A DNA stretch of 64,000 nt from Planctomonas sp. JC2975 (GTDB lineage: Bacteria; Actinomycetota; Actinomycetes; Actinomycetales; Microbacteriaceae). The stretch is from NCBI RefSeq assembly GCF_012985205.1, contig NZ_JABEKS010000001.1, positions 2,046,001 through 2,110,000 on the forward strand. The letters run 5' to 3'. The notes under the pieces are model-generated. The model saw nothing but the letters and a program-made list of their open reading frames with translations. It searched no databases and was not told where the DNA came from. The position numbers and the translations under genes are program-made. This document shows, one piece after another, positions 1-64,000 of this stretch; positions within the stretch are counted from its first letter, which is position 1, and the number at the start of each line of letters is the position of its first letter.

Positions 1-40
1 GGTTCACGGTCGCGCGACGCGCCGTCGCACCATGAGCGCG

Positions 41-655
41 TCACAGCCAGCCGTTGTCGAGCGCGATGCGCACCGCCTCTGCGCGGGTGCGGGCGTCCGT
101 TTTGCCGATCGCGCTCGAGAGGTAGTTGCGCACCGTGCCCTCCGACAGATGCAACTGCCCGGCCACGTCGGCGATGGTCCCTCCCGACTGGGCAGCCCTG
201 AGCACATCCGCCTCCCGCTCGCTGAGCGGCGACTCCCCGGCGACGAGGGACTCGGCGGCCAGCTCCGGGTCGATCACGCGGATGCCGTCGGCCACGTCGC
301 GCACGATGGCGGCGAGCCGCTTGGCCGGCGTGTCCTTGACCACGAAGCCGGCGACTCCGGCCCGCATCGCCCTCCGCAGATACCCTGGCCGACCGAACGT
401 CGTCACCATGAGCACGCGGATGCCCGGCATCCGCTCCCGAAGTTCGGCCGCCGCCGTGATGCCGTCACCGCCTGGCATCTCCACATCGAGCAGCGCGACG
501 TCGGGTCGTGATTCGAGCGCGGCCGGAACGACCTCGTCGCCCCTTCCTACCTCGGCGACCACCTCGATGTCCGGCTCGAGTGACAGCATCGTGGCCAGAG
601 CGCCGCGCACGAGGGCTTGATCGTCGGCGAGCAACAGTCGCAGGATGCGGGTCAT
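41..655 (-). CDS. LuxR/NarL-family response regulator (DesR-like)
   Basis: A 204-residue cytoplasmic response regulator. The receiver domain (about 1-120) has the acidic pair at D11/D12 and the phospho-acceptor D57 in LLDVEMPG; a LuxR-type helix-turn-helix fills about 142-204 (SPLSEREADVLRAA, then TVRNYLSS). Its ATG overlaps the stop of the histidine kinase by 4 bp, so the two form a cognate pair and are translationally coupled. Two ABC-exporter genes precede the kinase in the same operon, so the likely target is this operon, through the palindrome at 3819-3832. Family knowledge: DesR/LiaR regulators respond to membrane or envelope stress. The actual signal is unknown. Confidence 0.93.
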   Translation of the reverse strand: MTRILRLLLADDQALVRGALATMLSLEPDIEVVAEVGRGDEVVPAALESRPDVALLDVEMPGGDGITAAAELRERMPGIRVLMVTTFGRPGYLRRAMRAGVAGFVVKDTPAKRLAAIVRDVADGIRVIDPELAAESLVAGESPLSEREADVLRAAQSGGTIADVAGQLHLSEGTVRNYLSSAIGKTDARTRAEAVRIALDNGWL

Positions 656-1968
656 GCCGGCTCCGCCTGATCGTCGTTCGCACCGTCTCGACCGTACGGC
701 TCCGACTCGACGCTGAGCTCTGTCGGGCCGCGGAGCAGGGACAGCCGGAACCCACCGAGCTCGCTGCTGCCGGTCTCCACGCGCCAGCCGGCGGTCTCCG
801 CGCGCTCACGCAGCCCGCGCAGCCCGTTCCCGAGCGAGGACTGCGGTGTCGGCCCGGATCCCTGACCGCGCCCGTCGTCGGCGACTTCCACCCGATCGGC
901 CTCCACGAGAATGCGGCAGATCCGGGCGTTCGAGTGTCGCAGCACGTTCGTCACGCCCTCGCGCACGAGCCATCCTGCGAGTTCCCGGTCGGCGGCCGGC
1001 AGTGCCTCCACCGTGGCGGGGAACTCCGCCTCGATGCCCGCGCTGGTGAGCACGGACCGTGCGTTCGCCAGTTCGGCGGCCACACTGGTTCCTCGGTAGC
1101 CAGCGACGGTGGTGCGCACGTCGGCCAGCGCGGCGCGTGCGAGCTGCTCGACGGCTGCGGCTTCCTCGCGCGCTTTCCCCCCGTCGTCGGTGTCGATCAG
1201 CATGCCGGCGAGCTCTGCCTTGACGGCGATCGCAGTGAGCGAGTGCCCCAAGATGTCGTGCATGTCCCGCGCGACACGTCCACGCTCCTCGGCCACGGCG
1301 AGCTGGGCCAGCTCGTGACGAGTCTGCTGGAGCTGAACGATCGACGCCGCCTGGCGGGAGAACGCCGACATCATGAGCGAGACCGATGCGATGATCGACG
1401 GCAGCCACACCAGTTCGACTCCTCGCTCGCCGTTCGCATACTGGAATGCGAAGGCGAGCGCGGCGATGACCACGGTGAGAACCCCGGTCATCGCCGTGGT
1501 GAACATGCTGACGCCGACGACGATCGCCGCGAAGATCCAGAGTATGCAGACGTTCCACTGCAGCACCGGCCACATCGCGAACGCGAGTGCGAGATAGCAG
1601 GCGCAGACCACGAGTCGCAGACGGCGCGGAACGCGCCAGGTGATGACCGCGGCCAGTGAACCTGCCGCAGCCACCACGACGACCATCACCGAGGCGTAGG
1701 CGATGAGCCACGGTTCATCGCTGCGGATGTCGGCCGACACGACGAACGACAGCGACACCAGCACCGCGATGAACCGCACGATCGAGCGTCGTCCGCCCCC
1801 GAAGACGATCGTGCCGCTGGGGGTGACGTTTCCCAGAATGGGGATCCTGGGACCGCTGCGCAGGTCGAGATCCGCCGGCGGTTCGGGCACCGGCACCTCG
1901 AGGTCGATCAGCTTCGATGACACCGTGCCCACAGTAGCCGGGGGTGTCTGCGCGAGGGCAGCGGGCAT
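652..1968 (-). CDS. Sensor histidine kinase, HisKA_3 / DesK type
   Basis: A 438-residue membrane kinase. After about 60 cytoplasmic residues come four to six hydrophobic segments (roughly 63-200). The HisKA_3 dimerisation box follows, with the phospho-accepting His at about 237 (ARDMHDILGHSLT), then a HATPase domain near the C-terminus (ADDGRGQGSG and GNGLRGLRERA). No extracellular sensor domain is seen, as usual for DesK-like kinases that sense the bilayer itself. It starts 4 bp after the exporter permease and overlaps the response regulator by 4 bp. The histidine box and ATP-binding glycines are intact, so it should be active. Confidence 0.92.
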   Translation of the reverse strand: MPAALAQTPPATVGTVSSKLIDLEVPVPEPPADLDLRSGPRIPILGNVTPSGTIVFGGGRRSIVRFIAVLVSLSFVVSADIRSDEPWLIAYASVMVVVVAAAGSLAAVITWRVPRRLRLVVCACYLALAFAMWPVLQWNVCILWIFAAIVVGVSMFTTAMTGVLTVVIAALAFAFQYANGERGVELVWLPSIIASVSLMMSAFSRQAASIVQLQQTRHELAQLAVAEERGRVARDMHDILGHSLTAIAVKAELAGMLIDTDDGGKAREEAAAVEQLARAALADVRTTVAGYRGTSVAAELANARSVLTSAGIEAEFPATVEALPAADRELAGWLVREGVTNVLRHSNARICRILVEADRVEVADDGRGQGSGPTPQSSLGNGLRGLRERAETAGWRVETGSSELGGFRLSLLRGPTELSVESEPYGRDGANDDQAEPA

Positions 1969-1972
1969 CCGC

Positions 1973-2779
1973 TCAGCCGCGCTTGGTGTCGCGGCGGAAA
2001 AGCAGCGCGGTGCCGACGGCGAAGATCACGAGCCAGGCGAGCGCATTCAACAGGGCAAGAACGTTGAAGGCATCGCCCGTCAGCGGTGCCCGTCCCAGCT
2101 CACCGATGCCGTAGACCGGAGTCCACACGGCGATGTCGCGCATCACGTCGGGCATCTGCGTCACCGGAATGAAAAGGCCGCCGAGGAACGACAGCAGAAC
2201 GATGGCGAGACTGACGAACTGCATGGCGTTCTCGCTCGGAACGAGGTAGCCGATCATCAGGCCGAGCGCCGTGAACACGAGCGTGCCCAGCAGCCAGACT
2301 GCGAGCCCGGAGAGCAGCCAATCGTCCAGGGGCAGCCGCACACCGGTGAGCGCGCCGACGGCGAACGTCGCCACCACGGCGATGAGGCCGACCACGAGCC
2401 CGGCGATGATCTTGGTCGCCACGTTCGCCACCGCGCTCACCGGAGTGAGGCGCAACTGTCGGCTCCAGCCCTGGGTGCGCTCGATGGCCACGGATCCGCC
2501 TGCCGTGGTGGCCGACATCATGGCGCCGTACAGTGCCATGGAGATCATGATGTAGGCGGCGACGGAGACACCACCCTGCGCGACAGGGGTGTCTCCCAGC
2601 GCGACGTTCCGTTGCGGGTATCCGACCAGGAGGTAGAGCACGACGGGGAAGACGAGGGTGAGAACCAGCGTGCGCCTGTTGCGCAGCTTGCGCTTGAGTT
2701 CGATCCACAGGTAGGTGAGGTTGAAGGCGCCGAACGGGCGCACGGTGCGCGACTCGGCGATGGGGTTCAGGACGGTCAT
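1973..2779 (-). CDS. ABC-2 type exporter, permease subunit
   Basis: A 268-residue protein with about six hydrophobic helices, among them a first span near 38-55 (LVLTLVFPVVLYLLVG) and a last one near 240-262. Length and spacing match the ABC-2 permease family, usually homodimeric drug, lipid or peptide exporters. It follows its ATPase with a 6-bp gap and precedes the kinase by 4 bp, so the four genes are one transcript. The substrate is unknown; the DesK/DesR partner suggests export tied to envelope or membrane state. Confidence 0.9.
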   Translation of the reverse strand: MTVLNPIAESRTVRPFGAFNLTYLWIELKRKLRNRRTLVLTLVFPVVLYLLVGYPQRNVALGDTPVAQGGVSVAAYIMISMALYGAMMSATTAGGSVAIERTQGWSRQLRLTPVSAVANVATKIIAGLVVGLIAVVATFAVGALTGVRLPLDDWLLSGLAVWLLGTLVFTALGLMIGYLVPSENAMQFVSLAIVLLSFLGGLFIPVTQMPDVMRDIAVWTPVYGIGELGRAPLTGDAFNVLALLNALAWLVIFAVGTALLFRRDTKRG

Positions 2780-2785
2780 CGGAGT

Positions 2786-3760
2786 TCAGGCCTTTCGGTC
2801 GGCGGTGGACACAGTGGCGGGAAGGTCGGCGTCATCGTCGCCGGTGAGTGCGACGAATGCGTCCTCGAGGTTGTGCGAGGTCACCTCGAGGTCGACCGCT
2901 GCCGTCCGCGTGAGCAGGTAGCGGGCGGCGGTGTCCGAGTCCGTCGTCGTCACGATCACCGCGTCTCCCCTGGTCTCGGCCGACGTGACTCCGGGCAACG
3001 CACCCAGCGCGGCCACGTCCGCGTCGGGCAGCGTGGCGCGCACGACGCGTCCGGATGCCAGGTTCTTGATCTCGGCGGACGTCCCGTCAGCGACGATGCG
3101 GCCCTTGCGCACCAACACGATGCGGTCCGCGTAGAGGTCGGCCTCCTCGAGGTAGTGCGTGGCGAACACGACGGTGCGGCCGCGTGCGGCATCCGCTCGA
3201 ATGGCCTGCCAGAAGCTGCGGCGTCCGTCGACGTCCATGCCGGTGGTCGGCTCGTCGAGGATGAGCAGTCCGGGGTCGGAGAGCAGGGCCAGAGCGAAAC
3301 GCAGCCGCTGCTGTTGTCCGCCCGAGCACTTGCCCACCCGTCGTTCGGCGATGTCGAGGATTCCGGCACGCTCGAGAACCGTCTCGACTGGACTCGGTGC
3401 GGTGAAGAAGCTCGCGGTCAGCGTGACCGTCTCGCGCACGGTCAGGTCGTTCAAGAGCCCGCCCGTCTGCAGCACTGCCGAGACGAGACCGCGGGCGATC
3501 GCGGCCCGTGGGCTGCCGCCGAAGATGCTCACCTCGCCCTCGTCGGGCTGGCTGAGGCCGAGGAGCATGTCGATCGTGGTCGACTTCCCGGCGCCGTTCG
3601 GGCCGAGGAAGGCGACGATCTCGCCCGGGGCGATCGTGAGGTCGATGCCATCGACGGCGAGCACCTGGCCGAAGCGTTTGGTGATGCCGCGCGCGTCGAC
3701 GGCGGGAACGCGCCGCGAGGCATCCGCAGTGCGCTCGTTGAGGAGAGGGTTCGTGTCCAT
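2786..3760 (-). CDS. ABC-2 type exporter, ATP-binding subunit
   Basis: A 324-residue ABC ATPase. Walker A GPNGAGKST is at 53-61, the signature CSGGQQQRLRF starts near 145, Walker B LLILDEP is at about 165-171 and the switch histidine is in FATHYLEEA. A C-terminal extension of about 80 residues (ending in a DALEVTSHNLEDAFVALTG-like stretch) matches the regulatory tail of drug-export ATPases such as DrrA/NatA. First gene of the four-gene operon, preceded by about 150 bp that hold a perfect palindrome. All catalytic motifs are intact. Confidence 0.92.
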   Translation of the reverse strand: MDTNPLLNERTADASRRVPAVDARGITKRFGQVLAVDGIDLTIAPGEIVAFLGPNGAGKSTTIDMLLGLSQPDEGEVSIFGGSPRAAIARGLVSAVLQTGGLLNDLTVRETVTLTASFFTAPSPVETVLERAGILDIAERRVGKCSGGQQQRLRFALALLSDPGLLILDEPTTGMDVDGRRSFWQAIRADAARGRTVVFATHYLEEADLYADRIVLVRKGRIVADGTSAEIKNLASGRVVRATLPDADVAALGALPGVTSAETRGDAVIVTTTDSDTAARYLLTRTAAVDLEVTSHNLEDAFVALTGDDDADLPATVSTADRKA

Positions 3761-3818
3761 GCACCCACTCTCGGGGACGGGCTGCCGATCACCCGCACAC
3801 GTTCGTCACCGGATTCGC

Positions 3819-3832
3819 ATGACATCCGTCAT
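3819..3832. promoter_or_regulatory. Inverted repeat ATGAC-N4-GTCAT, candidate operator
   Basis: A perfect inverted repeat with 5-bp arms and a 4-bp spacer lies about 58 bp upstream of the ABC ATPase start, inside the only non-coding stretch that can hold this operon's promoter. DesR/LiaR-type regulators are known to bind ATGAC/GTCAT-type palindromes, and this operon encodes such a regulator, so autoregulation is likely. I did not find a convincing -10/-35 pair next to it. Confidence 0.4.
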
Positions 3833-3909
3833 ATCGGCGCACCGGCGCATCCTCGCCCGAGCACGAGTCCGGCAACACTCCCTCATGAGCTCAGCCGCGG
3901 CACGGGGCG

Positions 3910-4521
3910 TCACCCGGTCAGCTCGATGAGGTGATCGGCGGCGCAGATCACCTGCTCGTCCGTTGTCGCCACGACGGCGATCGCGCCTCGCCGGGTCGCA
4001 GCGGACACCTGATCCCACACCGCCGTGCTGCTGACCGGGTCGAGCTCGCTCGTCGGGTCGTCCAGGCACAGGATCGCAGGCGTACCGATGAGCGCCCGTG
4101 CGACCGCCACGCGCTGCTGCTGGCCGCCGGAGAGCTGCTCGAGCAGATTGTGCCAGCTCGACTCGGGCAGGCGCAGCGCGGTCAGCAGCCGTTCGATCTC
4201 GGACCAGTCAGACGGGCGGCGGTTCCCCCGAGCGAGCATCCGCACGGCGACGTTCTCCGCGGCGCTCAGGCTCCCGATCAGCTCGTGCCGCTGGGTGACG
4301 ACGCCGACCGTGGCGGGATCGACAGGCGAGCCGTCCAGCAGGACGCGGCCGCCGGCGGGAGCTCGAGTGCCGACGACCGCCTCGAGAACAGCACGGCACG
4401 CGCTCGAGGCGCCGATGATCGCGACGGTGGATCCGGGGGCGATGCTCAGATCGAGGTCGGTCACGACAGCTGTCTCGTCCCGGAGAATCCGCACGCTCTC
4501 GAACTGCAAACCCTCAGCCAC
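3910..4521 (-). CDS. ABC ATPase with degenerate nucleotide site, partner of the FtsX-type permease
   Basis: A 203-residue ABC-fold protein. A GTG start at 4521 is chosen because it overlaps the upstream gene by 8 bp and begins the domain; an in-frame ATG at 4575 is possible. The Walker A position reads GASSACRA (37-44), lacking the lysine and glycines of GxxGxGKS/T. Walker B is ILCLDDP, with Asp in place of the catalytic Glu, and the switch His is replaced (ATTDEQ). The signature [15 protein letters not shown] (130 on) is perfect. It probably cannot hydrolyse ATP alone but can supply its signature to the neighbouring ATPase. See the linked finding. Confidence 0.85.
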
Positions 4522-5383
4522 GCGCTGCTCCTGCCTCGGCCGCGCGGATGCGGAGCTCGCCTGGGGCGACGGCATCGATGGATACGAGGGCGCCGGCGCC
4601 CCACTCCGCACGCAGCGCCTCTGGAAGCGGGACAGAGCCGTCCGCACCGATCACGGCGTACCGCCCGGCGGCGGTCGCCTCCTCCCCGATCCGCCCGTCG
4701 CGCAGGTGGATACTGCGCTGCATCCGCGAGGCGACCACCTCGTCGTGCGTGACGAGCAGCACCGCGGTGCCCTGCTGGTCGGCGATCTCGACCAGCAGTC
4801 CCAGCAGCTTGTCACGGTCCGCATGGTCGAGCTGGCTCGTCGGCTCGTCGGCGAGGAGCAGTCGCGGCCGGGCCGCCATCGCGACGGCGAGTGCGAGCAT
4901 CTGCTGCTCGGCGGGGCTCATCGCACCCGCCAGTCGATCATCCGCGAGGAGTCCCGCGGCGTCCAGGAGCTGATCGGCGACCCGGGCGTCGCCGCGCGCG
5001 AGCCCCCGCAGCGCCCACTCGACGTTCGCGGCCGCCGTCTCGTGCAGCAACAGGTTCGTGGATGCACCCTGCAGCATCAGCCCGAGCGTGCCGGCCCGCA
5101 ACCGTCGCAGGTCGCTCTCCTTCGCGTTGCCGAGATCCGTGCCGAAGACAGCGACCTTTCCGGCCGAGGGCCGCATGATGCCCGCGACGACCGTCAGCAA
5201 CGTCGACTTGCCCGACCCGGAAGGTCCCAGCAGCGCAACCCTCTGCCCGGGCTCGACCACGAGGTCGATGCCGCGCAGCGCGGCCACGTCGGTTCCAGCT
5301 TCGCGGTAGACGTGCACGAGCCCCGAGCAGCGCAGAGCGGGGAAGCTCTCGGCGGCATCCGAGGGCGCTGAGCGAGTGGTCAT
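4514..5383 (-). CDS. ABC ATPase (MacB/LolD-like) with a degenerate signature motif
   Basis: A 289-residue ATPase starting at the ATG that overlaps the FtsX-like gene's stop by 4 bp. Walker A GPSGSGKS (53-60), Walker B LLLADEP (175-181) and the switch His (LLVTHDE, 213) are canonical. The signature is [16 protein letters not shown], with no LSGGQ. A C-terminal tail of about 50 residues follows the ABC fold. The defects are the mirror image of those in the next gene, so the two ATPases likely form an asymmetric heterodimer with one working site, driving the large permease upstream. Confidence 0.88.
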
Positions 5384-8300
5384 CGCGGTCTCCTGACCCG
5401 CAGCTCGAGGCGTGCGCTGACCCACGCGACGACGGCGACCAGGACGAGAACGCCGACGACAGTCAAGGCAAGAGGCACCGGAGCCACGGAGTAGTCCGGC
5501 GGCGGGACCGCACCGTCGCCTCGGGTGAGCGGAAGGTGCGGCACGGTCAGCGCGAATGCGACCACGCCGGCGGCGGCGCCGAGCACGACGGCGAGCCCGA
5601 TCGGAACGAGCATGTCGATGAAGGCCACCGCACGGAGTCGTCTCTCGGGAACCCCGGCGATGCGCAGGGATTCCGTGTCGCGGCGGCGGCCCGGGGCTCC
5701 GACGATGCGGATGGCGATGACGCCGAGCAACAAGAGCAGCAGCGCACCGGCCCCGACGGCGAGGCCGAGCTGTGCCGATCTCGGCGCCGCCTCGCTGGCG
5801 AACCGGTGCTCGACACTGCTGAGGGTCGTCGTTCCCGTCACGTGGATCCGATCCCGGGCCAGGGCCGCCATCACCTGGGGATGAGCTCCCGGGGAGAGCC
5901 ACACCTCATGGCTCGCGACGCTCCGCGCCGGATCCGCGACCTTGTCCGCGACGGCCAGGTCGACCATCGCCCCGTCGCCCAGCACCCCGGGGAGGATGTG
6001 CGCGCGCTGCACCTGCTGCAGCAGCAGCCTGCTCTGGTCGGGCCCGGCCCCCACGAACGCGTTTGAGATCCCTGGATAGCGGGTGACATCGGTCGACGGG
6101 CCGACGACGGCGGGCAGCGGCTCGGGCGCATCCTGCGGGGCGATGCTCGCCGTGCTGCCCGCCGCACCGGTGAATTCGAGTCCCAGACCGTCTTCCCGGC
6201 TTCTCAGCACGGCGCCCGGGGTCAGCACCGACGCGGATCCCTCTCCGATGCGATTGCGCCACTTGTCCGGGTCGAGCCAGGCCGACAGCCGAGACGCCGG
6301 CTGCGTATCGGTCGAGAACCCGGTGATGGTCATCACCGTCGCGAAGGAGTCGTCCGAACCGTCACGGCTCTCGCCGAGCCAGACCACTCGGCATCCGCCG
6401 GAACAAGGGATTGCGCCGACGAGCGTGCCGTCACGCGGTGCACCGAAGGAGATGTCGTGCCAGCCGCTCGCGTTCTGCACGACCATCATGAGGAACGGCC
6501 CGGTCTGGTCCGGTGGTTCGTCTCCGACGTTGCTCACCCGCGCGAGCCCGATCGAGATCCGCGTTCCGGTGAGTTTCATCGACGCGCCGGTCGGAGGGGA
6601 CAGCTTCGCACGCAGTGCCGCCGCGCTGGACCCGCCCCAAGCGGGGTCCCACGAGGAGACCGCGGCCAGTCTGGAGGCGTCTACCGCGATCAATGACGGG
6701 GCGTCTCCCCTGCTCGGAAGCAGCTCCACGGCCATCGCCTGGGTCCCGCTCGGGTCCGCTCGCCGGACCGACTGCAGGAAATCGACGTTCGACGGCACGG
6801 AGACGGTCACCGCCTCGCTCGCCCCCAGCGATGCCGCGGCACGCTGATCCTGCAGACGATCCGCCACCACCGCCGTCTGAGCGGAGTATGTGACGACGGC
6901 GAGCCCCATCGTCACCATCACGGCGACGTACAGTGCAGACGGGGTACGACTGAGTCGCCGGCCGACCAGCAGCCCGTTCAGGGACCTCGGCACCTTCCTC
7001 GTGACCCGCCGTATGAGCGCGATGGCCAGACGGAGCCCGACGATGCCGATGAGGACCGCGACCACCGCCGGCGCGAGAAGGGTCACCTGGGGGCCGCTGA
7101 TGCTGGTCTGCGACACAAGTGAGTAGATGACGACGAGGGCGAGCAGCACGATGGCCGTCTGCCCGATGAGAGCGGGACGTGAGATCGTGCGAGGCTCAGC
7201 GGTCTCGCGCAGCAGTACCGACAGCGGGAGCCGGGCAGACCGCACGCTCGCCGCGACGAGGGCCACCAGCGACCCCACGACGGTCAGGGCGGCGGCCCCG
7301 ATCACCAGGGGCTGAAGCGGGTCGACCCTTACGCCGGGCCCGAGCACCATGGTCACCGCCAGCTGGGCCGAGCCGATTCCGATCGCGGCGCCGATGACGG
7401 AGCCGGCGACCACAGCGACGGTCGGTTCGACGAAGACCGACGCGAGATGGCGGCGGCGCGGCAGCCCGCGAAGCCGGGCGAGCCCCCACTCCGCCGCGCG
7501 ATCGCGACCGATCCGCTGCACCAGCAAGGCCTCCGCGAACCAGGCCAGCCCGAGCGCCTCGAGAGCGAGAACAGCGAGCAGGGTCGCAGCGGCGCCCTGC
7601 TGCGGCTGGAGTGCGTCGACGACCCCGAGTAGTCCGGAGCTCGCTCGGGTGCCGTTTGCGGCGCTGACTGCGGTGAGCGTCTCATCCTGGGCCCGCTGGA
7701 TGTCGGCACGGATACCCGGCAGATCGTCGAGCGTCACCGTCCGGTTCAGGAGCCTCAGCGAATAAGCCGTCCCACCGATGCGCAGGTGCTCGAACTGCGC
7801 CCGAGTGACCACCAGGTCCGGGGCTGCCGAGCCGTCACCGGGCTCGGCCATCTGCGACGGACTCTTCAGGACAGCGCCCGTGCCACGGCGATCGTCGTAG
7901 ATGCCAACCACCTTCAGAGTCACCGCGGGTGCGGCGTCCAGCTCGAGCGACGCCCCCACCTTCACGGTCGTGCCGGCGGTCGCCTTGGCCACCGCGACCT
8001 CACCGTCGTCGACGGGGCACCGCCCGGAGACGAAGGTGGTGGCACCGCAGGTGGTCGCGGGAGCTGCGACGGCTGCACTCCCGTGCGCGTGCCCGCCTGT
8101 CTGCACCCAGGAGTACGCCGTGCTCGAGTCCATCACATGGAACGGCGCCCCCCAGACGCGCGAGTGCACCACGTCCGTGACCGCCTCTGCCGAGACGAGA
8201 CCGCCCCCCGCCGACCCCGTCTGGATATCGGATGCCGCGACTATCGCGGTGCGGCCGGCGCCCGCTCGTTGCACGGTCTGCGCCAGGGTGGCCTCGTCGA

Positions 8301-8463
8301 CAGCGCGGACCAGCATCGGCGCGAGCACGGAGACGACCATCGCGATCGTGGAGAGGGCCAGAAGCCACACGAACGAGGCCGGCCGCCGCCGCACGCTGCC
8401 GATCCAGAAGACGGATCGACCTGTCTGCCTCCGCACCCCATCGCGCTCTTCGTCCACGATCAC
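5380..8463 (-). CDS. Very large FtsX/MacB-type ABC permease
   Basis: A 1027-residue membrane protein: an N-terminal membrane segment near 30-52, a large extracytoplasmic region, a first FtsX membrane bundle near 290-500, a second large extracytoplasmic region, and a final bundle near 895-1020. This duplicated layout fits the FtsX-like permease family, which transmits ATPase motion to the outside rather than carrying small solutes. It overlaps the first ATPase gene by 4 bp. No secretion partner or periplasmic adaptor is present. Likely roles are envelope peptide, lipid or hydrolase control; the substrate is unknown. Confidence 0.85.
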   Translation of the reverse strand: MIVDEERDGVRRQTGRSVFWIGSVRRRPASFVWLLALSTIAMVVSVLAPMLVRAVDEATLAQTVQRAGAGRTAIVAASDIQTGSAGGGLVSAEAVTDVVHSRVWGAPFHVMDSSTAYSWVQTGGHAHGSAAVAAPATTCGATTFVSGRCPVDDGEVAVAKATAGTTVKVGASLELDAAPAVTLKVVGIYDDRRGTGAVLKSPSQMAEPGDGSAAPDLVVTRAQFEHLRIGGTAYSLRLLNRTVTLDDLPGIRADIQRAQDETLTAVSAANGTRASSGLLGVVDALQPQQGAAATLLAVLALEALGLAWFAEALLVQRIGRDRAAEWGLARLRGLPRRRHLASVFVEPTVAVVAGSVIGAAIGIGSAQLAVTMVLGPGVRVDPLQPLVIGAAALTVVGSLVALVAASVRSARLPLSVLLRETAEPRTISRPALIGQTAIVLLALVVIYSLVSQTSISGPQVTLLAPAVVAVLIGIVGLRLAIALIRRVTRKVPRSLNGLLVGRRLSRTPSALYVAVMVTMGLAVVTYSAQTAVVADRLQDQRAAASLGASEAVTVSVPSNVDFLQSVRRADPSGTQAMAVELLPSRGDAPSLIAVDASRLAAVSSWDPAWGGSSAAALRAKLSPPTGASMKLTGTRISIGLARVSNVGDEPPDQTGPFLMMVVQNASGWHDISFGAPRDGTLVGAIPCSGGCRVVWLGESRDGSDDSFATVMTITGFSTDTQPASRLSAWLDPDKWRNRIGEGSASVLTPGAVLRSREDGLGLEFTGAAGSTASIAPQDAPEPLPAVVGPSTDVTRYPGISNAFVGAGPDQSRLLLQQVQRAHILPGVLGDGAMVDLAVADKVADPARSVASHEVWLSPGAHPQVMAALARDRIHVTGTTTLSSVEHRFASEAAPRSAQLGLAVGAGALLLLLLGVIAIRIVGAPGRRRDTESLRIAGVPERRLRAVAFIDMLVPIGLAVVLGAAAGVVAFALTVPHLPLTRGDGAVPPPDYSVAPVPLALTVVGVLVLVAVVAWVSARLELRVRRPR

Positions 8464-8644
8464 CGCGTCAGCTTAGGGGGCCGGGACGCCTGCGTCGACG
8501 ATCCGTCGATCCGGACAGCACGACGACAGAGGGCACTGGAGTCCGAAGTGGAGCACTGGAGCTCGGAGGCGCCCCGCGGCCGCTGCCACGCACCGCAGGC
8601 GGCGGTGAGCTCGGCTTCGCCGGCATATGGTCGAACGGCTCAGC

Positions 8645-10027
8645 TCAGTGCTCGCAGCCGGCCGTCGTCGGCGCGGTGAGGCCCTGTGCGGTGGGATTCG
8701 AGCCCGTGGCGTTCGATGCAATGGCGTTCGAGGCAAGGGAATCCGATTCGGCTCGCCGAGCGGTACGTGCGGCCTTCGCGACCTGCCGAGTGGCCTCGGG
8801 CCGACGGCGTCGCCCACGCTCGCGCACCGGGAGCGTGCCGATCAGGAACGAGCACAACGCAAGAGCCGCGCAGACCGCACCGACGACGGGAGTGAGATGC
8901 ACTCCACCGATCCCGATCGCGAGATTGCCCAGAGGCGGCGAGAGAGCGATGCCGACGTACATGGCCGTCGAGTTCCACGACAGGGTCACCACCGCGTCAT
9001 CCGGATCGATCGCGATCAGCCGATACTGCACGGGCACGCTCGTGCCTGCCGAGACGAGCCCCCAGATCAGGAAGACGACAAGGCACGCGACCAGCGACCC
9101 TAGTGCCAGCGGCATCACGGCCAGCAGCACGATGATCACCGAAAGAGCGATGACAGCCACGTAGCGACTGCCGAAGCGGTCGGTGAACCTCCCGGCGAAG
9201 AAGTTGCCGACGATGCCTGCTAGCCCGTTCGTCATGAGCAGCGCCGCGAGCAGCACCCCGCTGCCGCCGGTGGCGTCCGCGGTGAGACTCGCACTGAAGA
9301 TGAAGACCACGTTGAAGGCCACGACGATGAACAGCGTGGTGCCGATGCCGCCGAGCACCCGACGATCCGCGAGCGGTGCCAACCGATGCCGCAGCGGGGT
9401 GACCGGCGGTGTCGGAACGCCGCGGAGGAAGATGCCGATGCCGATCCCGACGATGATGCCCAGCCCTGCCAGGCAGAGCATCGGCAGACGCCAGCTCGCC
9501 AGGCTACCGAGAGCCGTTCCGATCGGCGCGCCGAGCACGCTGGACAGCGTGAAGCCGAGACTCACCAGCGCAAGCGCTCGTCCTCTCCGTTCCGGCGGAA
9601 CGAGCGTGGCGGCGACGGCGCCGGCGGTCGGCACCAGCGCGGCACCGCCCAGCGCCGCGATGGCGCGCCCGCCCACGAAGCCGGTGGCACTCGTGCTCAG
9701 CGACGCCACGAGGGTTCCAGCCGAGAAGAAGACGGCGCCGATCGACATGAGAACGGCCCTCGGCATCCGCACGAGCACGATGGATGCCACAGGCGCCACG
9801 ATCGCCACCACCACCGAGTACACGGTGATCGAATAGCTCACCGTCGACTGGGTCGCCTTGAGCCCATGCGCGATCTCCGGCAGCAGACCGGCGATGATCG
9901 ACGCGTTCGTGCCGACCATGAACATGGCGGCAGCGAGCAGCAGCAGCTTGACCGTCGCCCCGCGGTAGGCGGAGGCAGCCGGCGTGACGAATCCGCTCTC
10001 GCTCGCCGGCCCCTCCGCCGTCGTCAC
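8645..10027 (-). CDS. MFS transporter (DHA1-like)
   Basis: A 460-residue major facilitator protein with about 12 hydrophobic helices. The GTG start at 10027 overlaps the cytochrome b gene stop (GTGA); no upstream extension is needed. The MFS A-like motif appears as GRFTDRFGSR in the second half. A charged, low-complexity C-terminal tail of about 55 residues (RERGRRRR, then an Ala/Ser/Asn-rich stretch) is unusual. Last gene of the acyl-CoA catabolic operon, so it may import the substrate or export a by-product; sequence alone does not decide. Confidence 0.85.
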   Translation of the reverse strand: MTTAEGPASESGFVTPAASAYRGATVKLLLLAAAMFMVGTNASIIAGLLPEIAHGLKATQSTVSYSITVYSVVVAIVAPVASIVLVRMPRAVLMSIGAVFFSAGTLVASLSTSATGFVGGRAIAALGGAALVPTAGAVAATLVPPERRGRALALVSLGFTLSSVLGAPIGTALGSLASWRLPMLCLAGLGIIVGIGIGIFLRGVPTPPVTPLRHRLAPLADRRVLGGIGTTLFIVVAFNVVFIFSASLTADATGGSGVLLAALLMTNGLAGIVGNFFAGRFTDRFGSRYVAVIALSVIIVLLAVMPLALGSLVACLVVFLIWGLVSAGTSVPVQYRLIAIDPDDAVVTLSWNSTAMYVGIALSPPLGNLAIGIGGVHLTPVVGAVCAALALCSFLIGTLPVRERGRRRRPEATRQVAKAARTARRAESDSLASNAIASNATGSNPTAQGLTAPTTAGCEH

Positions 10028-11940
10028 CGGCCGACCCTGCCGAAGAGGGATGCGATGGGTGCGATCACCAGCGGACGCGCGGCCACCCATCCTGCGGCCA
10101 TGACCACGAGCGAGGCGACGAAGATCCAGAACCCCACCCAGTTCACCTCGTCGGATCCGCCGTACATGTGGTTGAGGTTCCGCAGTGCACCGGTGGCGAA
10201 CACGAGCGCGACGTGCACGACGATGAACGCGACGAAGTAGATCATCACGGGGAAGTGGATGGCCCTTGCCACCTCCACCGGGTACAGCTTGCTCAGGCGC
10301 TCAGCCTTCTTGGGCCAGAGGCCCGACATCCGGAGGCCGGTCACCGCCGCCAGCGGCGCCGCGATGAAGATCGTCACGAAGTAGGCGAGCTGCTGGAGGC
10401 TGTTGTAGTTGACCCAGCCGTCATCAGTCGGCCACTGCAGCGACGCGTAGTTCAGTGCTGCAGTGATGGCGTTCGGGAACACGGACCAGCTGGTCGGGAT
10501 GACGCGCATCCACTGCCCGGTCGAGAAGAGCAGCACGAGGAACACCACGCCGTTGATGACCCACAGCAGGTCGAGCGATTGGTGTAGCCACAGCGTGAGG
10601 CTGATCTTGCGGCCGGGGTTCCAGCGCGGAGTCCAGCTCGCCTTCGGCCGCTGCTCGCGGCGCACCTGGATGCCGGACCGGATGATCAGCACAATGAAGA
10701 ACGCGTTGAGGAAGTGCTGCCAGCTCAGCCAGCCGGGGAACCCGACCGGAGCGCCCTTCGGCAGCGGATAGTCGCCCGGATACGTCTTCACGAAGTCCCG
10801 CACGATCTGGAAGGTGAACAGACCGCGGGCAGCGAGGATGAGGATTCCCACCACGACGACAGCACCGACGAACACGCCGACCGAGCGCCAGACCCACTGC
10901 GTCAGCGTGAGACCGCGATAGAGCTTCGGCTCGGCGGCCGGCCGGGCTGCTGGCTTGGCCGGAGTGGTCGGTTGCGCGGCAGGCGTCGCCGGAGCCGACG
11001 TCGGTGCCACCGGTGAAGCGGCGGCAGGGGCGGACCCACTCGGCTCGTTCGGGGCGACGGCGGCTGCCACCGAAGCCGCCGTTGCGGCCGCAGGAGCGAC
11101 CGGCGGGTTCGTCTCGGGCGACGGCGTGACCGCCGTCGCGGCAGGTTCGGTCGGCGGCTCGGTCGCGGCAGGTTCGGTCGCGGCAGCTTCGGTCGCAACG
11201 AGCTCGGTCGCTGCGATCGCTGTGGCCGCTGGCGCAGCCGCAACGGATGCGGCGACGGCACCCGCCGCGGCGAGCGCTGCGGCGTCGGGCAGCGGGGGCC
11301 ACGGGTCGCCGCCGTGGGTGCGCGGCAAGCCGCGGCGGAAGCGTGCCGGCATCGCGGCCGGCTCGGCCGCAGACGACGGAGCCGGTCCGGCCGCCGTAGG
11401 CGCTGGAGCTGGCGATACCGCCGCCGGCACGGAATCCGCGCCCGTGGCATCCGCGGTGCCCGCCTGTGGTGCGGAGGCCGCTCCTGCGGTCCGCGCGACG
11501 GATGCCGCTCCTGCGACCTCGGCGGCCGTGCCGGACGGCGCCGCACCAAGAACGGCCGCAGCGAAGGATTCGGAGGGCCAGGATTCACCGCCGCGCACGC
11601 GCGGCAGTCCGCGCCGAACGCGCGAAGGCGCTCGGCCCGTCACAGCACCCGTGGGAGCTGCCCCGCCTGCTGTCGCTGCGGATGCGACGGCCGCCTCGGT
11701 GGGCACTGGCGCCTCCACCGAGGCGACCGCGTCTGTGGCCTCCACGCCCGTAGCGTCCGTGCCCGTGGTGTCCAGGTCCGCAATGTCAGAGACAACCCCG
11801 GGAGCCGCGGCGGCCGCGGCCGGCGTCGCCCCTGCGACGCGGCGCAGGACGGGCACGTCGGCCGCCTCCGGCCATGGCGCGCCGCCATGCACCCGCGGAA
11901 GTCCGCGGCGGATAGGGCGTGAGCCCACCTGAAGTGCCAT
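10024..11940 (-). CDS. Membrane di-haem cytochrome b with a repeat-bearing Ala/Pro-rich N-terminus
   Basis: A 638-residue protein in two parts. Residues 1-340 are Ala/Pro/Thr-rich and probably disordered, carrying three copies of an RRGLPRxxGGxxWP motif (10-24, 108-122, 201-215). Residues 345-638 hold about six membrane helices with histidines placed as in the cytochrome b561 / formate-dehydrogenase gamma family (WQHFLN, WLHQSLD, RAIHFPV, VVHVALV), enough for two b haems. It lies 5 bp downstream of etfA and in the same operon as an acyl-CoA dehydrogenase, so it may pass electrons from ETF to quinone. The motif's function is unknown to me. Confidence 0.8.
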
Positions 11941-11945
11941 GGACC

Positions 11946-12935
11946 TCAGCTCCGCTTCGACTCGATGGCGGAGATCAGCTTCGGAACCACCTCGAACACG
12001 TCGCCGACAACGCCGAAGTCGGCGATGTCGAAGATGGGCGCGTCGCCGTCCTTGTTGATGACGATGATGGTCTTCGCGGTCTGCATGCCGGCCAGGTGCT
12101 GGATGGCGCCGGAGATGCCCAGCGCGACGTACAGCTGCGGCGACACGGAGACGCCGGTCTGGCCGACCTGATGGGCGTACGGCACGTATCCGGCGTCGAC
12201 CGCGGCACGGGATGCGCCCACCGCCGCGCCGAGCACGTCGGCCAGCCGGCCGACGAGCTCGAACTGCTCCTTGGATCCGAGTCCGCGTCCGCCGGAGACG
12301 ACGCGGGACGCGCCTCTGAGCTCCGGGCGCTCGGACGCCGTCTCCGTCTGCTCGCGCGACAGCACGGTCACGACAGGGGTCGTCGCATCCAGCTGGATGC
12401 GCTCGACCGAGGGGGTGACTGCGGCGGGTGCCGCGTCAACGGATCCGGCACGCAGCGTGATGACCGCAGCCCCGAAGGTGACCGCGGAGTCCACGTTGTA
12501 CGCGCCGCCGTACACGGAGTGGTGCGCAACCACTCCTTCGTCGTCACGCGAGACGGCGACGGCGTCGGCGGCGAGCGCGTTGCCGCTGCGCACGGCGAAG
12601 CGGGCGGCCGCGTCGCGCGAGTCGATCGTGTTCGAGGCGAGAACGGCCTCCGGCTGAACGAGGGACGCGGCCGCCGTGATGGCATCCGCATACGCGGCGC
12701 TCGGAACGGATGTCTCGCCCGTCGCCTCGGCGATGAGCACGTGCGCCGCGCCGAGGCCGCCGAGTGCCGTGGCCGCCGCATCCGCAGCAGCAGAGGGCAC
12801 CACCGCGACGACGACCGGGGCGCCCACACCGGCCGCCGTCGCGACGAGCTGCGCCACCGACTTCGCCGGCACACCGTCTGCGGAGACCTCGGCAAGGATC
12901 AGGATGGAGTTCTCGGGGTAGTCGGCCATGGTCAC
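11946..12935 (-). CDS. etfA: Electron transfer flavoprotein, alpha subunit
   Basis: A 329-residue ETF alpha chain, normal length. The FAD-binding C-terminal domain is clear: [12 protein letters not shown], then [31 protein letters not shown] and [23 protein letters not shown] takes electrons from acyl-CoA dehydrogenases through FAD and hands them to the membrane. The GTG start at 12935 gives a GTGA overlap with etfB; an ATG two codons further in (12929) is also possible. Lies in an operon with an acyl-CoA dehydrogenase and the membrane cytochrome b. Confidence 0.96.
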
Positions 12936-13705
12936 ACCAGTCCCTTCTGGGCGAGGAAGTCCGCGAGCTGCTGGGCGGCGGTGCCGTCGTCGACGACCTT
13001 CACGCCCGCCCCGCGCGGCGGACGCTCAGCGACCGCGATCATGATCGAGCGCGGCGTCAACGCGTCGGGGTCCACCCCGAGCGAGGAGAGCGTGAGCGTG
13101 TCGAACGGCTTCTTCTTGGCCGCCATGATGCCCTTGAGGCTCGCGAAGCGCGGGTCGGGCAGCTGCTCGGTGATCGAGATGACGGCGGGCAGCGGAGCCT
13201 CCACCTTCATGCGTCCGCCATCCGTCGCGCGGTCGCCGCGCACGACGCCGTCCGCGAGTTCCACGCTGTCGAGCGCCGTCACGGCCGGCAGTCCGAGCCG
13301 TTCGGCGATCAGTGCAGGCATCACGCCACCTGACCCGTCGGTGGAGACGTTTCCGGTGATGACGAGATCCGGCGACAGCGTCTGGATCGCCTTCGCCAGG
13401 GCCTCGGACGTGAGGGTGAGGTCGGCGCCCGCGAGGCCGGCATCGACGACGTGCACCGCACGATCCGCCCCCATGGCGAGAGCCTTGCGCAGCGAGTTCA
13501 CCGCCGATACGGGACCCGCGGTCAGCACGACCACCTCGGTGCCCGGTGTCGATTCGGCGTACGAGATCGCGACTTCCGTCGCACGCTCGCCCACCTCGTC
13601 GAGTACGCGGTCGTTCGCGTCCCGGTTCGCCAGACCCGTCTCCAGGTCGAGCTTGCGGTCGCCGTAGGTGTCTGGCACCTCCTTGACCAACACGACGATT
13701 TTCAT
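12932..13705 (-). CDS. etfB: Electron transfer flavoprotein, beta subunit
   Basis: A 257-residue ETF beta chain starting at [15 protein letters not shown]; the ATG at 13705 follows an AGAGG ribosome site, and upstream in-frame codons belong to no domain. Family features include [10 protein letters not shown] and [23 protein letters not shown]. It binds AMP structurally and docks onto acyl-CoA dehydrogenases. Overlaps etfA by 4 bp. About 120 bp with a strong hairpin separate it from the MaoC gene upstream. Confidence 0.96.
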
Positions 13706-13744
13706 GCTGTGCCTCTCACTTGCCTCTCTCGGTGTCTCCTGGAT

Positions 13745-13794
13745 GGGTGGCGCCCGCGGCGCTGCGCTGTCGCGGCTGTGCCGCCGCGCCACCC
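13745..13794 (-). other. Stem-loop between the MaoC gene and etfB
   Basis: A 9-bp perfect inverted repeat (GGGTGGCGC / GCGCCACCC) continues after a small bulge as GCGGC/GCCGC, giving a long GC-rich hairpin. No T-run follows on the minus strand, so it is not a typical intrinsic terminator. It may stabilise or separate the etfBA-cytochrome b part of the transcript. Confidence 0.5.
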
Positions 13795-13828
13795 CTCCAT
13801 GGAAACTCTCATGCTGCCGCGGGTCACG

Positions 13829-14677
13829 CTACCTCAGCGCGAATGTGCCGCGATCGAGCACGATCTCGTCTCTGTCGTTCACGACCTGGAACTGGTCGGG
13901 TCCCTCGTTCTGCCACACCCGGATGCTCAGGGCCTCGCCGGGGAAGACCGGCTTGCTGAAGCGTCCGCTCATGCCGGCGAACCGCTCCGGATCCCCGTCG
14001 GCGAGCGCACCGAGCAGCGCGCGGCCGACGACGCCGTACGTGCACATGCCGTGCAGGATCGGCCGCGGGAATCCCGCCCTCGCCGCGAACGCCGGATCCG
14101 TGTGCAACGGATTGTGGTCGCCGGAGAGACGGTAGAGCAGGGCCTGATCCTCGCGGGTCGATGCCGTGAGCACGACATCCGGATCACGCTCCGGCTGCGC
14201 CCAGGCATCCTTCGGACCGGGGATGCCGAACCCGCCCTCACCGCGGATGAACACCGACGAGCGGGTCACCACGAGCGCTTCCTCGGATCCCGGGACGCGT
14301 CCAGAGGCCTCGCTGACCACCAGTGCACCGCTGCCCTTGTCGTAGATCCCGGTGACGGTCGACGTGATCTCGAGCGATCCGGTCGCCGGCAGGGCGCCGC
14401 TGAGCTCGACGCTCTGCTCGGCATGCACGAGCATCGCCGGGTTGAACTCGCCGATGTTCAGGCGCGACCCACCGCGGAACTGGTTCAGGACCACGCCGAA
14501 CGTCGGCAGCACGCGCTGCTCAACGCCGTGACTGTTCTCGGTGGTGAACGCCAGCTCGGCCAGCGGGTCGTCCTGGCCGGCTCCGACGCCTATCGCGTAG
14601 AGCATCGCCTCGTCGGGCGTCCAGCTGACCGTGCGGGGTTCGCTGGTGGTGCCGACGGCATCCAGGTTGAGGGTCAT
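13829..14677 (-). CDS. MaoC-like enoyl-CoA hydratase (hydratase 2 family)
   Basis: A 282-residue double hot-dog protein. The C-terminal half carries the hydratase-2 motif YRLSGDHNPLHTDPAFA followed by GFPRPILHGMCTYG; Asp and His of this motif are the known catalytic pair. It should add water to a trans-2-enoyl-CoA to give the (R)-3-hydroxyacyl-CoA. The length and split organisation match MFE-2-type hydratases. A good ribosome site (GGAGGTAGAAGG) lies in the end of the acyl-CoA synthetase gene, 4 bp away, so the two are coupled. Confidence 0.92.
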   Translation of the reverse strand: MTLNLDAVGTTSEPRTVSWTPDEAMLYAIGVGAGQDDPLAELAFTTENSHGVEQRVLPTFGVVLNQFRGGSRLNIGEFNPAMLVHAEQSVELSGALPATGSLEITSTVTGIYDKGSGALVVSEASGRVPGSEEALVVTRSSVFIRGEGGFGIPGPKDAWAQPERDPDVVLTASTREDQALLYRLSGDHNPLHTDPAFAARAGFPRPILHGMCTYGVVGRALLGALADGDPERFAGMSGRFSKPVFPGEALSIRVWQNEGPDQFQVVNDRDEIVLDRGTFALR

Positions 14678-14681
14678 CCTT

Positions 14682-16844
14682 CTACCTCCACGTGATCAGG
14701 GCGTCGAGCGCCTCGACCTCGGATCCGCGAACGAGCAGCGGGTTCACCTCGAGCGACTCGAGGCCCGTGCCCAGCCGCTGCACGACCTGCGCGATGTTCA
14801 GCACCGCGTCGGTGACGGCATCCAGGTCGGCGGCCTGCGTTCCGCGGGCGCCGTCCAGGAGCGCGGCTCCGCGCAGCGATGTCAGGCCGGCCCTGATCTG
14901 CTCCCTGTTGACGGGCAGCAGGTGCAGGGTGCTGTCCTTGAGCACCTCCACCCACACCCCGCCGAGGCCGACGGCGAGCACCATGCCCCACTTCGGGTCG
15001 CGCACGGCACCCACGATGAGCTCGATGCCTCCCGAGCGCTGCGGCTGGACCAGGGCTGCCGGGTCCGCGGCGCCCGCACCATGGCCGGCTTCCGTCACGT
15101 CCACGAACGCCTGGCGCACGGATTCCGCGTCACGGAGGTTCAGCTTCACGCCGCCGATGTCGCTCTTGTGCTCGATCTCGTCGGCCGCGAGCTTGACGAC
15201 CACAGGGTAGCCGACCTCTTCCGCGACGGCGACGGCGTCGTCTGCGGTGCGCACCAGCACGTTCGGCACAACGGGCACCCCGTGCTCGGCCAGCAGTGCG
15301 GATGCCTGCCGCTCGGCGAACACGTCGCCCGGCTTCGCATCGACCACGATGGGCTCGCCGACCTCGGCGGTCTCGACCTCGGCGGCGACCGCCGCGTGGT
15401 ACCGCTCGCCCCATTCGGCAGCCCGGCCGAGCGCCGTCATGCCGTGATGGATGCCGCCGACGACGCCCGGGAATCCGCTCGCCAGCGCGACCTTGCGGCC
15501 GAACGGCGTGATGTCCGTGATCGTGTTGGAGACCACGATCACCGGCTTCCGCACGCTCGCGATCGCCTCCGCCTGGTGCTGGGCACGGGCGACGGCGACC
15601 TCCAGGTCGGACTCGTCGTGCGGCAGGTCGGCCACGTAGACGATCTCGTCGATGTTCGGGTCGTCCTCGACCGCCTTCAGCGCCTTCACGGCCAGGTCGG
15701 GGTCGATCAGGATGTATCCCGTCACGTCGATGGGGTTGTGCACGCTCGCGAAGTCCGGCAGCACCTCGCGGAGCTTGTCCTCCGTGGCCTCGGCGAACGA
15801 CGGGATCTCGATCCCCTCGTCCTCAGCACGGTCGGAGATGACCTCGCACGCGCCGCCCGACGGGGTGACGAATCCGATGCGGCGGCCGCTGAACGGATCC
15901 GTGTGCGACAGCAGCTCCGCCGTGACCATGAGGTCCTCGAGCGAGTCGACGCGGATCACCGCGTTCTGCCGGAACACCGCCTCGATCACGCCGTCGTCAC
16001 CCACCAGCGATCCGGTGTGCGCCTTGGCGACGCGCGCTCCGCCTTCGCTGCGTCCCACCTTGAGCGCCACGATCGGCTTGCCGGCCAGCAGCGCCTGGTG
16101 CGCCACCTCGAGGAAGTCCTCCGGATGCCTGATCGACTCGATGAAGAGCACGATCACCTTCGTGGCCTCGTCCTCGACGAGGTACCGCATGACATCCGTC
16201 ATCGACACCATCGACTCGTTGCCCATCGACACGAGCAGGCTGACGCCGGCGTTCCGGGTCTGGGCGAGCTGGATGACGGCGCTGGCGAGAGCACCGCTCT
16301 GCAGGACGACGCCGATGTTGCCCTTGCGGAGCGGCGTCGTGATCGGCAGGCCGTACGGCGTGATGGAGGCGGCGTTGTTGACGTATCCGTTGCCGTTCGG
16401 GCCCAGGACCGTGATGCCGCGGTCCTGGGCGAGCCGGATGAGCTCGGTCTCGAGCTTCGCCCCCTCCTCGCCGACCTCGCCGAAGCCCGAGGTGAGCACG
16501 ACAGCAGTCGGGACGCCGGCATCCGCCACCTTGCCCATGACCTCGAGCACGACGGCCGTCGACACCATGACGAACGCCAGGTCGGGGGTCTCCGGGAGGT
16601 CGTCCAGCGTGGCGTACGACTGCTGGCCGTGCACGACGATGCCGCGCGGGTTGACCAGGTAGATGGCACCGTCGAATCCGCCCTCGAGCAGGTTCTTGTA
16701 GATCGACAGGGACCAGAACGACTTGTCGGTGGCTCCGATCAGTGCGATGGACTTCGGGTTGAACAACTGCTTCACTCGGTCGACGGACAGGCCGCCGATC
16801 GTGCCGGGGCCGGCGTCGGGGAGCAGGATTTCGGTGGCCGTCAT
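14682..16844 (-). CDS. ADP-forming acyl-CoA synthetase (acetate-CoA ligase family)
   Basis: A 720-residue fused synthetase. Order: CoA-binding domain (about 25-120, PKSIALIGATDK), two flavodoxin-like CoA-ligase domains (about 125-460, GPNGNGYVNN, and KAHTGSLVGDD holding the likely phospho-His), and an ATP-grasp domain (about 490-710, YPVVVKLAADEIEHKSDIGGVKLNL). It makes an acyl-CoA from a free acid, ATP and CoA, releasing ADP. As the only ligase in the operon it probably activates the pathway substrate. Strong ribosome site AAGGAGGATTC before the ATG. Confidence 0.9.
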   Translation of the reverse strand: MTATEILLPDAGPGTIGGLSVDRVKQLFNPKSIALIGATDKSFWSLSIYKNLLEGGFDGAIYLVNPRGIVVHGQQSYATLDDLPETPDLAFVMVSTAVVLEVMGKVADAGVPTAVVLTSGFGEVGEEGAKLETELIRLAQDRGITVLGPNGNGYVNNAASITPYGLPITTPLRKGNIGVVLQSGALASAVIQLAQTRNAGVSLLVSMGNESMVSMTDVMRYLVEDEATKVIVLFIESIRHPEDFLEVAHQALLAGKPIVALKVGRSEGGARVAKAHTGSLVGDDGVIEAVFRQNAVIRVDSLEDLMVTAELLSHTDPFSGRRIGFVTPSGGACEVISDRAEDEGIEIPSFAEATEDKLREVLPDFASVHNPIDVTGYILIDPDLAVKALKAVEDDPNIDEIVYVADLPHDESDLEVAVARAQHQAEAIASVRKPVIVVSNTITDITPFGRKVALASGFPGVVGGIHHGMTALGRAAEWGERYHAAVAAEVETAEVGEPIVVDAKPGDVFAERQASALLAEHGVPVVPNVLVRTADDAVAVAEEVGYPVVVKLAADEIEHKSDIGGVKLNLRDAESVRQAFVDVTEAGHGAGAADPAALVQPQRSGGIELIVGAVRDPKWGMVLAVGLGGVWVEVLKDSTLHLLPVNREQIRAGLTSLRGAALLDGARGTQAADLDAVTDAVLNIAQVVQRLGTGLESLEVNPLLVRGSEVEALDALITWR

Positions 16845-16893
16845 GAATCCTCCTTGATCGGATGAGGCCGCGAGATGGGGGCGAAGTACGAGG

Positions 16894-18066
16894 TCAGGCG
16901 CCGATTTCGCTCACCTTCGCGTGACCCTTGATCAGGTTGCGGGCGATGGTGCGCTTCTGGATCTCGTCTGTGCCCTCGAAGATGCGCAGGAGACGCAGCT
17001 CGCGGTACCAGCGCTCGATCGGGAGTTCCTTCGTGTAGCCCATGCCGCCGTGGATCTGCAGCACGCGATCGACGACCTTGTTGGCCATCTGGGTGCCGTT
17101 GAGCTTCGCGACGGATGCCGCGTGACGGTTGTCCTTCTGGTTCTCCAGGAGCCACGCTGCGTACAGGGTGAGCCAGCGGGCCTGCTCGATCTCCACGTGC
17201 GAGTCGGCGATGTGCCACTGGATGGCCTGGTACTCCGCGATGGGGTGCCCCATCGACACGCGGTTCTTCGAGTGCTCGATCGCCATCTCGAGCAGGCGCT
17301 CGGCGGCACCGATCGCGCCGGAGGGGATCAGGTAGCGGCCGTTGCCGATCCACTGCATGGCCAGCTTGAAGCCCCAGCCGACCTCGCCCAGCACGTGGTC
17401 GCCCGGAACGCGCACGTTGTCGAAGTAGAGCTGAGCGGGTCCCCACTCGCCCATGGTCTGGATCGGGCGGGAGGTCCAGCCCATCTCGCGGTCCACCAAG
17501 AAGCAGGTGATGCCGCCGTTGGCGCCCTTCTCCGGGTCGGTCACGGCGAAGACCATCACGAAGTCGGCCTCGTTGCCGTTGGTGATGAAGATCTTCTCGC
17601 CGTTGATGATCCAGTCGTCGCCGTCGCGGGTGGCGCGCGTGCGGATGTTCGTGGCATCCGACCCCGCACCAGGCTCCGTGATCGCGAAGCAGCTGCGGCG
17701 GTCACCGTTGATCGTCGGGATCAGATACTCCTGCTTCTGCTTCTCGTTCGCGCCGTACAGGATGTTGTCCGCCGTGCCGCCGAAGCCGAATCGCACGAAC
17801 GTGCGCCCGGTCTCCATGGCGATGATCGAGCTCATGATCGGGCCGAGGTTGATCCCGCCGTACTCCTCCGGCGTTCCGATGCCCCAGAAGCCGGCTGCCT
17901 TCGCCTTGCGCTGCAGGTCTTTGTACTGGCCGTCTTCCAGGCCGGGGCGGCCCTCGCGCTCGTTGCGCAGCACCTGCGGCTCGAGCGGCATGACCTCCTT
18001 CTCGATGAAGTCGCGGACGCTGTCGCGCACCATCCGCTGCTCGTCGGATAGCGAGAAATCAATCAT
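16894..18066 (-). CDS. Acyl-CoA dehydrogenase
   Basis: A 390-residue flavoenzyme, typical family length, starting at MIDFSLSDEQRM. The FAD/substrate signatures CFAITEPGAGSDATNIRT and GDDWIINGEKIFITNG lie in the middle domain. The C-terminal domain has GGMGYTKE and the catalytic Glu in RIFEGTDEIQK. It oxidises an acyl-CoA to the 2-enoyl-CoA and reduces ETF, which the same operon encodes. The ATG at 18066 has a GGAGACAG ribosome site; the open frame further upstream has no domain. Confidence 0.95.
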   Translation of the reverse strand: MIDFSLSDEQRMVRDSVRDFIEKEVMPLEPQVLRNEREGRPGLEDGQYKDLQRKAKAAGFWGIGTPEEYGGINLGPIMSSIIAMETGRTFVRFGFGGTADNILYGANEKQKQEYLIPTINGDRRSCFAITEPGAGSDATNIRTRATRDGDDWIINGEKIFITNGNEADFVMVFAVTDPEKGANGGITCFLVDREMGWTSRPIQTMGEWGPAQLYFDNVRVPGDHVLGEVGWGFKLAMQWIGNGRYLIPSGAIGAAERLLEMAIEHSKNRVSMGHPIAEYQAIQWHIADSHVEIEQARWLTLYAAWLLENQKDNRHAASVAKLNGTQMANKVVDRVLQIHGGMGYTKELPIERWYRELRLLRIFEGTDEIQKRTIARNLIKGHAKVSEIGA

Positions 18067-18288
18067 TGCTTCTGTCTCCAGATCGTGTTGGGTTGGGTGA
18101 TGTTCGTGGGGGGTGTGTGGCCTGTGGGGGCGCCATCCGATGGTCGAGCCTGTGCAGAAGGCCGGTTCTGGCGCGCCGCACAGGTGGCGTGACGGTCGTG
18201 CGTTGGAGAGCGACAGCAGCGACCCGGTCCGTCCTGGCCGGATTCGCCAGCTCACCGGCGGTGTCGGCTCAACCGGGTTGTGCGCAGG

Positions 18289-19050
18289 TCAGCCGACCGG
18301 TCCGCCCGCGACGTAGATGGTCTGGCCGGAGACGTACGATGCGTCTTCGCTGACCAGGAACGCCACGACATTGGCGATGTCCTCTGGACGTCCGACGCGA
18401 CGCACCGGGATGCGCTCCGACGCCGCCTTCTGCATCTGCTCGAAGTCGACACCGGTGCGCTCTGCCGTCGCACGGGTCATGTCGGTGGCGATGAAGCCAG
18501 GGGCGACGGCGTTGACGTTGATGCCGAACGGGCCGAGCTCGATGGCCAGGGACTTCGTGAAGCCCTGCATGCCGGCCTTGGCTGCCGAGTAGTTCGCCTG
18601 TCCGCGATTGCCGAGGGCTGAGGTGCTGGAGAGGTTGACGATCTTGCCCCACTTGTTGGGGACCATCTGCGCCTGTGCAGCACGCGACCACAGGAAGGCG
18701 CCGCGCAGGTGAACGCCGAGCACGGTGTCCCAGTCGTTCGCGCTCATCTTGAACAGCAGGTTGTCGCGCAGGACGCCCGCGTTGTTGACCAGGACGCCGA
18801 TCGCGCCGAGCTCGGCGGCGACGCGCTCGGCGGCGGCCGTGACCGAATCCTCGTCGCTGACATCGCATGCCACACCGATGGCCCTTCCGCCTGCCGCCTC
18901 GATCTCGGCGACGGTGGCGGCGGTGGCCTCCTCATTGATGTCGATGACGGCGACGGCGGCGCCATCGGATGCCAGACGCACCGCGGTGCGGCCTCCGATG
19001 CCCCGGCCCGCGCCCGTGACGACCGCGATCTTTCCTTCTAGCTGAGCCAC
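18289..19050 (-). CDS. Short-chain dehydrogenase/reductase (FabG / 3-hydroxyacyl-CoA type)
   Basis: A 253-residue classical SDR: cofactor loop TGAGRGIGGR near 14-23, NNAGV near 90, catalytic Ser in NLSSTSALG and YSAAKAG (Tyr and Lys). Asp at the end of beta-2 (VIDINEE) favours NAD(H). In context it would oxidise the 3-hydroxyacyl-CoA made by the MaoC protein. The GTG start at 19050 has a modest ribosome site; a much stronger one lies 70 bp upstream and serves a short overlapping frame (see 19038-19112). First gene of the minus-strand catabolic operon, with a 222-bp gap before the next gene that holds no other gene. Confidence 0.93.
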   Translation of the reverse strand: MAQLEGKIAVVTGAGRGIGGRTAVRLASDGAAVAVIDINEEATAATVAEIEAAGGRAIGVACDVSDEDSVTAAAERVAAELGAIGVLVNNAGVLRDNLLFKMSANDWDTVLGVHLRGAFLWSRAAQAQMVPNKWGKIVNLSSTSALGNRGQANYSAAKAGMQGFTKSLAIELGPFGINVNAVAPGFIATDMTRATAERTGVDFEQMQKAASERIPVRRVGRPEDIANVVAFLVSEDASYVSGQTIYVAGGPVG

Positions 19051-19112
19051 GTGCCCTCTTCTCTCCACGCCCCGCGAAGGCGGGCGTGCATGAGGGTCGG
19101 CGATGCCGGCAC
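19038..19112 (-). CDS. Possible 24-residue leader peptide overlapping the SDR start
   Basis: The best Shine-Dalgarno sequence in this leader (AAAGGAGG at 19118-19125) sits 5 bp before a GTG that opens a 24-codon frame, ending at a TAG 13 bp inside the SDR gene in another frame. This arrangement would couple SDR translation to the leader. No regulatory codon run is obvious in the peptide, so it may simply be a chance frame with a good ribosome site. Upstream of it, CACAAT at about 19144-19149 could be a -10 element. Confidence 0.3.
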   Translation of the reverse strand: MPASPTLMHARLRGAWREEGTWLS

Positions 19113-19162
19113 GGGTGCCTCCTTTGGAACCATGTGCTTTCGGATTGTGCCCTACGGAGAAC

Positions 19163-19180
19163 AGAACCCCGTTCTAGAAC
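19163..19180. promoter_or_regulatory. Candidate TetR operator in front of the SDR operon
   Basis: AGAAC-N4-TTCTAGAA, containing the inverted repeat AGAAC-CCC-GTTCT and the palindrome GTTCTAGAAC. A closely similar element (AGAAC-N4-TTCTAGAA) lies between tetR and the divergent hydrolase gene at 20313-20332. It sits about 110 bp upstream of the SDR start. KstR-like TetR proteins bind TAGAAC/GTTCTA-type palindromes, so the neighbouring TetR protein is the likely ligand; this is inference from position and symmetry. Confidence 0.5.
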
Positions 19181-19451
19181 ACGATTCAGAGAATAGGAGC
19201 GTGCCGCGCATCCGTCAAGTCGGGTCGCCCGTGAAGGGCACCGGCGCTGATCGAGCGCGTCGAGACCAGTCAACCGCTGCCGAGCTCGCCGAAACCGGTG
19301 AATCGCTGGCCGAGCACGTCGAACCCGGGAACACGGTGAGGCGTGGCTCCGCACAACGCACGGCCATCACGTCACGAAAGCGGCGGCCAATGACCCAAAG
19401 CTCAGCTGGCGGCCCGGCCCCTGGTTTCAACGAGCACGACCGGCGGCGACG

Positions 19452-19584
19452 TACTCAACCGGCTCCATCGGACTCAACCGGCCGTATCGAACTCAACCCG
19501 CTCCATCGGACTCAACCGGCAGTATCGAACTCAACCCGCTCCATCGAACTCAACCGGCCGTATCGAACCCAACCGGCGGTATCG
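19452..19584. repeat. Tandem 19-bp repeat, seven copies
   Basis: Seven head-to-tail 19-bp units fill 133 bp and end 3 bp before the tetR stop codon. Each reads roughly ACTCAACCGG plus a variable CTCC or CCGT/CAGT/CGGT block plus ATCG. The two block types alternate for the first six units, so the real unit may be a 38-bp dimer. The rest of the 537-bp gap (19051-19587) holds the operator at 19163 and no other gene. No spacers are present, so this is not a CRISPR array. Confidence 0.9.
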
Positions 19585-19587
19585 AGG

Positions 19588-20205
19588 TCAGCGAACGGAC
19601 GCGATCCGTCGGATGATCGCGAGCACTTCCTCGATGAGCTCGTCGATGGTGCTCTTGTCCTCCGCAGCCGCGATGGAACGCTCGCCCTCGACGACGACCG
19701 AGGTGAGAATGCGCACCCGCAGCCGGTTCGCCGGAGTGTCCTCCAGCTCCAGGAGGGTCATGTTGTTCTTCATCCACTCGGCGCCCACGTGGCTGCCGAG
19801 CACGTCGTATCCGGGAGGGCCGTCACCGCCGCGGAACAGCAGGGTGAGTCTGGAGTTGTCGCGGGCGACGTCGAGATAGCCGCGGGATCCGGCCACGAAC
19901 AAGTCGACGGCATCCGTCACGCCGGCATGCCGTGCATCGGCAACGGCCTTGGTGGCCGCCTCGCTGTAGACCGCCTCGAACTCCTCCCAGAGCGCCAGGA
20001 AGAGATCGGCCTTGCCGTTGAAGTGGTGGTAAACGCTGCCGACGCTGAGCCCGGATCGCTCGACGATGTGAGCGATGTTCGCCTCGGCGTAGCCCTCGTC
20101 GACGAAGACGTCTCGTGCCGCATCCAGAATGGTGCGCCGAGTCTGCTGCGTCCGCCCCCACTGGCGAGCCGGCCGCTCGTCTGCGGCAACTGATTCGGTG
20201 CTCAC
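19588..20205 (-). CDS. TetR-family transcriptional regulator
   Basis: A 205-residue TetR protein, with a GTG start at 20205 following GAGAGGGACCAC. The N-terminal helix-turn-helix is typical (RRTILDAARDVFVDEGYAEANIAHIVERSGLSVGSVYHHF, about 23-62). The C-terminal ligand domain is about 140 residues and resembles no family I can name. Divergent from the hydrolase-thiolase genes and just upstream of the SDR operon, with a similar palindrome in front of each, it probably represses both branches and is released by an acyl-CoA intermediate. Confidence 0.93.
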   Translation of the reverse strand: MSTESVAADERPARQWGRTQQTRRTILDAARDVFVDEGYAEANIAHIVERSGLSVGSVYHHFNGKADLFLALWEEFEAVYSEAATKAVADARHAGVTDAVDLFVAGSRGYLDVARDNSRLTLLFRGGDGPPGYDVLGSHVGAEWMKNNMTLLELEDTPANRLRVRILTSVVVEGERSIAAAEDKSTIDELIEEVLAIIRRIASVR

Positions 20206-20289
20206 GTGGTCCCTCTCGTGGTGGGTGTGCTCGCCCCCTGGGCTCACTCAGCGTTGTCATCGTACGGGGCGGCCCCCGCGACTCTCACC

Positions 20290-20332
20290 TTGCAACCTCG
20301 TCCGAGGCCGTGTTAGAACATCATTCTAGAAT
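20290..20332 (+). promoter_or_regulatory. Promoter and candidate TetR operator for the hydrolase-thiolase genes
   Basis: TTGCAA (20290-20295), a 17-bp spacer and TTAGAA (20313-20318) form a plausible sigma-70-type promoter for the plus-strand genes. The operator-like element TTAGAAC...TTCTAGAAT (20313-20332) overlaps its -10, as expected of a repressor site. It shares the AGAAC-N4-TTCTAGAA pattern with 19163-19180. It also lies about 110 bp upstream of tetR on the other strand, allowing autoregulation. Confidence 0.45.
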
Positions 20333-20437
20333 CAAGTTTGGATTCCTGGAAAGCCTTCCGTCACCGGCAGTCATCCTCGCCCCGAGCGGGGAAGAGCCGT
20401 GCAGAAAGCACCTGGATCCGGCATGGAGAGGTCGAAG

Positions 20438-21352
20438 ATGACAATCGCCGTGACGCAGCCGTGGCCGCCCGAGCCCGACTCCGCCCGAGGTGTGGCGCCC
20501 GCCGTCGAGCACTTGCTCGCGCCCAATGCGAGCTCGTGGACCTACGAGGGAACCAACTCCTACGTCATCGCGAACGGCGGCGCGTCGGTACTCATCGACC
20601 CCGGCATCCTCGACGAGACGCATCTGGAAGCGCTGCGGCGCACGGGCCGCGCCAACGGCCGCGAGGTCGCCTCCGTGCTGCTCACGCACGACCATCCGGA
20701 CCACAGCGACGGAGCCAGGGCGCTGGCCGACTCGCTCGGCGTGCCGATCCTCTGCATGTCTCCCCGGTTCGCCGACGACTACCTCGCAGGCGGCCAGGTG
20801 CTCGACGTCGACGGACTCGACGTGCACGTCATTCACACACCGGGCCACAGCGACGACTCCGTGTGCCTCTGGATGCCGGACAGCGGCACCCTGCTCACCG
20901 GCGACACCGTGCTCGGTGCGCGGTCGTCCGGCGTGATGGGCAAGCTGGGCGACCTTCTCACCTCGCTCGAGCTGCTGCGGAACCTCGCAGCGGATCGGGA
21001 TGTGCTCGCGCTCCCCGGCCACGGCCCTGCGTTCACCGACCTCGTCGCATCCGCCACGAAGGTGATCGATGTGCGCACGAGGCGAATCAACGAGCTGCGC
21101 GGATACATCGCAGACGGCGACACCACGCTGCTGACCCTCATCAAGCGCCTCTACCCCGACCTCACCGGATCCCGCGCCATGTTCGGCGCCTCGACGGTGA
21201 TCTCCACCGTCGAGTACCTGGCGGGCCTCGACGGGGAGCACGGGATCGCGGATCCCGACCAGCGCGAACAGATCCTCGCCGACATCGAGAAGTACAACCA
21301 GCAGTTGGCCGCCCACGCGAAGGAGCGGGCGGCGGCCGCTGCGGCGCACTGA
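20438..21352 (+). CDS. Metallo-beta-lactamase-fold hydrolase
   Basis: A 304-residue hydrolase with the metal site THDHPDHSDG (HxHxDH), a downstream histidine in HTPGHSDDS, the Asp in LLTGDTVLG and the last histidine in ALPGHGP. The ATG at 20438 follows GGAGAG; two earlier in-frame ATGs are less well placed. In catabolic loci such proteins are usually thioesterases or lactone/glyoxalase-II-like hydrolases, so acyl-CoA or lactone hydrolysis fits. No signal peptide, so cytoplasmic. First gene of the plus-strand branch. Confidence 0.88.
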   Translation: MTIAVTQPWPPEPDSARGVAPAVEHLLAPNASSWTYEGTNSYVIANGGASVLIDPGILDETHLEALRRTGRANGREVASVLLTHDHPDHSDGARALADSLGVPILCMSPRFADDYLAGGQVLDVDGLDVHVIHTPGHSDDSVCLWMPDSGTLLTGDTVLGARSSGVMGKLGDLLTSLELLRNLAADRDVLALPGHGPAFTDLVASATKVIDVRTRRINELRGYIADGDTTLLTLIKRLYPDLTGSRAMFGASTVISTVEYLAGLDGEHGIADPDQREQILADIEKYNQQLAAHAKERAAAAAAH

Positions 21353-21429
21353 AGCGCCACTGGTCGAGGCCGGGCCGACGGCACCTTCCAGGAGAGACGA
21401 CAGCATCCACCAAGAAGAAAGGGGCGAAC

Positions 21430-21846
21430 GTGTCAGAAGGACCCGTGCCCGTACCCACTCCCGAGACCAAGCACTTCTGGGAGGGCACCGCGGTCGGGGA
21501 GTTGCGCATTCAGCGCTGCACTTCCTGCGAGAAGTTCTACTTCTACCCGCGCCCCTATTGCCCTCTGTGCAATTCCGGCGATGTCGAATGGCGGGTCGTC
21601 TCCGGAAAGGGGACCCTGGCCTCGTACAACATCAACTACCGGCCGTTCCCCATGTTCAAGACGGATGAGCCGCAGGTCATAGCGCTGGTGCAACTCGATG
21701 AAGGCGTGCGCTTGATGTCCAACATCATCGGCGTGGATCCGCTGCCGGAGAATCTCCCGCTCGGATTGCGCCTGAAGGTCGAATTCGAGCCACGCGGAGA
21801 CCAATTCCTGCCGGTCTTCACTCCTGAGAACACCGAGGGGAACTGA
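21430..21846 (+). CDS. DUF35 Zn-ribbon / OB-fold protein
   Basis: A 138-residue protein with a rubredoxin-like Zn ribbon (CTSCEKFYFYPRPYCPLC) followed by an OB fold (GKGTLASYNIN, then LPLGLRLKVEFE). GTG start at 21430 after AAGAAAGGGG. DUF35 proteins form complexes with thiolase-fold acyltransferases and steroid side-chain aldolases, and the next gene, 2 bp downstream, is such a thiolase. It probably acts as the CoA-binding subunit or chaperone of that enzyme. Confidence 0.92.
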   Translation: MSEGPVPVPTPETKHFWEGTAVGELRIQRCTSCEKFYFYPRPYCPLCNSGDVEWRVVSGKGTLASYNINYRPFPMFKTDEPQVIALVQLDEGVRLMSNIIGVDPLPENLPLGLRLKVEFEPRGDQFLPVFTPENTEGN

Positions 21847-21848
21847 CC

Positions 21849-23012
21849 GTGACGACCACCAGTATGCATCAGGGCAACATCGCCATCGTCGGCGCGGCGG
21901 AGACGGAGCACATCGGCATCGTTCCCGATGTCTCGATGATCCATCTGCACACAGGTGCCGCGCGCCGGGCCATCGCCGACGCCGGCATCGACATCTCGGA
22001 GATCGACGGCGTCGCCACCGCAGGGCCGACCGCCATCGAGGTCGCCGACATGCTCGGCATCCGGCCGCGCTGGGCCGACGGCACCATGCTCGGTGGCTGC
22101 AGCTTCATGGCGCTCGTGCGCCACGCATCTGCAGCCATCGCCTCCGGCGCTGCGAACGTCGTGCTCGTCACGCACGGCGAGTCGGGTCGCTCGCGGGTCG
22201 GCGTGCCGAACTACAGCCACTCCCCGAGCTCGATGGGCGGTCAGTTCGAGGCGCCATTCGGCGCCCTCGCGCCGTACTCGTCGTTCACCACCCCTGTGCT
22301 CGCGTTCATGAAGTCGCGCGGGTTCACGCGCGAAGACCTCGCCGAGGTCGTCGTGTCGCAGCGCCTGTGGGCCATGCCGAACGAGCGCGCGCAGCGCCGC
22401 TCGCCGATCGACGTCGAAGGCGTGCTCTGCGCACCGCCCATCGCCTACCCGTTCACCCGCGACATGTGCTGCGTCGTGACGGATGCCGGCGGCGCGCTCG
22501 TACTGATGAGCGCCGAGCGGGCCCGCGATCTGCCCTCGGCCGAGCGGGCCGTGTACGTGCTCGGATCCGGCGAGGGCACCGAGAGCGTGATCGTCTCGCA
22601 GATGGACGACCTCGAGTCGTTCGGACCATTCCGCCGCGGTGCCGAGGAGGCGTTCGAGACGGCCGGCGTCACCCACGACGACATCGACCACGTGATGTTC
22701 TACGACGCGTTCGCCCACCTGCCGCTGTACATGCTGGAAGACACCGGATTCGTCGGCAAGGGCGAATCCGCCGACTTCTATCGCGACGGCCACACGAGGC
22801 CGGGCGGAAAGCTGCCGATCAACACCCAGGGCGGCGGCCTCTCCTACACGCACAGCGGCATGTACGGCATGTTCGCCATCCAGGAGGCCGTGCGGCAGCT
22901 CCGCGGCGAGGCCGCGGTGCAGGTTCCCGATGTGCAGACCAGCTTCGTGCAAGGCGTCGGCATGATGTTCGGCGCGGGAGGGAGCCTCGTGCTGTCCAAC
23001 CGCAGGCCGTAG
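21849..23012 (+). CDS. Thiolase / lipid-transfer (SCP-x-like) family protein
   Basis: A 387-residue thiolase-fold protein with a GTG start 2 bp after the DUF35 stop. Family features are GNIAIVGAAETE at the start, MLGGCSFMALVRHASAAIASG around 80-100, and the C-terminal NTQGGGLSYTHSGMYGMF with its Gly-rich His loop. A Cys sits at about 81, near where thiolases carry their nucleophile, although the surrounding motif is not the classical one. It should cleave (or condense) a 3-oxoacyl-CoA with the DUF35 partner. Last step of the proposed pathway. Confidence 0.88.
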   Translation: MTTTSMHQGNIAIVGAAETEHIGIVPDVSMIHLHTGAARRAIADAGIDISEIDGVATAGPTAIEVADMLGIRPRWADGTMLGGCSFMALVRHASAAIASGAANVVLVTHGESGRSRVGVPNYSHSPSSMGGQFEAPFGALAPYSSFTTPVLAFMKSRGFTREDLAEVVVSQRLWAMPNERAQRRSPIDVEGVLCAPPIAYPFTRDMCCVVTDAGGALVLMSAERARDLPSAERAVYVLGSGEGTESVIVSQMDDLESFGPFRRGAEEAFETAGVTHDDIDHVMFYDAFAHLPLYMLEDTGFVGKGESADFYRDGHTRPGGKLPINTQGGGLSYTHSGMYGMFAIQEAVRQLRGEAAVQVPDVQTSFVQGVGMMFGAGGSLVLSNRRP

Positions 23013-23438
23013 CGCCCGCCACGCGTTGACGCGTTGGTGGGGGCGTTCGGCGGCATCGGTCGTGAGCGCCGGCCGTACCGCGGATGCCCCCACCCGCTCC
23101 CGCTCAACGCAACTATGAATCCTTCGGGATTCGCGTTCTGATTACGAATAGTGAGCAATTCGCTATTTCGTCCGGAAATGCCTGCTTTTCCGATTGATCC
23201 TGCGCAATTCGGCATGCAATGTCGCGGCCGAAATAATGCTTCGATGAATAACACAAATTCCCTATACAAGCGGTATGGCCGTCTGTAAGGTACCCATAAA
23301 CCGAACCCGACTGCATTCGAAATGAAGTGGGACCCGAGACAAAGTCGTCCGGGGGTTCATCCGAATAACGATCGATTCAGGGCAATGGCGCCCAGCCGAA
23401 CGCCTGCCTTTGCAATCCCCGTATAGCCAAGGATAGGA
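23013..23438. other. AT-richer intergenic region with a UUCG hairpin
   Basis: 426 bp without a credible gene, clearly lower in GC than its surroundings from about 23110. GAATCC-TTCG-GGATTC (23117-23132) is a perfect UUCG-loop hairpin without a following T-run. The remainder must carry the promoter of the MFS gene; CTATACA-like sequences occur near 23260 but no pair is convincing. AAGGATAGGA precedes the MFS start. Confidence 0.5.
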
Positions 23439-24977
23439 ATGACTACAACCACTCTCGCCTCCGCCGGCGTCGACCGGCGCCTGGCGTCACTTCGCATCAA
23501 GCCAGTCAACGCGGTCGCCATCGTCGCCGCGATGATCGTGTTCGTCGGCGACGCTCAGGCGCTCGCGCTGATCCCGCTGACGAGCACCATGGAGAAGGAA
23601 TACGGGCTCAGTCCGTCGCAGGCCAGCCTCGTGCTGGCGATCCTCGGTCTGGTGGGCGCCGGATTCCTGCCCGTGCTCACCCGGTTGGCCGAACGCATCA
23701 GCCTGCGGCTCTTCCTCCTGATCGGCGTCGCACTCGTCGCCGTGGGCAACGCCATCTGCGCCCTCGCACCCGGATTCACGCTCCTGCTGATCGGACGCGG
23801 CATCATCGGCTTCAGCGCCGCCATGCCGATCGCCCTCGCCCTGGTGCGTGAGAAGGCGGACACCGAGCACAGCACCAACCGCGCGCTCGCCGTCGTCACT
23901 GCCGCCGTCGGCATCAGCGTGGTGTTCTCGTTCCTGCTCGGCGGATTCATCCTGCAGATCGGCGGCCACGTCAGCACCGTGTTCTGGGTCATGGCCGCCG
24001 TCGGCCTGCTCACGTTCCTGGTCGGCCTGGTGATCGTGCCCGACTACCGCACCACGACACGCCAACGGGTCGACCTGCTGGGCGCCATCACCCTGGTCGT
24101 CGGTCTCACGCTCATCGCCATCGGCATCGGTTTCGCCGAGAGCTGGGGTGGAACCGGCCTACTCGTGCTCATCGGCGGCTTCGTCGTGATGATCCTCTGG
24201 GTCGTCGTCGAGTTGAACGTCAAGGATCCGATGATCGACCTGCGGCGCACGTTCCGCCGATACACGGTCCCCGCGTTCATCCTCGGCGGCCTGTTCGGCA
24301 TGGTGGCGGTCATCTCCAACCTGGCCGTCACGATGTACGGCGAGTTCAACCCTGAGCCGTTCTCCAAGGTGCCTGCACTCGCCGGCCCTCTCGGATACGG
24401 CTGGGGACTCATCGTCCTGCAGACATCGCTGTTCCTGATGCCGACGGCGTTCTTCATCCTGATCGGCGGCTTCACCGTCGGCCGCATCATCACGAAGATC
24501 GGTGTGAAGACCACGTTCGCGATCGCGAGCATCTGCACCATCGTCGCCTTCACGCTCATGGCACTTCTGCACGACCAGGTCTGGGCGAACGCGGTCGGCA
24601 TGGGAATCTGGGGCATCGCCTACGCGCTGGGCAGCACGGCAGCCAACGCTGCAGTGCTGCACGCGGCGAAGAACACGGAGGGTGCGCACTTCTCGGCGGC
24701 GTCCTCGACCATCGTCGCGACGATCGGGTCGCTCGCCGCCCCGATCTTCACCGCCATCCTGTACGCGTTCGCCATCACCGTCCCGATCCCCGACGGCAAG
24801 GGCGGAACGATCCCGACGCAGATCCCGACCGTCACCTCGTACGAGAACACGTACTGGACCCTGGTCATCTTCGGCGTGCTCATGCTCGTGTTCACGGTGC
24901 TGCACAAGACGCAGAAGTTCCGCAACAAGACCGTCGAGGAGCCGGTCGCCGAGGTGGTCGCCGACGGAGTGGCATAG
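23439..24977 (+). CDS. MFS transporter, DHA2 (14-helix) type
   Basis: A 512-residue carrier with about 14 hydrophobic segments, typical of the EmrB/QacA branch. It starts at MTTTTLASAG after AAGGATAGGA. No substrate-specific motif can be named. It follows the thiolase after a long AT-rich gap, so it likely has its own promoter; location next to the catabolic locus suggests uptake or export of its substrate. Confidence 0.88.
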   Translation: MTTTTLASAGVDRRLASLRIKPVNAVAIVAAMIVFVGDAQALALIPLTSTMEKEYGLSPSQASLVLAILGLVGAGFLPVLTRLAERISLRLFLLIGVALVAVGNAICALAPGFTLLLIGRGIIGFSAAMPIALALVREKADTEHSTNRALAVVTAAVGISVVFSFLLGGFILQIGGHVSTVFWVMAAVGLLTFLVGLVIVPDYRTTTRQRVDLLGAITLVVGLTLIAIGIGFAESWGGTGLLVLIGGFVVMILWVVVELNVKDPMIDLRRTFRRYTVPAFILGGLFGMVAVISNLAVTMYGEFNPEPFSKVPALAGPLGYGWGLIVLQTSLFLMPTAFFILIGGFTVGRIITKIGVKTTFAIASICTIVAFTLMALLHDQVWANAVGMGIWGIAYALGSTAANAAVLHAAKNTEGAHFSAASSTIVATIGSLAAPIFTAILYAFAITVPIPDGKGGTIPTQIPTVTSYENTYWTLVIFGVLMLVFTVLHKTQKFRNKTVEEPVAEVVADGVA

Positions 24978-25014
24978 TCCGATCGGTTCCTCATCATCCG
25001 TATGAGGGAGCCGG

Positions 25015-25050
25015 AAGCGGCGGTCGCCTGCATGGCGACCGCCGCTTCTT
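25015..25050. terminator. Strong stem-loop between convergent genes
   Basis: A perfect 14-bp stem (AAGCGGCGGTCGCC / GGCGACCGCCGCTT) with a 5-nt loop lies between the plus-strand MFS gene and the minus-strand VOC gene. TTCTT follows on the plus strand. It probably ends transcription from both sides. Confidence 0.75.
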
Positions 25051-25148
25051 CGTCTCGGGCGCGGCGGCTCGGTCCGAGTCTCGGGGTCCGATCGGCTGGT
25101 TCGTGCAGCCGAATCGTCGTTCGAACCTCCGAGCTGCCGTCCTTGCCC

Positions 25149-25553
25149 TCAGGACTGCGCGATCCGGATCATGTTGCCGCTGGGGTCGCGCACCGCGGCG
25201 TCCCGCACGCCCCAGAACTGGTCCGTCGGCTCCTGCAGCACCTCGACGCCCGGTTCTGCTGCCAGCCTGTCGAATGTCGTCGCAAGGTCGTCCGTGCGCA
25301 GCTGGAGCATCTGCAGCTCCCCCTTCGCCAGCAGGGTTGCGACAGCGTCGCCGTCCTCCTGCGAGCGTCCGGCGTGGGGCTGCTCCAGCACGATCTCGAT
25401 CTCCGGCTGGGATGCCGTGGTCAGCGTGATCCAGGTGAAGTCTCCCTGGTTGACCTCGTTCTTCACGGTGAGCCCGAGGATGTCGCGGTAGAAGGAAAGG
25501 GCGCTCTTCGGGTCGTCGACCAGAACGTGCACGCCACTGATTGCTACTGTCAT
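25149..25553 (-). CDS. VOC / glyoxalase-fold protein
   Basis: A 134-residue vicinal-oxygen-chelate protein starting at MTVAISGVHVLVDDP. It shows the family beta-alpha-beta pattern: ALSFYRDILGLTV near the start and WGVRDAAVRDPSGNMIRIAQS at the end. Such small proteins are glyoxalases, dioxygenases or antibiotic-binding proteins; nothing here separates them. The AraC gene lies 63 bp upstream on the same strand, a common regulator-VOC pairing. Confidence 0.85.
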   Translation of the reverse strand: MTVAISGVHVLVDDPKSALSFYRDILGLTVKNEVNQGDFTWITLTTASQPEIEIVLEQPHAGRSQEDGDAVATLLAKGELQMLQLRTDDLATTFDRLAAEPGVEVLQEPTDQFWGVRDAAVRDPSGNMIRIAQS

Positions 25554-25616
25554 GGCTCCCACGCTAGGGCGGCCACGGATGCGACGCTTCTCGGAAACTG
25601 CTCGCTTCAGGATGCG

Positions 25617-26123
25617 TCAGCCGGATGCCGACGCCGACAGAGGCTCCGACGCAGCGACCGGTGCCGTCACGGACTCCGCCTCGCCACCCAGCTCCAGGCC
25701 GCGTTCGTCGAGGTGCGCTCGCCCTTCGCCCTTGCGATGCCGCGTCAGCACCATGGCCTGACAGGATGCGAACGAATCCAGCGCCTCATGGTCGCGATCG
25801 CGATAGGCCGAAGGCGACTCGCCGACGAGCTCCGTGAACCGGGACGAGAACGAGCCGAGGCTCGTACAGCCGACGGCGCTGCAGACATCCGTCACGCTCA
25901 GATCGCCACGGCGCAGCAACGCCATCGCGCGTTCGATGCGACGGGTCATGAGGTACGAGTACGGCGTCTCCGAGTAGACGTCCCTGAACCTTCTGCTGAA
26001 GTGGGCGGGCGACATCAGCGCTGTCGCGGCCAGCGCGGGCACGTCGAGCGGCTGCGCGAACTCGCGGTCCATGCGGTCCCGCGCCCTGCGCAGTCGGCGC
26101 AGTTCGTTCAGGTCGACGCCCAT
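25617..26123 (-). CDS. AraC-family regulator
   Basis: A 168-residue AraC/XylS protein made almost only of the two helix-turn-helix units (about 10-110): DVPALAATALMSPAHFSRRFRDVYSETPYSYL and DVCSAVGCTSLGSFSSRFTELVGESPSAYR. No sensor domain precedes them; about 55 residues of tail follow. The ATG at 26123 begins the domain. It most likely controls the VOC gene 63 bp downstream. Confidence 0.88.
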   Translation of the reverse strand: MGVDLNELRRLRRARDRMDREFAQPLDVPALAATALMSPAHFSRRFRDVYSETPYSYLMTRRIERAMALLRRGDLSVTDVCSAVGCTSLGSFSSRFTELVGESPSAYRDRDHEALDSFASCQAMVLTRHRKGEGRAHLDERGLELGGEAESVTAPVAASEPLSASASG

Positions 26124-26190
26124 CGCACCAGTCTGACAGACACCACTGCGAGCAGCGCCGGTCGCGGCGGCCTGCTCGGGGCTGTGGTCA

Positions 26191-26670
26191 TCAGCGGGCG
26201 TGCACGTGGTCCGTCTGCTCGTCCTGTTCGTCTCCAGGAGGCGGCAGCGTGCAGAAGAACTCGGCCACGAGGCCGCCGACCAGCAGGATGATCGCACTCA
26301 CCGCCGCGACGACGGCCAGCCAGATCGCGTCCGACCCGGCCGGCACCGGACGAGTCAACACGTAGACGACGACGCCGATGCCCGTGCCGGTGAGCAGCGC
26401 CCCGACGAGGCTGCACGCCTTCGCGAGCACGGCGATGCGCATGGCCCGGAACGGATCCACGTGCACCTTCACCTTGCTGCGCACCGCACGCCGGATCGGA
26501 ATGGCCAGCAGCACAACGATCACGCCGATCGCCACCAACGTGATCGACAGCGACACCGGCGGGATCAACATCGACGTCCCCGCCGCCACGAGCAGCACCT
26601 CGAGCAGGTATCCGACGGCGATGCCGACGATGCCGAGCGCGATCAGGGCGGCCGCTGCGGTGCGTCTCAC
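26191..26670 (-). CDS. DUF3180 membrane protein
   Basis: A 159-residue protein with four predicted membrane helices (about 5-22, 38-57, 87-106, 117-138) and an acidic/His C-terminal tail. DUF3180 proteins typically lie right after folK in actinobacteria, as here, with a 4-bp overlap. Function is unknown. It closes the folate operon. Confidence 0.85.
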   Translation of the reverse strand: MRRTAAAALIALGIVGIAVGYLLEVLLVAAGTSMLIPPVSLSITLVAIGVIVVLLAIPIRRAVRSKVKVHVDPFRAMRIAVLAKACSLVGALLTGTGIGVVVYVLTRPVPAGSDAIWLAVVAAVSAIILLVGGLVAEFFCTLPPPGDEQDEQTDHVHAR

Positions 26671-27278
26671 GACCGGCTCCCCTCGCCCGAGCCGTCCGGC
26701 TCGGCATCCGAGGATCGACCTACGGCTTCAGCCCCGGCCCCGGGTCCGGTTCCGGAATCGGCAGATGCGGATGCCCGCACTCGCTCCAGCAGCACGTCCA
26801 CCCGTCCCAGCCCCGGCAGCTCGGCATCCGGGTCGACGTCCAGCCACGGTGCGAGCACGAACTCGCGCTCTGCGGCGCGCGGATGCGGCAGCACGAGCGT
26901 CTCGTCGTCCACGTACCTGCCGCCCATCGCGATGAGGTCGAGGTCGAGCGTGCGGTCGCCCCAGCGCTCTACGCGCACGCGCCCGTTGGCATCCTCGATG
27001 CGGTGCAGCTCGTCGAGGAGCGCGTGCGGATCCAGCGCCGCGGAGATGAGCGCGATGCCGTTGAGGTAGCGCGGGGCGTCCTGGTCGACGCCGTCCAGCC
27101 TCAGCGCCGCGGTCTCGTGCAGGGACGAGACGGCGTCCAGCCGCACGCCCGGAGTGGACGCGAGGTCGTCGAGCGCCGCTCGGATCGTGGCCTCACGGTC
27201 GCCGAGGTTGCTGCCGAACGCGACAACGGCGGGCTCGAGGGGCCGCATCCGCTGCGGTTTCGGTGCGACCGGGCTCAT
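26667..27278 (-). CDS. folK: 2-amino-4-hydroxy-6-hydroxymethyldihydropteridine diphosphokinase
   Basis: A 203-residue HPPK. ATG at 27278 overlaps folB (ATGA). Family motifs: VVAFGSNLGDREATI at the start, RYLNGIALI, and the signature RWGDRTLDLDLIAMGG followed by LVLPHPRAAEREFVLAPW. It transfers pyrophosphate from ATP to the hydroxymethylpterin made by FolB. The last 40 residues (Gly/Ser/Asp-rich) go beyond the usual length and look disordered. Confidence 0.96.
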   Translation of the reverse strand: MSPVAPKPQRMRPLEPAVVAFGSNLGDREATIRAALDDLASTPGVRLDAVSSLHETAALRLDGVDQDAPRYLNGIALISAALDPHALLDELHRIEDANGRVRVERWGDRTLDLDLIAMGGRYVDDETLVLPHPRAAEREFVLAPWLDVDPDAELPGLGRVDVLLERVRASASADSGTGPGAGAEAVGRSSDAEPDGSGEGSRS

Positions 27279-27745
27279 AGCGCCTGCTCCTGACCGGACG
27301 GCATCTCGCCCGGCGTCTCGTCCGGCTGGGTCGTCGCATCGGAGCGTCCGAGCGCGCCGGCCGGCGCGGTCGTGCCATCGGCCCATGCGCGGTCCCTCAC
27401 CACGGTGACGGCCACGTCATCGAATGGCACGGAGATGGGTGCGCTCGGCTTGTGCACCGTCACCTCGACGTGCTCGACAGGGAACGACAACGCGACCCGT
27501 GCCACCCGCTCCGCCACCGTTTCGATGAGGTCGACGGGATCGGATGCCACGGCCTCCGCGACGGCCTCCGCCAGCTCCCCGTAGTGCACGGTGGCCGCGA
27601 GCTCGTCGCCGCGCGCGGCGGGAGCCAGGTCGAGCCACGCGACGACGTCGATGACGAAGTCCTGACCCTGCTCGCGCTCGAAGTCGAACACCCCGTGGTG
27701 GGCGTGCACCCGCAGCCCGCTCAGCGTGATGCGATCGGCGTTCAT
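27275..27745 (-). CDS. folB: Dihydroneopterin aldolase
   Basis: A 156-residue FolB starting at MNADRITLSGLRVHAHHGVF. The GVFDFEREQGQDFVIDV region and VEVTVHKPSAP near 100 are family marks; the Glu and Lys needed for catalysis are in place. It makes hydroxymethyl-dihydropterin from dihydroneopterin. The normal enzyme is about 120 residues; the last 35 here are an extra low-complexity tail. Overlaps folP and folK by 4 bp each. Confidence 0.95.
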   Translation of the reverse strand: MNADRITLSGLRVHAHHGVFDFEREQGQDFVIDVVAWLDLAPAARGDELAATVHYGELAEAVAEAVASDPVDLIETVAERVARVALSFPVEHVEVTVHKPSAPISVPFDDVAVTVVRDRAWADGTTAPAGALGRSDATTQPDETPGEMPSGQEQAL

Positions 27746-28593
27746 CGGATGCCCCTCCCGCTTTCCGTACCCATCGCGGCGGATCCGCCGTCCCAATGCC
27801 GCACGACGTCCAGCGCGATCCTGGTGGACACCACATCGTGCACGCGCACGCCCCACACGCCTTCCCTGGCGGCGAGCGCAGCGACGACCGCGCTCGGCAG
27901 GTCGCGGTCCTGCGGTGTCGCTCCGTCCCACATCAGGTCGGACAAGAACCGCTTGCGCGAGGCTCCGAGCAGCACCGGCAGGCCGGCGGTCTCGAAGTCG
28001 CGCAGGTGCCGCAGCACATCCCAGTTGTGATCCGACGTCTTCGCGAAGCCCAGCCCAGGGTCGACGATGATCCGTTCCGGCGCCACGCCATCGGCTTCGA
28101 GCGCGTCGACACGACGGAAGAGCTCCTCGCGGATCTCGCGCGCGGCATCCGTGTAGTGGGCCAGGTCGTTCATCGTTCGGCTGTGTCCACGCCAGTGCAT
28201 CACGACGTAGTCGACGCCACGGTCGGCGACCAGGGGTCCCATCGCCGGGTCGGCCAGACCGCCGGAGACGTCGTTGACGAGCTGCGCTCCCGCGTCGACG
28301 GCTGCTCTGGCAGTCTCGCTGTTCATCGTGTCGATGCTCACGCGGATGCCGCGCCCCGCCAGTTCCCGCACCACCGGCAGCACGCGCTCCAGCTCAGCAG
28401 GAACGGGCACGCGCTCAGCGCCCGGACGGGTGGACTCACCGCCGACGTCCACGATGTGCGCGCCCTGCGCGGCGAGCTCGAGGCCATGTGCGATCGCGGC
28501 ATCGGTGGATGCCCACCGCCCGCCGTCGCTGAACGAATCCGGCGTCACGTTGAGCACGCCCATGATGAGGGTCGTCTGGCCTGCGAAACTCAC
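27742..28593 (-). CDS. folP: Dihydropteroate synthase
   Basis: A 283-residue DHPS. The GTG at 28593 overlaps folE's stop (GTGA). Signatures: LIMGVLNVTPDSFSDGG, DVGGESTRPGAERVP, NDVSGG, PGLGFAKTSDHN and LLGASRKRFL. It joins hydroxymethylpterin diphosphate to p-aminobenzoate and is the sulfonamide target. Confidence 0.97.
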   Translation of the reverse strand: MSFAGQTTLIMGVLNVTPDSFSDGGRWASTDAAIAHGLELAAQGAHIVDVGGESTRPGAERVPVPAELERVLPVVRELAGRGIRVSIDTMNSETARAAVDAGAQLVNDVSGGLADPAMGPLVADRGVDYVVMHWRGHSRTMNDLAHYTDAAREIREELFRRVDALEADGVAPERIIVDPGLGFAKTSDHNWDVLRHLRDFETAGLPVLLGASRKRFLSDLMWDGATPQDRDLPSAVVAALAAREGVWGVRVHDVVSTRIALDVVRHWDGGSAAMGTESGRGIR

Positions 28594-29162
28594 TGCAAGC
28601 CCCTGCCGATGAGGGCGATGAGCTCGGCTCGCACGACCGGGTCGCTGAGCTCGCCGCGGCTCGCGATCGTGACTGTCGAGGCATCCGTCTGGCGGGTGCC
28701 GCGCGTCGTCACGCACGCGTGCCTCGCGTCGAGCACCACGAGAACGCCACGCGGATCGAGGCCCTCGACGAACGTGTCGGCGATCTCCTCGGTCAGCCGT
28801 TCCTGCACCTGCGGCCGTGCAGCGAGGATCTCCACCACCTTGGGCAGACGGCCAAGACCCACCACGCGCTCGCGCGGAAGGTACGCCAGGTGGGCGACAC
28901 CGGTGAACGGCAGCAGGTGGTGCTCGCACATCGAGCGGAAGTGGATGTCGCGCAGCAGCACCGTCTCGGCGTCGCTGTCTCCGAGCGGAACGGTGTCGCG
29001 CAACGGCTCCGCCGGATCCAGACCGAGCCCGCCGAAGAACTCCTCGTAGGAGTCGGCAACGCGCGACGGAGTCTGCGCGAGCCCCGGACGCGCGACATCC
29101 TCGCCGATAGCGGCGAGGATGTCGGCGACGGCCGCTTCCACACGTGCGCGGTCGATAGCCAT
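28590..29162 (-). CDS. folE: GTP cyclohydrolase I
   Basis: A 190-residue enzyme, normal length. Zn and catalytic motifs are RSMCEHHLLPFTGVAHLAY and VVLDARHACVTTRGTRQ (second Cys and His). It opens GTP to dihydroneopterin triphosphate, the first folate step. 18 bp downstream of ftsH, so the block ftsH-folE-folP-folB-folK-DUF3180 is probably co-transcribed. Confidence 0.97.
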   Translation of the reverse strand: MAIDRARVEAAVADILAAIGEDVARPGLAQTPSRVADSYEEFFGGLGLDPAEPLRDTVPLGDSDAETVLLRDIHFRSMCEHHLLPFTGVAHLAYLPRERVVGLGRLPKVVEILAARPQVQERLTEEIADTFVEGLDPRGVLVVLDARHACVTTRGTRQTDASTVTIASRGELSDPVVRAELIALIGRGLQ

Positions 29163-29180
29163 ACAGCTATTGTGCCGGGG

Positions 29181-31184
<2,004 letters not shown>

Positions 31185-31478
31185 GGTGAAGTCAGGGTAC
31201 CGCCACGCTCCTGGAGGCCGTCTGCGTGTTCGCCCTCGGCGTGCACTGTGCTTCCTGTGCGCCGGTCACTGCCCTGCGCACCGCTGTCGGCCTCGCGACG
31301 AAACGAGTCCGGCGACGTGCACGCCGCCGACTCCAGGAGCGGCCCACGTCCGCCTCGGTGCGACCTGCGTCCTGCCTGCGGCACGCACGCCGTCGGAGTC
31401 GACGGCCACCCCCTCGTCCACCGCGTGGAAGACCGCGACCGGACCCCGCGCCCGACAGTATCCGCGAGGAGCGGACGG

Positions 31479-32033
<555 letters not shown>

Positions 32034-32142
32034 GCGTCCATCCTCGCATGCGCGCTGGAGCCGGGACCCAAGGTCATTTCCGGCCCACGCCGCGGCGCTC
32101 CTCGCGCTCGGCCGGACAGCGGAACGATGCCGCCGGACGCGC

Positions 32143-33183
32143 TCAGTGCTCGTGGGGCAGCACCGTCGTCGACCCTGTCGTGGAGAAGACGACGTGACCA
32201 CCGGATCGTGACGCGCTGATCCCACCTGGCAGGTCGAGCGCCTTCTGCCCGTGCCAGTCGGTCACCAACCTGGCCACGGCGAGCACATGAACGCGCTCCA
32301 GCGCGACGCCGAATTCGCTCGACACGACATAACGGATGATGCGGTTGCGCAGCGCAGGCGGATTGGCCTCCAGCGCACCGACCGACACGGCGATGCCGGC
32401 CTCGGCCGGCGCGCAGATGTCCTCGATGACCTCCTCGATCATCTCGTCGAACGCCTCGGCATCCTCGCGGAGCTGTTCAGCTGTGCGCGCGAGCGCTTCG
32501 GCAACACCCGGACCGAGCTCACGCTCCAGCGCAGGCAGAACGTTCCGTCGCACGCGCACGCGCGTATAAGAGGGGTCGAGATTGTGCGGGTCGTCCCACG
32601 GATCGAGTCCGGCATCCAGGCACGCCTGCCGCGTCGTCGCGCGCCGGATGCCCAGTAGGGGCCTCAGCACAGATCCGGCCTCACTCGCCATCCCCTGAAG
32701 GCTGGCGGCGCCGGACCCGCGGGCAAGCCCGAGCAGAACGGTCTCTGCCTGATCGTCGAGCGTGTGGGCGATCAGCACCCGCGTCGCACCGGTCTCGGTC
32801 AGCGCCTCGGCGAACGCGGCGTATCGCGCATCCCTGGCGGCGTTCTCCGGACCCCCGCCGTCGACCCCCTGAGCGACACGAACCCGCTTGACGACCGCGG
32901 GGGCCAGGCCGAGGGCGACCGCCTGCGCACGCGCGCGGTCCGCGGTCTCGGCGGACGCATCCTGCAGCCCGTGGTCCACGATGACGGCGCCCACCCGGAT
33001 GCCGGCTCTCGGCCCCTCGAAAGCAGCACCGGCCGCGAGCGCGAGCGAGTCCGGACCCCCGGAGAGCCCCACCAGCACGAGGTCACCCTCTGCGACTCCC
33101 GCGGATGCCAGACCTTCCCGCACAGCGCGCCGGATGTCCGCGATCGGCGGTGTCAGCCGCGGGCGACGTTCAGCATCGGTCAC
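32143..33183 (-). CDS. tilS: tRNA(Ile)-lysidine synthase
   Basis: A 346-residue N-type ATP pyrophosphatase with the PP-loop [14 protein letters not shown] near 36-49, [19 protein letters not shown] near 140 and a C-terminal tRNA-binding region. It adds lysine to C34 of the minor Ile tRNA so that it reads AUA. Divergent from ppa; the 234-bp gap 33184-33417 must carry both promoters. Confidence 0.95.
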
Positions 33184-33417
33184 GTCTCCACGCTACGGCC
33201 TGCCGTGCGCTTCCGTACCTCGGGCGACGCCGGGCACCGGCCGAGCGGATGTTGTCCGGGCATTCACGGTGACGGCATCCGGAGAAGCGCGTGGGCGGGG
33301 TGCCCAGTGCCCACGGGTAGATTGGATGCGCATGTCTGCGGCGGTGACGCGTGTGTCCGGCCGCTTCGGACATCCCATCAGCCATCCCGCACATCCACCG
33401 AATGAACTGGAGCACCC

Positions 33418-33909
33418 ATGGCCGACTACGACGCGATCATCGAGATTCCGCGCGGAAGCCGCAACAAGTACGAAGTCGACCACGAGACCGGACGGGTGTT
33501 CCTGGACCGCGTGCTGTACACGAACTTCAGCTACCCGACCGACTACGGATTCTTCGAGAACACGCTCGGTGAAGACGGCGATCCGCTCGACGTGCTCGTG
33601 CTGCTGGACTACCCGCTGTTCCCCGGTGTCGGCGTGAAGGTGCGCCCGGTCGGCGTGCTCCACATGAGCGACGAGGCAGGCGGCGACGACAAGATCATCG
33701 CCGTGCAGTACAAGGATCCGCGCTGGTCGCACATCCAGGACGTCGACGATATCGCCGAGTACACGAAGAAGGAGATCCAGCACTTCTTCGAGCACTACAA
33801 GGACCTCGAGCCCGGCAAGTGGGTCAAGGTGGACGCCTGGGGCAACGCGGCAGACGCCGACCGGCTCGTGCAGGAGGCCATCGCCCGCCTCGCCGAGCAG
33901 GGTCACTGA
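33418..33909 (+). CDS. ppa: Inorganic pyrophosphatase, family I
   Basis: A 163-residue soluble pyrophosphatase. Metal-binding signature [12 protein letters not shown] and the [16 protein letters not shown] region are intact. It hydrolyses pyrophosphate and pulls biosynthetic reactions forward. Full length, ATG start after GGAGCACCC. Confidence 0.97.
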
Positions 33910-33929
33910 GACCGCCCGTAGCGCCCCTG

Positions 33930-34877
33930 GTGGCGCGGAGACCGAGTAGAGCAGCGCTCGCCGCCATCGCGGCGAGCGCTGCTCTCGCTCTGCTCTCGGG
34001 ATGCTCCGCGGCCCAGGACGCGCCGCCGCCCACGCACTCGTCTGCGCACACCGCGACCGGCGCGACGCCCGTACCTTCCATCGACGCCGCGGCGCTGGAT
34101 GCCGAGCTGAAAGGCATCGAGTCTCACTACGGCGCGCGGGTAGGCGTGCAACTGATCGACACCGGCACTCGCATCTCGTTCGGATACCGAGCCGACGAAC
34201 GCTTCGCGCTCGACTCCACCGCCAAGCTGCTCACGTCTGGCATGCTGCTGAAGGAGGCCGACGACGCGCGCCTCGCTACGGTCATCCCCTACGACGGCTC
34301 CGAGCTGCAGTCCTACTCGCCGATCACGTCGCAGCATGTGCAGACGGGGATGACACTCTCCGCCCTCATCGCAGCGGCTCTGCAGTACAGCGACAACACG
34401 GCCGCGAATCTCCTGTACGACCAGCTCGGCGGGCCTGCCGCCGCCCAGGATCGGCTGCGCTCCTGGGGCGACTCCGTCACGAACCTCGACCGGATCGAGC
34501 CGGACCTCAATTCGGCGCTGCCGGGCGATGCTCGCGACTCGTCGACGCCGGCACAGATGGCGGCGAATGCGAAGGCGCTGCTCATCGGTGATCGGCTCTC
34601 GAGCTCCCGCCGGCAGACCCTGGTCGACACGATGCTGGCGAACACCACAGGGGATTCCTTCATCCGCGCGGGGGTCCCATCCGGCTGGCGGGTCGCGGAC
34701 AAGACCGGCAACGGGGGTTACGGTTCGCGGAACGACATCGCGGTGCTCTATCCGCCCGACGCCCGACCGATCGTGCTGGCGATCTACACCACCAGAAGCA
34801 CAGCGGATGCCGCCTCCGACGACGACCTCATCGCCACCGTCACACGTGCGGTCGTCGGTGCCCTGCCGAACGGATGA
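33930..34877 (+). CDS. Class A beta-lactamase-like lipoprotein
   Basis: About 315 residues. The GTG at 33930 is the best start because it gives Arg residues, a hydrophobic stretch and the lipobox LLSGC; no ribosome site is clear. All class A elements are present: STAK (nucleophile Ser and Lys), YSDNTA, the general base in RIEPDLN and KTG in VADKTGNGG. It should be exported and lipid-anchored. It starts 20 bp after ppa. Whether it hydrolyses clinically relevant beta-lactams or is a transpeptidase-like relative cannot be told from sequence. Confidence 0.85.
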   Translation: MARRPSRAALAAIAASAALALLSGCSAAQDAPPPTHSSAHTATGATPVPSIDAAALDAELKGIESHYGARVGVQLIDTGTRISFGYRADERFALDSTAKLLTSGMLLKEADDARLATVIPYDGSELQSYSPITSQHVQTGMTLSALIAAALQYSDNTAANLLYDQLGGPAAAQDRLRSWGDSVTNLDRIEPDLNSALPGDARDSSTPAQMAANAKALLIGDRLSSSRRQTLVDTMLANTTGDSFIRAGVPSGWRVADKTGNGGYGSRNDIAVLYPPDARPIVLAIYTTRSTADAASDDDLIATVTRAVVGALPNG

Positions 34878-34934
34878 TCCGCTGCGGCACATGACACGGC
34901 TCGTCGCCGCGCCGCGGATCGAGCGGGACGCGCC

Positions 34935-36407
34935 TCAGGCGGACGGCCTCGCCACGTACGGATAGGGAGATCCCCACAGACTCTCGATCGCCAACGGCTC
35001 TCCATAGTCCCGTGCGGCGATGATCTGGTTGCCCCCTAGGTAGATGGCGTCATGGTAGAAGCCGCCGTCGTACCAGAAGATGATGTCGCCACGTTGGCGC
35101 TGGCTCAGCGGAACCACCTGACCGCGCGACTGCGCCGTGTAGAACTGGTCGGAAACGCTGTGCGAGCCGACGTAGATCCCGGCCGCACCGTAGGCCGCCA
35201 TGACGAGGCCGGAGCAGTCGTAGTAGACGGGTCCCGCGCCGCCGAGATCGTACGGCGCTCCGATGTGCGCCGTCGCATAGGCGATCGCCGTCTCGACCGC
35301 ACTGCTGTTGGGCGCTCCGACCGATCCGCCACCCCCCGAGGGTGCAGAACCTCCGCCGCCGCCCGATCCACCGGACGAGGTACCGCCCGACGAGCCGCCT
35401 GCCGACCCTGGCGAGCCACCCGCCGCCTGAGCGGGTGGCGGCGGTGGCGGAGCCGACTTCGCGGCGTCCTCCGCGGCCTTCGCCGCCACACCGACGGCGT
35501 ACTGCTGCGCCACCTGTTCGGACGTGTTCTGCAGCGACGCCAGCTGGGTGACGAGTTCGGCCTGCTTCGTCTGCTGGGTCGCCAGAGCCGCACGAGCCGC
35601 TGTTGCGGCATCCTTCGCCTTCTGCAAGGCGGTGGCCGCGGCATCCGCGAGCTGTTTCCTCGCCTTTTCGGCTGCTGTCGCCTGGTCGGCGATCGACGCT
35701 GCGGCGTTCTTGTCACTGAGTGCCTGGCGGTAGATCGTTGCGGATTGCTCCGTCAGCTGGCTCATCGCACTGAGCTGGTCGAGCAACTGATCGGATGCGT
35801 CGGCGTCGCCACCGGAGAGGAACAGGTTCACCGAGGAGTCGCCGCCGGACTTCGCCAGATGGGATGCCAGCAGCCCCGCCCGCAGAGCGGACGCCTTCGC
35901 CGTCTTCTCCGCCGCCTTGGACTCCTTCTGCAGGTCGTCGGACTTGGCCGTGGCGTCGTCGAGCTTGCCCTTGGTGACGAGGTACGCCTCCGCGGCGAGG
36001 TCCGCCTGAACGCTTGCGGCATCCGCCTGCTTCTGCAGATCGCCGATCAGGCCGGTGATCTTGTCGACGAGCGCCTGCTGGTCCGCGACGTTCCGCTTGG
36101 CCTGCTGCACGTCGTTCCAGTTCGGATAGTCGTCGGCGTGCGCGGGCGGCACAGCGATGCCGATGGCACCGGTCATCACACCCACTGCGGCGGCGCCAAG
36201 GGACAGCGATCCGAGCCCGAAGCCGGACGTGCGGTGCTGCGGATGCTCGCCCCCATCGTCTTCGATGGGTGGATCTGCAATGGGATGCCCGGCAGGACCC
36301 CACGCAGAGGTACGTGCCCGCTGGCGGCGCTGTGCCTGCAGGATGTCGTTCTCACGGCGCAGACGTTCTTCCGCCCGCGCGCTCTCGTTCGGCGATTCGG
36401 TTGCCAT
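34935..36407 (-). CDS. Secreted coiled-coil NlpC/P60 peptidoglycan hydrolase
   Basis: 490 residues. After about 60 cytoplasmic residues comes a hydrophobic export segment ending PAHA, then DDYPNWNDVQ opens a long Ala/Lys/Gln-rich coiled coil (about 100-335), a Pro and Gly/Ser linker, and a C-terminal NlpC/P60 domain with catalytic Cys in YYDCSGLV and His in FYHDAIYLGG. It should cut stem peptides in the cell wall. The ATG at 36407 follows GGGGGG. Together with the next gene upstream it forms a paralogous pair sharing the export-plus-coiled-coil part. Confidence 0.92.
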   Translation of the reverse strand: MATESPNESARAEERLRRENDILQAQRRQRARTSAWGPAGHPIADPPIEDDGGEHPQHRTSGFGLGSLSLGAAAVGVMTGAIGIAVPPAHADDYPNWNDVQQAKRNVADQQALVDKITGLIGDLQKQADAASVQADLAAEAYLVTKGKLDDATAKSDDLQKESKAAEKTAKASALRAGLLASHLAKSGGDSSVNLFLSGGDADASDQLLDQLSAMSQLTEQSATIYRQALSDKNAAASIADQATAAEKARKQLADAAATALQKAKDAATAARAALATQQTKQAELVTQLASLQNTSEQVAQQYAVGVAAKAAEDAAKSAPPPPPPAQAAGGSPGSAGGSSGGTSSGGSGGGGGSAPSGGGGSVGAPNSSAVETAIAYATAHIGAPYDLGGAGPVYYDCSGLVMAAYGAAGIYVGSHSVSDQFYTAQSRGQVVPLSQRQRGDIIFWYDGGFYHDAIYLGGNQIIAARDYGEPLAIESLWGSPYPYVARPSA

Positions 36408-36426
36408 ATCGCCCCCCGCGATATTT

Positions 36427-37698
36427 TCAGCCGAGCGGGGCTCCCCGATCAGCCATGAACGGGATCGGATTGATGGCGCTCCCGTCGTTCCGCACCTCGA
36501 AGTGCAGGTGACATCCTGTCGAGTTCCCGGTTGAGCCCACCCTCGCGATCGGCTCCCCCGCACCGACGTTCTCGCCGATGCTCACCATGATGCCTCCTGA
36601 CACGATATGTCCGTATCCGGTGGAAATGCCATTTCCGTTGTCCAACAGGACGAAGTTCCCGTACCCGCCGTTCGGACCCGCCCACGTGACGACACCGTCG
36701 TGAGCGGCGTAGATCGTGTTGTTGCAACCCGCCCCGATGTCCACGCCTTCGTGGTAGGTCGTACAGCCGGAACAGGGCGCGACTCGGTATCCGAAGTAGT
36801 CGGTGATCGGACCGCTCGCCGGTACCGCCCAGCCCTGTGGTCCGACGTGTCCACCCTGTCGTGCCGCCGCCGCGGCGGCCTCTTCCGCCTTGCGGCGCGC
36901 TTCGACGCCGGCCTGGTAACCGGCGACGGTCGCGGTCGTCGTGTCCTGCAGCGCCTTGAGCTGCGCCTCGAGGATGACGGACTGCGCCTGCTGCGCCGCC
37001 AACGCCGCTTGCGCGGCCTGTGCTGCGGCGATGGCCTTCTTCAGCGCGGCATCCGCTGCGGATCGCAACTGCTCGCGCTCGTGGAACGCGGCCGTTGCCT
37101 GGTCGCTCATGGATTTGGCCGTGTTCCGCGCCTGCGCAGCCTGCTGGTACACGCCGCTCGTGTTTTCGACGAGCTTGGAGGCGGATCCGAGGTGGTCGAG
37201 CAGCTTGGCGGCATCCTTCGGATCCTTCGATCCGCTCAAGAAGATGTTGGCCGACAGGTCGCCCCCGCCGGTGCGGTAGAGCTCCGCGACGAGGCGTCCA
37301 GCCTGGGTGGTCGCGGCATCCGCCTTCTTCGTCAGTTCGGATGCCTGAGCCTGCATCGTCTGCGACTTCACGTCGGCCGCGTCGAACCTCTGCTGGGCCA
37401 GGTTGAACTCGTTGCCGGCAGCGACGGATGCGGCCTGGGTCTGCCCGACCTGCGCCTGCAGGCCCGCGATCAGGCCCTGGATCTTCGTGACCTCGGCCTG
37501 CGCCGCGGCCTCGTTGGCCTTCGCTGCCTGCACGTCGGCCCAGCTCGGGTAGTCGTCAGCATGAGCTGGAGCGGCGACGCCGCCCACCAGCACGACAGCG
37601 ATGACACCGACCAGAATCCGGCTGAGAGCACCGACAGCGGACGCGCGCGACACTCCTCGAAAGAGCGCGCGTCGTCGCGTGCTTTCGTCTGGCGTCAT
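36427..37698 (-). CDS. Secreted coiled-coil M23 peptidase (LytM-like)
   Basis: 423 residues. Signal segment ending APAHA, then DDYPSWADVQ and a coiled coil (about 50-290), then an M23 domain with YHEGVDIGAG, GNGISTGYGHI and CHLHFEVR (metal ligands). Two Cys pairs (PCSGC; GCNNT...GCHLHF) are unusual for a cytosol-free Gram-positive wall enzyme and may form disulfides. M23 enzymes cut peptide cross-bridges, or act as inactive activators when the ligands are lost; here the ligands are kept. 19 bp upstream of the NlpC gene. Confidence 0.92.
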   Translation of the reverse strand: MTPDESTRRRALFRGVSRASAVGALSRILVGVIAVVLVGGVAAPAHADDYPSWADVQAAKANEAAAQAEVTKIQGLIAGLQAQVGQTQAASVAAGNEFNLAQQRFDAADVKSQTMQAQASELTKKADAATTQAGRLVAELYRTGGGDLSANIFLSGSKDPKDAAKLLDHLGSASKLVENTSGVYQQAAQARNTAKSMSDQATAAFHEREQLRSAADAALKKAIAAAQAAQAALAAQQAQSVILEAQLKALQDTTTATVAGYQAGVEARRKAEEAAAAAARQGGHVGPQGWAVPASGPITDYFGYRVAPCSGCTTYHEGVDIGAGCNNTIYAAHDGVVTWAGPNGGYGNFVLLDNGNGISTGYGHIVSGGIMVSIGENVGAGEPIARVGSTGNSTGCHLHFEVRNDGSAINPIPFMADRGAPLG

Positions 37699-37855
37699 GG
37701 CGCTCGTCCTCGGGTGGGTCGCGGAGTGTCCGTCGGGCGGTGTGCTTGAGCGACTGTACCCCTGGGGTGACGGGGGTTCGGCACATTCTCGGGGGTGGCG
37801 GGAATCGACGTGCGGAGGGCGACTCGCCCGGGGTGCGCGGCCGCATCCGCTCGGT

Positions 37856-37884
37856 TTGGCAATCGCCGAGGGGTCATCTAAGCT
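37856..37884 (+). promoter_or_regulatory. Sigma-70-type promoter for the tRNA genes
   Basis: TTGGCA (37856-37861), a 17-bp spacer and TAAGCT (37879-37884), about 34 bp before tRNA-Glu. Good match in spacing and position for the tRNA-Glu/tRNA-Asp transcript. Confidence 0.6.
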
Positions 37885-37917
37885 AAACCCTCGGAAGTCA
37901 GCGCCGTGAGCGTGGAC

Positions 37918-37990
37918 GGCCCCATCGTTTAGTGGCCTAGGACGCCGCCCTTTCACGGCGGTAGCACGGGTTCGAATCCCGTTGGGGTCA
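37918..37990 (+). tRNA. tRNA-Glu (TTC)
   Basis: 73 nt with a full cloverleaf: acceptor GGCCCCA/TGGGGTC, anticodon stem CCGCC/GGCGG with loop CTTTCAC (anticodon TTC), T-loop TTCGAAT. No encoded CCA. First of three clustered tRNAs. Confidence 0.97.
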
Positions 37991-38033
37991 CGCTATGATT
38001 GTCTTCCGAAACATAAAACTGAACACACCATAT

Positions 38034-38107
38034 GGCCCTGTAGCGCAGTTGGTTAGCGTGCCGCCCTGTCACGGCGGAGGTCGCGGGTTCAAGTCCCGTC
38101 AGGGTCG
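38034..38107 (+). tRNA. tRNA-Asp (GTC)
   Basis: 74 nt: acceptor GGCCCTG/CAGGGTC, anticodon stem CCGCC/GGCGG with loop CTGTCAC (anticodon GTC), T-loop TTCAAGT, discriminator G. 43 bp after tRNA-Glu and followed directly by a terminator. Confidence 0.97.
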
Positions 38108-38113
38108 CTCTGG

Positions 38114-38143
38114 AGAAGCCCTCCTTCGTGGAGGGCTTCTTTT
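38114..38143 (+). terminator. Intrinsic terminator after tRNA-Asp
   Basis: Perfect 11-bp stem AGAAGCCCTCC/GGAGGGCTTCT with a 5-nt loop followed by TTTT. It ends the tRNA-Glu/tRNA-Asp transcript, so tRNA-Phe needs its own promoter. Confidence 0.9.
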
Positions 38144-38168
38144 CCAGTAGGCGTCTTTCGGATGCCAT

Positions 38169-38244
38169 GGCTCTGTAGCTCAGTTGGTAGAGCGTTCGAC
38201 TGAAAATCGAAAGGTCACCGGATCGATGCCGGTCGGAGCCACCA
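38169..38244 (+). tRNA. tRNA-Phe (GAA), integration target
   Basis: 76 nt including an encoded CCA. Acceptor GGCTCTG/CGGAGCC, anticodon loop CTGAAAA (GAA), T-stem ACCGG/CCGGT. The T-loop reads ATCGATG, so position 54, nearly always T, is A. The 3' half (from 38207) is the repeated attachment core of the elements downstream, and its 3' end may have been replaced by an element-borne copy. Confidence 0.95.
38207..38244. repeat. Attachment-site copy 1 (3' end of tRNA-Phe)
   Basis: 38 bp identical at 36 positions to 59817-59854 and clearly related to 49982-50024. In all three copies a related terminator and an integrase 3' end (minus strand) follow on the right. Left end of element A. Confidence 0.85.
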
Positions 38245-38251
38245 AGTAAAA

Positions 38252-38284
38252 CCCCCGATCCCACTGGGAATCGGGGGCTTTTTT
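38252..38284 (+). terminator. Intrinsic terminator after tRNA-Phe
   Basis: CCCCCGATCCC / GGGAATCGGGGG stem (one bulged A) followed by a run of six T. Degenerate copies of the same hairpin sit after the att copies at 50028-50063 and 59859-59879, so it travels with the att site. Confidence 0.9.
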
Positions 38285-38318
38285 GTCTCTGCCTCGGGAG
38301 TCCCTTGGAGTCGTTTGA

Positions 38319-38560
38319 CTACACTTTGACTACACCTGAGTGATACGCACCAGCGTTCATCTCGACTGCAACGGCGTCACGGTGATGGTCGAAGTGGTCG
38401 GCGTAGACGTCGAGTGTCATCGTTGCGGGGCGCGCCTGAACATTTGTTGCACCGACTTCACGTTTACTCCCGTTGACGCTGCGGGGGACGCAGCGGTGTG
38501 TCGTAGGTCGTGAGGAGTCAGCCTTGAGAAAGTCGGGTCCTTCGCGCAAAGGAGCCGACA
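38319..38560 (-). pseudogene. Tyrosine integrase remnant 1 (C-terminal part)
   Basis: Encodes, in two frames, pieces matching the last 70 residues of the intact integrase at 59923-61023: TFSRLTPHDLRHTAAS and VNVKSVQQM in one frame, then TMTLDVYADHFDHHRDAVAVEMNAG in another. A 1-bp deletion near 38440 causes the shift; homology stops near 38560. The direct repeat TTTGACTACAC (twice, 38314-38335) overlaps its end. From 38561 to 38778 I see nothing recognisable. Confidence 0.85.
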
Positions 38561-38778
38561 CAATGCGGGGCGCGATCGCGTAATCGCCGACCGCGCCCAG
38601 CCCGCATTCAGCCCTCCAGACACCACCTGCCGCCGCGACTCGGCGTAAACCCGGTCGCGCCCAAAAGCGCTGTTGGCTCCTGCGGGGGCAGACTCCCTCG
38701 CAACAGAATCCCTAGGAGCGATCAGACAGCGAGTTTGGTGTTCGGGTCCGAACAGCGGCGTCGTCACTCACAGTGCCT

Positions 38779-39279
38779 TCAGTTCGAAACGATTTTCAGA
38801 ACGTGCCTGTGCCACACCAAGGGATTGCCACTCTCATCCGCTGTGATCGCATGCACCTTCAACACGATGATGTCGTGGTCCCCGGCTGGGTAGGCATGCT
38901 CGACAGAGCACTCGAGCCAGATCGGGGCATCGTCCATGAACAAAGCGCCGGACTCCGTCACCGTATGACCCACGCCCGTCAGCCTGTGAAGACGGTCGCG
39001 TGACGCGAGCTGCCTGATGATGCCGACATGGCGCTCGCCCAGGATCGAAACACCGATCACCGGCGCTCCAGCAAGCACCGGCCAGGTGGTCGAAGTGCGT
39101 TGCACAGCGAAGGAGACCATCGGTGGTTCGTGAGAAACGCCAACCGAGAACGACGAGGCGACCATAACCAGTGGCACGCCCGACTGGATCGCCGCAATAG
39201 CCGCTATGCCAGAGGGAAAGCCTTCGAAGGCCGCGCGCATTCGTTTCGGGTCGCTGACGAAACCGACCGCCATGCTCAT
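38779..39279 (-). CDS. Flavin reductase (DIM6/HpaC family)
   Basis: A 166-residue flavin-reductase-like protein starting MSMAVGFVSDPKRMR. Family marks: FPSGIAAIAA, VPLVMVASSFSVGVSHEPPMVSFAVQ and FMDDAPIWLECSVEHAYPAGDHDIIVLKV. It should supply FMNH2, made with NAD(P)H, to the two monooxygenases upstream in the same direction. It is 106 bp from the nearer monooxygenase, with a perfect palindrome between them, so it may be separately controlled. Confidence 0.9.
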   Translation of the reverse strand: MSMAVGFVSDPKRMRAAFEGFPSGIAAIAAIQSGVPLVMVASSFSVGVSHEPPMVSFAVQRTSTTWPVLAGAPVIGVSILGERHVGIIRQLASRDRLHRLTGVGHTVTESGALFMDDAPIWLECSVEHAYPAGDHDIIVLKVHAITADESGNPLVWHRHVLKIVSN

Positions 39280-39336
39280 GGTCGTCTCTTCGTGACGCAC
39301 GTGGATTGGTCCCGCCCGACGTCGAAGAACGCGAAT

Positions 39337-39355
39337 GTGCATTGGTTAAATGCAC
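39337..39355. promoter_or_regulatory. Inverted repeat GTGCATT-N5-AATGCAC, candidate operator
   Basis: Perfect 7-bp arms, 58 bp upstream of the flavin reductase start. A related half-site (ATGCAC next to ATGCCC) appears in the divergent region at 42425-42440 between the monooxygenase and transporter operons. No regulator gene is present in element A except the transposase-like protein at 47846, so the binder is unknown. Confidence 0.45.
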
Positions 39356-39385
39356 GGAAGTGCCGCCATCGCCCTACGGCCACTT

Positions 39386-40855
39386 CTAGACTCCGGCCAC
39401 TCGCGAAAGGCTCTTGGTTGTATCGAAGTACCCGGCAGGCCTGGCTAGCCCGAAGTGATCCCGGAAGGTGTGGCTCTCATATGTTCGCCGATAGATTCCA
39501 CGGCGCTGCAGTTCGGGCACCACTTGATTTGTGAACCGGTCCAGCTGGTCCCAGAGCCCGGGCGACTGCACGTTGAAACCGTCGGCCGCCCCTGTGCTGA
39601 ACCACTCTTCGAGCTCGTCGGCGATCGCACTCGCCGTGCCTACGACAACCGGGAACCCGTCGATGATGGCCGAATAGAGCAGGTCTTTTACCTTTGCTGC
39701 CCTGAGGCCGGCGACGGTACGCCCGGTGCGCTCGAAGACGAGGTCAAGCAGATGCCTGCCGTAGCCGTCGAACTCGTCGGCGAGTCGCTCTGGCAGATCC
39801 GATTCAAGCTGAAGCGACGTAAGGTCCACGCCGATCTTGGCGGAGAGTGATCCCAGGTTTCGCGTTCCGTACTCCAACGGGGCGCGACCGGCCGGTCCCG
39901 CGGCGAACTCCGCCCAGTAGGCGGCGTCGCGACCGCCCCAGACGATGTCGTCGTCGAGGGGCAGGTAGGAGTTCAGCTCGTCGTAGAAGGCGATGGCGGC
40001 ATCCCTGGTGTCCCCGATGATGGGCGTGATGCCCGGGAGGAAGAAGACTGCCTGAGGGTCGCGGCCGGCCTCGGCGACACGGGCGCGGACATCCTCGTTG
40101 AACGCGATGGACTCGGCGATCGTCTTCGGACCCGTGAAGTTGATATCGCCGTGCTTCGCGGTGAGCTGCCGCGAGAGCTCGGATGCTCCTGCGTAAAGGA
40201 GAGGCGGGTGCCCCTGCGGTGGCCGGCGCAGCGGCAGCGTACCCTCCACACTGAAATGCTTGCCCCGCCAGTTCAGCCGATGGATCTTGCCGTCGTCGAC
40301 GAAATGGCCGCTCTCCTTGTCTTGGATGTAAGCGTCGTCTTCGATGCTGTCCCACAGCCGCTTGACCAGCCCGATGAACTCGTCAGCTCGTTCGTAGCGG
40401 CTCTCTCCGCCGAGGTCTGGCAGGCTGAAGTTGCGGGCAGCAACGTCGGAGGCTCCTAGCACCACGTTCCAGGCCACCCGCCCGTTCGAAAGGTGGTCGA
40501 GCGATGCGCTCAGCCTGGCCAGGATGTACGGGTCGTAATAGGTGGGATGTGCCGTCACCACCAGCCCGATGTCCTTTGTTTGCAACGCGAGCTGCGACGC
40601 GAGTGTGAACGGCTCGAGCCGGCCCGTGTTGTGCGTCGTGCGCCACTGCTCGCGCACGATGTCACCCGGCAGCGTGTCGCCTAGGAAGAAGAAGTCGAAC
40701 TTGGCCTGCTCCACCGTTTTGGCTGCTCGCAGCGCGTACTCGAAGTCGAATGCGCCGTCGGCTGGAGCGTTCGGCAACCGCCATCCGCCCCAGTGGGTGC
40801 CGTTCACCCAATACATGTAGCCCAGGTGGAGCTGTCGCTCTGCTTTTGCGTTCAT
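39386..40855 (-). CDS. FMNH2-dependent monooxygenase, NtaA/DszA class (1)
   Basis: A 489-residue group C flavin monooxygenase with the bacterial-luciferase fold. Typical stretches: FDFFFLGDTLPG, EPFTLASQLALQTKDIGLVVTAHPTYYDPYILAR, SNGRVAWNVVLG, SRYERADEFIGLVKRLWDS and GHPPLLYAGAS. The family (nitrilotriacetate, dibenzothiophene-sulfone and alkyl-sulfone enzymes) cleaves C-N or C-S bonds with FMNH2 and O2. The start at 40855 follows GAGAG; an ATG 30 bp earlier is possible. Its substrate is not predictable, but the sulfur-related neighbours favour C-S cleavage. Confidence 0.9.
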   Translation of the reverse strand: MNAKAERQLHLGYMYWVNGTHWGGWRLPNAPADGAFDFEYALRAAKTVEQAKFDFFFLGDTLPGDIVREQWRTTHNTGRLEPFTLASQLALQTKDIGLVVTAHPTYYDPYILARLSASLDHLSNGRVAWNVVLGASDVAARNFSLPDLGGESRYERADEFIGLVKRLWDSIEDDAYIQDKESGHFVDDGKIHRLNWRGKHFSVEGTLPLRRPPQGHPPLLYAGASELSRQLTAKHGDINFTGPKTIAESIAFNEDVRARVAEAGRDPQAVFFLPGITPIIGDTRDAAIAFYDELNSYLPLDDDIVWGGRDAAYWAEFAAGPAGRAPLEYGTRNLGSLSAKIGVDLTSLQLESDLPERLADEFDGYGRHLLDLVFERTGRTVAGLRAAKVKDLLYSAIIDGFPVVVGTASAIADELEEWFSTGAADGFNVQSPGLWDQLDRFTNQVVPELQRRGIYRRTYESHTFRDHFGLARPAGYFDTTKSLSRVAGV

Positions 40856-40916
40856 GCGTCTCTCGTTTCGTGTCTCTGCATGCATGTTCGGAGGCTTCTC
40901 TCACGCGCTCCGACGG

Positions 40917-42329
40917 TCAGCTCAGGCCGAGGTTGTCTTCCAGACGAGTCGACTCGTATTCGGTGCGGAAGATGCCCCGACGCTGAAGTTCGGGCACGAC
41001 ATGGTCGACGAAGAAGTCGGCCGGGCCGCGATGGTACGGCGGGAAGAGTTGCACGCCGTCGAGGACCTCCTCTTCGAGGTGCTCCTCCAACCAGTCAGCG
41101 AAACCGATCGCGTCGCCGACGTATCGGCCCTGTCCCGCCTGCCGCTTCTGCATCGCGGCGAAGAAGTCCCGCACCGTTAAGTGCTCGTCGTCGCCAAGGG
41201 CAGCGAGTACGTCTCGCACAACATCGACGTTGGAGTGGCGCCTCTGCCTCGACGGCTGTGTCGGGTAGCCGTTGACGGTCGGGTCCTCGGCAGCGACATC
41301 CCCGTTGTCCAGAAGTGCAACGAGACGGTCGGGATCAATTCCCTCCGCGCCGAGCGCGACAGCCAACGGGACATCGGCGGCAAAGCGGTCAGCGGTGATC
41401 CCGAGTGATTGGGCGAGCACGAGCGGCAGCTCGACCTCACGTTGATAGTTCAGGATCTGGCGATACTTTGCCCGGGCCTCCTGGACCGTACCGCCAAGGT
41501 AGAACGTGACGCCGGGAAGAATGAGGAAGGCATCCGGATCGCCGCCCGCCGCCGCGACACGGGCCTTGTGCTCCGCGTAGTGCTTCTTACCGGCCTCCAG
41601 TCCGAAGTAGGGCGAGAACCTGGCCTGCGCGTACTTCGCTCCGTACTCCAGCGACTCCGGAGAAGTCCCGACGTGCACGTTCGGAATGTGTCGCTGCACT
41701 GGCGGTGGCACATTCAGCGGCCCTCGCACCCGGAAGAACTCGCCTTCGTAGTCGATCGGATGCCAGGACCCGGGCCTGATCAGAATGCCGTCCGCCTTGT
41801 TGTCCAACAAGAGGTCGTTGTCCCAACTGTTGTGCAGCAGCGCGTAGAGGGCTTCAGTGAACTCTGCGGCTCGCCGATACTTCGACTCCTGGTCGGGCAG
41901 CGGGTACCCCTCAAAGTTCTCGACCGGCCCACCCTGACGATCGATGCCGAACACAACGTTGATGGCAGTACGCCCCTCGCTGAAGCGGTCGAGAGTGGCC
42001 AGTTGACGCGCGACGTGGAACGGATGCTCGAACGACGAGTTGTAGGTGAGCAGGAATCCGACGTGATCGGTGCGCGCGGCCGCGTGGCCGGCGAAAACCG
42101 CACTGTCCCAGCGGAAGACGCGGTTCAGCACGTCGGGCTCCGACGCGAGCGAACTTCCGGCGAACAGGTAGTCGAGCTTGCCGCGTTCAGCGGTGATGGC
42201 GAGATCCGAGATGACGCTTGGGTCAGTGAGGCCACGGTTGTTGGACTCGGGTAGGCGCCACGCATCCTGGTCCCAGCCCGTGCCGTATGCGGCAAGCCCG
42301 ATTCTGAGTCTCTTGCGCTCTGCAGCCAT
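40917..42329 (-). CDS. FMNH2-dependent monooxygenase, NtaA/DszA class (2)
   Basis: A 470-residue relative of the downstream enzyme with the same fold but clearly diverged sequence: KLDYLFAGSSLASEPD, DHVGFLLTYNSSFEHPFHVARQLATLDRFSEGRTAINVVFGID, SKYRRAAEFTEALYALL, IPNVHVGTSPESLEYG and a matching C-terminus (VVPELQRRGIFRTEYES, like VVPELQRRGIYRRTYES). Good ribosome site GGAAGG. Two such enzymes side by side suggest sequential oxidation, as with DszC/DszA, or two substrates. First gene of the minus-strand operon, 61 bp before the other monooxygenase. Confidence 0.9.
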   Translation of the reverse strand: MAAERKRLRIGLAAYGTGWDQDAWRLPESNNRGLTDPSVISDLAITAERGKLDYLFAGSSLASEPDVLNRVFRWDSAVFAGHAAARTDHVGFLLTYNSSFEHPFHVARQLATLDRFSEGRTAINVVFGIDRQGGPVENFEGYPLPDQESKYRRAAEFTEALYALLHNSWDNDLLLDNKADGILIRPGSWHPIDYEGEFFRVRGPLNVPPPVQRHIPNVHVGTSPESLEYGAKYAQARFSPYFGLEAGKKHYAEHKARVAAAGGDPDAFLILPGVTFYLGGTVQEARAKYRQILNYQREVELPLVLAQSLGITADRFAADVPLAVALGAEGIDPDRLVALLDNGDVAAEDPTVNGYPTQPSRQRRHSNVDVVRDVLAALGDDEHLTVRDFFAAMQKRQAGQGRYVGDAIGFADWLEEHLEEEVLDGVQLFPPYHRGPADFFVDHVVPELQRRGIFRTEYESTRLEDNLGLS

Positions 42330-42523
42330 CTGTCGGCCTTCCTGTCATACCGGTGAGTGTCATTGCCTTGACAGGCTAGATAACGTGCAAGTTGTACTGC
42401 GTTGTCGTGCGAAATCTACGGTCATGCCCATGCACATTCCGTAACGTTGCTGGCCATTGATACAAGAACCTCCATACGCTGACCGGCGTTCACCTCATCC
42501 GCCTGACACGTCTCGGAGCACCC
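42330..42523. promoter_or_regulatory. Divergent promoter region of the organosulfur cluster
   Basis: 194 bp between the monooxygenase operon (minus) and the AKR-transporter operon (plus). TTGACA occurs at 42368-42373 on the plus strand, but no good -10 lies 16-18 bp after it. The GTGCAT-like half-site lies at 42425-42440. Both operons must start here. Confidence 0.5.
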
Positions 42524-43537
42524 ATGGCCCCCAGCGGCATCCTTCCTTCCGGCTATCGCACGCTCGGTTCTACCGGTCTCGTGGTCTCGGAGCTCGGCAT
42601 CGGCGCCAGCACGTTCGGCCGCTCGGGTATGAAGGCGACATCGGCCAAGCAGGTTAACGGCATCGTGGATGCAGCACTCGAGCTGGGTGTGACGTACTTC
42701 GACCTCGCCGAGCTTTACGGCGACAGGCCAGGACTCAGCGAGGAACTCTTCGCCACTGCGCTGCGGGGACGGCGCGACGAGGTCGTCATCGGAACCAAGT
42801 TTGGCGGCGCGCTCGGCGGCGCGCTCGGTCCGTCGTTCGCGACCGGCGGTTCACGCAAATACATCGTGCGTGCCACGGAGCATGCCCTGCGCCGGCTCGG
42901 CACCGACTACATCGACCTGTACCAGATCCACTTCCCCGATCCGCTCACGCCGATCGAGGAGACGCTGTCCGCTCTCTCCGATCTGGTGACTGCCGGCAAG
43001 GTGCGTTACGTCGGGGCCTCCAATTTTCCGGCCTGGACGCTTGTCGACGCCGACCACACAGCACGGGCGAACGGTTGGTCGCGCTTCGCGTCGACGACCG
43101 ACGAGTACAACTTGCTCTGGCGGCGCCCCGAGCAGGAGTTGATCCCTGCGCTGCAGCACATCGGCGCGGGCTTCATCCCCTATTTCCCTCTGCAGAACGG
43201 TCTGCTCACCGGCAAATACTCGCGGGATTCGGCACCGGAGGGCGCCAAGATCACGAACCTGAAGCGTCACCTGCTGAAGGAGGCCCCGTGGGATGCGCTC
43301 GAGCGCTTCGTCGCGTTCGCCGATGCACGCGGGGTGTCGCCGGCATCCGTCGCTCTTGGCTGGCTTCTCGCGCAGCCGACCGTCTCCACCGTCATCGCCG
43401 GAGTTACCGGCCCGGAGCAGGTACGTGCCAACCATGCCGCGGCCAAATGGCGACCGACCGTCGATGAGGAGGCGGAGCTGCGCAGCCTCTTCGAGGGCGA
43501 TCTCTCCGGCGGGCCGGGCAAGGTCACCGCCGACTGA
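42524..43537 (+). CDS. Aldo-keto reductase
   Basis: A 337-residue AKR barrel. The catalytic set is visible: Asp and Tyr in YFDLAELYGDR, Lys in VVIGTKFGG and His in YQIHFPDP. The NADP-binding C-terminus is GVTGPEQVRANHAA. In sulfonate oxidation, monooxygenases leave an aldehyde, and an AKR reduces it in the sulfoquinovose monooxygenase pathway; this gene could do the same. First gene of the plus-strand operon, 70 bp before the permease. Confidence 0.92.
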   Translation: MAPSGILPSGYRTLGSTGLVVSELGIGASTFGRSGMKATSAKQVNGIVDAALELGVTYFDLAELYGDRPGLSEELFATALRGRRDEVVIGTKFGGALGGALGPSFATGGSRKYIVRATEHALRRLGTDYIDLYQIHFPDPLTPIEETLSALSDLVTAGKVRYVGASNFPAWTLVDADHTARANGWSRFASTTDEYNLLWRRPEQELIPALQHIGAGFIPYFPLQNGLLTGKYSRDSAPEGAKITNLKRHLLKEAPWDALERFVAFADARGVSPASVALGWLLAQPTVSTVIAGVTGPEQVRANHAAAKWRPTVDEEAELRSLFEGDLSGGPGKVTAD

Positions 43538-43607
43538 GCGACGGCTCTTCGCGCGATCCCGCACGACAACGACGAGCATCCCCATCACAGCAACGAAGGA
43601 GACGGCC

Positions 43608-44459
43608 ATGGCAATCGACCAGACGGCGGCAGCCCTGCCGCAGTTCGACGCCCCACGTGTGGCACGAACCCGTTCCGACAGCAGGCGCTTTCGGCTGACG
43701 CGACGCACGACGGCCATCCTGATCGGCCAGGTGGCACTCGTCGTGGTCATTCTCAGCGTCGTGGAGTGGCTCGTGGACAGCGGAACGGTCGACCCCATCT
43801 ACCTCGCATCGCCCAGCCAGGTGATCGCGAACCTACCGAATCTCGTCGTTGAGCAGAACCTCTTCGGCAACCTGCTCGTCACGCTCGGGGAGGCCATCGC
43901 CGGTGTCGCTGCAGCCTTCGTGCTCGGCGTGTCGACCGGCCTCTGGATGGGTCTATCGCTGTCGGCAAACCGATTCCTGAACCCGTTCGTCGCAGCGGCG
44001 ATGGCCGTGCCGAAGGTGACGATCATCCCGCTGCTCACGCTGTACTTCGGCATCGGCGTGCTGCACAAGGTGGTCATCGTCTTCCTCTTCGGCTACTTCC
44101 TATTCGTCTACAACACCATCGCGGGCATCCGCCAGGTGCAAGAAAGCCACGTGAAGGTGGCACGCGCATTCGGCGCGAGCCGTGGCCAAGTGGTGACCAA
44201 GGTGATCCTCCCGTCGGCTGCAGCTTCGATCATGGCGGCCGTGCGCGTGGAGACCGGCACGGCACTCGTCGCCGCGCTCTTCGCCGAGATCGTCGCCTCC
44301 AAGGCGGGTCTCGGAAACCTGCTCAACCGGGCGTTTGGCCTCTATGACACACCGTCGATCTTCGGACTGGTGCTCGTCATCACGATCGTCTCCGTGCTGC
44401 TCATCGCGGCCGTCAACCTGCTCGAGCGAACAGTGCTCCTCAAGTGGAAGCACCAGTGA
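43608..44459 (+). CDS. SsuC/TauC-type ABC permease
   Basis: A 283-residue permease with about six helices. The EAA loop is VKVARAFGASRGQVVTKVILPSAA. The ATG follows GAAGGAGACGGCC. Family members import sulfonates, taurine, nitrate or thiamine precursors together with an NrtA/SsuA-like binding protein; the following gene is one. Confidence 0.92.
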   Translation: MAIDQTAAALPQFDAPRVARTRSDSRRFRLTRRTTAILIGQVALVVVILSVVEWLVDSGTVDPIYLASPSQVIANLPNLVVEQNLFGNLLVTLGEAIAGVAAAFVLGVSTGLWMGLSLSANRFLNPFVAAAMAVPKVTIIPLLTLYFGIGVLHKVVIVFLFGYFLFVYNTIAGIRQVQESHVKVARAFGASRGQVVTKVILPSAAASIMAAVRVETGTALVAALFAEIVASKAGLGNLLNRAFGLYDTPSIFGLVLVITIVSVLLIAAVNLLERTVLLKWKHQ

Positions 44460-44535
44460 CGGCGGCGGCGACGCATCCATCCGTCGACCACACGCACCCC
44501 CATTCCCGCATCACACACGAACCGAAGGAACTGCA

Positions 44536-45600
44536 ATGACCAGCACCATCTCGCGCCGCACGCTGCTCGGCGGCGGTCTCGGCGGCGTCCTCGCCCTTTC
44601 CACTTTCGCGCTCACCGGATGCTCATCGGCGGCCGCCGAGAACGGCTCGGGCTCGGCATCGGGCAAGCTCGACACCATCACGCTGGCTGACCCGTCGTCG
44701 ACGTACACGCAGCTGCCCATCTTGTACGGCGAGCAGAAGGGCATCTGGGCGAAGCACGGTCTCCAGCCGAAGTTCGAGACGCTCGACTACAACAGCCAGC
44801 TGTCTGCGGTGGCCAGCGGCGACCTCCTGTTCGCGTTCGGCGCGACGACCTCGTTCTTGCAGGCGGCGCAGAAGGGGTCGCCGATACGGCTTGTGGCCTC
44901 GGCGTTCCGTAGTAAGGGTCCATACTGGCTCATCGCCAAGAAGGGCATCAGCAAGATCAGCCAGCTGAAGGGTAAGACCCTGGGCACGGGCGGAGCCGGA
45001 TCCGCGATGGAGACATACGCCAAGGTCATCCTCACGGACAACGGACTCGACCCGGCGAAGGATCTCACCCTCGTTCCCGGCGGATCCACGGACCAGACCC
45101 TCTACACCGCCGTGAGGACTGGACAGGTGGATGCAGTCATGATCCACCAGCCGTACGCAGCTCTCGGCGAGCTCGACGGCATCACGACGACGCTCGCCCG
45201 CGGCTGGGAGTATCTCCCCAAGTACCACACCGGTGCACTCATCTCCGGCACGTCCACGATCACGAAGAGCCCCGACGTCCTGAAGCGTGCGCTGGCCGCG
45301 TACTTCGAGATCTACACCTACACAAGGGCTCACGAGTCCGCCTACATCCCATGGCTGCAGAAGCAGCTTAAGACCATCGATCCGCGAGCGGTCAATGCGG
45401 CGATCGAGCAGGAGAACGACATCTGGGACAGCAACCCGGCGATCGACCTCACAGCCATCAACGAAAGCCAGAAGATCGAGGTGGCAGCCGGGCACCAGAC
45501 ATCCGTCTTCGACCCGAAACCGTACATCGACACCGACCTGATTCCACAAAAGTATGTGAAGCCGTTCTCCTATCCGACCGCAAAGCCAACGGAGGGATGA
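44536..45600 (+). CDS. SsuA/NrtA-like substrate-binding lipoprotein
   Basis: A 354-residue binding protein. The signal has twin Arg (SRRTLLGGGLGG) and a lipobox (LTGC), so it is probably a Tat-exported lipoprotein. The mature part shows NMT1/SsuA-like features: LPILYGEQKGIWAKHGL near the start, QLSAVASGDLLFAFGAT, LKGKTLGTGGAGSAMET and VRTGQVDAVMIHQPYAA. The ligand is unknown; the neighbourhood suggests a sulfonate or another organosulfur anion. Confidence 0.9.
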   Translation: MTSTISRRTLLGGGLGGVLALSTFALTGCSSAAAENGSGSASGKLDTITLADPSSTYTQLPILYGEQKGIWAKHGLQPKFETLDYNSQLSAVASGDLLFAFGATTSFLQAAQKGSPIRLVASAFRSKGPYWLIAKKGISKISQLKGKTLGTGGAGSAMETYAKVILTDNGLDPAKDLTLVPGGSTDQTLYTAVRTGQVDAVMIHQPYAALGELDGITTTLARGWEYLPKYHTGALISGTSTITKSPDVLKRALAAYFEIYTYTRAHESAYIPWLQKQLKTIDPRAVNAAIEQENDIWDSNPAIDLTAINESQKIEVAAGHQTSVFDPKPYIDTDLIPQKYVKPFSYPTAKPTEG

Positions 45601-46520
45601 CCGTGGCCGACAGCACATCCGCGCGGGCTTCCACGTCAGCGTCGGGGAGCAACCCGAACGCCGCACAGGAGATCGCGTTCGAGGTCGCCGGTATCGGCAA
45701 GACGTTCCCCGGCAACCCGCCCGTCGTCGCTCTCGACAACATCGACCTGCGTGTCGAGCGCGGAGAATTCCTCGTGCTCCTCGGACCGAGCGGATGCGGC
45801 AAGAGCACCCTGCTTGAGATCCTCTCTGGGCTCCAGGAACCGACCGAAGGCACTGCCACGTTCAACGGGTCGCAGATCCACGGCCCGAGCCCCGAACTCG
45901 GCGTCGTGTTCCAGGATGCCTCGCTCTATCCCTGGCGGACCATCGCGCACAATGTGGAACTCGGCCTCGAGCTCAAGGGAACCCCGACAACAGAACGGCG
46001 TGCCATTGCTGCGGACACGCTGGCATCCGTAGGCCTCGCCGGATTCGAGCGCAAATACCCGCACCAGCTCTCGGGAGGGATGCGCCAGCGCGCCGGGATC
46101 GCACGCGCACTGGCCACCCGGCCGGAAGTGCTACTGATGGACGAGCCATTCGGCGCCGTCGACCACCTCACTCGCATTCAGCTGCAGCACGAGCTGCTCT
46201 CGTTGTGGGAGAGGGACCGCAAGACAGTCGTCTTCGTCACGCATGACGTGGGCGAGGCTGTGTTCCTCGCCGACCGGATCGTCGTACTGTCCCCACGGCC
46301 GGGTCGTGTCTACCGACAGATCCAGGTCGATGCCCCGAGGCCGCGGCAACGCGGCGACCACCAGCTGCTGGACCTCGAGGCGGCGATCTACGGAATCCTG
46401 CACGAGCTCGGTGCCGACAGGCTCGGTACCGACGGCCTTGCCGGCCCGGCCTCCGCGGACGCCAGTGGTGACGACCGACTCGCAGCAGATCGGTCCGAAC
46501 GGGAGGTGCAGAACGCATGA
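45597..46520 (+). CDS. SsuB/TauB-type ABC ATPase
   Basis: A 307-residue importer ATPase, overlapping the binding-protein gene by 4 bp. Walker A GPSGCGKST, signature LSGGMRQRAGIARAL, Walker B VLLMDEPFGAVD and switch FVTHDVGEAVFLADR are all canonical for the nitrate/sulfonate/taurine class. The last 45 residues are an acidic, Ala-rich tail not usually present. Confidence 0.93.
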   Translation: MTVADSTSARASTSASGSNPNAAQEIAFEVAGIGKTFPGNPPVVALDNIDLRVERGEFLVLLGPSGCGKSTLLEILSGLQEPTEGTATFNGSQIHGPSPELGVVFQDASLYPWRTIAHNVELGLELKGTPTTERRAIAADTLASVGLAGFERKYPHQLSGGMRQRAGIARALATRPEVLLMDEPFGAVDHLTRIQLQHELLSLWERDRKTVVFVTHDVGEAVFLADRIVVLSPRPGRVYRQIQVDAPRPRQRGDHQLLDLEAAIYGILHELGADRLGTDGLAGPASADASGDDRLAADRSEREVQNA

Positions 46521-47356
46521 GCACACGCGAGACCGCGTTCATCTCAGCGGACGACCTCCGCTCTCTGCTTGGCCGGAACGAGCTGGTGGTCCTCGACGTG
46601 CGCTTCCAGCCGGTCGAGGGAGCTCAGCCCGCCGAATACGCGGCAGGACACATCCCCGGCGCCGTGTTCGTCGATCTGCCTGCGGAGCTCGCTGGTCCGG
46701 GCGGCGGAAACGCTGGACGATATCCGCTGCCTGCCGTCGAGCTGTTGCAGGCATTCGCGCGACGCTGGGGCGTGAGTGCTGACAGCACGGTCGTCGTCTA
46801 CGACGACAGGCAGGGTCTATCCGCCGCTCGCGCTTGGTGGGTGCTCACCTGGGCTGGCGTCCCCGGTGTTCGCGTGCTCGACGGCGGGTATTCCGGATGG
46901 CTGGCCGGCGGCAATCCGTCCAGCACCGCCGCGCATGTGCCCGCCACCGGCGACGTGACGCTGTCGCCTGGTCATCTAGACGTGATCGGCGAGGACGACA
47001 TCGACCACCTCATTGAGGGTGGCGTGCTTCTCGATGTACGCAGCCCGCGCCAGTACGAGGGCGATCCAGACAAACCCGCGACCGGGCACATCCCTGGCGC
47101 CGTCAATGTGGACTCGAGGGGCAACGTAGACGAACGCGGACTGCTCTTGGCCGAAAGCGAACTGCGCGAACGCTACGGTTCCGTCGGCGCAGACGGAAAC
47201 ACACCCATCGCCGCCTACTGCGGTGGAGGTGTGGTCGGCGCCCACACCGTACTCGTGCTCAGCACACTCGGCCTGCGCGCCGGACTCTATCCCGGATCAT
47301 GGTCGGCGTGGAGCACCAACTCCCACAACCCGATCACGACCGGTCCGCTGCCCTGA
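46517..47356 (+). CDS. Two-domain rhodanese-type sulfurtransferase (1)
   Basis: A 279-residue tandem-rhodanese protein, overlapping the ATPase gene by 4 bp. Domain 1 (about 1-130) has GHIPGAVFVDLP and VLDGGYSGWLAGG; domain 2 (about 145-275) has LLDVRSPRQYEG, TGHIPGAVNV and the active loop YCGGGVVGAHT with the catalytic Cys. It moves sulfane sulfur (thiosulfate or mercaptopyruvate type). Coupling to an organosulfur transporter suggests handling of sulfite or thiosulfate released from the substrate. Confidence 0.93.
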   Translation: MSTRETAFISADDLRSLLGRNELVVLDVRFQPVEGAQPAEYAAGHIPGAVFVDLPAELAGPGGGNAGRYPLPAVELLQAFARRWGVSADSTVVVYDDRQGLSAARAWWVLTWAGVPGVRVLDGGYSGWLAGGNPSSTAAHVPATGDVTLSPGHLDVIGEDDIDHLIEGGVLLDVRSPRQYEGDPDKPATGHIPGAVNVDSRGNVDERGLLLAESELRERYGSVGADGNTPIAAYCGGGVVGAHTVLVLSTLGLRAGLYPGSWSAWSTNSHNPITTGPLP

Positions 47357-47412
47357 ACGTATCTGCCCAGAAATCATCTCTGCCCTGAACTGCGCGACGA
47401 GAAGGAACGACA

Positions 47413-47748
47413 ATGACCATTCAGCTCCGCCGTTATCAGCTGCGGCCAGGAACCCTGCCCACGTGGGTCGAATACTGGCGCAGAGACGTCGCTCCCCTGC
47501 GCCGGGAGTTCGGCTTCGGCATCCGATTCGCCTCCGCCGACCACGCGAACGACCAGTTCGTCTGGGCCCTCGAGTTCGACGGCACCCCCGAAGAACTCGC
47601 GGAACAGGATCGCCTCTACCACGCATCGCCACAATGGGCGGAGCGGAACGACGACCAGAACATACCGCTGATCGACACCACAATCGCGGTCATAGAGGAC
47701 GTTACGGTGGCCGCCCCCGGGTTGCTGAACGCTGAGGCGAACCTATAG
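47413..47748 (+). CDS. NIPSNAP-family protein
   Basis: A 111-residue ferredoxin-like alpha/beta-barrel protein: MTIQLRRYQLRPGTLPTW, VWALEFDG and DRLYHASPQW, with the closing hydrophobic strand near 95. NIPSNAP proteins often accompany oxygenases; catalytic roles are seldom known. Ribosome site GAAGGAACGACA. It lies 56 bp after the sulfurtransferase in the same direction. Confidence 0.85.
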   Translation: MTIQLRRYQLRPGTLPTWVEYWRRDVAPLRREFGFGIRFASADHANDQFVWALEFDGTPEELAEQDRLYHASPQWAERNDDQNIPLIDTTIAVIEDVTVAAPGLLNAEANL

Positions 47749-47845
47749 AAGTGCTATATCCGCACCGTATAATTCGTACGCCACAGTCGCGACGGATACC
47801 ACGGCTACGCGACCCACACTGCATCATCGACACCGGAGGGGCGTC

Positions 47846-48253
47846 ATGGCCTTCGAACGCAAGTACAGCGACGACCTGCGCAAGAAGTCAGTCGAGCGGG
47901 TCTTCGAGCGACGACGTGCCGAGCCACACAACCGTGCCATTCTCCGCGAAGTCGCCGAGGAGTTCGAGGTCGGTCCGCAGTCCCTTCGCCAGTGGGTCGC
48001 GCGCTACGACGACGGCAGCTATGGCTATGACGATCCGGTGCCGACGCATCGGTCGTACGGTTCATCATCGCGTTCGGAACTCCTGGCCCGCGTGCTTGAA
48101 CTGGAGCAGCAGGTTCAGACGCTCGAAGAGGACAACCGTGCGCTGACCAGGGTCGCGTCCCTCTTCGCTGGACAGCTCCGAGGGGTTGATGCGTTGTCCG
48201 ACGGACGGAGCGCCATACAAACCACCGGATACCCCGTCGCACTCCATTCGTAG
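47846..48253 (+). CDS. IS3 OrfA-like helix-turn-helix protein (orphan)
   Basis: A 135-residue protein with the layout of IS3-family OrfA: N-terminal KYSDDLRKKSVERVFERR, a helix-turn-helix (VAEEFEVGPQSLRQWVARYDDG, about 38-60) and a leucine-zipper-like segment (LELEQQVQTLEEDNRALTRVASLFAGQL, about 83-110). No orfB, frameshift site or terminal inverted repeats surround it, and it sits within the sulfur operon. It may be a dead insertion sequence or a protein reused as a regulator. Confidence 0.7.
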   Translation: MAFERKYSDDLRKKSVERVFERRRAEPHNRAILREVAEEFEVGPQSLRQWVARYDDGSYGYDDPVPTHRSYGSSSRSELLARVLELEQQVQTLEEDNRALTRVASLFAGQLRGVDALSDGRSAIQTTGYPVALHS

Positions 48254-48351
48254 TCTTTCTCAACACTTGCGCGGGCGGACGCCCCGCCGCTTAGCCTCAA
48301 CCCGAACAGGCCCGTCCGATGGGTTCGGGCCGGCACCAGGAGGCGAGGCGC

Positions 48352-48795
48352 ATGATCAGCGACCCGGACGATGACCGCGTCATCGTCGCGAGCCACGTGC
48401 ACGGCGCAATGACCGACGTGCGCGGCCGATATGTCATCAGTGGGGCCGACTTCGAGCTTGTCACCGACGGATCCGTGCGCAGCGGCGGTCGCGGGGAGGC
48501 GGCGAGCTCGCTCGACCTTCTAGTAGCCTCCCTCGTCTCCTGCGCCCTCAACGCATTCCGCTACGACCTCGTGCCGCCCGGACGCCCGGAACGGTCAGTG
48601 GAGATCTTCGCTCGCGTAGAACGCGACCTCACCGCGGACTCGCTAGGCACGCTCATCCTCGAGTGCTTCTTCGACGACGTCGACTCGATCACGGCCGAAG
48701 ACCTCGTCGACCAGTACAAGAGACGGTGCCGCATCTACGCGGCGGTCAAGGACAGCCTGCCCATTGTCTTCATTCCACATGTAACGCGGGCCTGA
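48352..48795 (+). CDS. OsmC-like protein
   Basis: A 147-residue OsmC-fold protein. The family shows as LVTDGSVRSGG and SSLDLLVASLVSCALNAFRYDL with a conserved Cys at the helix; the C-terminal Cys is in YKRRCRIYAAVK. OsmC relatives reduce hydroperoxides or bind thiol-linked ligands. Strong ribosome site AGGAGGCG. One base separates it from the next gene. Confidence 0.85.
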   Translation: MISDPDDDRVIVASHVHGAMTDVRGRYVISGADFELVTDGSVRSGGRGEAASSLDLLVASLVSCALNAFRYDLVPPGRPERSVEIFARVERDLTADSLGTLILECFFDDVDSITAEDLVDQYKRRCRIYAAVKDSLPIVFIPHVTRA

Positions 48796-48796
48796 C

Positions 48797-49753
48797 ATGT
48801 CACCCCGGCTCGGACCTGCTGCACAAAGCGAACTACTCATCTCGGCCAGCGAAGCGATGACCGCGATGAGCGAGTTGGTATTCGTCGAGATCGCACCCTG
48901 GCGCGCGATGACGGTGTCGCCTGACCCGATTGAGGGCAGCATTCCCGGGGCACGATTAGCTTCAGTCGCCACGGACTTTGCCGGCACACCCACGCCAACG
49001 AGCGGCCGCCTCCCACTGCCGGACGCCGAGAGTGTGACCGCGCTCGTCGCATCGTGGGGCGACACTACGCCGGAACAGCCGATGCCCTTCGACGTGAGCC
49101 ACGCGCCAATCGTCGTATACACGCGGCGTTGCGAAGAGTTCTCGTCATCAACCCGAGCCTGGTTCACGCTGCTCCAGTCGGGAATCGGGCACGTGCGGGT
49201 ATTGGATGGCGGCCTCCCCGCATGGGCCGAAGCCGGAGGGCCGCTCGGCGACAGCATTCACTCGGCTTCCGGATCGGCAAGCGATCGACCGTCCGTGCCG
49301 CGACGAGACGGAGCACATGACTCCGTGGCGACCAAGCCTCCCTTCGACGTCCTCGACGTCGAAAAGGTTCAGTGGGTTGCCGCCACGGGAACCCTGCTCG
49401 ACGCACGCCCGGAGGCCGCCTACAACGGAACCGCGGACGTAGAACGCAGCGGCCACATTCCTGGGGCCCGAAACGCACCGATGACCGAACTCCTGGATCC
49501 ACGAGGGCGGCTCCGCGACGCTACCTGGCTACGCCGGTGGTTCCTGGCTCGCAACGCTGTTGGGCGGCATCAGGTGGCCGCATACTGCGGAGGCGGCGTC
49601 GCAAGCTCGGCACTAGTGTTCGCCGGAGCGACGATCGGACAGCGGGTCGACCTTTACATCGATTCGTGGTCGGCATGGGAGCGGGATCTAACACTCCCCG
49701 TCGAGAAGACCTCAGGCCCAGCGACTGCGGCTCGTGGGTTCACCGACTGTTGA
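48797..49753 (+). CDS. Two-domain rhodanese-type sulfurtransferase (2)
   Basis: A 318-residue tandem-rhodanese protein, starting 1 bp after the OsmC-like gene. The N-terminal domain is diverged (GSIPGARLASV, VRVLDGGLPAWAEAGG); the C-terminal one carries LLDARPEAAYNG, SGHIPGARNAPM and the active loop YCGGGVASSALVF with catalytic Cys. Its loop resembles the other copy more than the classical CGSGVTA. A second sulfurtransferase in one cluster points to sulfane-sulfur chemistry as part of the pathway. Last gene of element A; 49754-49981 holds nothing recognisable. Confidence 0.9.
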   Translation: MSPRLGPAAQSELLISASEAMTAMSELVFVEIAPWRAMTVSPDPIEGSIPGARLASVATDFAGTPTPTSGRLPLPDAESVTALVASWGDTTPEQPMPFDVSHAPIVVYTRRCEEFSSSTRAWFTLLQSGIGHVRVLDGGLPAWAEAGGPLGDSIHSASGSASDRPSVPRRDGAHDSVATKPPFDVLDVEKVQWVAATGTLLDARPEAAYNGTADVERSGHIPGARNAPMTELLDPRGRLRDATWLRRWFLARNAVGRHQVAAYCGGGVASSALVFAGATIGQRVDLYIDSWSAWERDLTLPVEKTSGPATAARGFTDC

Positions 49754-49981
49754 GGCCCCGCTCCGCGGGTCTCGAAGGAACGATCACAGTCCAGGGTCAC
49801 TGCACCCGCGCATTCACGGAAGTTGACCCCATCACCGGTCCGACGGCGGTCCGATTCCGTGCAATTCCTCGCCCAGCCTGGCCCTATTGAACCAAGCCCG
49901 TCCGCACAGTCGCTACTCGAACTAACCATGTCAACGAGCCCCTTCGTTGCGTGGATTGTCGCTGCTCACACCATCGATGCC

Positions 49982-50024
49982 CTGAAAATCGAAGGTTCAC
50001 CGGATCGATGCCGCACGGGGCGAC
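49982..50024. repeat. Attachment-site copy 2 (degenerate tRNA-Phe 3' end)
   Basis: CTGAAAATCGAA, then TCACCGGATCGATGCC, matches the anticodon-to-T-arm part of tRNA-Phe; the acceptor end is mutated (CGACA instead of CCACCA). The 5' half of the tRNA is absent, so no functional tRNA. A degenerate copy of the tRNA-Phe terminator (AAAGGCCC/GGGCCTTT ends, 50028-50063) follows. Confidence 0.85.
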
Positions 50025-50094
50025 AATAAAGGCCCGCGATCCCACTGGGAATCGGGGGCCTTTATGGTCTCTGCGTCACAAGCTGCTAAGGCCG

Positions 50095-50300
50095 CTCGAC
50101 TAGATCCGAGTGCGACACACAAGCGTTCAAGGCGACTGCAACGGCATCAAGGTCATCGTCGAAGAGGTCGACATCGACGTCGAGTGTCATGGCGGCGGAG
50201 ATGTGACCCAGCTTTGTTTGCACGGACTTCCCGTTCACTCAACCCAGCAGTGTGTCGCTGATCGTGCGGAGTGCGCCGGGAAAGGTCGGACTCGGATGCC
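50095..50300 (-). pseudogene. Tyrosine integrase remnant 2
   Basis: The plus strand here matches the integrase 3' end at 59940 onward closely over about 100 bp (GCGACTGCAACGGC, GGTCATCGTCGAAGAGGTCG, GACGTCGAGTGTCAT) and weakly to about 50300. Several indels break the frame. It stands in the same position relative to its att copy as remnant 1 and the intact gene. Nothing further is visible to 50499. Confidence 0.75.
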
Positions 50301-50499
50301 GAAGTCACCCGCGCGAGTCTGCCGCCCCGTCCGGCGACACCGTGGTGATCCGACCCCATCCTGAACTTCACGACTCCAACCCGCTGGACCTCAGCTTGGG
50401 GACGAGGGACAACCCTCGAGGGCCTTCGGGCAACCCGGGACGATCACGCCCCCGAGGTTCTAGCCACCGGGATACTCGGCGATGTCGTAGTGAGGGTGA

Positions 50500-51036
50500 T
50501 CACTCGTATTGACTCTCTTTGGCGGCGCCGGCTTCGTAGTCCCCTGAGCTAGACACGTCGTCGTCCACCTCGACCGGTGGTGTACGGGCTGACGGAACCG
50601 AGAACACAACAGACTCAGCCAAGCGGACCACTGCCGTCGCTCGCTCTTGTTCGAGGTCGGCGGCTAGCTGCGAGCGTGCGGCGGCAATCACGCGTTGCGA
50701 TTTCACGCGAATAGAGATGTCTGCCAGTAGCTTCGCGAGTTGGCTGGCCAGGCCGTCGCGAAGCTCCTCCAGGTTTGTGTTGGCGATCTCCAAGCGACGA
50801 TCGGAGATTTTCAATTCGATGGTTGAGTGGTCGTTCTCGGTCAAAAACGTCCGGGTGTTGTTCCCAAGAATCTCCGCGATCTCGTCATGATCAGGTCGCC
50901 TCGTGAACACTGCCTCTACCGTATACCGCTCGGGACCTGAATCGGTCAAGAGAGCGGCAGGTAAAGAACTGATCAGCACCGATCGAAGTCCGAGCAGTCC
51001 CACGTCGGCATCGATAGGGGGTGTTTGTGTATTCAT
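50500..51036 (-). CDS. Hypothetical protein, coiled-coil middle
   Basis: A 178-residue protein I do not recognise. It starts MNTQTPPIDADVG after GAAGG; hydrophilic; an N-terminal alpha/beta-looking part (RYTVEAVFTRRPDHDEIAEILG), a helical heptad-like centre (LEELRDGLASQLAKLLADI, then RSQLAADLEQERATAVVRLAE, about 95-145) and a short acidic tail. No signal or membrane segment. Codon use looks coding. Confidence 0.6.
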   Translation of the reverse strand: MNTQTPPIDADVGLLGLRSVLISSLPAALLTDSGPERYTVEAVFTRRPDHDEIAEILGNNTRTFLTENDHSTIELKISDRRLEIANTNLEELRDGLASQLAKLLADISIRVKSQRVIAAARSQLAADLEQERATAVVRLAESVVFSVPSARTPPVEVDDDVSSSGDYEAGAAKESQYE

Positions 51037-51122
51037 GATCGAACATTACCTTCGTGCCCCGGATGACGCTCGAGCCCCTGAGTCCCGGCATCGAATACGG
51101 CATGCTCGCTGGACATCCGCTC

Positions 51123-51230
51123 CTCAGACGGCGCCATTAGATGCTCATCCGCCGCTCGAGAATGGGGCGCGAATGGATAGCGTCGACGCATCAGGCCGGA
51201 CTCGTGGATGGTGTGAGCAAGAAGCGTGGC
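51123..51230 (-). pseudogene. Internally deleted copy of the desaturase gene
   Basis: 51123-51175 matches the 3' end of the desaturase at 53097-53147, and 51176-51230 matches its 5' part near 54075-54125 (GCGTCGACGCATCAGGCCGGACTCGTGG region). The middle, about 0.9 kb, is missing, leaving a fused stub (AHTIHESGLMRRRY joined to the C-terminal PILERRM-like end). Evidence of a past duplication within element B. Confidence 0.8.
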
Positions 51231-51247
51231 AGCTAAGGAGGGCCGGC

Positions 51248-51391
51248 TGGAAGGACGCGGAGCATCGGGTTGCACGAGCCATCGCCGTCGGTCTGGCGCG
51301 GCACTGCACGGTGGAACTCGTAGCGTCCGCCGACGTGCCTGCGACGATTCCCGAAGATGTCGACCTCGTGGTCGTAGGTCCCACCCGTTCG
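51248..51391 (+). pseudogene. Flavodoxin-like gene fragment
   Basis: Encodes KDAEHRVARAIAVGLARH, then VELVASADVPATIPEDVDLVVVGPT: the first alpha-helix to third strand of a flavodoxin (NTRAVAEAIAEGL...VDLLVVGGPT type). The FMN phosphate loop upstream is missing and the reading stops at the IS110 fragment. Not functional. Confidence 0.6.
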
Positions 51392-51597
51392 TCCTCGGGC
51401 AGAGGCTGCCGCTCCAGCCAGGACCGGCCTGTCTTGCCGAACAGATCCGTCACGGGTGGGCGAGGCAGCAGATTGCGGTGCAGCATCGCCTGGATGCGAT
51501 TCTTGATCTGGGTACGTTGCCGCACCAGGTGAGCGCGTGAGGTCGTCATCCGACGCAACCGCGCGGTGCGCTCGTCTGGCAACCACACCGGCGGCAC
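51385..51597 (-). mobile_element. IS110-family transposase fragment
   Basis: About 70 residues from the middle of an IS110 transposase: VWLPDERTARLRR, RAHLVRQRTQIKNRIQAMLH, RNLLPRPPVTDLFGKTGRSW. The N-terminal DEDD catalytic part and the C-terminal transposase_20 part are absent, so it is dead. It abuts the flavodoxin fragment directly. Confidence 0.75.
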
Positions 51598-51609
51598 CCC
51601 TGAGCACCC

Positions 51610-52566
51610 TCACCTCTCGTTTCCTGCCGATTGCGTACTCAGGGTGGCAGCAGCGTGCGGCTGGTGTCGGGCGAGTTGGATGACGCCGTAAACGGCGATC
51701 GCGCCAGCGACGACGAACACGGCGTCGGCCCAGAACGGTGCGGTGGCGGCTTCGCCAAGCACGATGATCCCGATGCTCACGCCCACGAGCGGGTCGATGA
51801 CGGTGAGCCCCGCGATCACGAGCTCCGGGGATCCGGCCGAGTACGCCGTCTGTACGAAGTAGGAACCGAGGATGCCGGCCGCCGCCAATCCGAGCAGGCA
51901 GACCACGGTCAGCCAGTCGGCCGGGTTCAGGTGGAAGCCGTTGTGGATGATCGTCTGGATGCGGGTGATCAACACCTTGGCGAGCGTGGCCACGAAACCG
52001 AAGAGCACGCCGGCACCAACCACGTAGAAGATCCTGGTCAACCTGGTGCGCAACAGCACGAAGGCGATACCGAACACCAGGAGTATGACGGCAAGGATGA
52101 TCACCACGATCAGGAGCTGAGCGTCGGTGATCGGAATGGTCGTGGTGGTCAGTGCGGCAACGGTGACGAAGAGACCGACCCCGCCCACGCAGTACAGAAT
52201 TGCGCGGATCGTCGGCCGCCGGAGCATGGTTCTGGTCAGCCGGGCGGTAATCAGGGCCGTCACGACGAGCGCGATCGCGCCGAGCGGTTGCACGACTGTC
52301 AGCGGCGCCAAGTAGAGGGCGAACAGCTGGAACACGATGGCGAGTCCGAGCATGAGCGTGCCCAGCAGCCAAGACGGACGCCGCGCGAGAGCGGCCAGTT
52401 GCCTCCAGCCCAGACCGGAACGTTCGGTGCCGTTCTGGGCATTACCGACCCTGGTCAAGCCATGTTGTTGGAACTCGGCTCCTACCGCGAGGAAGATCGA
52501 TCCCACCAGCGCGACCGGAATACCCAACGTCTGGGCGGGTGTCAGGGAGACGAAAGCGAGACTCAC
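51610..52566 (-). CDS. DMT-superfamily membrane transporter (NIPA-like)
   Basis: 318 residues with about nine to ten membrane helices. The GTG start at 52566 follows a strong site (CGGAGGTGATTC). The helix pattern and the stretch LYLAPLTVVQPLGAIALVVTALITARL resemble the EamA/NIPA branch of drug/metabolite transporters, often linked to Mg2+ or metabolite export. Complete; one of the few intact genes in the left half of element B. Confidence 0.8.
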   Translation of the reverse strand: MSLAFVSLTPAQTLGIPVALVGSIFLAVGAEFQQHGLTRVGNAQNGTERSGLGWRQLAALARRPSWLLGTLMLGLAIVFQLFALYLAPLTVVQPLGAIALVVTALITARLTRTMLRRPTIRAILYCVGGVGLFVTVAALTTTTIPITDAQLLIVVIILAVILLVFGIAFVLLRTRLTRIFYVVGAGVLFGFVATLAKVLITRIQTIIHNGFHLNPADWLTVVCLLGLAAAGILGSYFVQTAYSAGSPELVIAGLTVIDPLVGVSIGIIVLGEAATAPFWADAVFVVAGAIAVYGVIQLARHQPHAAATLSTQSAGNER

Positions 52567-52669
52567 GAATCACCTCCGCAGTAGTTCGACCGGATTCCAC
52601 GTCGAACGATCAAAGCTTCGATGCCGCCTGGCGAATGAAGTCCTTCGCTGGGCGGCAATCCAGGCAAAA

Positions 52670-52834
52670 TCAGATCTTCGCACCCTTGTTGCGCTGTCGG
52701 AGGATTCCAAAGATGAGCGTGCCGAGGAACAGCACGATTCCGATGATCGCGAGCCACAACAGGCCGTGGAACGCGAAACCAACGACCGACGCCACCACCC
52801 AGACCACGAGCAAGATCACAAGTACTACCCACAC
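52670..52834 (-). CDS. Small two-helix membrane protein
   Basis: 54 residues: two hydrophobic helices (about 2-20 and 24-45) and a basic tail (RQRNKGAKI). The GTG at 52834 has a good ribosome site (AAAGAGGTAAGCCC), which decides this start; the frame stays open further upstream (to 53059) but that part has no site and mixed character. Function unknown. Confidence 0.55.
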   Translation of the reverse strand: MWVVLVILLVVWVVASVVGFAFHGLLWLAIIGIVLFLGTLIFGILRQRNKGAKI

Positions 52835-53006
52835 GGGCTTACCTCTTTCTTTGTCTTTCGTTCTCCGAACGCCCACTTGGGCGACGGTGATCTCGATGCA
52901 TTCTGCAAAGAGGTTGTGCGCCTGAAGCCAGTCGGCGACGGCGTCGTGGACCGCGCGACACGTCGTCGCCGAGGAATCCGTGCTGGTGCCAATTGCGGCG
53001 GAGATG

Positions 53007-53104
53007 TCACAGCCACCGTTTGCGCTTGAAGGCGGCCCATAGCCCGAAGCCCGTGGCAAGCGTGAGGAGCAGAGCGAAGGGATAACCCCATCTCAGACGG
53101 CGCC
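53007..53104 (-). pseudogene. CorA Mg2+ transporter, C-terminal fragment
   Basis: Translates as RWGYPFALLLTLATGFGLW then AAFKRKRWL and a stop: the last membrane helix and basic tail of CorA-family transporters. Everything before it, including the GMN motif, is missing; the fragment is joined to the 3' end of the desaturase gene. A short copy of this junction also lies at 51123. Confidence 0.6.
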
Positions 53105-53105
53105 A

Positions 53106-54203
53106 CTAGATGCTCATCCGCCGCTCGAGTATGGGGCAGGCGAATGGATCCTTTTCTCCGAGGCCCACCCGATTGATGTATCGGAGGACGATCGCATAGG
53201 ACTGCACGAGACTCGTTTCCACGTACGGCACATCGCGTTCCGCGCAGTAGCCGCGCACGATCGGCGCCGCCCGTCGCAAATTTGGTCTGGGCATCGATGG
53301 AAACAGGTGGTGCTCGATCTGGTAGTTCAGTCCGCCCATAGCAGTGTCGAGAATTCGGCTACCGCGAATATTCCTGCTCATCATGACCTGGCGTCGCAAG
53401 AAGTCGAGTTTCATGTCCTTGGGTACGAGCGGCATGCCTTTGTGGTTCGGGGCGAACGACATCCCCATATAGAAACCGAAGAGAGCCAACTGGAGCCCGA
53501 GGAACGCGGCGGCCTTTCCCGGCGGCAACACGAAGAACACAACTCCCAGGTAGCCGAGCGTGCGCACGGCCAGGAACGAGATCTCGACTGGTCGTCGAGC
53601 AATCGGTTCACGAGAGAACACCCGGCGCACACTGGATGCGTGCAAGGAGACCCCTTCGAGGCACAGTATGGGGAAGAAGAAGGTCCCCTGGTGCGCTAAC
53701 ACCCATCTCAGAAGTCTCGGTCGCCGTTGCCCCACCTGCGCCGGGCTGAAAGAGATGACCGGCAAGTCAATATCGGGGTCGTGTCCTTCGCGATTCGGAT
53801 TCGCGTGATGCTTCGTGTGTTTGTGCTGCCACCAGCCGTAGCTCATACCGACGAAAAAGTCGCCGATGATCAGACTCATCCAATCGTTCCACCGACCTGA
53901 ACGGAAGATCTGGCGATGCGCGGCGTCGTGCCCGAGGAAAGCGGTCTGAGTGAAGAGGACCGCCATAAACAGCGCCATCATGAGCTGCCACCAGGTGTCA
54001 CCAATCATCACAAAAAGGGTGAAGCATCCGGCATAGGCGAGCGGCACAGCGATGAGCTTCGTCCAGTAATAGCCATAGCGTCGACGCATCAGGCCGGACT
54101 CGTGGATGGTGTGCGCAAGAAGCGTGTAGTCGTTCACGGCCGCGGATCGCGGCTCGACCGTTCTCACCGGACCCAGGCCGATTGGAGCCGTTGTGCTGAT
54201 CAT
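53106..54203 (-). CDS. Membrane fatty-acid (acyl) desaturase
   Basis: 365 residues, start MISTTAPIGLG after GGGGAGGACACC. Three His boxes: HDAAHR, HTKHH (preceded by WWQHK) and the front-end/omega type QIEHHLFPSMP. Four or so membrane helices, no cytochrome b5 domain. It should introduce a double bond in membrane acyl chains with O2 and an external electron donor. Complete, and the source of the fragments at 51123 and 54783. Possibly an adaptation to cold or membrane stress. Confidence 0.93.
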   Translation of the reverse strand: MISTTAPIGLGPVRTVEPRSAAVNDYTLLAHTIHESGLMRRRYGYYWTKLIAVPLAYAGCFTLFVMIGDTWWQLMMALFMAVLFTQTAFLGHDAAHRQIFRSGRWNDWMSLIIGDFFVGMSYGWWQHKHTKHHANPNREGHDPDIDLPVISFSPAQVGQRRPRLLRWVLAHQGTFFFPILCLEGVSLHASSVRRVFSREPIARRPVEISFLAVRTLGYLGVVFFVLPPGKAAAFLGLQLALFGFYMGMSFAPNHKGMPLVPKDMKLDFLRRQVMMSRNIRGSRILDTAMGGLNYQIEHHLFPSMPRPNLRRAAPIVRGYCAERDVPYVETSLVQSYAIVLRYINRVGLGEKDPFACPILERRMSI

Positions 54204-55005
54204 GGTGTCCTCCCCGTCTTCACCGCTTCCGCAGCAGGTAATGATCAGGCGGCCGGGGTCTGGGACAACCTGACGGCAGAATACGCTGCTGCGCTCATAA
54301 GAAGCTGCGGACAGTGAAACCGATCCACGGTCACCAGCTCGACTTCGTCGCGGCCGCACCCCGATGGACCTGGGTGTGCATGATCGTTTCCGGCGAACTG
54401 ATCGGGGCCGCACCGTAAGTCCTCGTCCGGCGGCCGTGGCATCAACTGGCTGTTGGCCGCTTGAGGGCGGTCCTCCTCGACCTGCTTTCACGACAAAATG
54501 GTCAAGCTGGGCTGCAACGCGAAATGAGCAGCCGCCAGCGAGCGCACCTCCTTCCTCCACGCGATCAATCAGCCAATAGATCCTCGGGGCGTTGGAGTGC
54601 GGCGTTCGCGTGGCGTTCACCCTCCCCCACCGTTTGCAGTGACTACCGGCAGGATGCCTGTGCACACAACCTGGTATTCCAGACTGGACCACTTTCCGGT
54701 GTACTTCAGCGGCTACGGCGGCGAAAGGCATCTCCGACAGGCGTGCCGCGCGTCCGTTCGGCGCTGTTCGACTGCTCGAACGGCCTTTCCTGCTCATCAC
54801 GACCTGGCGTCTCAAGAAGTCCACGCTCGATCGAGCGGCCGGTCACAACTAGCTCGTGTGCCATCGTGCAGGACGCCAGCTCCGACCGCGACGGCGACCG
54901 CCCAGGCTCTCATACAGCTGTGCGACAAGGGCCCGGCGAGGAAGGATGTCTGCGTCTTAGCTGGTCCCGGACAAGGTCTCCGGACGAGCTGCCAAATTGG
55001 GCATA
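54204..55005. other. Non-coding stretch with a desaturase scrap
   Basis: About 800 bp without a credible gene. Near 54779-54824 about 40 bp match the desaturase interior (53380-53425, encoding DFLRRQVMMSR). Long open frames here are uninterrupted only because of high GC and carry no domain. Confidence 0.6.
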
Positions 55006-55215
55006 TTAGCGCGGACTGCCGTGATCCAATCGGTCAACCCAGTGGTACGTAGGTACACGGAGCCCCAGCGGCTTCGGCGCGGCATTCAAGATGTAGTTTC
55101 CGGCACCGAACTCTATGGCCCCCGGTAGGTTCTCGACGCGCGTTACACCGTCCAGTTGCCTATCTCCATGCCAGGGTCCGCCGAAAAAGCGACAGTCATA
55201 ACCGAAACCTGACAT
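55006..55215 (-). CDS. Small hypothetical protein
   Basis: A 69-residue frame starting MSGFGYDCRFFGGPWHGDRQ and ending YHWVDRLDHGSPR. The FFGGPWHGD beginning resembles small phage- and actinomycete-borne unknowns with a GGPxDG-like start, but I cannot name a family. Weak ribosome site. The 327 bp between it and the lipid kinase (55216-55542) show nothing clear. Confidence 0.4.
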   Translation of the reverse strand: MSGFGYDCRFFGGPWHGDRQLDGVTRVENLPGAIEFGAGNYILNAAPKPLGLRVPTYHWVDRLDHGSPR

Positions 55216-55542
55216 GATGCACACCCCGTCCCGGGGTTCAGGCTCCTCGGACTACCTCGAAATGAGTCCGATCAAACCAGGCAAAACCTATTTTGAGCGT
55301 ACGCTCCGGGACCGCATATTGCGACGCCAGGCGACACTACTGCCAGGTACGAGACCGGGGAAGCCACCCGACCACTTAACCAGGGTGGTCGTCGTCCGTT
55401 CAAGGGTCGGCCGGGGTCGAACAGACGCCCGGCTATGGACGGGTGTCCGCCACGCTTCTACGGGGACGTCATCGCGGACCGAACCCGGCGACCACGGCGC
55501 CAGCACCGTTTCGTCTGGCACGGTTCGTCCGCCCGACTGACT

Positions 55543-56544
55543 TCAGGTGCCCTGGATATTGTTCGACTGATTTGGAGGTTCATTCGTATCGGGCATGCAG
55601 ATCGTGAGTGCCCGTGACCGAAGCGTGATTCGTACCCGGCAAATGGATCCGAGCCCGTCGCCGTCGAGTTCAACGTCATGAGGGGTCTCGAATCGGGCTT
55701 CGAATCGTTCCCCCTGCGCATAGGCAAGCGCTTTGAGGTCTGGAGCGAGCTGAACAATACGACGCCCAAAGCGAGTACGAGACCCCACTCCTTGCAGGGT
55801 CAAGCGTGTGCCAATGCCGGCCCAGCCGATTCGTCTTCGCGGGCGCAGCATGACCACGTCCAAGAGGCCGTCGTCCACGACGGCACTCGGAAGCAGGAGC
55901 ATGTTTCCGGTGAGAGTGCCGCAATTGCCGACGATTACGGTGTGCGCATGTGACGACCTGACGTGACCTCCATCGATCCTGTAGTCGACCTGAAACAGGC
56001 GATTGGTGATGATCGATCGTGCAATCGGCGTCACATAGGCAAGCCACCCAAGGTACTTCTTGGCAACAGCGCTTGTGTTGTTAGCCATTTCCGCGTCGAG
56101 CCCGATCCCGGCCATGACAAGAAACACTTCCGAATGTTGTTGGCGATGCGGGTTCTCCAAGTCAGCAACCGCTAGATCTATGGCGCGTGTGTTGTTCCCG
56201 AAGGCGGCACCGATCGCACCGCGAACATCATTGAGAGGTATGCCGAGATTGCGGGCGAGCAGGTTGCCTGTGCCGACAGGTACCAAGGCAAGAGGGGTAC
56301 CTGACTCATAGATAGTCGCGGCCACCGTCCGCACCGTGCCGTCGCCGCCGGCCACAACGATCACGGACGCCGCGCCCTGTAATGCCGCCTCTGCAGCACC
56401 ACGTCCTGCGTCATCAGCGCCAGTCTGATACCAGTGAGACGGCGCCCACCCAAACTGCTTTTCGTACGCCAGAACGACTGGTTGTAATCGATCTCGTGAA
56501 ATCTTGGTCGGGTTGTAGATGACAGCCGCCCGCTTCACACTCAT
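55543..56544 (-). CDS. Diacylglycerol/lipid kinase family protein
   Basis: 333 residues, start MSVKRAAVIYNPTKIS. The catalytic loop is VVAGGDGTVRTVA (about 64-76), followed by LALVPVGTGNLLARNLGIP; the C-terminal domain has VELDGDGLG. This is the DagK/YegS type, phosphorylating diacylglycerol, sphingoid bases or a related lipid with ATP. Complete. Divergent from the GAF-ANTAR pair across 262 bp. Confidence 0.9.
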   Translation of the reverse strand: MSVKRAAVIYNPTKISRDRLQPVVLAYEKQFGWAPSHWYQTGADDAGRGAAEAALQGAASVIVVAGGDGTVRTVAATIYESGTPLALVPVGTGNLLARNLGIPLNDVRGAIGAAFGNNTRAIDLAVADLENPHRQQHSEVFLVMAGIGLDAEMANNTSAVAKKYLGWLAYVTPIARSIITNRLFQVDYRIDGGHVRSSHAHTVIVGNCGTLTGNMLLLPSAVVDDGLLDVVMLRPRRRIGWAGIGTRLTLQGVGSRTRFGRRIVQLAPDLKALAYAQGERFEARFETPHDVELDGDGLGSICRVRITLRSRALTICMPDTNEPPNQSNNIQGT

Positions 56545-56806
56545 CGCCTGCCACCAGGTTGAGGACGGGAAACCCAATCCACCGCGACAACGTGATGATC
56601 CGGTTCAGTTGCCGCGACTCGTAATTGCGGCGGAGCCGACAATGGTCTCGAACCGATCATTGCGTCCTCTCCGTGCTCTAACCCGATTTGGTGTGAATCA
56701 CGAGGCAGCCGGGTCTGAAGCAACCTGTCCTCACGATACGTGTCACCCCTTGGCAATACGGGCGTACGGTGAGAGTGCGCCATCGGCGCGAAGCCTGCGA
56801 GTAGTC

Positions 56807-57517
56807 ATGAATCCGGACGGTCCCAGCGTGGACCGCGAAGCACACAACCTCCGCGCTAGCGGATCAGCCGCCGCGCTCTGTCGTCGATTTGTGAACACCC
56901 TCCCGGTAGACGGAGCATCGATATCGGTGTTCGGCATCGGGTGGCAGCAGACGACCATCGCGGCAAGCGATCGTGTTGCTGCAGCCTTGGAAGAGCTCCA
57001 GTTCGACCTAGGCGAGGGCCCACACTGGCAGGCGATCCAGACCGGACGATCGGTCTCCGTGACCGATCTGGATTCCGCTCAGTCCGACGCGTGGCCCATG
57101 TTTGCCTCTGCCGCCCTTGGTATAGGCGTGCATGCGGTGATCGCTTTGCCCCTCAAGCTTGGCGCCACCACGATCGGGGTGGTCGACCTCAACCGCCGAC
57201 TGGCCGGGCCTTTTGGCTCTGAAGCGCTCGAAACCGCGGAGACGCTGACCAGACGCACCGCCTTAGCCTCGGCTCGCTTTGCGGCTGAAACGGCACGCGA
57301 GGACGTGGTCGAAGAGTCCGACACGGCTCCCGCGCTTCGGCGCGAAGTGCACCAAGCGATCGGCATGATCGTGGTACAGCTAAACACCACAGCAACCGAG
57401 GCGTTCGCCCGTCTCCGAGCACACGCGTTCGCCTCCGGGCGTACCGTACAGGCCGTCGCGCTCGACGTAGTCAACCGCCAGCTGGATTTCGCCGCGTTGC
57501 AGGATGACGCGACGTAG
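56807..57517 (+). CDS. GAF-ANTAR RNA-binding regulator (1)
   Basis: 236 residues: an N-terminal GAF-like domain (about 15-150: PVDGASISVFGIGWQQTTIAASD, LGEGPHWQAIQTGRSV, IALPLKLGATTIGVVDL) and a C-terminal ANTAR domain (about 170-230: VHQAIGMIVVQLNTTATEAFARLRAHAF...VVN). ANTAR domains bind paired hexaloop hairpins and prevent termination. The GAF ligand is unknown. ATG at 56807 chosen to start the domain. Confidence 0.88.
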   Translation: MNPDGPSVDREAHNLRASGSAAALCRRFVNTLPVDGASISVFGIGWQQTTIAASDRVAAALEELQFDLGEGPHWQAIQTGRSVSVTDLDSAQSDAWPMFASAALGIGVHAVIALPLKLGATTIGVVDLNRRLAGPFGSEALETAETLTRRTALASARFAAETAREDVVEESDTAPALRREVHQAIGMIVVQLNTTATEAFARLRAHAFASGRTVQAVALDVVNRQLDFAALQDDAT

Positions 57518-57541
57518 ACTCACCGCATACCGGGATCAAAC

Positions 57542-58282
57542 ATGGCAAGTGCTACACGAGAGTCCAGACTCAACGCCGCGTTCGTCGCCGTCGCCGACAC
57601 ACTCACCGCGGACTACGACGTCGTCGACCTGCTACACACCCTCGTCATCGAATGCACGGACATTCTTGATGCACAGGCCGGCGGCCTCCTACTCAGTGAT
57701 CAACCCGGCGGCCGCCTGAATCTCGTCGCGTCGACCAGTGAAGACGCCGAACTCGTAGAGCTCATGCAATTGTCGGCCGGCCGCGGACCCTGCCTCGACT
57801 GCTTCGAATCTGGTCGCCCTGTCGATGTCCCAAACATTGCAGCCCGTCGCGAATCCTGGCCGAGCTTCGTGGAGATCGCGCTTGACCACGGCTTCCACTC
57901 CATGCATGCCACCCCCCTGAGACTGCGCGGCGAGATCATCGGCACAATGAACCTCTTTCGCACGCAGTCCGGCGCACTTCCGGAGCCGGATGTGGCCGTT
58001 GCGCAGGCGTTGGCCGACGTGGCAACCATTGGCATCCTGCATGAACGCATCAGCAGCAGGACACAGCTCGTAATCGAGCAACTCCAATACGCCCTCGATA
58101 GCCGAGTGCTCCTGGAACAAGCAAAGGGGGCAGTTGCGCAAGCCACCGGGCTGAGCATGGACGGTTCATTCGACGCCCTCCGCCGATACGCCCGCAACCA
58201 CAGCACCACCCTGCGAAACGTGGCTGCATCCGTAATCGACCACACCATAGACCCCGCCCACCTCACACGTCAGGTGCGATAG
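57542..58282 (+). CDS. GAF-ANTAR RNA-binding regulator (2)
   Basis: 246 residues with the same layout: GAF (about 15-160: DAQAGGLLLSDQPGGRLNLVAS, GRGPCLDCFESGRPVDVPNI, ATPLRLRGEIIGTMNLF) and ANTAR (about 180-240: LLEQAKGAVAQATGLSMDGSFDALRRYAR). A Cys pair in GPCLDC may sense redox or bind metal. 24 bp after the first copy, so the two are co-transcribed and may heterodimerise. Confidence 0.9.
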   Translation: MASATRESRLNAAFVAVADTLTADYDVVDLLHTLVIECTDILDAQAGGLLLSDQPGGRLNLVASTSEDAELVELMQLSAGRGPCLDCFESGRPVDVPNIAARRESWPSFVEIALDHGFHSMHATPLRLRGEIIGTMNLFRTQSGALPEPDVAVAQALADVATIGILHERISSRTQLVIEQLQYALDSRVLLEQAKGAVAQATGLSMDGSFDALRRYARNHSTTLRNVAASVIDHTIDPAHLTRQVR

Positions 58283-59011
58283 ACAGGACGGTGCTCTAGA
58301 GGGCTCTACTCCGAGGCGTCACGATCAAGGCTCGAAAGATGACGTGACGACACAGTTTCCTGCCGGCGCTCTGTACCAGACAACCGGGTTTCCGGGACGC
58401 GCCGCTCGAACTCATTCAGCAAGACCGCACACCGAAGGCTTGACGCCCCAGACCAGACGCTTCGGAGGGCGCGGCGCGTTTATCGGGCCCCGAAAGGGTT
58501 CAGGTCACGAGCGCCGGACAACAGGTGGACACGAAAACACATAACGGCCGTGACGCGGGTGGAGTTGCCCGTATCGGCCTCCCGATGCAGAGGGCGCGCG
58601 ATTGCCGCGCGAAGCCGTTGAACCTGCAAACGGTGCAACTCTACGTGCGCAGATGATAGAACCTCGGGATTCTCAGGACCGATCTTCAGTGTCGGATCGA
58701 TCTTGCGTTTCCGCGGAATAGCCCTCATTGTGCCAGTGGGCATCATTGGCGGCCTTCCAACGTACGGCCCTCTTCTCACGCTCTCCTAGATCAGCCCGTG
58801 AAACGGTCGTCCTTTCAGGGTGGTGAGCCTTGCTCGGCTCATCGATTCGGCCATCATCCCGATCACTTTCAGCGGTCAACCTGATCGCCTCCCTCACTAC
58901 AGTTAGCCCTGGACCTTTCGGCATCCTCCGCGTCGGACTTCCCCACACCTCGGCGCTACTGGGCTGCTGCGGCGCGAACCGACTACTGCGAGCCGGCCGG
59001 TTACTGTCGCC
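58283..59011. other. Long gap without a confident gene
   Basis: About 730 bp. Two overlapping minus-strand frames (around 58480-58779 and 58673-58948) have hydrophilic products with no domain and poor ribosome sites. I cannot support either as a gene. Confidence 0.5.
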
Positions 59012-59596
59012 TCAAGCAAACCCAACCAAACTCTGCGCTGCGTGATCCCAGAGTGAGAACTGTCCGCACTCCTCGGCTCGATCGCGGCGCGATCCATGCA
59101 GCGCAACGAACAGTCTCCCTACATGACGGATGTATCCGATGGTGCCACCGTCATTTCGCACCTCGTCGAGGTCTCCGTCAACCGCGACCAGCACGAGGTT
59201 GATCGTCTCGATGCCGGTCAGATCGTCCACGACCCTCAGCGTGACGGACTGGTCCTCGTTCGAAACGGCTTCAGGTGACGGAGCCGACGTCTCTGCTCGC
59301 GCGGGGAACGCCTTCGACGCGGCCGCATCGTGGATGCCGACAGCGCGGTAGCGGGAACCTGGTGAATGCTGGACGTCATGCCTGCCGCCGCCACCGGAGC
59401 CATCGTGAATCCCCGATCGCTCGAACTCTGCCTGCGCGGCAAGCCGTTCGCGGTCGCCGCCGTCGACGCTGGAAGAATCTGACGCGCGCGCGATCGCTTC
59501 ACCCCCACCATCCCAAGGCTCCACCGCTTCGGCGGGCTCAGCGATCGATCGAGGTAACCTTGTGGAGGCCGGCTCTCTTGTCCGAACATCGCGCAT
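59012..59596 (-). CDS. Hypothetical protein
   Basis: 194 residues from an ATG with a good ribosome site (AAGGGGGTTACTG). The first 110 residues are hydrophilic and low in structure; the last 85 look folded (SVTLRVVDDLTGIETINLVLV, then IGYIRHVGRLFVALHGS and FSLWDHAAQSLVGFA). No family recognised. The minus-strand gene ends before the remnant-rich part of element B. 59597-59816 holds nothing. Confidence 0.45.
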   Translation of the reverse strand: MRDVRTREPASTRLPRSIAEPAEAVEPWDGGGEAIARASDSSSVDGGDRERLAAQAEFERSGIHDGSGGGGRHDVQHSPGSRYRAVGIHDAAASKAFPARAETSAPSPEAVSNEDQSVTLRVVDDLTGIETINLVLVAVDGDLDEVRNDGGTIGYIRHVGRLFVALHGSRRDRAEECGQFSLWDHAAQSLVGFA

Positions 59597-59816
59597 CAGT
59601 AACCCCCTTCGGCCGTCACGCTGCGAACGTGCCGACACTCAACTCCGTGCTTCCACGGACTACTCGGGGGTTTCCGCCTTCGAGGGCGATGTGATCACCG
59701 CACGAATCAGGCTACGCTCCGGCCCCCACGACACCGGATCCCGACCTCGACTCTCAGGATCGACACCACCGTCCGACGGACACCACGCGCGCATCACGAG
59801 CCACCCAGGCCAAGTG

Positions 59817-59854
59817 TCGAAAGGTCACCGGATCGATTCCGGTCGGAACCACCA
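59817..59854. repeat. Attachment-site copy 3
   Basis: 38 bp, 36 identical to the tRNA-Phe 3' end at 38207-38244, including the ACCA end. A degenerate hairpin copy (CCCGATCCC/GGGAATCGGG, 59859-59879) and the intact integrase follow. Left end of element C and right end of element B. Confidence 0.9.
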
Positions 59855-59922
59855 AAATCCCGATCCCACGGGAATCGGGGGCCCATTTGTCTCTGCTTCG
59901 GAGGCCGCCGAAGGACTTCTGA

Positions 59923-61023
59923 CTATATTTTGACTGCACCCGAGTGCGACGCACCAGCGTTCAGGGCGACTGCAACGGCGTCCAGGTCATCGTCGAAGAG
60001 GTCGGCATAGACGTCGAGTGTCATCGCTGCGGATGCATGGCCAAGCATCCGCTGCACAGACTTCACGTTCGCTCCCGCCGACACGGCGAGGGACGCGGCC
60101 GTGTGCCGCAGGTCGTGAGGTGTCAGCCGCGGGAAGGTCTGGTCCTGCTCCATGCACCGGGCTACGGCAGCGTTGAAGATCCGGTTGCGGAAGTTGCCGG
60201 CACGGAATACTCCACCGTCCGCGCCGGCGAACACCAGGTCATCCGCGTCGCGTCCTGCGCACCGCTGCTCCAGGCCGCTGGACAGCAGATCGGGGAAGGG
60301 CACCGAGCGTCGCTCGTGGTTCTTCGGAGTGCCCCAGACGATAACACCTCGAGGTTCTGACACCGCCTGCGCGACGTCGACTCGGCGACGCTCGAAGTTG
60401 ATCCTGCCGACCTTGAGGCCGGCCATCTCGCCCCACCGCAGCCCGGTGTAAGCGAGGAAGAGGACCACGACTGCCTGTGTTCCGCACTCGGTAGCGAGCA
60501 TCCGCACTTGCGCATGCGTTAGGTACCCGTGCTCACGCTTCGCAAGTCTGGGCAGCTGGATGCCGTCAGACGGGTTGGTGATGAGCCGGCCATCTCGGAT
60601 CGCGTACCTCAGTACTCCCGCCAGCACCAGGTGAATCTGCCTGACCATTGACGGGCCAAGACGCTCGGAGAGCTCTCCGACCCAGGCCTGAACCTCGCCG
60701 TGGCGGACATTCACCAGGCTGTACTGGCCCCACTTGGGCAGGACGTACTTGTCCAGATGGAACCGGTAACCCGACCGTGTCGTCGGCTTCACCTGCACCT
60801 GCGCACGGAACCACTCCTCGGCCACCACAGACACCGGCGTCCGTGACTTGGTCGGATCCACCCATTCGCCCCTGGCCTGGCTAAGATCCACCGTGGCTAG
60901 GAACAGCTCCGCGTCCCGCTTCGTGCGGAAGCCTCGCTTCATGGTGTGACTGTGGTCCGGCTTCCGGTACTGCACCCGATATCGTCGACCCGCCGCCGTT
61001 TGGTACGCCTCCACCGACCCCAT
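59923..61023 (-). CDS. Tyrosine recombinase (phage-type integrase)
   Basis: 366 residues. N-terminal SAM-like DNA-binding domain (about 60-150), catalytic domain about 165-350 with R196 (YTGLRWGE), H303-x-x-R306 (TPHDLRHTAAS), H329 (LGHASA) and nucleophile Y339 (DVYADLF). All catalytic residues are present. The stop lies 69 bp from att copy 3, as expected for a tRNA-targeting integrase. The ATG at 61023 starts the arm-binding domain. Confidence 0.95.
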   Translation of the reverse strand: MGSVEAYQTAAGRRYRVQYRKPDHSHTMKRGFRTKRDAELFLATVDLSQARGEWVDPTKSRTPVSVVAEEWFRAQVQVKPTTRSGYRFHLDKYVLPKWGQYSLVNVRHGEVQAWVGELSERLGPSMVRQIHLVLAGVLRYAIRDGRLITNPSDGIQLPRLAKREHGYLTHAQVRMLATECGTQAVVVLFLAYTGLRWGEMAGLKVGRINFERRRVDVAQAVSEPRGVIVWGTPKNHERRSVPFPDLLSSGLEQRCAGRDADDLVFAGADGGVFRAGNFRNRIFNAAVARCMEQDQTFPRLTPHDLRHTAASLAVSAGANVKSVQRMLGHASAAMTLDVYADLFDDDLDAVAVALNAGASHSGAVKI

Positions 61024-61388
61024 GCGAGCCTCCGTCCCCCTACCGCCAGGGTGACAGCCACCCCTGACACAGTCGAGCGAGGCTGCCCGAACCGCCACCG
61101 GGATAAGCGAACCAGCCGAGCCGCGTTGCGGCACAGTCGATCGTCGTCTGGAACGCCGAGGCGTGCCGTCTATCCGGGTCTTCTAGCCGCTCCGGCGGTC
61201 GATCATAGCCAGCTACGTCGGCTGCGATCCCTCCACTCACTATTTGCAGACTCCGGCCGCCACGGCGACCTCCGCTTAGCAACCGTTCCCTCCACTCACT
61301 CCGCCAACTCCGCCCGGCAATCGATCTCTCTCACCGGAGCGGCCAGAAGAACGCATCTGGCAACACCACAAAGCAAGGAGAGAGACCA
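61024..61388. other. Integrase upstream region with 14-bp direct repeats
   Basis: 365 bp without a gene. TCCCTCCACTCACT occurs at 61228-61241 and 61287-61300, 59 bp apart, each followed by a partly similar stretch containing ACTCCG. They may be integrase or excisionase binding sites or a duplicated promoter element. Confidence 0.45.
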
Positions 61389-61694
61389 ATGAAAGCCGGA
61401 CTCGTCAACCTAGTCACCACAGACGGCACCGAAACAGTTGTCCTACTGTCTACCGAACTCGACGAACTCACACCCACCGAACGGGTGCGAGCCCTCGAAC
61501 TAGCCATCTGGCTTGTCGACGAAGGCTGGACCGTCATGACAACGGCCGACTCAGCTCTTGCACCAGTCGTCCGCAAGGGCGCGGAAGCGATGCACGGCAA
61601 TTACCGCTCAACCGAGGACCGCGGCGAAGCCCACATCCAGCCCTCGCAACACCATTTACCCCCTCGACTAGGCCGAGTGTCGATGTCTTCCTGA
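61389..61694 (+). CDS. Small hypothetical protein
   Basis: 101 residues with an excellent ribosome site (AAGGAGAGAGACC). The sequence MKAGLVNLVTTDGTETVVLLST, ELDELTPTERVRALELAIWLVDEGWTV looks folded, about 70 residues alpha/beta, with a Ser/His-rich tail. No family recognised. Divergent from the integrase, it could be an element maintenance gene. Confidence 0.6.
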   Translation: MKAGLVNLVTTDGTETVVLLSTELDELTPTERVRALELAIWLVDEGWTVMTTADSALAPVVRKGAEAMHGNYRSTEDRGEAHIQPSQHHLPPRLGRVSMSS

Positions 61695-61756
61695 GACACA
61701 CCTGGTTCCACTTCTCAGGCCAGCCCCCACCTCACTCGGCCCCCTAGACTCGCGCA

Positions 61757-61906
61757 GTGAACGACGCCGTTCCAGCGGCCAGTCCCGACTGGTATGACGA
61801 CTCTCATCGCAGCATCCGCTAGTGGGACGGGATCCAATGGGGACCAGAAGACCCACAACCCGGCCGCGCAGAGGCCACTGCTGTGCGGCCTTTGGCGCGA
61901 TGAAAT
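61757..61906 (+). pseudogene. DUF2510-like gene fragment with in-frame TAG
   Basis: VNDAVPAASPDWYDDSHRSIR, then TAG at 61820-61822, then WDGIQWGPEDPQ. The SPDWYDDxxxxxRxWDGxQWG pattern resembles DUF2510 (GWYPDP...RYWDGxxWT); the stop falls where an aromatic residue is usual. It ends after about 50 codons. Nothing else is clear from 61695 to 62044. Confidence 0.4.
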
Positions 61907-62044
61907 GCAGTCGACTCCGTACCTGTCCGCCCGCGAGCCGGGGTCACGGTCTGACCTATTCGTCCAGCTCGGTTTGCGGGACCCACGTGCAGAGGCAGGG
62001 CCGCTGGCTCAACTACACGTTCGCACCGTGGCCGACCGCGGACG

Positions 62045-62533
62045 CTAGCCGCGGGTCGCGCTATTGATCGAATTCACGAACCTGTCTCGCTCGTCGTTAT
62101 TTCGGGAAGAAATGCTCGGCGTCAGTTGGGAGTAGAGAACACCAAACGTGAACTCAGCGCCATGGGGACCTGTCGCAATCAGGGTCGGTGGATGCATGAC
62201 GGACGCGTTGGTTCCGGCTCGAGCGCCGGACAGGTTACCAAGAACCTGCGGACGGCTCGCACTATCCACGACATCGGTTACCAGCTTGGCTGCAATATCC
62301 GGCCCGCCAAGAAAACTGATACCCCAGGTGAAGACCTTCGTGACGTCAGCGACGTCGAGCGGCGCGAAGACAAGTCGCACGTTGGACAAAAGTAGCGCGC
62401 CGCCGATGAGGTTCATGAAATTGGCGACTGTTGAATCCAGGACAATCTCGCCTGGTAGTGCTGCCACAGCTACCGTGCCTCGACCCTTTCCCTGCAGGAG
62501 ATTTGCCGTGGCTTCGAACGGAATATCGGTCAT
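62045..62533 (-). CDS. GRAM/PH-like domain hypothetical protein
   Basis: 162 residues from an ATG with AAGGTGG upstream. The first half has the GRAM pattern LPGEIVLDSTVANFMN, GGALLLSNVRLVFAPLD; the second half ends with HGAEFTFGVLYS and RDRFVNSIN, as in small bacterial PH/GRAM proteins that probably bind membranes or proteins. An in-frame extension to 62743 has no domain. Confidence 0.55.
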   Translation of the reverse strand: MTDIPFEATANLLQGKGRGTVAVAALPGEIVLDSTVANFMNLIGGALLLSNVRLVFAPLDVADVTKVFTWGISFLGGPDIAAKLVTDVVDSASRPQVLGNLSGARAGTNASVMHPPTLIATGPHGAEFTFGVLYSQLTPSISSRNNDERDRFVNSINSATRG

Positions 62534-62879
62534 CCGAACCACCTTCGATTCCCTCAGTCGTAGTGAGTAATCTTCAGTTTCATTCGAGCCTACTCCGAGA
62601 TCCGGGGCCTCCGAGGCGCCGAGCATTGGTTGGTCCCACCCGCTGGATCCCGCGGAGAAGTGCGGCAGGCCATTGGACGAGGCAAGGATCTTGTTGGTGA
62701 CTTGGATCGAGCGCTGCGGAGGGTGGAACAAGCGAGAGGTCAACGAATCCTTCAGGTAATCCCCCAGAACGGCGTCGTGTCATTTCTGATGTCGGGGTCC
62801 CCGCTGCCGACACGTTGGGGTCCACCCCGGACACGCCCTGCACGATCACGGTCTGCAAGTCCGTGTTATCTCACGCACC

Positions 62880-63105
62880 GAGAGTGAAAACGTGTTGTCC
62901 TCGACCTTGGTCACGGAGTACAGCGGGCTGCTGGCAGTGGTGCCGCCCTGGAAACTGTCTGTCGCCTTGGCGCACACGGTTTGCGAGAGGGACTAGTAGC
63001 AATCACGGCGGGCTGTCTATCGTGGCCGTGGTGGCCGGCGATACTGGCGCGCGAGCGGCCCGCCAGTCCGGCAGCGATGATAGCGGCGAGCAGGCGCGCC
63101 CTCAT
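62880..63105 (-). pseudogene. Possible broken gene for a secreted protein
   Basis: MRARLLAAIIAAGLAG at 63105 looks like a signal peptide, but that frame soon becomes Arg-rich nonsense. A second frame carries QTVCAKATDSFQGGTTASSP, LYSVTKVEDNTFSLSVRE, which looks like the mature part. A frameshift between them would explain both. Weak evidence. Confidence 0.25.
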
Positions 63106-63213
63106 CGCTTCCCTTCCCGGACTGAACCACGCCCAATGCCTCCGGGGGCAGGCGCCATGTCACCCTGCCATGGGGCCTGTTCGCGACGTTCACCACGCAC
63201 TAGCCTGCGAAGC

Positions 63214-63471
63214 ATGAAAGACAATCCGAGTCGGTACGAGGCCGCAGCTGGCGCGGTAAAGGCCGATGTCGAGCGCACGGGTGCCGACACCATGGGTATC
63301 GACAATCTCGTTATCGGCATTCTCCGCGACTGCCACGATTCGGAGAGGCCGGGCTCGGAGATCACGCTGGCGACACTCCGCGACAGGATCCTCGACCGCG
63401 TGATGTTCTGGGCAGTGGACTATCAGGCGGTCGACTTCGACGAAGCCGAGAAAGACCCAGAAACCGACTGA
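63214..63471 (+). CDS. Small hypothetical protein
   Basis: 85 residues, mostly helical and acidic: KDNPSRYEAAAGAVKADVE, MGIDNLVIGILRDCHDSE, ILDRVMFWAVDYQAVDFDEAEK. No family recognised; codon use and lack of rare codons suggest it is real. Weak ribosome site. Confidence 0.5.
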   Translation: MKDNPSRYEAAAGAVKADVERTGADTMGIDNLVIGILRDCHDSERPGSEITLATLRDRILDRVMFWAVDYQAVDFDEAEKDPETD

Positions 63472-63642
63472 CCGGGGTCGGGCTCAGCCCTCGACTCGAG
63501 CATTGACCATACGTCCCTAAAGGGATCCGCAACTGACGGATGCGGTTGGCGAACCCACGCGTCGCTCACAGGGACCAATCCCGACACGGTCGTGGACCCG
63601 CTTGCAGGCAAGGCTCAGTTCGACTGGTCCGATAATCGAGCC

Positions 63643-64000
63643 ATGACGAGTCTCGACGCAGGGAAGCGGCCCCGGTTGCTGCGGCTCGGTTTCATGTTGG
63701 AGTGGATCACGCTGGCCTGGAATGTCGTCGGCGTCGTCGTCCTCGCTGTCCTGGCGTCTCGTCATCCTCGATCGCGTTGGCCGACTTCGGACTGGACTCA
63801 CTCATTGAGATCGGGGCCAGCTCGGTCGTACTGTGGGAGCTTTCGGGCGCCGGCGAACGACGACAAAAGATTGCGTTGCGCTTAATCGGTGCCGCATTTA
63901 TCACCCTGGCCGCCTACCTCCTGGTGCAGACCACGATCGCCCTGCTCACCCAGCACCGTCCAGACGGCAGCGTCGGCGGCATCATCTGGACCGGTATCAC
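63643..64000 (+). pseudogene. Frameshifted cation-efflux-like membrane protein, cut by the window end
   Basis: Frame 1 gives KRPRLLRLGFMLEWITLAWN and VVGVVVLAVLA, then loses sense; from 63762 another frame continues SSSIALADFGLDSLIEIGAS, SVVLWELSG, RQKIALRLIGAAFITLAAYL. Together this is the N-terminal part of a CDF/TMEM163-like cation transporter with one frameshift near 63755-63762. It could be a real mutation or a sequencing error. Confidence 0.7.

Follow-up and report, generated by a model that had tools for sequence, protein, structure and literature searches.

A review (PMC5704250), which cites Pavlovic 2004 and Bellanger 2011, describes the tandem accretion of ICEs and IMEs with decayed cis-mobilisable elements (CIMEs). 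The locus studied here resembles the systems described there: elements have inserted one after another, site-specifically, at the end of a single gene, residents have decayed to integrase-less units retaining att sites, and excision would probably be composite. It also resembles the ssrA islands of Dehalococcoides, of which PMC3146451 describes many in tandem, each delimited by repeats of the RNA gene's 3' end and some of them without integration genes; those islands involve a serine recombinase and the tmRNA gene, unlike the tyrosine integrase and tRNA-Phe found here. For Streptomyces, the authors of PMC9513070 propose that the direct repeats on either side of a tandem may be served by a single integrase. 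Our locus is a tandem accretion at a tRNA gene and is as such of a known kind.

Results

Copies of the tRNA-Phe 3' end

The sequence-only reading of the window (the whole stretch of 64,000 nucleotides that was analysed) had placed a block of tRNA 3' end, terminator and integrase 3' end at 38207, 49982 and 59817. The three sites proved to be real and to lie in register within a single repeat family (the second at 49982/49989). Behind each comes a hairpin ending in a T-rich stretch, and then the 3' end of an integrase gene on the minus strand. The tRNA-Phe gene is complete in the window at 38169-38244 alone, as that reading had it, according to both ARAGORN and a search of the organism's own genome.

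38169..38244, plus strand: tRNA-Phe gene (ARAGORN); att1 is the 3' half, starting near 38197
49982..50024, plus strand: att2, E1/E2 junction; decayed, 86% over 43
59817..59855, plus strand: att3, E2/E3 junction; 95% over 39, without the anticodon-loop part

The own-genome search (4.36 Mb, 11 contigs, E<=0.001), with 132 bp of the tRNA 3' end/terminator/integrase block as query, returned five matches: tRNA-Phe, copy 2 (E value 3.9e-21), copy 3 (1.1e-21), a fourth copy (4.8e-17) and tRNA-Lys, full-length matches being those to tRNA-Phe and one tRNA-Lys. The suggestion that a further att copy be sought to the right was thus borne out: the fourth copy, att4, lies 25.8 kb past the window (genome 2135757-2135804, window-equivalent 89757-89804) and is identical to the tRNA-Phe 3' half at 47/48 positions. 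All four copies of the target 3' end are collinear and share one orientation, and the gene is whole at one end of the series alone. Judged from these matches, chance is excluded as the origin of the repeated tRNA-Phe 3' copies. A family-wide att search found a match in 388 of 398 genomes; at most two candidates were scored per genome, hence it yields no array frequencies. Both the fourth copy and the arm repeats described below had been overlooked in the earlier reading.

Three different elements

The four copies delimit three elements.

38245..49981: element E1, 11.8 kb, bounded by att1 and att2
49989..59816: element E2, 9.8 kb, bounded by att2 and att3
59817..64000: element E3, left 4.2 kb; continues to window-equivalent 89757 (29.9 kb in all)
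38250..38285, plus strand: terminator-like hairpin behind the tRNA, brought by E1 (repeat family D6)
38319..38541, minus strand: E1 integrase remnant, 3' end alone with broken frames; 80% over 224 nt to the E3 integrase gene
50098..50240, minus strand: E2 integrase remnant; 82% over 143 nt to the E3 integrase gene
59923..61014, minus strand: E3 integrase, a complete tyrosine recombinase of 363 aa (PF00589, E 1.7e-22; motifs; structure model)

E1 and E2 have att copies at both ends, with att2 and att3 decayed, and broken integrases. The fragments reported earlier beside copies 1 and 2 are indeed such, E1 retaining some 224 nt and E2 some 143 nt from the 3' part of the gene, and the integrase surroundings are most damaged in E1. 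The cargo of E1 comprises NtaA/DmoA-family monooxygenases, an aldo/keto reductase, a sulfonate-type ABC transporter and sulfurtransferases; the two monooxygenases score above their NCBIfam cut-off, and the transporter, the reductase and the sulfurtransferase at 46517-47356 match below theirs. E2 carries a DMT transporter, a fatty acid desaturase, a diacylglycerol kinase and two GAF-ANTAR proteins.

The only whole integrase among the three elements is that of E3, which extends about 26 kb beyond the window. The integrase gene has an uninterrupted frame of 363 aa and encodes the catalytic R..H..R..H and Y motifs, in agreement with the earlier description of an intact third integrase. The N-terminal domain is predicted to consist of three strands (residues 2-6, 9-17, 23-29) and one helix (32-47), as in arm-binding, IntTn916-like tyrosine recombinases, and the best PDB matches of the model were the Tn1549 integrase, then lambda Int and XerA. 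A TrwC-type gene lies at window-equivalent 70013-72715 (above the Pfam cut-off), and no T4SS match was found among the E3 genes scanned, which are part of its ORFs. By gene content E3 would be like an IME, with a TrwC-type gene and without a conjugation apparatus among the genes examined. The idea that an IS481 element had cut its relaxase gene was dropped: a profile match starting at position 42-43 is also seen in the two G242 copies and in another copy from the own genome, while that of G279 starts at 3.

The end sequences of E1, E2 and E3 are merely 66-82% alike, which points to separate arrivals and led us to reject duplication of one element. Their cargo differs save for two small genes common to E2 and E3, one of them hypothetical (79.6% over 455 nt, in inverted orientation) and the other encoding a small membrane protein. 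This sharing would suit a locus with no real stack, where tRNA-derived repeats are scattered through one element or through ordinary chromosome. We regard that alternative as highly improbable: every copy has a hairpin of its own behind it, then an integrase 3' end that differs from the others, and in other genomes such copies enclose single elements of 4 to 57 kb. GC content is lower in E1 (0.641), E2 (0.618) and E3 (0.633) than in the flanks (0.676 and 0.681) and gives no element order.

A clear empty site was found in one of four congeners, G001, with no integrase match in 17.5 kb around tRNA-Phe and, beginning 2.9 kb behind that gene, homologues of the right-flank genes. G002 and G004 have other remnants; in G003 the tRNA lacks an integrase, but right-flank synteny is also absent within 16 kb. 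The 90 bp that begin with att4 and extend to the right (48 of them core) match the tRNA 3' end and terminator of G003 at 90%. The three stacked integrative elements first proposed are supported by the four att copies, the empty congener, and this tRNA 3' end with terminator at copy 4.

Putative arm repeats and their association with integrases

Paired 8-bp repeats accompany the att cores of related elements; we infer that they are integrase arm sites.

38316..38334, plus strand: putative E1 left arm repeats, TGACTACA twice, 11 bp apart, both perfect
59920..59938, plus strand: putative E3 left arm repeats, one mismatch each, TGACTATA and TGACTGCA

A search of 114 kb on both strands for the TGACTACA pair, allowing <=4/16 mismatches, hit just four places, all of them element ends: E1 left (0 mismatches), E3 left (2) and E3 right (1 and 0). 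Perfect pairs are present in the array at the outer ends alone (E1 left, E3 right); at the inner junctions the arms are damaged or missing and the cores more decayed, and E1 has no recognisable right arm. Speaking against the explanation preferred below, only 6/16 far att copies in other genomes had an arm pair by a strict script rule, with three more by eye. A 27-bp match left of att4 had been considered as a nearly deleted fourth element; the idea was dropped because the same kind of repeat occupies that place in the right ends of other elements.

Arm sequences were compared with integrase residues in 49 clusters and a later test set; of 501 confirmed relatives, the best 80 were kept. Residue 25 predicted arm base 3 in all 48 clusters having the residue and in 28 of 29 later cases, the statistics resting on shuffles that ignore relatedness; for base 5, the 29 later cases with a prediction were all R to C. 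Integrase classes D25, Q25, T25 and M25 and arm types TGCCCACA, TGGCCACA, TGACCACA and TGACTACA were distinguished, and the E3 integrase (Q15, M25) belongs to the class paired with TGACTACA. We propose for the arm-binding domain of this integrase family a short code, which could equally well hold or fail, in which residue 25 would set arm base 3 (D/E giving C, Q/S/K/N/A giving G, T/M giving A) and residue 15 probably base 5 (R giving C, Q giving T, L/I/A giving A). Such a code would read which integrase can own which att site and would make the array a composite with a left end that is an E1 relic and an integrase and right end from E3.

Order of arrival

Relative to tRNA positions 39-76, the cores show 7/38 mismatches in att2, 2/38 in att3 and 1/38 in att4, the contrast between att2 and att4 in core decay alone being borderline (Fisher p 0.056). 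The premise that the farthest element should be oldest and most decayed would hold only if every insertion had occurred at the tRNA and integrases were lost in a clock-like manner. Newcomers may always have entered at the tRNA, with E3 oldest, E1 youngest and integrases lost at random. The perfect left arms of E1 fit this order, which is nevertheless disfavoured because the decay gradient is reversed: the right half of att2 would have served as the functional tRNA end up to the arrival of E1, but att2 is the most decayed copy; att4 would be the oldest, yet it is the least decayed; and E1, the supposed newcomer, lacks a recognisable right arm and has the most damaged integrase surroundings. We consider it improbable.

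Insertion into an internal att site, raised in the sequence-only reading, fares better. The stack may have grown away from the tRNA, E1 arriving first, E2 entering the far att of E1, and E3, the youngest, that of E2. This also fits decay falling from copy 2 through copy 3 to copy 4, and the whole integrase of E3, next to the broken ones of E1 and E2, would be explained by its youth. Two modest points speak against it: the right half of att4 would be the original chromosomal half, free to decay from the first insertion on, yet it has one mismatch where att2 has seven, and the left arms of E1 are perfect despite a dead integrase. We hold this order to be possible but rather unlikely. It is compatible with the best explanation set out below, which concerns the present working of the stack.

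Present working of the stack

The sequence shows tandem accretion, at one tRNA-Phe gene, of three different elements whose tyrosine integrases are directed to tRNA-Phe; with each came a terminator and a further copy of the 3' half of the tRNA. Our preferred explanation, which we consider probable, is that the E3 integrase now serves the outermost att pair of this stack. In E1 and E2 the integrases are lost and, probably, so is the competence to act as separate units. The E3 integrase most likely still acts on att1, in the tRNA beside the intact arms of E1, and on att4, beside the intact right arms of E3, because perfect arm pairs stand at the outer ends alone and the inner arms and cores are damaged. 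If the 51.6-kb stack is mobile at all, it would then leave and travel as a single composite element that carries E1 and E2 along in cis. The surviving integrase seems able to use the two outermost ends alone, so that the stack may behave like a single, larger element. The earlier alternative, that one integrase served the whole array while the rest became dispensable, is hence the better supported of the two offered, the outermost sites alone keeping a good core and intact E3-type arms.

A second array (G279) supports this: the arms at its two outer ends match its whole integrase, and those at its inner att are of a foreign type. Against the composite, G067, the other array with an inner att, lacks this arm type, no excisionase gene was identified, and the left end of E3 is little damaged (2/16 in the arm, 2/38 in att3), so that E3 might leave by itself.

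Discussion

With its empty site and fourth att, the array is a further example of how elements collect at tRNA sites and of how dead ones may stay mobile via a neighbour. The arm code is perhaps the more useful part: if it holds in experiments, integrase/att pairing in stacked islands could be predicted from sequence, whereas excision assays are needed otherwise. As a clue for assigning the ends of stacked elements it may be new. The nearest earlier idea that we found, an embryonic form of it, appears in part of a 2011 phage paper (PMC3203893), where N-terminal residues 17 and 19 are proposed to track differences in arm sequence.

Unlike the cases in the passages of the CIME review (PMC5704250), three units stand here at tRNA-Phe, with the surviving integrase in the unit farthest from the tRNA. 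The closest parallel in Actinobacteria is the AICE/DAICE accretion at tRNA-Arg of Streptomyces, where PMC9513070, in the sections concerned, reports one to three elements and a remnant at one tRNA; those functional elements have traB, whereas E3 would be IME-like. The arms recall the attP of Cluster K mycobacteriophages, which in the portion of PMC3203893 concerned has paired repeats around the core (11-bp in the phages); a few phages were considered there, and here one residue-to-base rule covers 49 integrase clusters and a later set. Finally, PMC8138268 names for the IntTn916 subgroup of tyrosine recombinases a beta insertion between strands 2 and 3 of the catalytic domain, besides tRNA targets and an arm-binding domain at the N-terminus; the E3 integrase is like this subgroup in its tRNA target and in the three strands and one helix predicted for its N-terminal domain, a likeness by features.

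Layout and cargo of the stack

The only complete tRNA-Phe gene within the window lies at 38169-38244, as the sequence-only reading had it. A repeat search confirmed the three-fold block which that reading had described: the tRNA 3' part was recovered in register at 38207, 49989 and 59817, followed each time by an integrase 3' end (at 38328, 50098 and 59932). A further copy, proposed to be sought to the right, was indeed found there. Searching the own genome (4,362,098 bases, 11 contigs; E ≤ 0.001) with window 38169-38300 gave five matches: the three window copies, one tRNA-Lys and one new copy, att4, outside the window at genome positions 2135757-2135804 (window-equivalent 89757-89804, the numbering being continued beyond the window end). 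The four att copies, att1 (inside the whole tRNA gene) to att4, therefore delimit three elements.

Elements of the stack and their cargo
38.2-50.0 kb: E1, between att1 and att2; two NtaA/DmoA-family monooxygenases (above NCBIfam cut-off); aldo/keto reductase, Ssu/Tau-like transporter and sulfurtransferase (all below cut-off); rhodanese-domain protein (49034-49753)
50.0-59.8 kb: E2, between att2 and att3; desaturase, diacylglycerol kinase, DMT transporter, two GAF-ANTAR proteins
59.8-89.8 kb (window-equivalent): E3, between att3 and att4, with 4 kb inside the window; TrwC-type relaxase/helicase gene; type I restriction R, S and M genes, a further methyltransferase-like gene and an RmrA-like regulator (window-equivalent 76603-87383, beyond the window; locus L008, 603-11383); IS481 genes, AAA-domain protein, part of a cation-efflux gene

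E2 and E3 have in common a small membrane-protein gene and, in inverted orientation, a hypothetical gene (50500-51036 and window-equivalent 67141-67595; 79.6% over 455 nt). Around the E2 desaturase gene, the pieces 51111-51228, 53080-53137 and 54075-54126 recur at 88-98% similarity, which suggests a broken second copy or a rearrangement. The T loop of the tRNA-Phe reads ATCGATG, with A in place of the usual T54; the identical 74 nt were found in several other genera.

Compared with tRNA positions 39-76, att2 differed at 7/38 positions, att3 at 2/38 and att4 at 1/38, the att2-att4 contrast alone being borderline (Fisher p 0.056). The anticodon-loop part is missing from att3, which in this resembles three of the 18 partial far copies in the 30-genome survey described below, those starting at tRNA positions 37-39; the other 15 start at position ≤32.

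Integrases and frequency of stacks

The integrases at the first two copies had been described as fragments and the third as intact, and this held: E3 encodes an open frame of 363 aa with the catalytic motifs. In E1 some 75 residues of the C-terminus are still recognisable, in broken frames, and in E2 less of the gene remains. Relatives of the E3 integrase (E ≤ 1e-60) occurred in 95 of 398 searched genomes of the family, own genome included. Among 29 of their loci (L054-L082), the integrase adjoins tRNA-Phe in 13 and another tRNA in 12 (Lys 3, Leu 3, Thr 2, Ser 2, Arg 1, Met/Thr 1); four have no tRNA within the locus. At ≥62% identity to the E3 integrase, 11/12 loci adjoin tRNA-Phe, and the remaining one (L065, integrase broken) has it 2.3 kb away.

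Thirty genomes, a biased sample mostly picked for such integrases, were surveyed for stacks (E ≤ 0.01). Two extra collinear att copies were present in two (G279 and G067). Another 12 had a single extra copy 4 to 57 kb off, with contig and strand shared, and three had one on a different contig; the search recognised none in 13/30. At locus L105 (genome G065; 1464-1535 and 11167-11242), the second copy, 9.7 kb off, covers the whole tRNA-Phe (83%, positions 1-76), in contrast to the usual half copies.

Outer boundary and an empty site in one congener

Rightward from att4, 90 bp (the 48-bp core and 42 bp beyond it) matched the tRNA-Phe 3' end and terminator of the congener G003 at 90%, 85 bp matched G004 at 89%, 61 bp G001, and the core alone G002; on our reading, the tRNA gene originally ended here. 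The stack may have been assembled in place or have arrived whole; the almost perfect right half of att4 is a weak pointer to recent arrival. The 17.5 kb fetched around the G001 tRNA-Phe contained no integrase match and no visible homologues of window-equivalent 90003-94458. Homologues of the right-flank genes 94593, 97206, 97624 and 98813 (window-equivalent) follow there in the same order, starting 2.9 kb past the tRNA, with that of 95732 further out. Judged by its sequence, this G001 locus is an empty site.

The suggested comparison with relatives thus gave a clear empty site in one of four congeners, and not in the other three. In G004, the homologue of 91532 (window-equivalent) lies about 11.7 kb from the tRNA; in both G002 and G004 the tRNA-adjacent DNA resembles, by eye, the 3' ends of other integrases together with arm repeats; G003 has no integrase at the tRNA and also no right-flank homologue within 16 kb. 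Across the four congeners, E1 39386-42329 had no match longer than 381 nt (67%, in G002), and the E3 defence region none longer than about 50 nt.

Arm repeats and the integrase residues that track them

In the elements, two 8-bp repeats stand 11 bp apart between the tRNA end and the integrase, at this tRNA about 70 and 81 bp past it. By analogy with the lambda, Tn916 and mycobacteriophage attP sites, as treated in excerpts of PMC8138268 and PMC3203893, these arm repeats may bind the integrase arm domain. Arm types besides TGACTACA were first seen by eye and later recovered by a script. The same type of repeat can also stand at the far end, some 120 bp to the left of the core. Among far att copies outside the window, 6/16 had one under the strict script rule (the second L105 copy being left out since it matches the whole tRNA), and one was seen by eye in the genomes G136, G190 and G020; the remaining copies of the 16 had none.

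Scanning 114 kb around the array on both strands (≤4/16 mismatches), we found the TGACTACA pair at four places only: E1 left (0 mismatches), E3 left (2) and E3 right (1 and 0). The right ends of E1 and E2 had no such pair within about 500 bp, and the E2 left end has one degenerate arm copy at best.

A first set comprised 110 integrase loci (L054-L162 and window 59923-61014) in 70 clusters at 75% identity, with a clear repeat pair in 49 clusters and none clear in 21. Arm base 3 tracked residue 25 without exception in the 48 clusters having that residue: C with D25 (26 clusters) or E25 (2); G with Q25 (6), S25 (3), K25 (2), N25 (1) or A25 (1); A with T25 (5) or M25 (2). The single cluster gapped there has T. 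Residue 25 ranked first of 363 columns by normalised mutual information (0.63), ahead of column 361 (0.33), which falls where the arm repeat overlaps the gene end. Its score was reached in 0/10,000 shuffles, which ignore relatedness, for a rule drawn from the same data. Base 5 was best tracked by residue 15 (0.81), with Q-with-T represented by one cluster, that of E3 itself.

The residue-25 rule was fixed before 80 viral loci (L184-L263) were gathered as a later set. The 71 loci below 75% identity to every first-set integrase formed 55 clusters; a repeat pair was present in 31, and for 29 of these the rule covered the residue. The rule was correct in 28/29, the single miss being L263 (shuffle mean 22.7; 0/10,000 as high); 25 of these 28 were D to C, so that what the later set adds comes chiefly from three K-to-G cases. 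On sequence comparison, integrase residue 25 predicts arm base 3, and residue 15 perhaps base 5. The predicted structure (mean pLDDT 81, pTM 0.61) places residue 15 in strand 9-17 and residue 25 in strand 23-29 of the N-terminal sheet. Arm-tracking residues had already been proposed in 2011 for a few phages, according to excerpts of PMC3203893.

A candidate composite and comparison with known systems

The stack looks like one composite run by the E3 integrase, because a good core and good arms occur together only at the outermost sites, att1 (E1 arms) and att4 (E3 arms), and because this integrase carries Q15 and M25, which puts it in the class paired with TGACTACA arms. It would act on att1 with the E1 arms and on att4 with the E3 arms, and E1 and E2 would be passengers inside. 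G279 shows a second array of the same arrangement (L171, C22, oriented 1522-12462): a whole Q25 integrase, arms of the TGGCCACA type both beside the tRNA and at the far end, and an inner att (91%) with a foreign CAGGCACA-like arm. At the G067 array, none of the E ≤ 1e-60 matches placed an integrase of this clade, and no such arms were seen; it therefore speaks neither for nor against the composite.

By title or abstract start, none of the matches listed in a literature search dealt with such a tRNA-Phe stack in Microbacteriaceae, though a paper may exist. Tandem accretion, cis-mobilisable elements that keep their att ends and have lost their own integrase (CIMEs), and composite excision are established in what excerpts of PMC5704250, PMC3146451 and PMC9513070 describe, and the tRNA-Phe array is a further case of this known tandem accretion.
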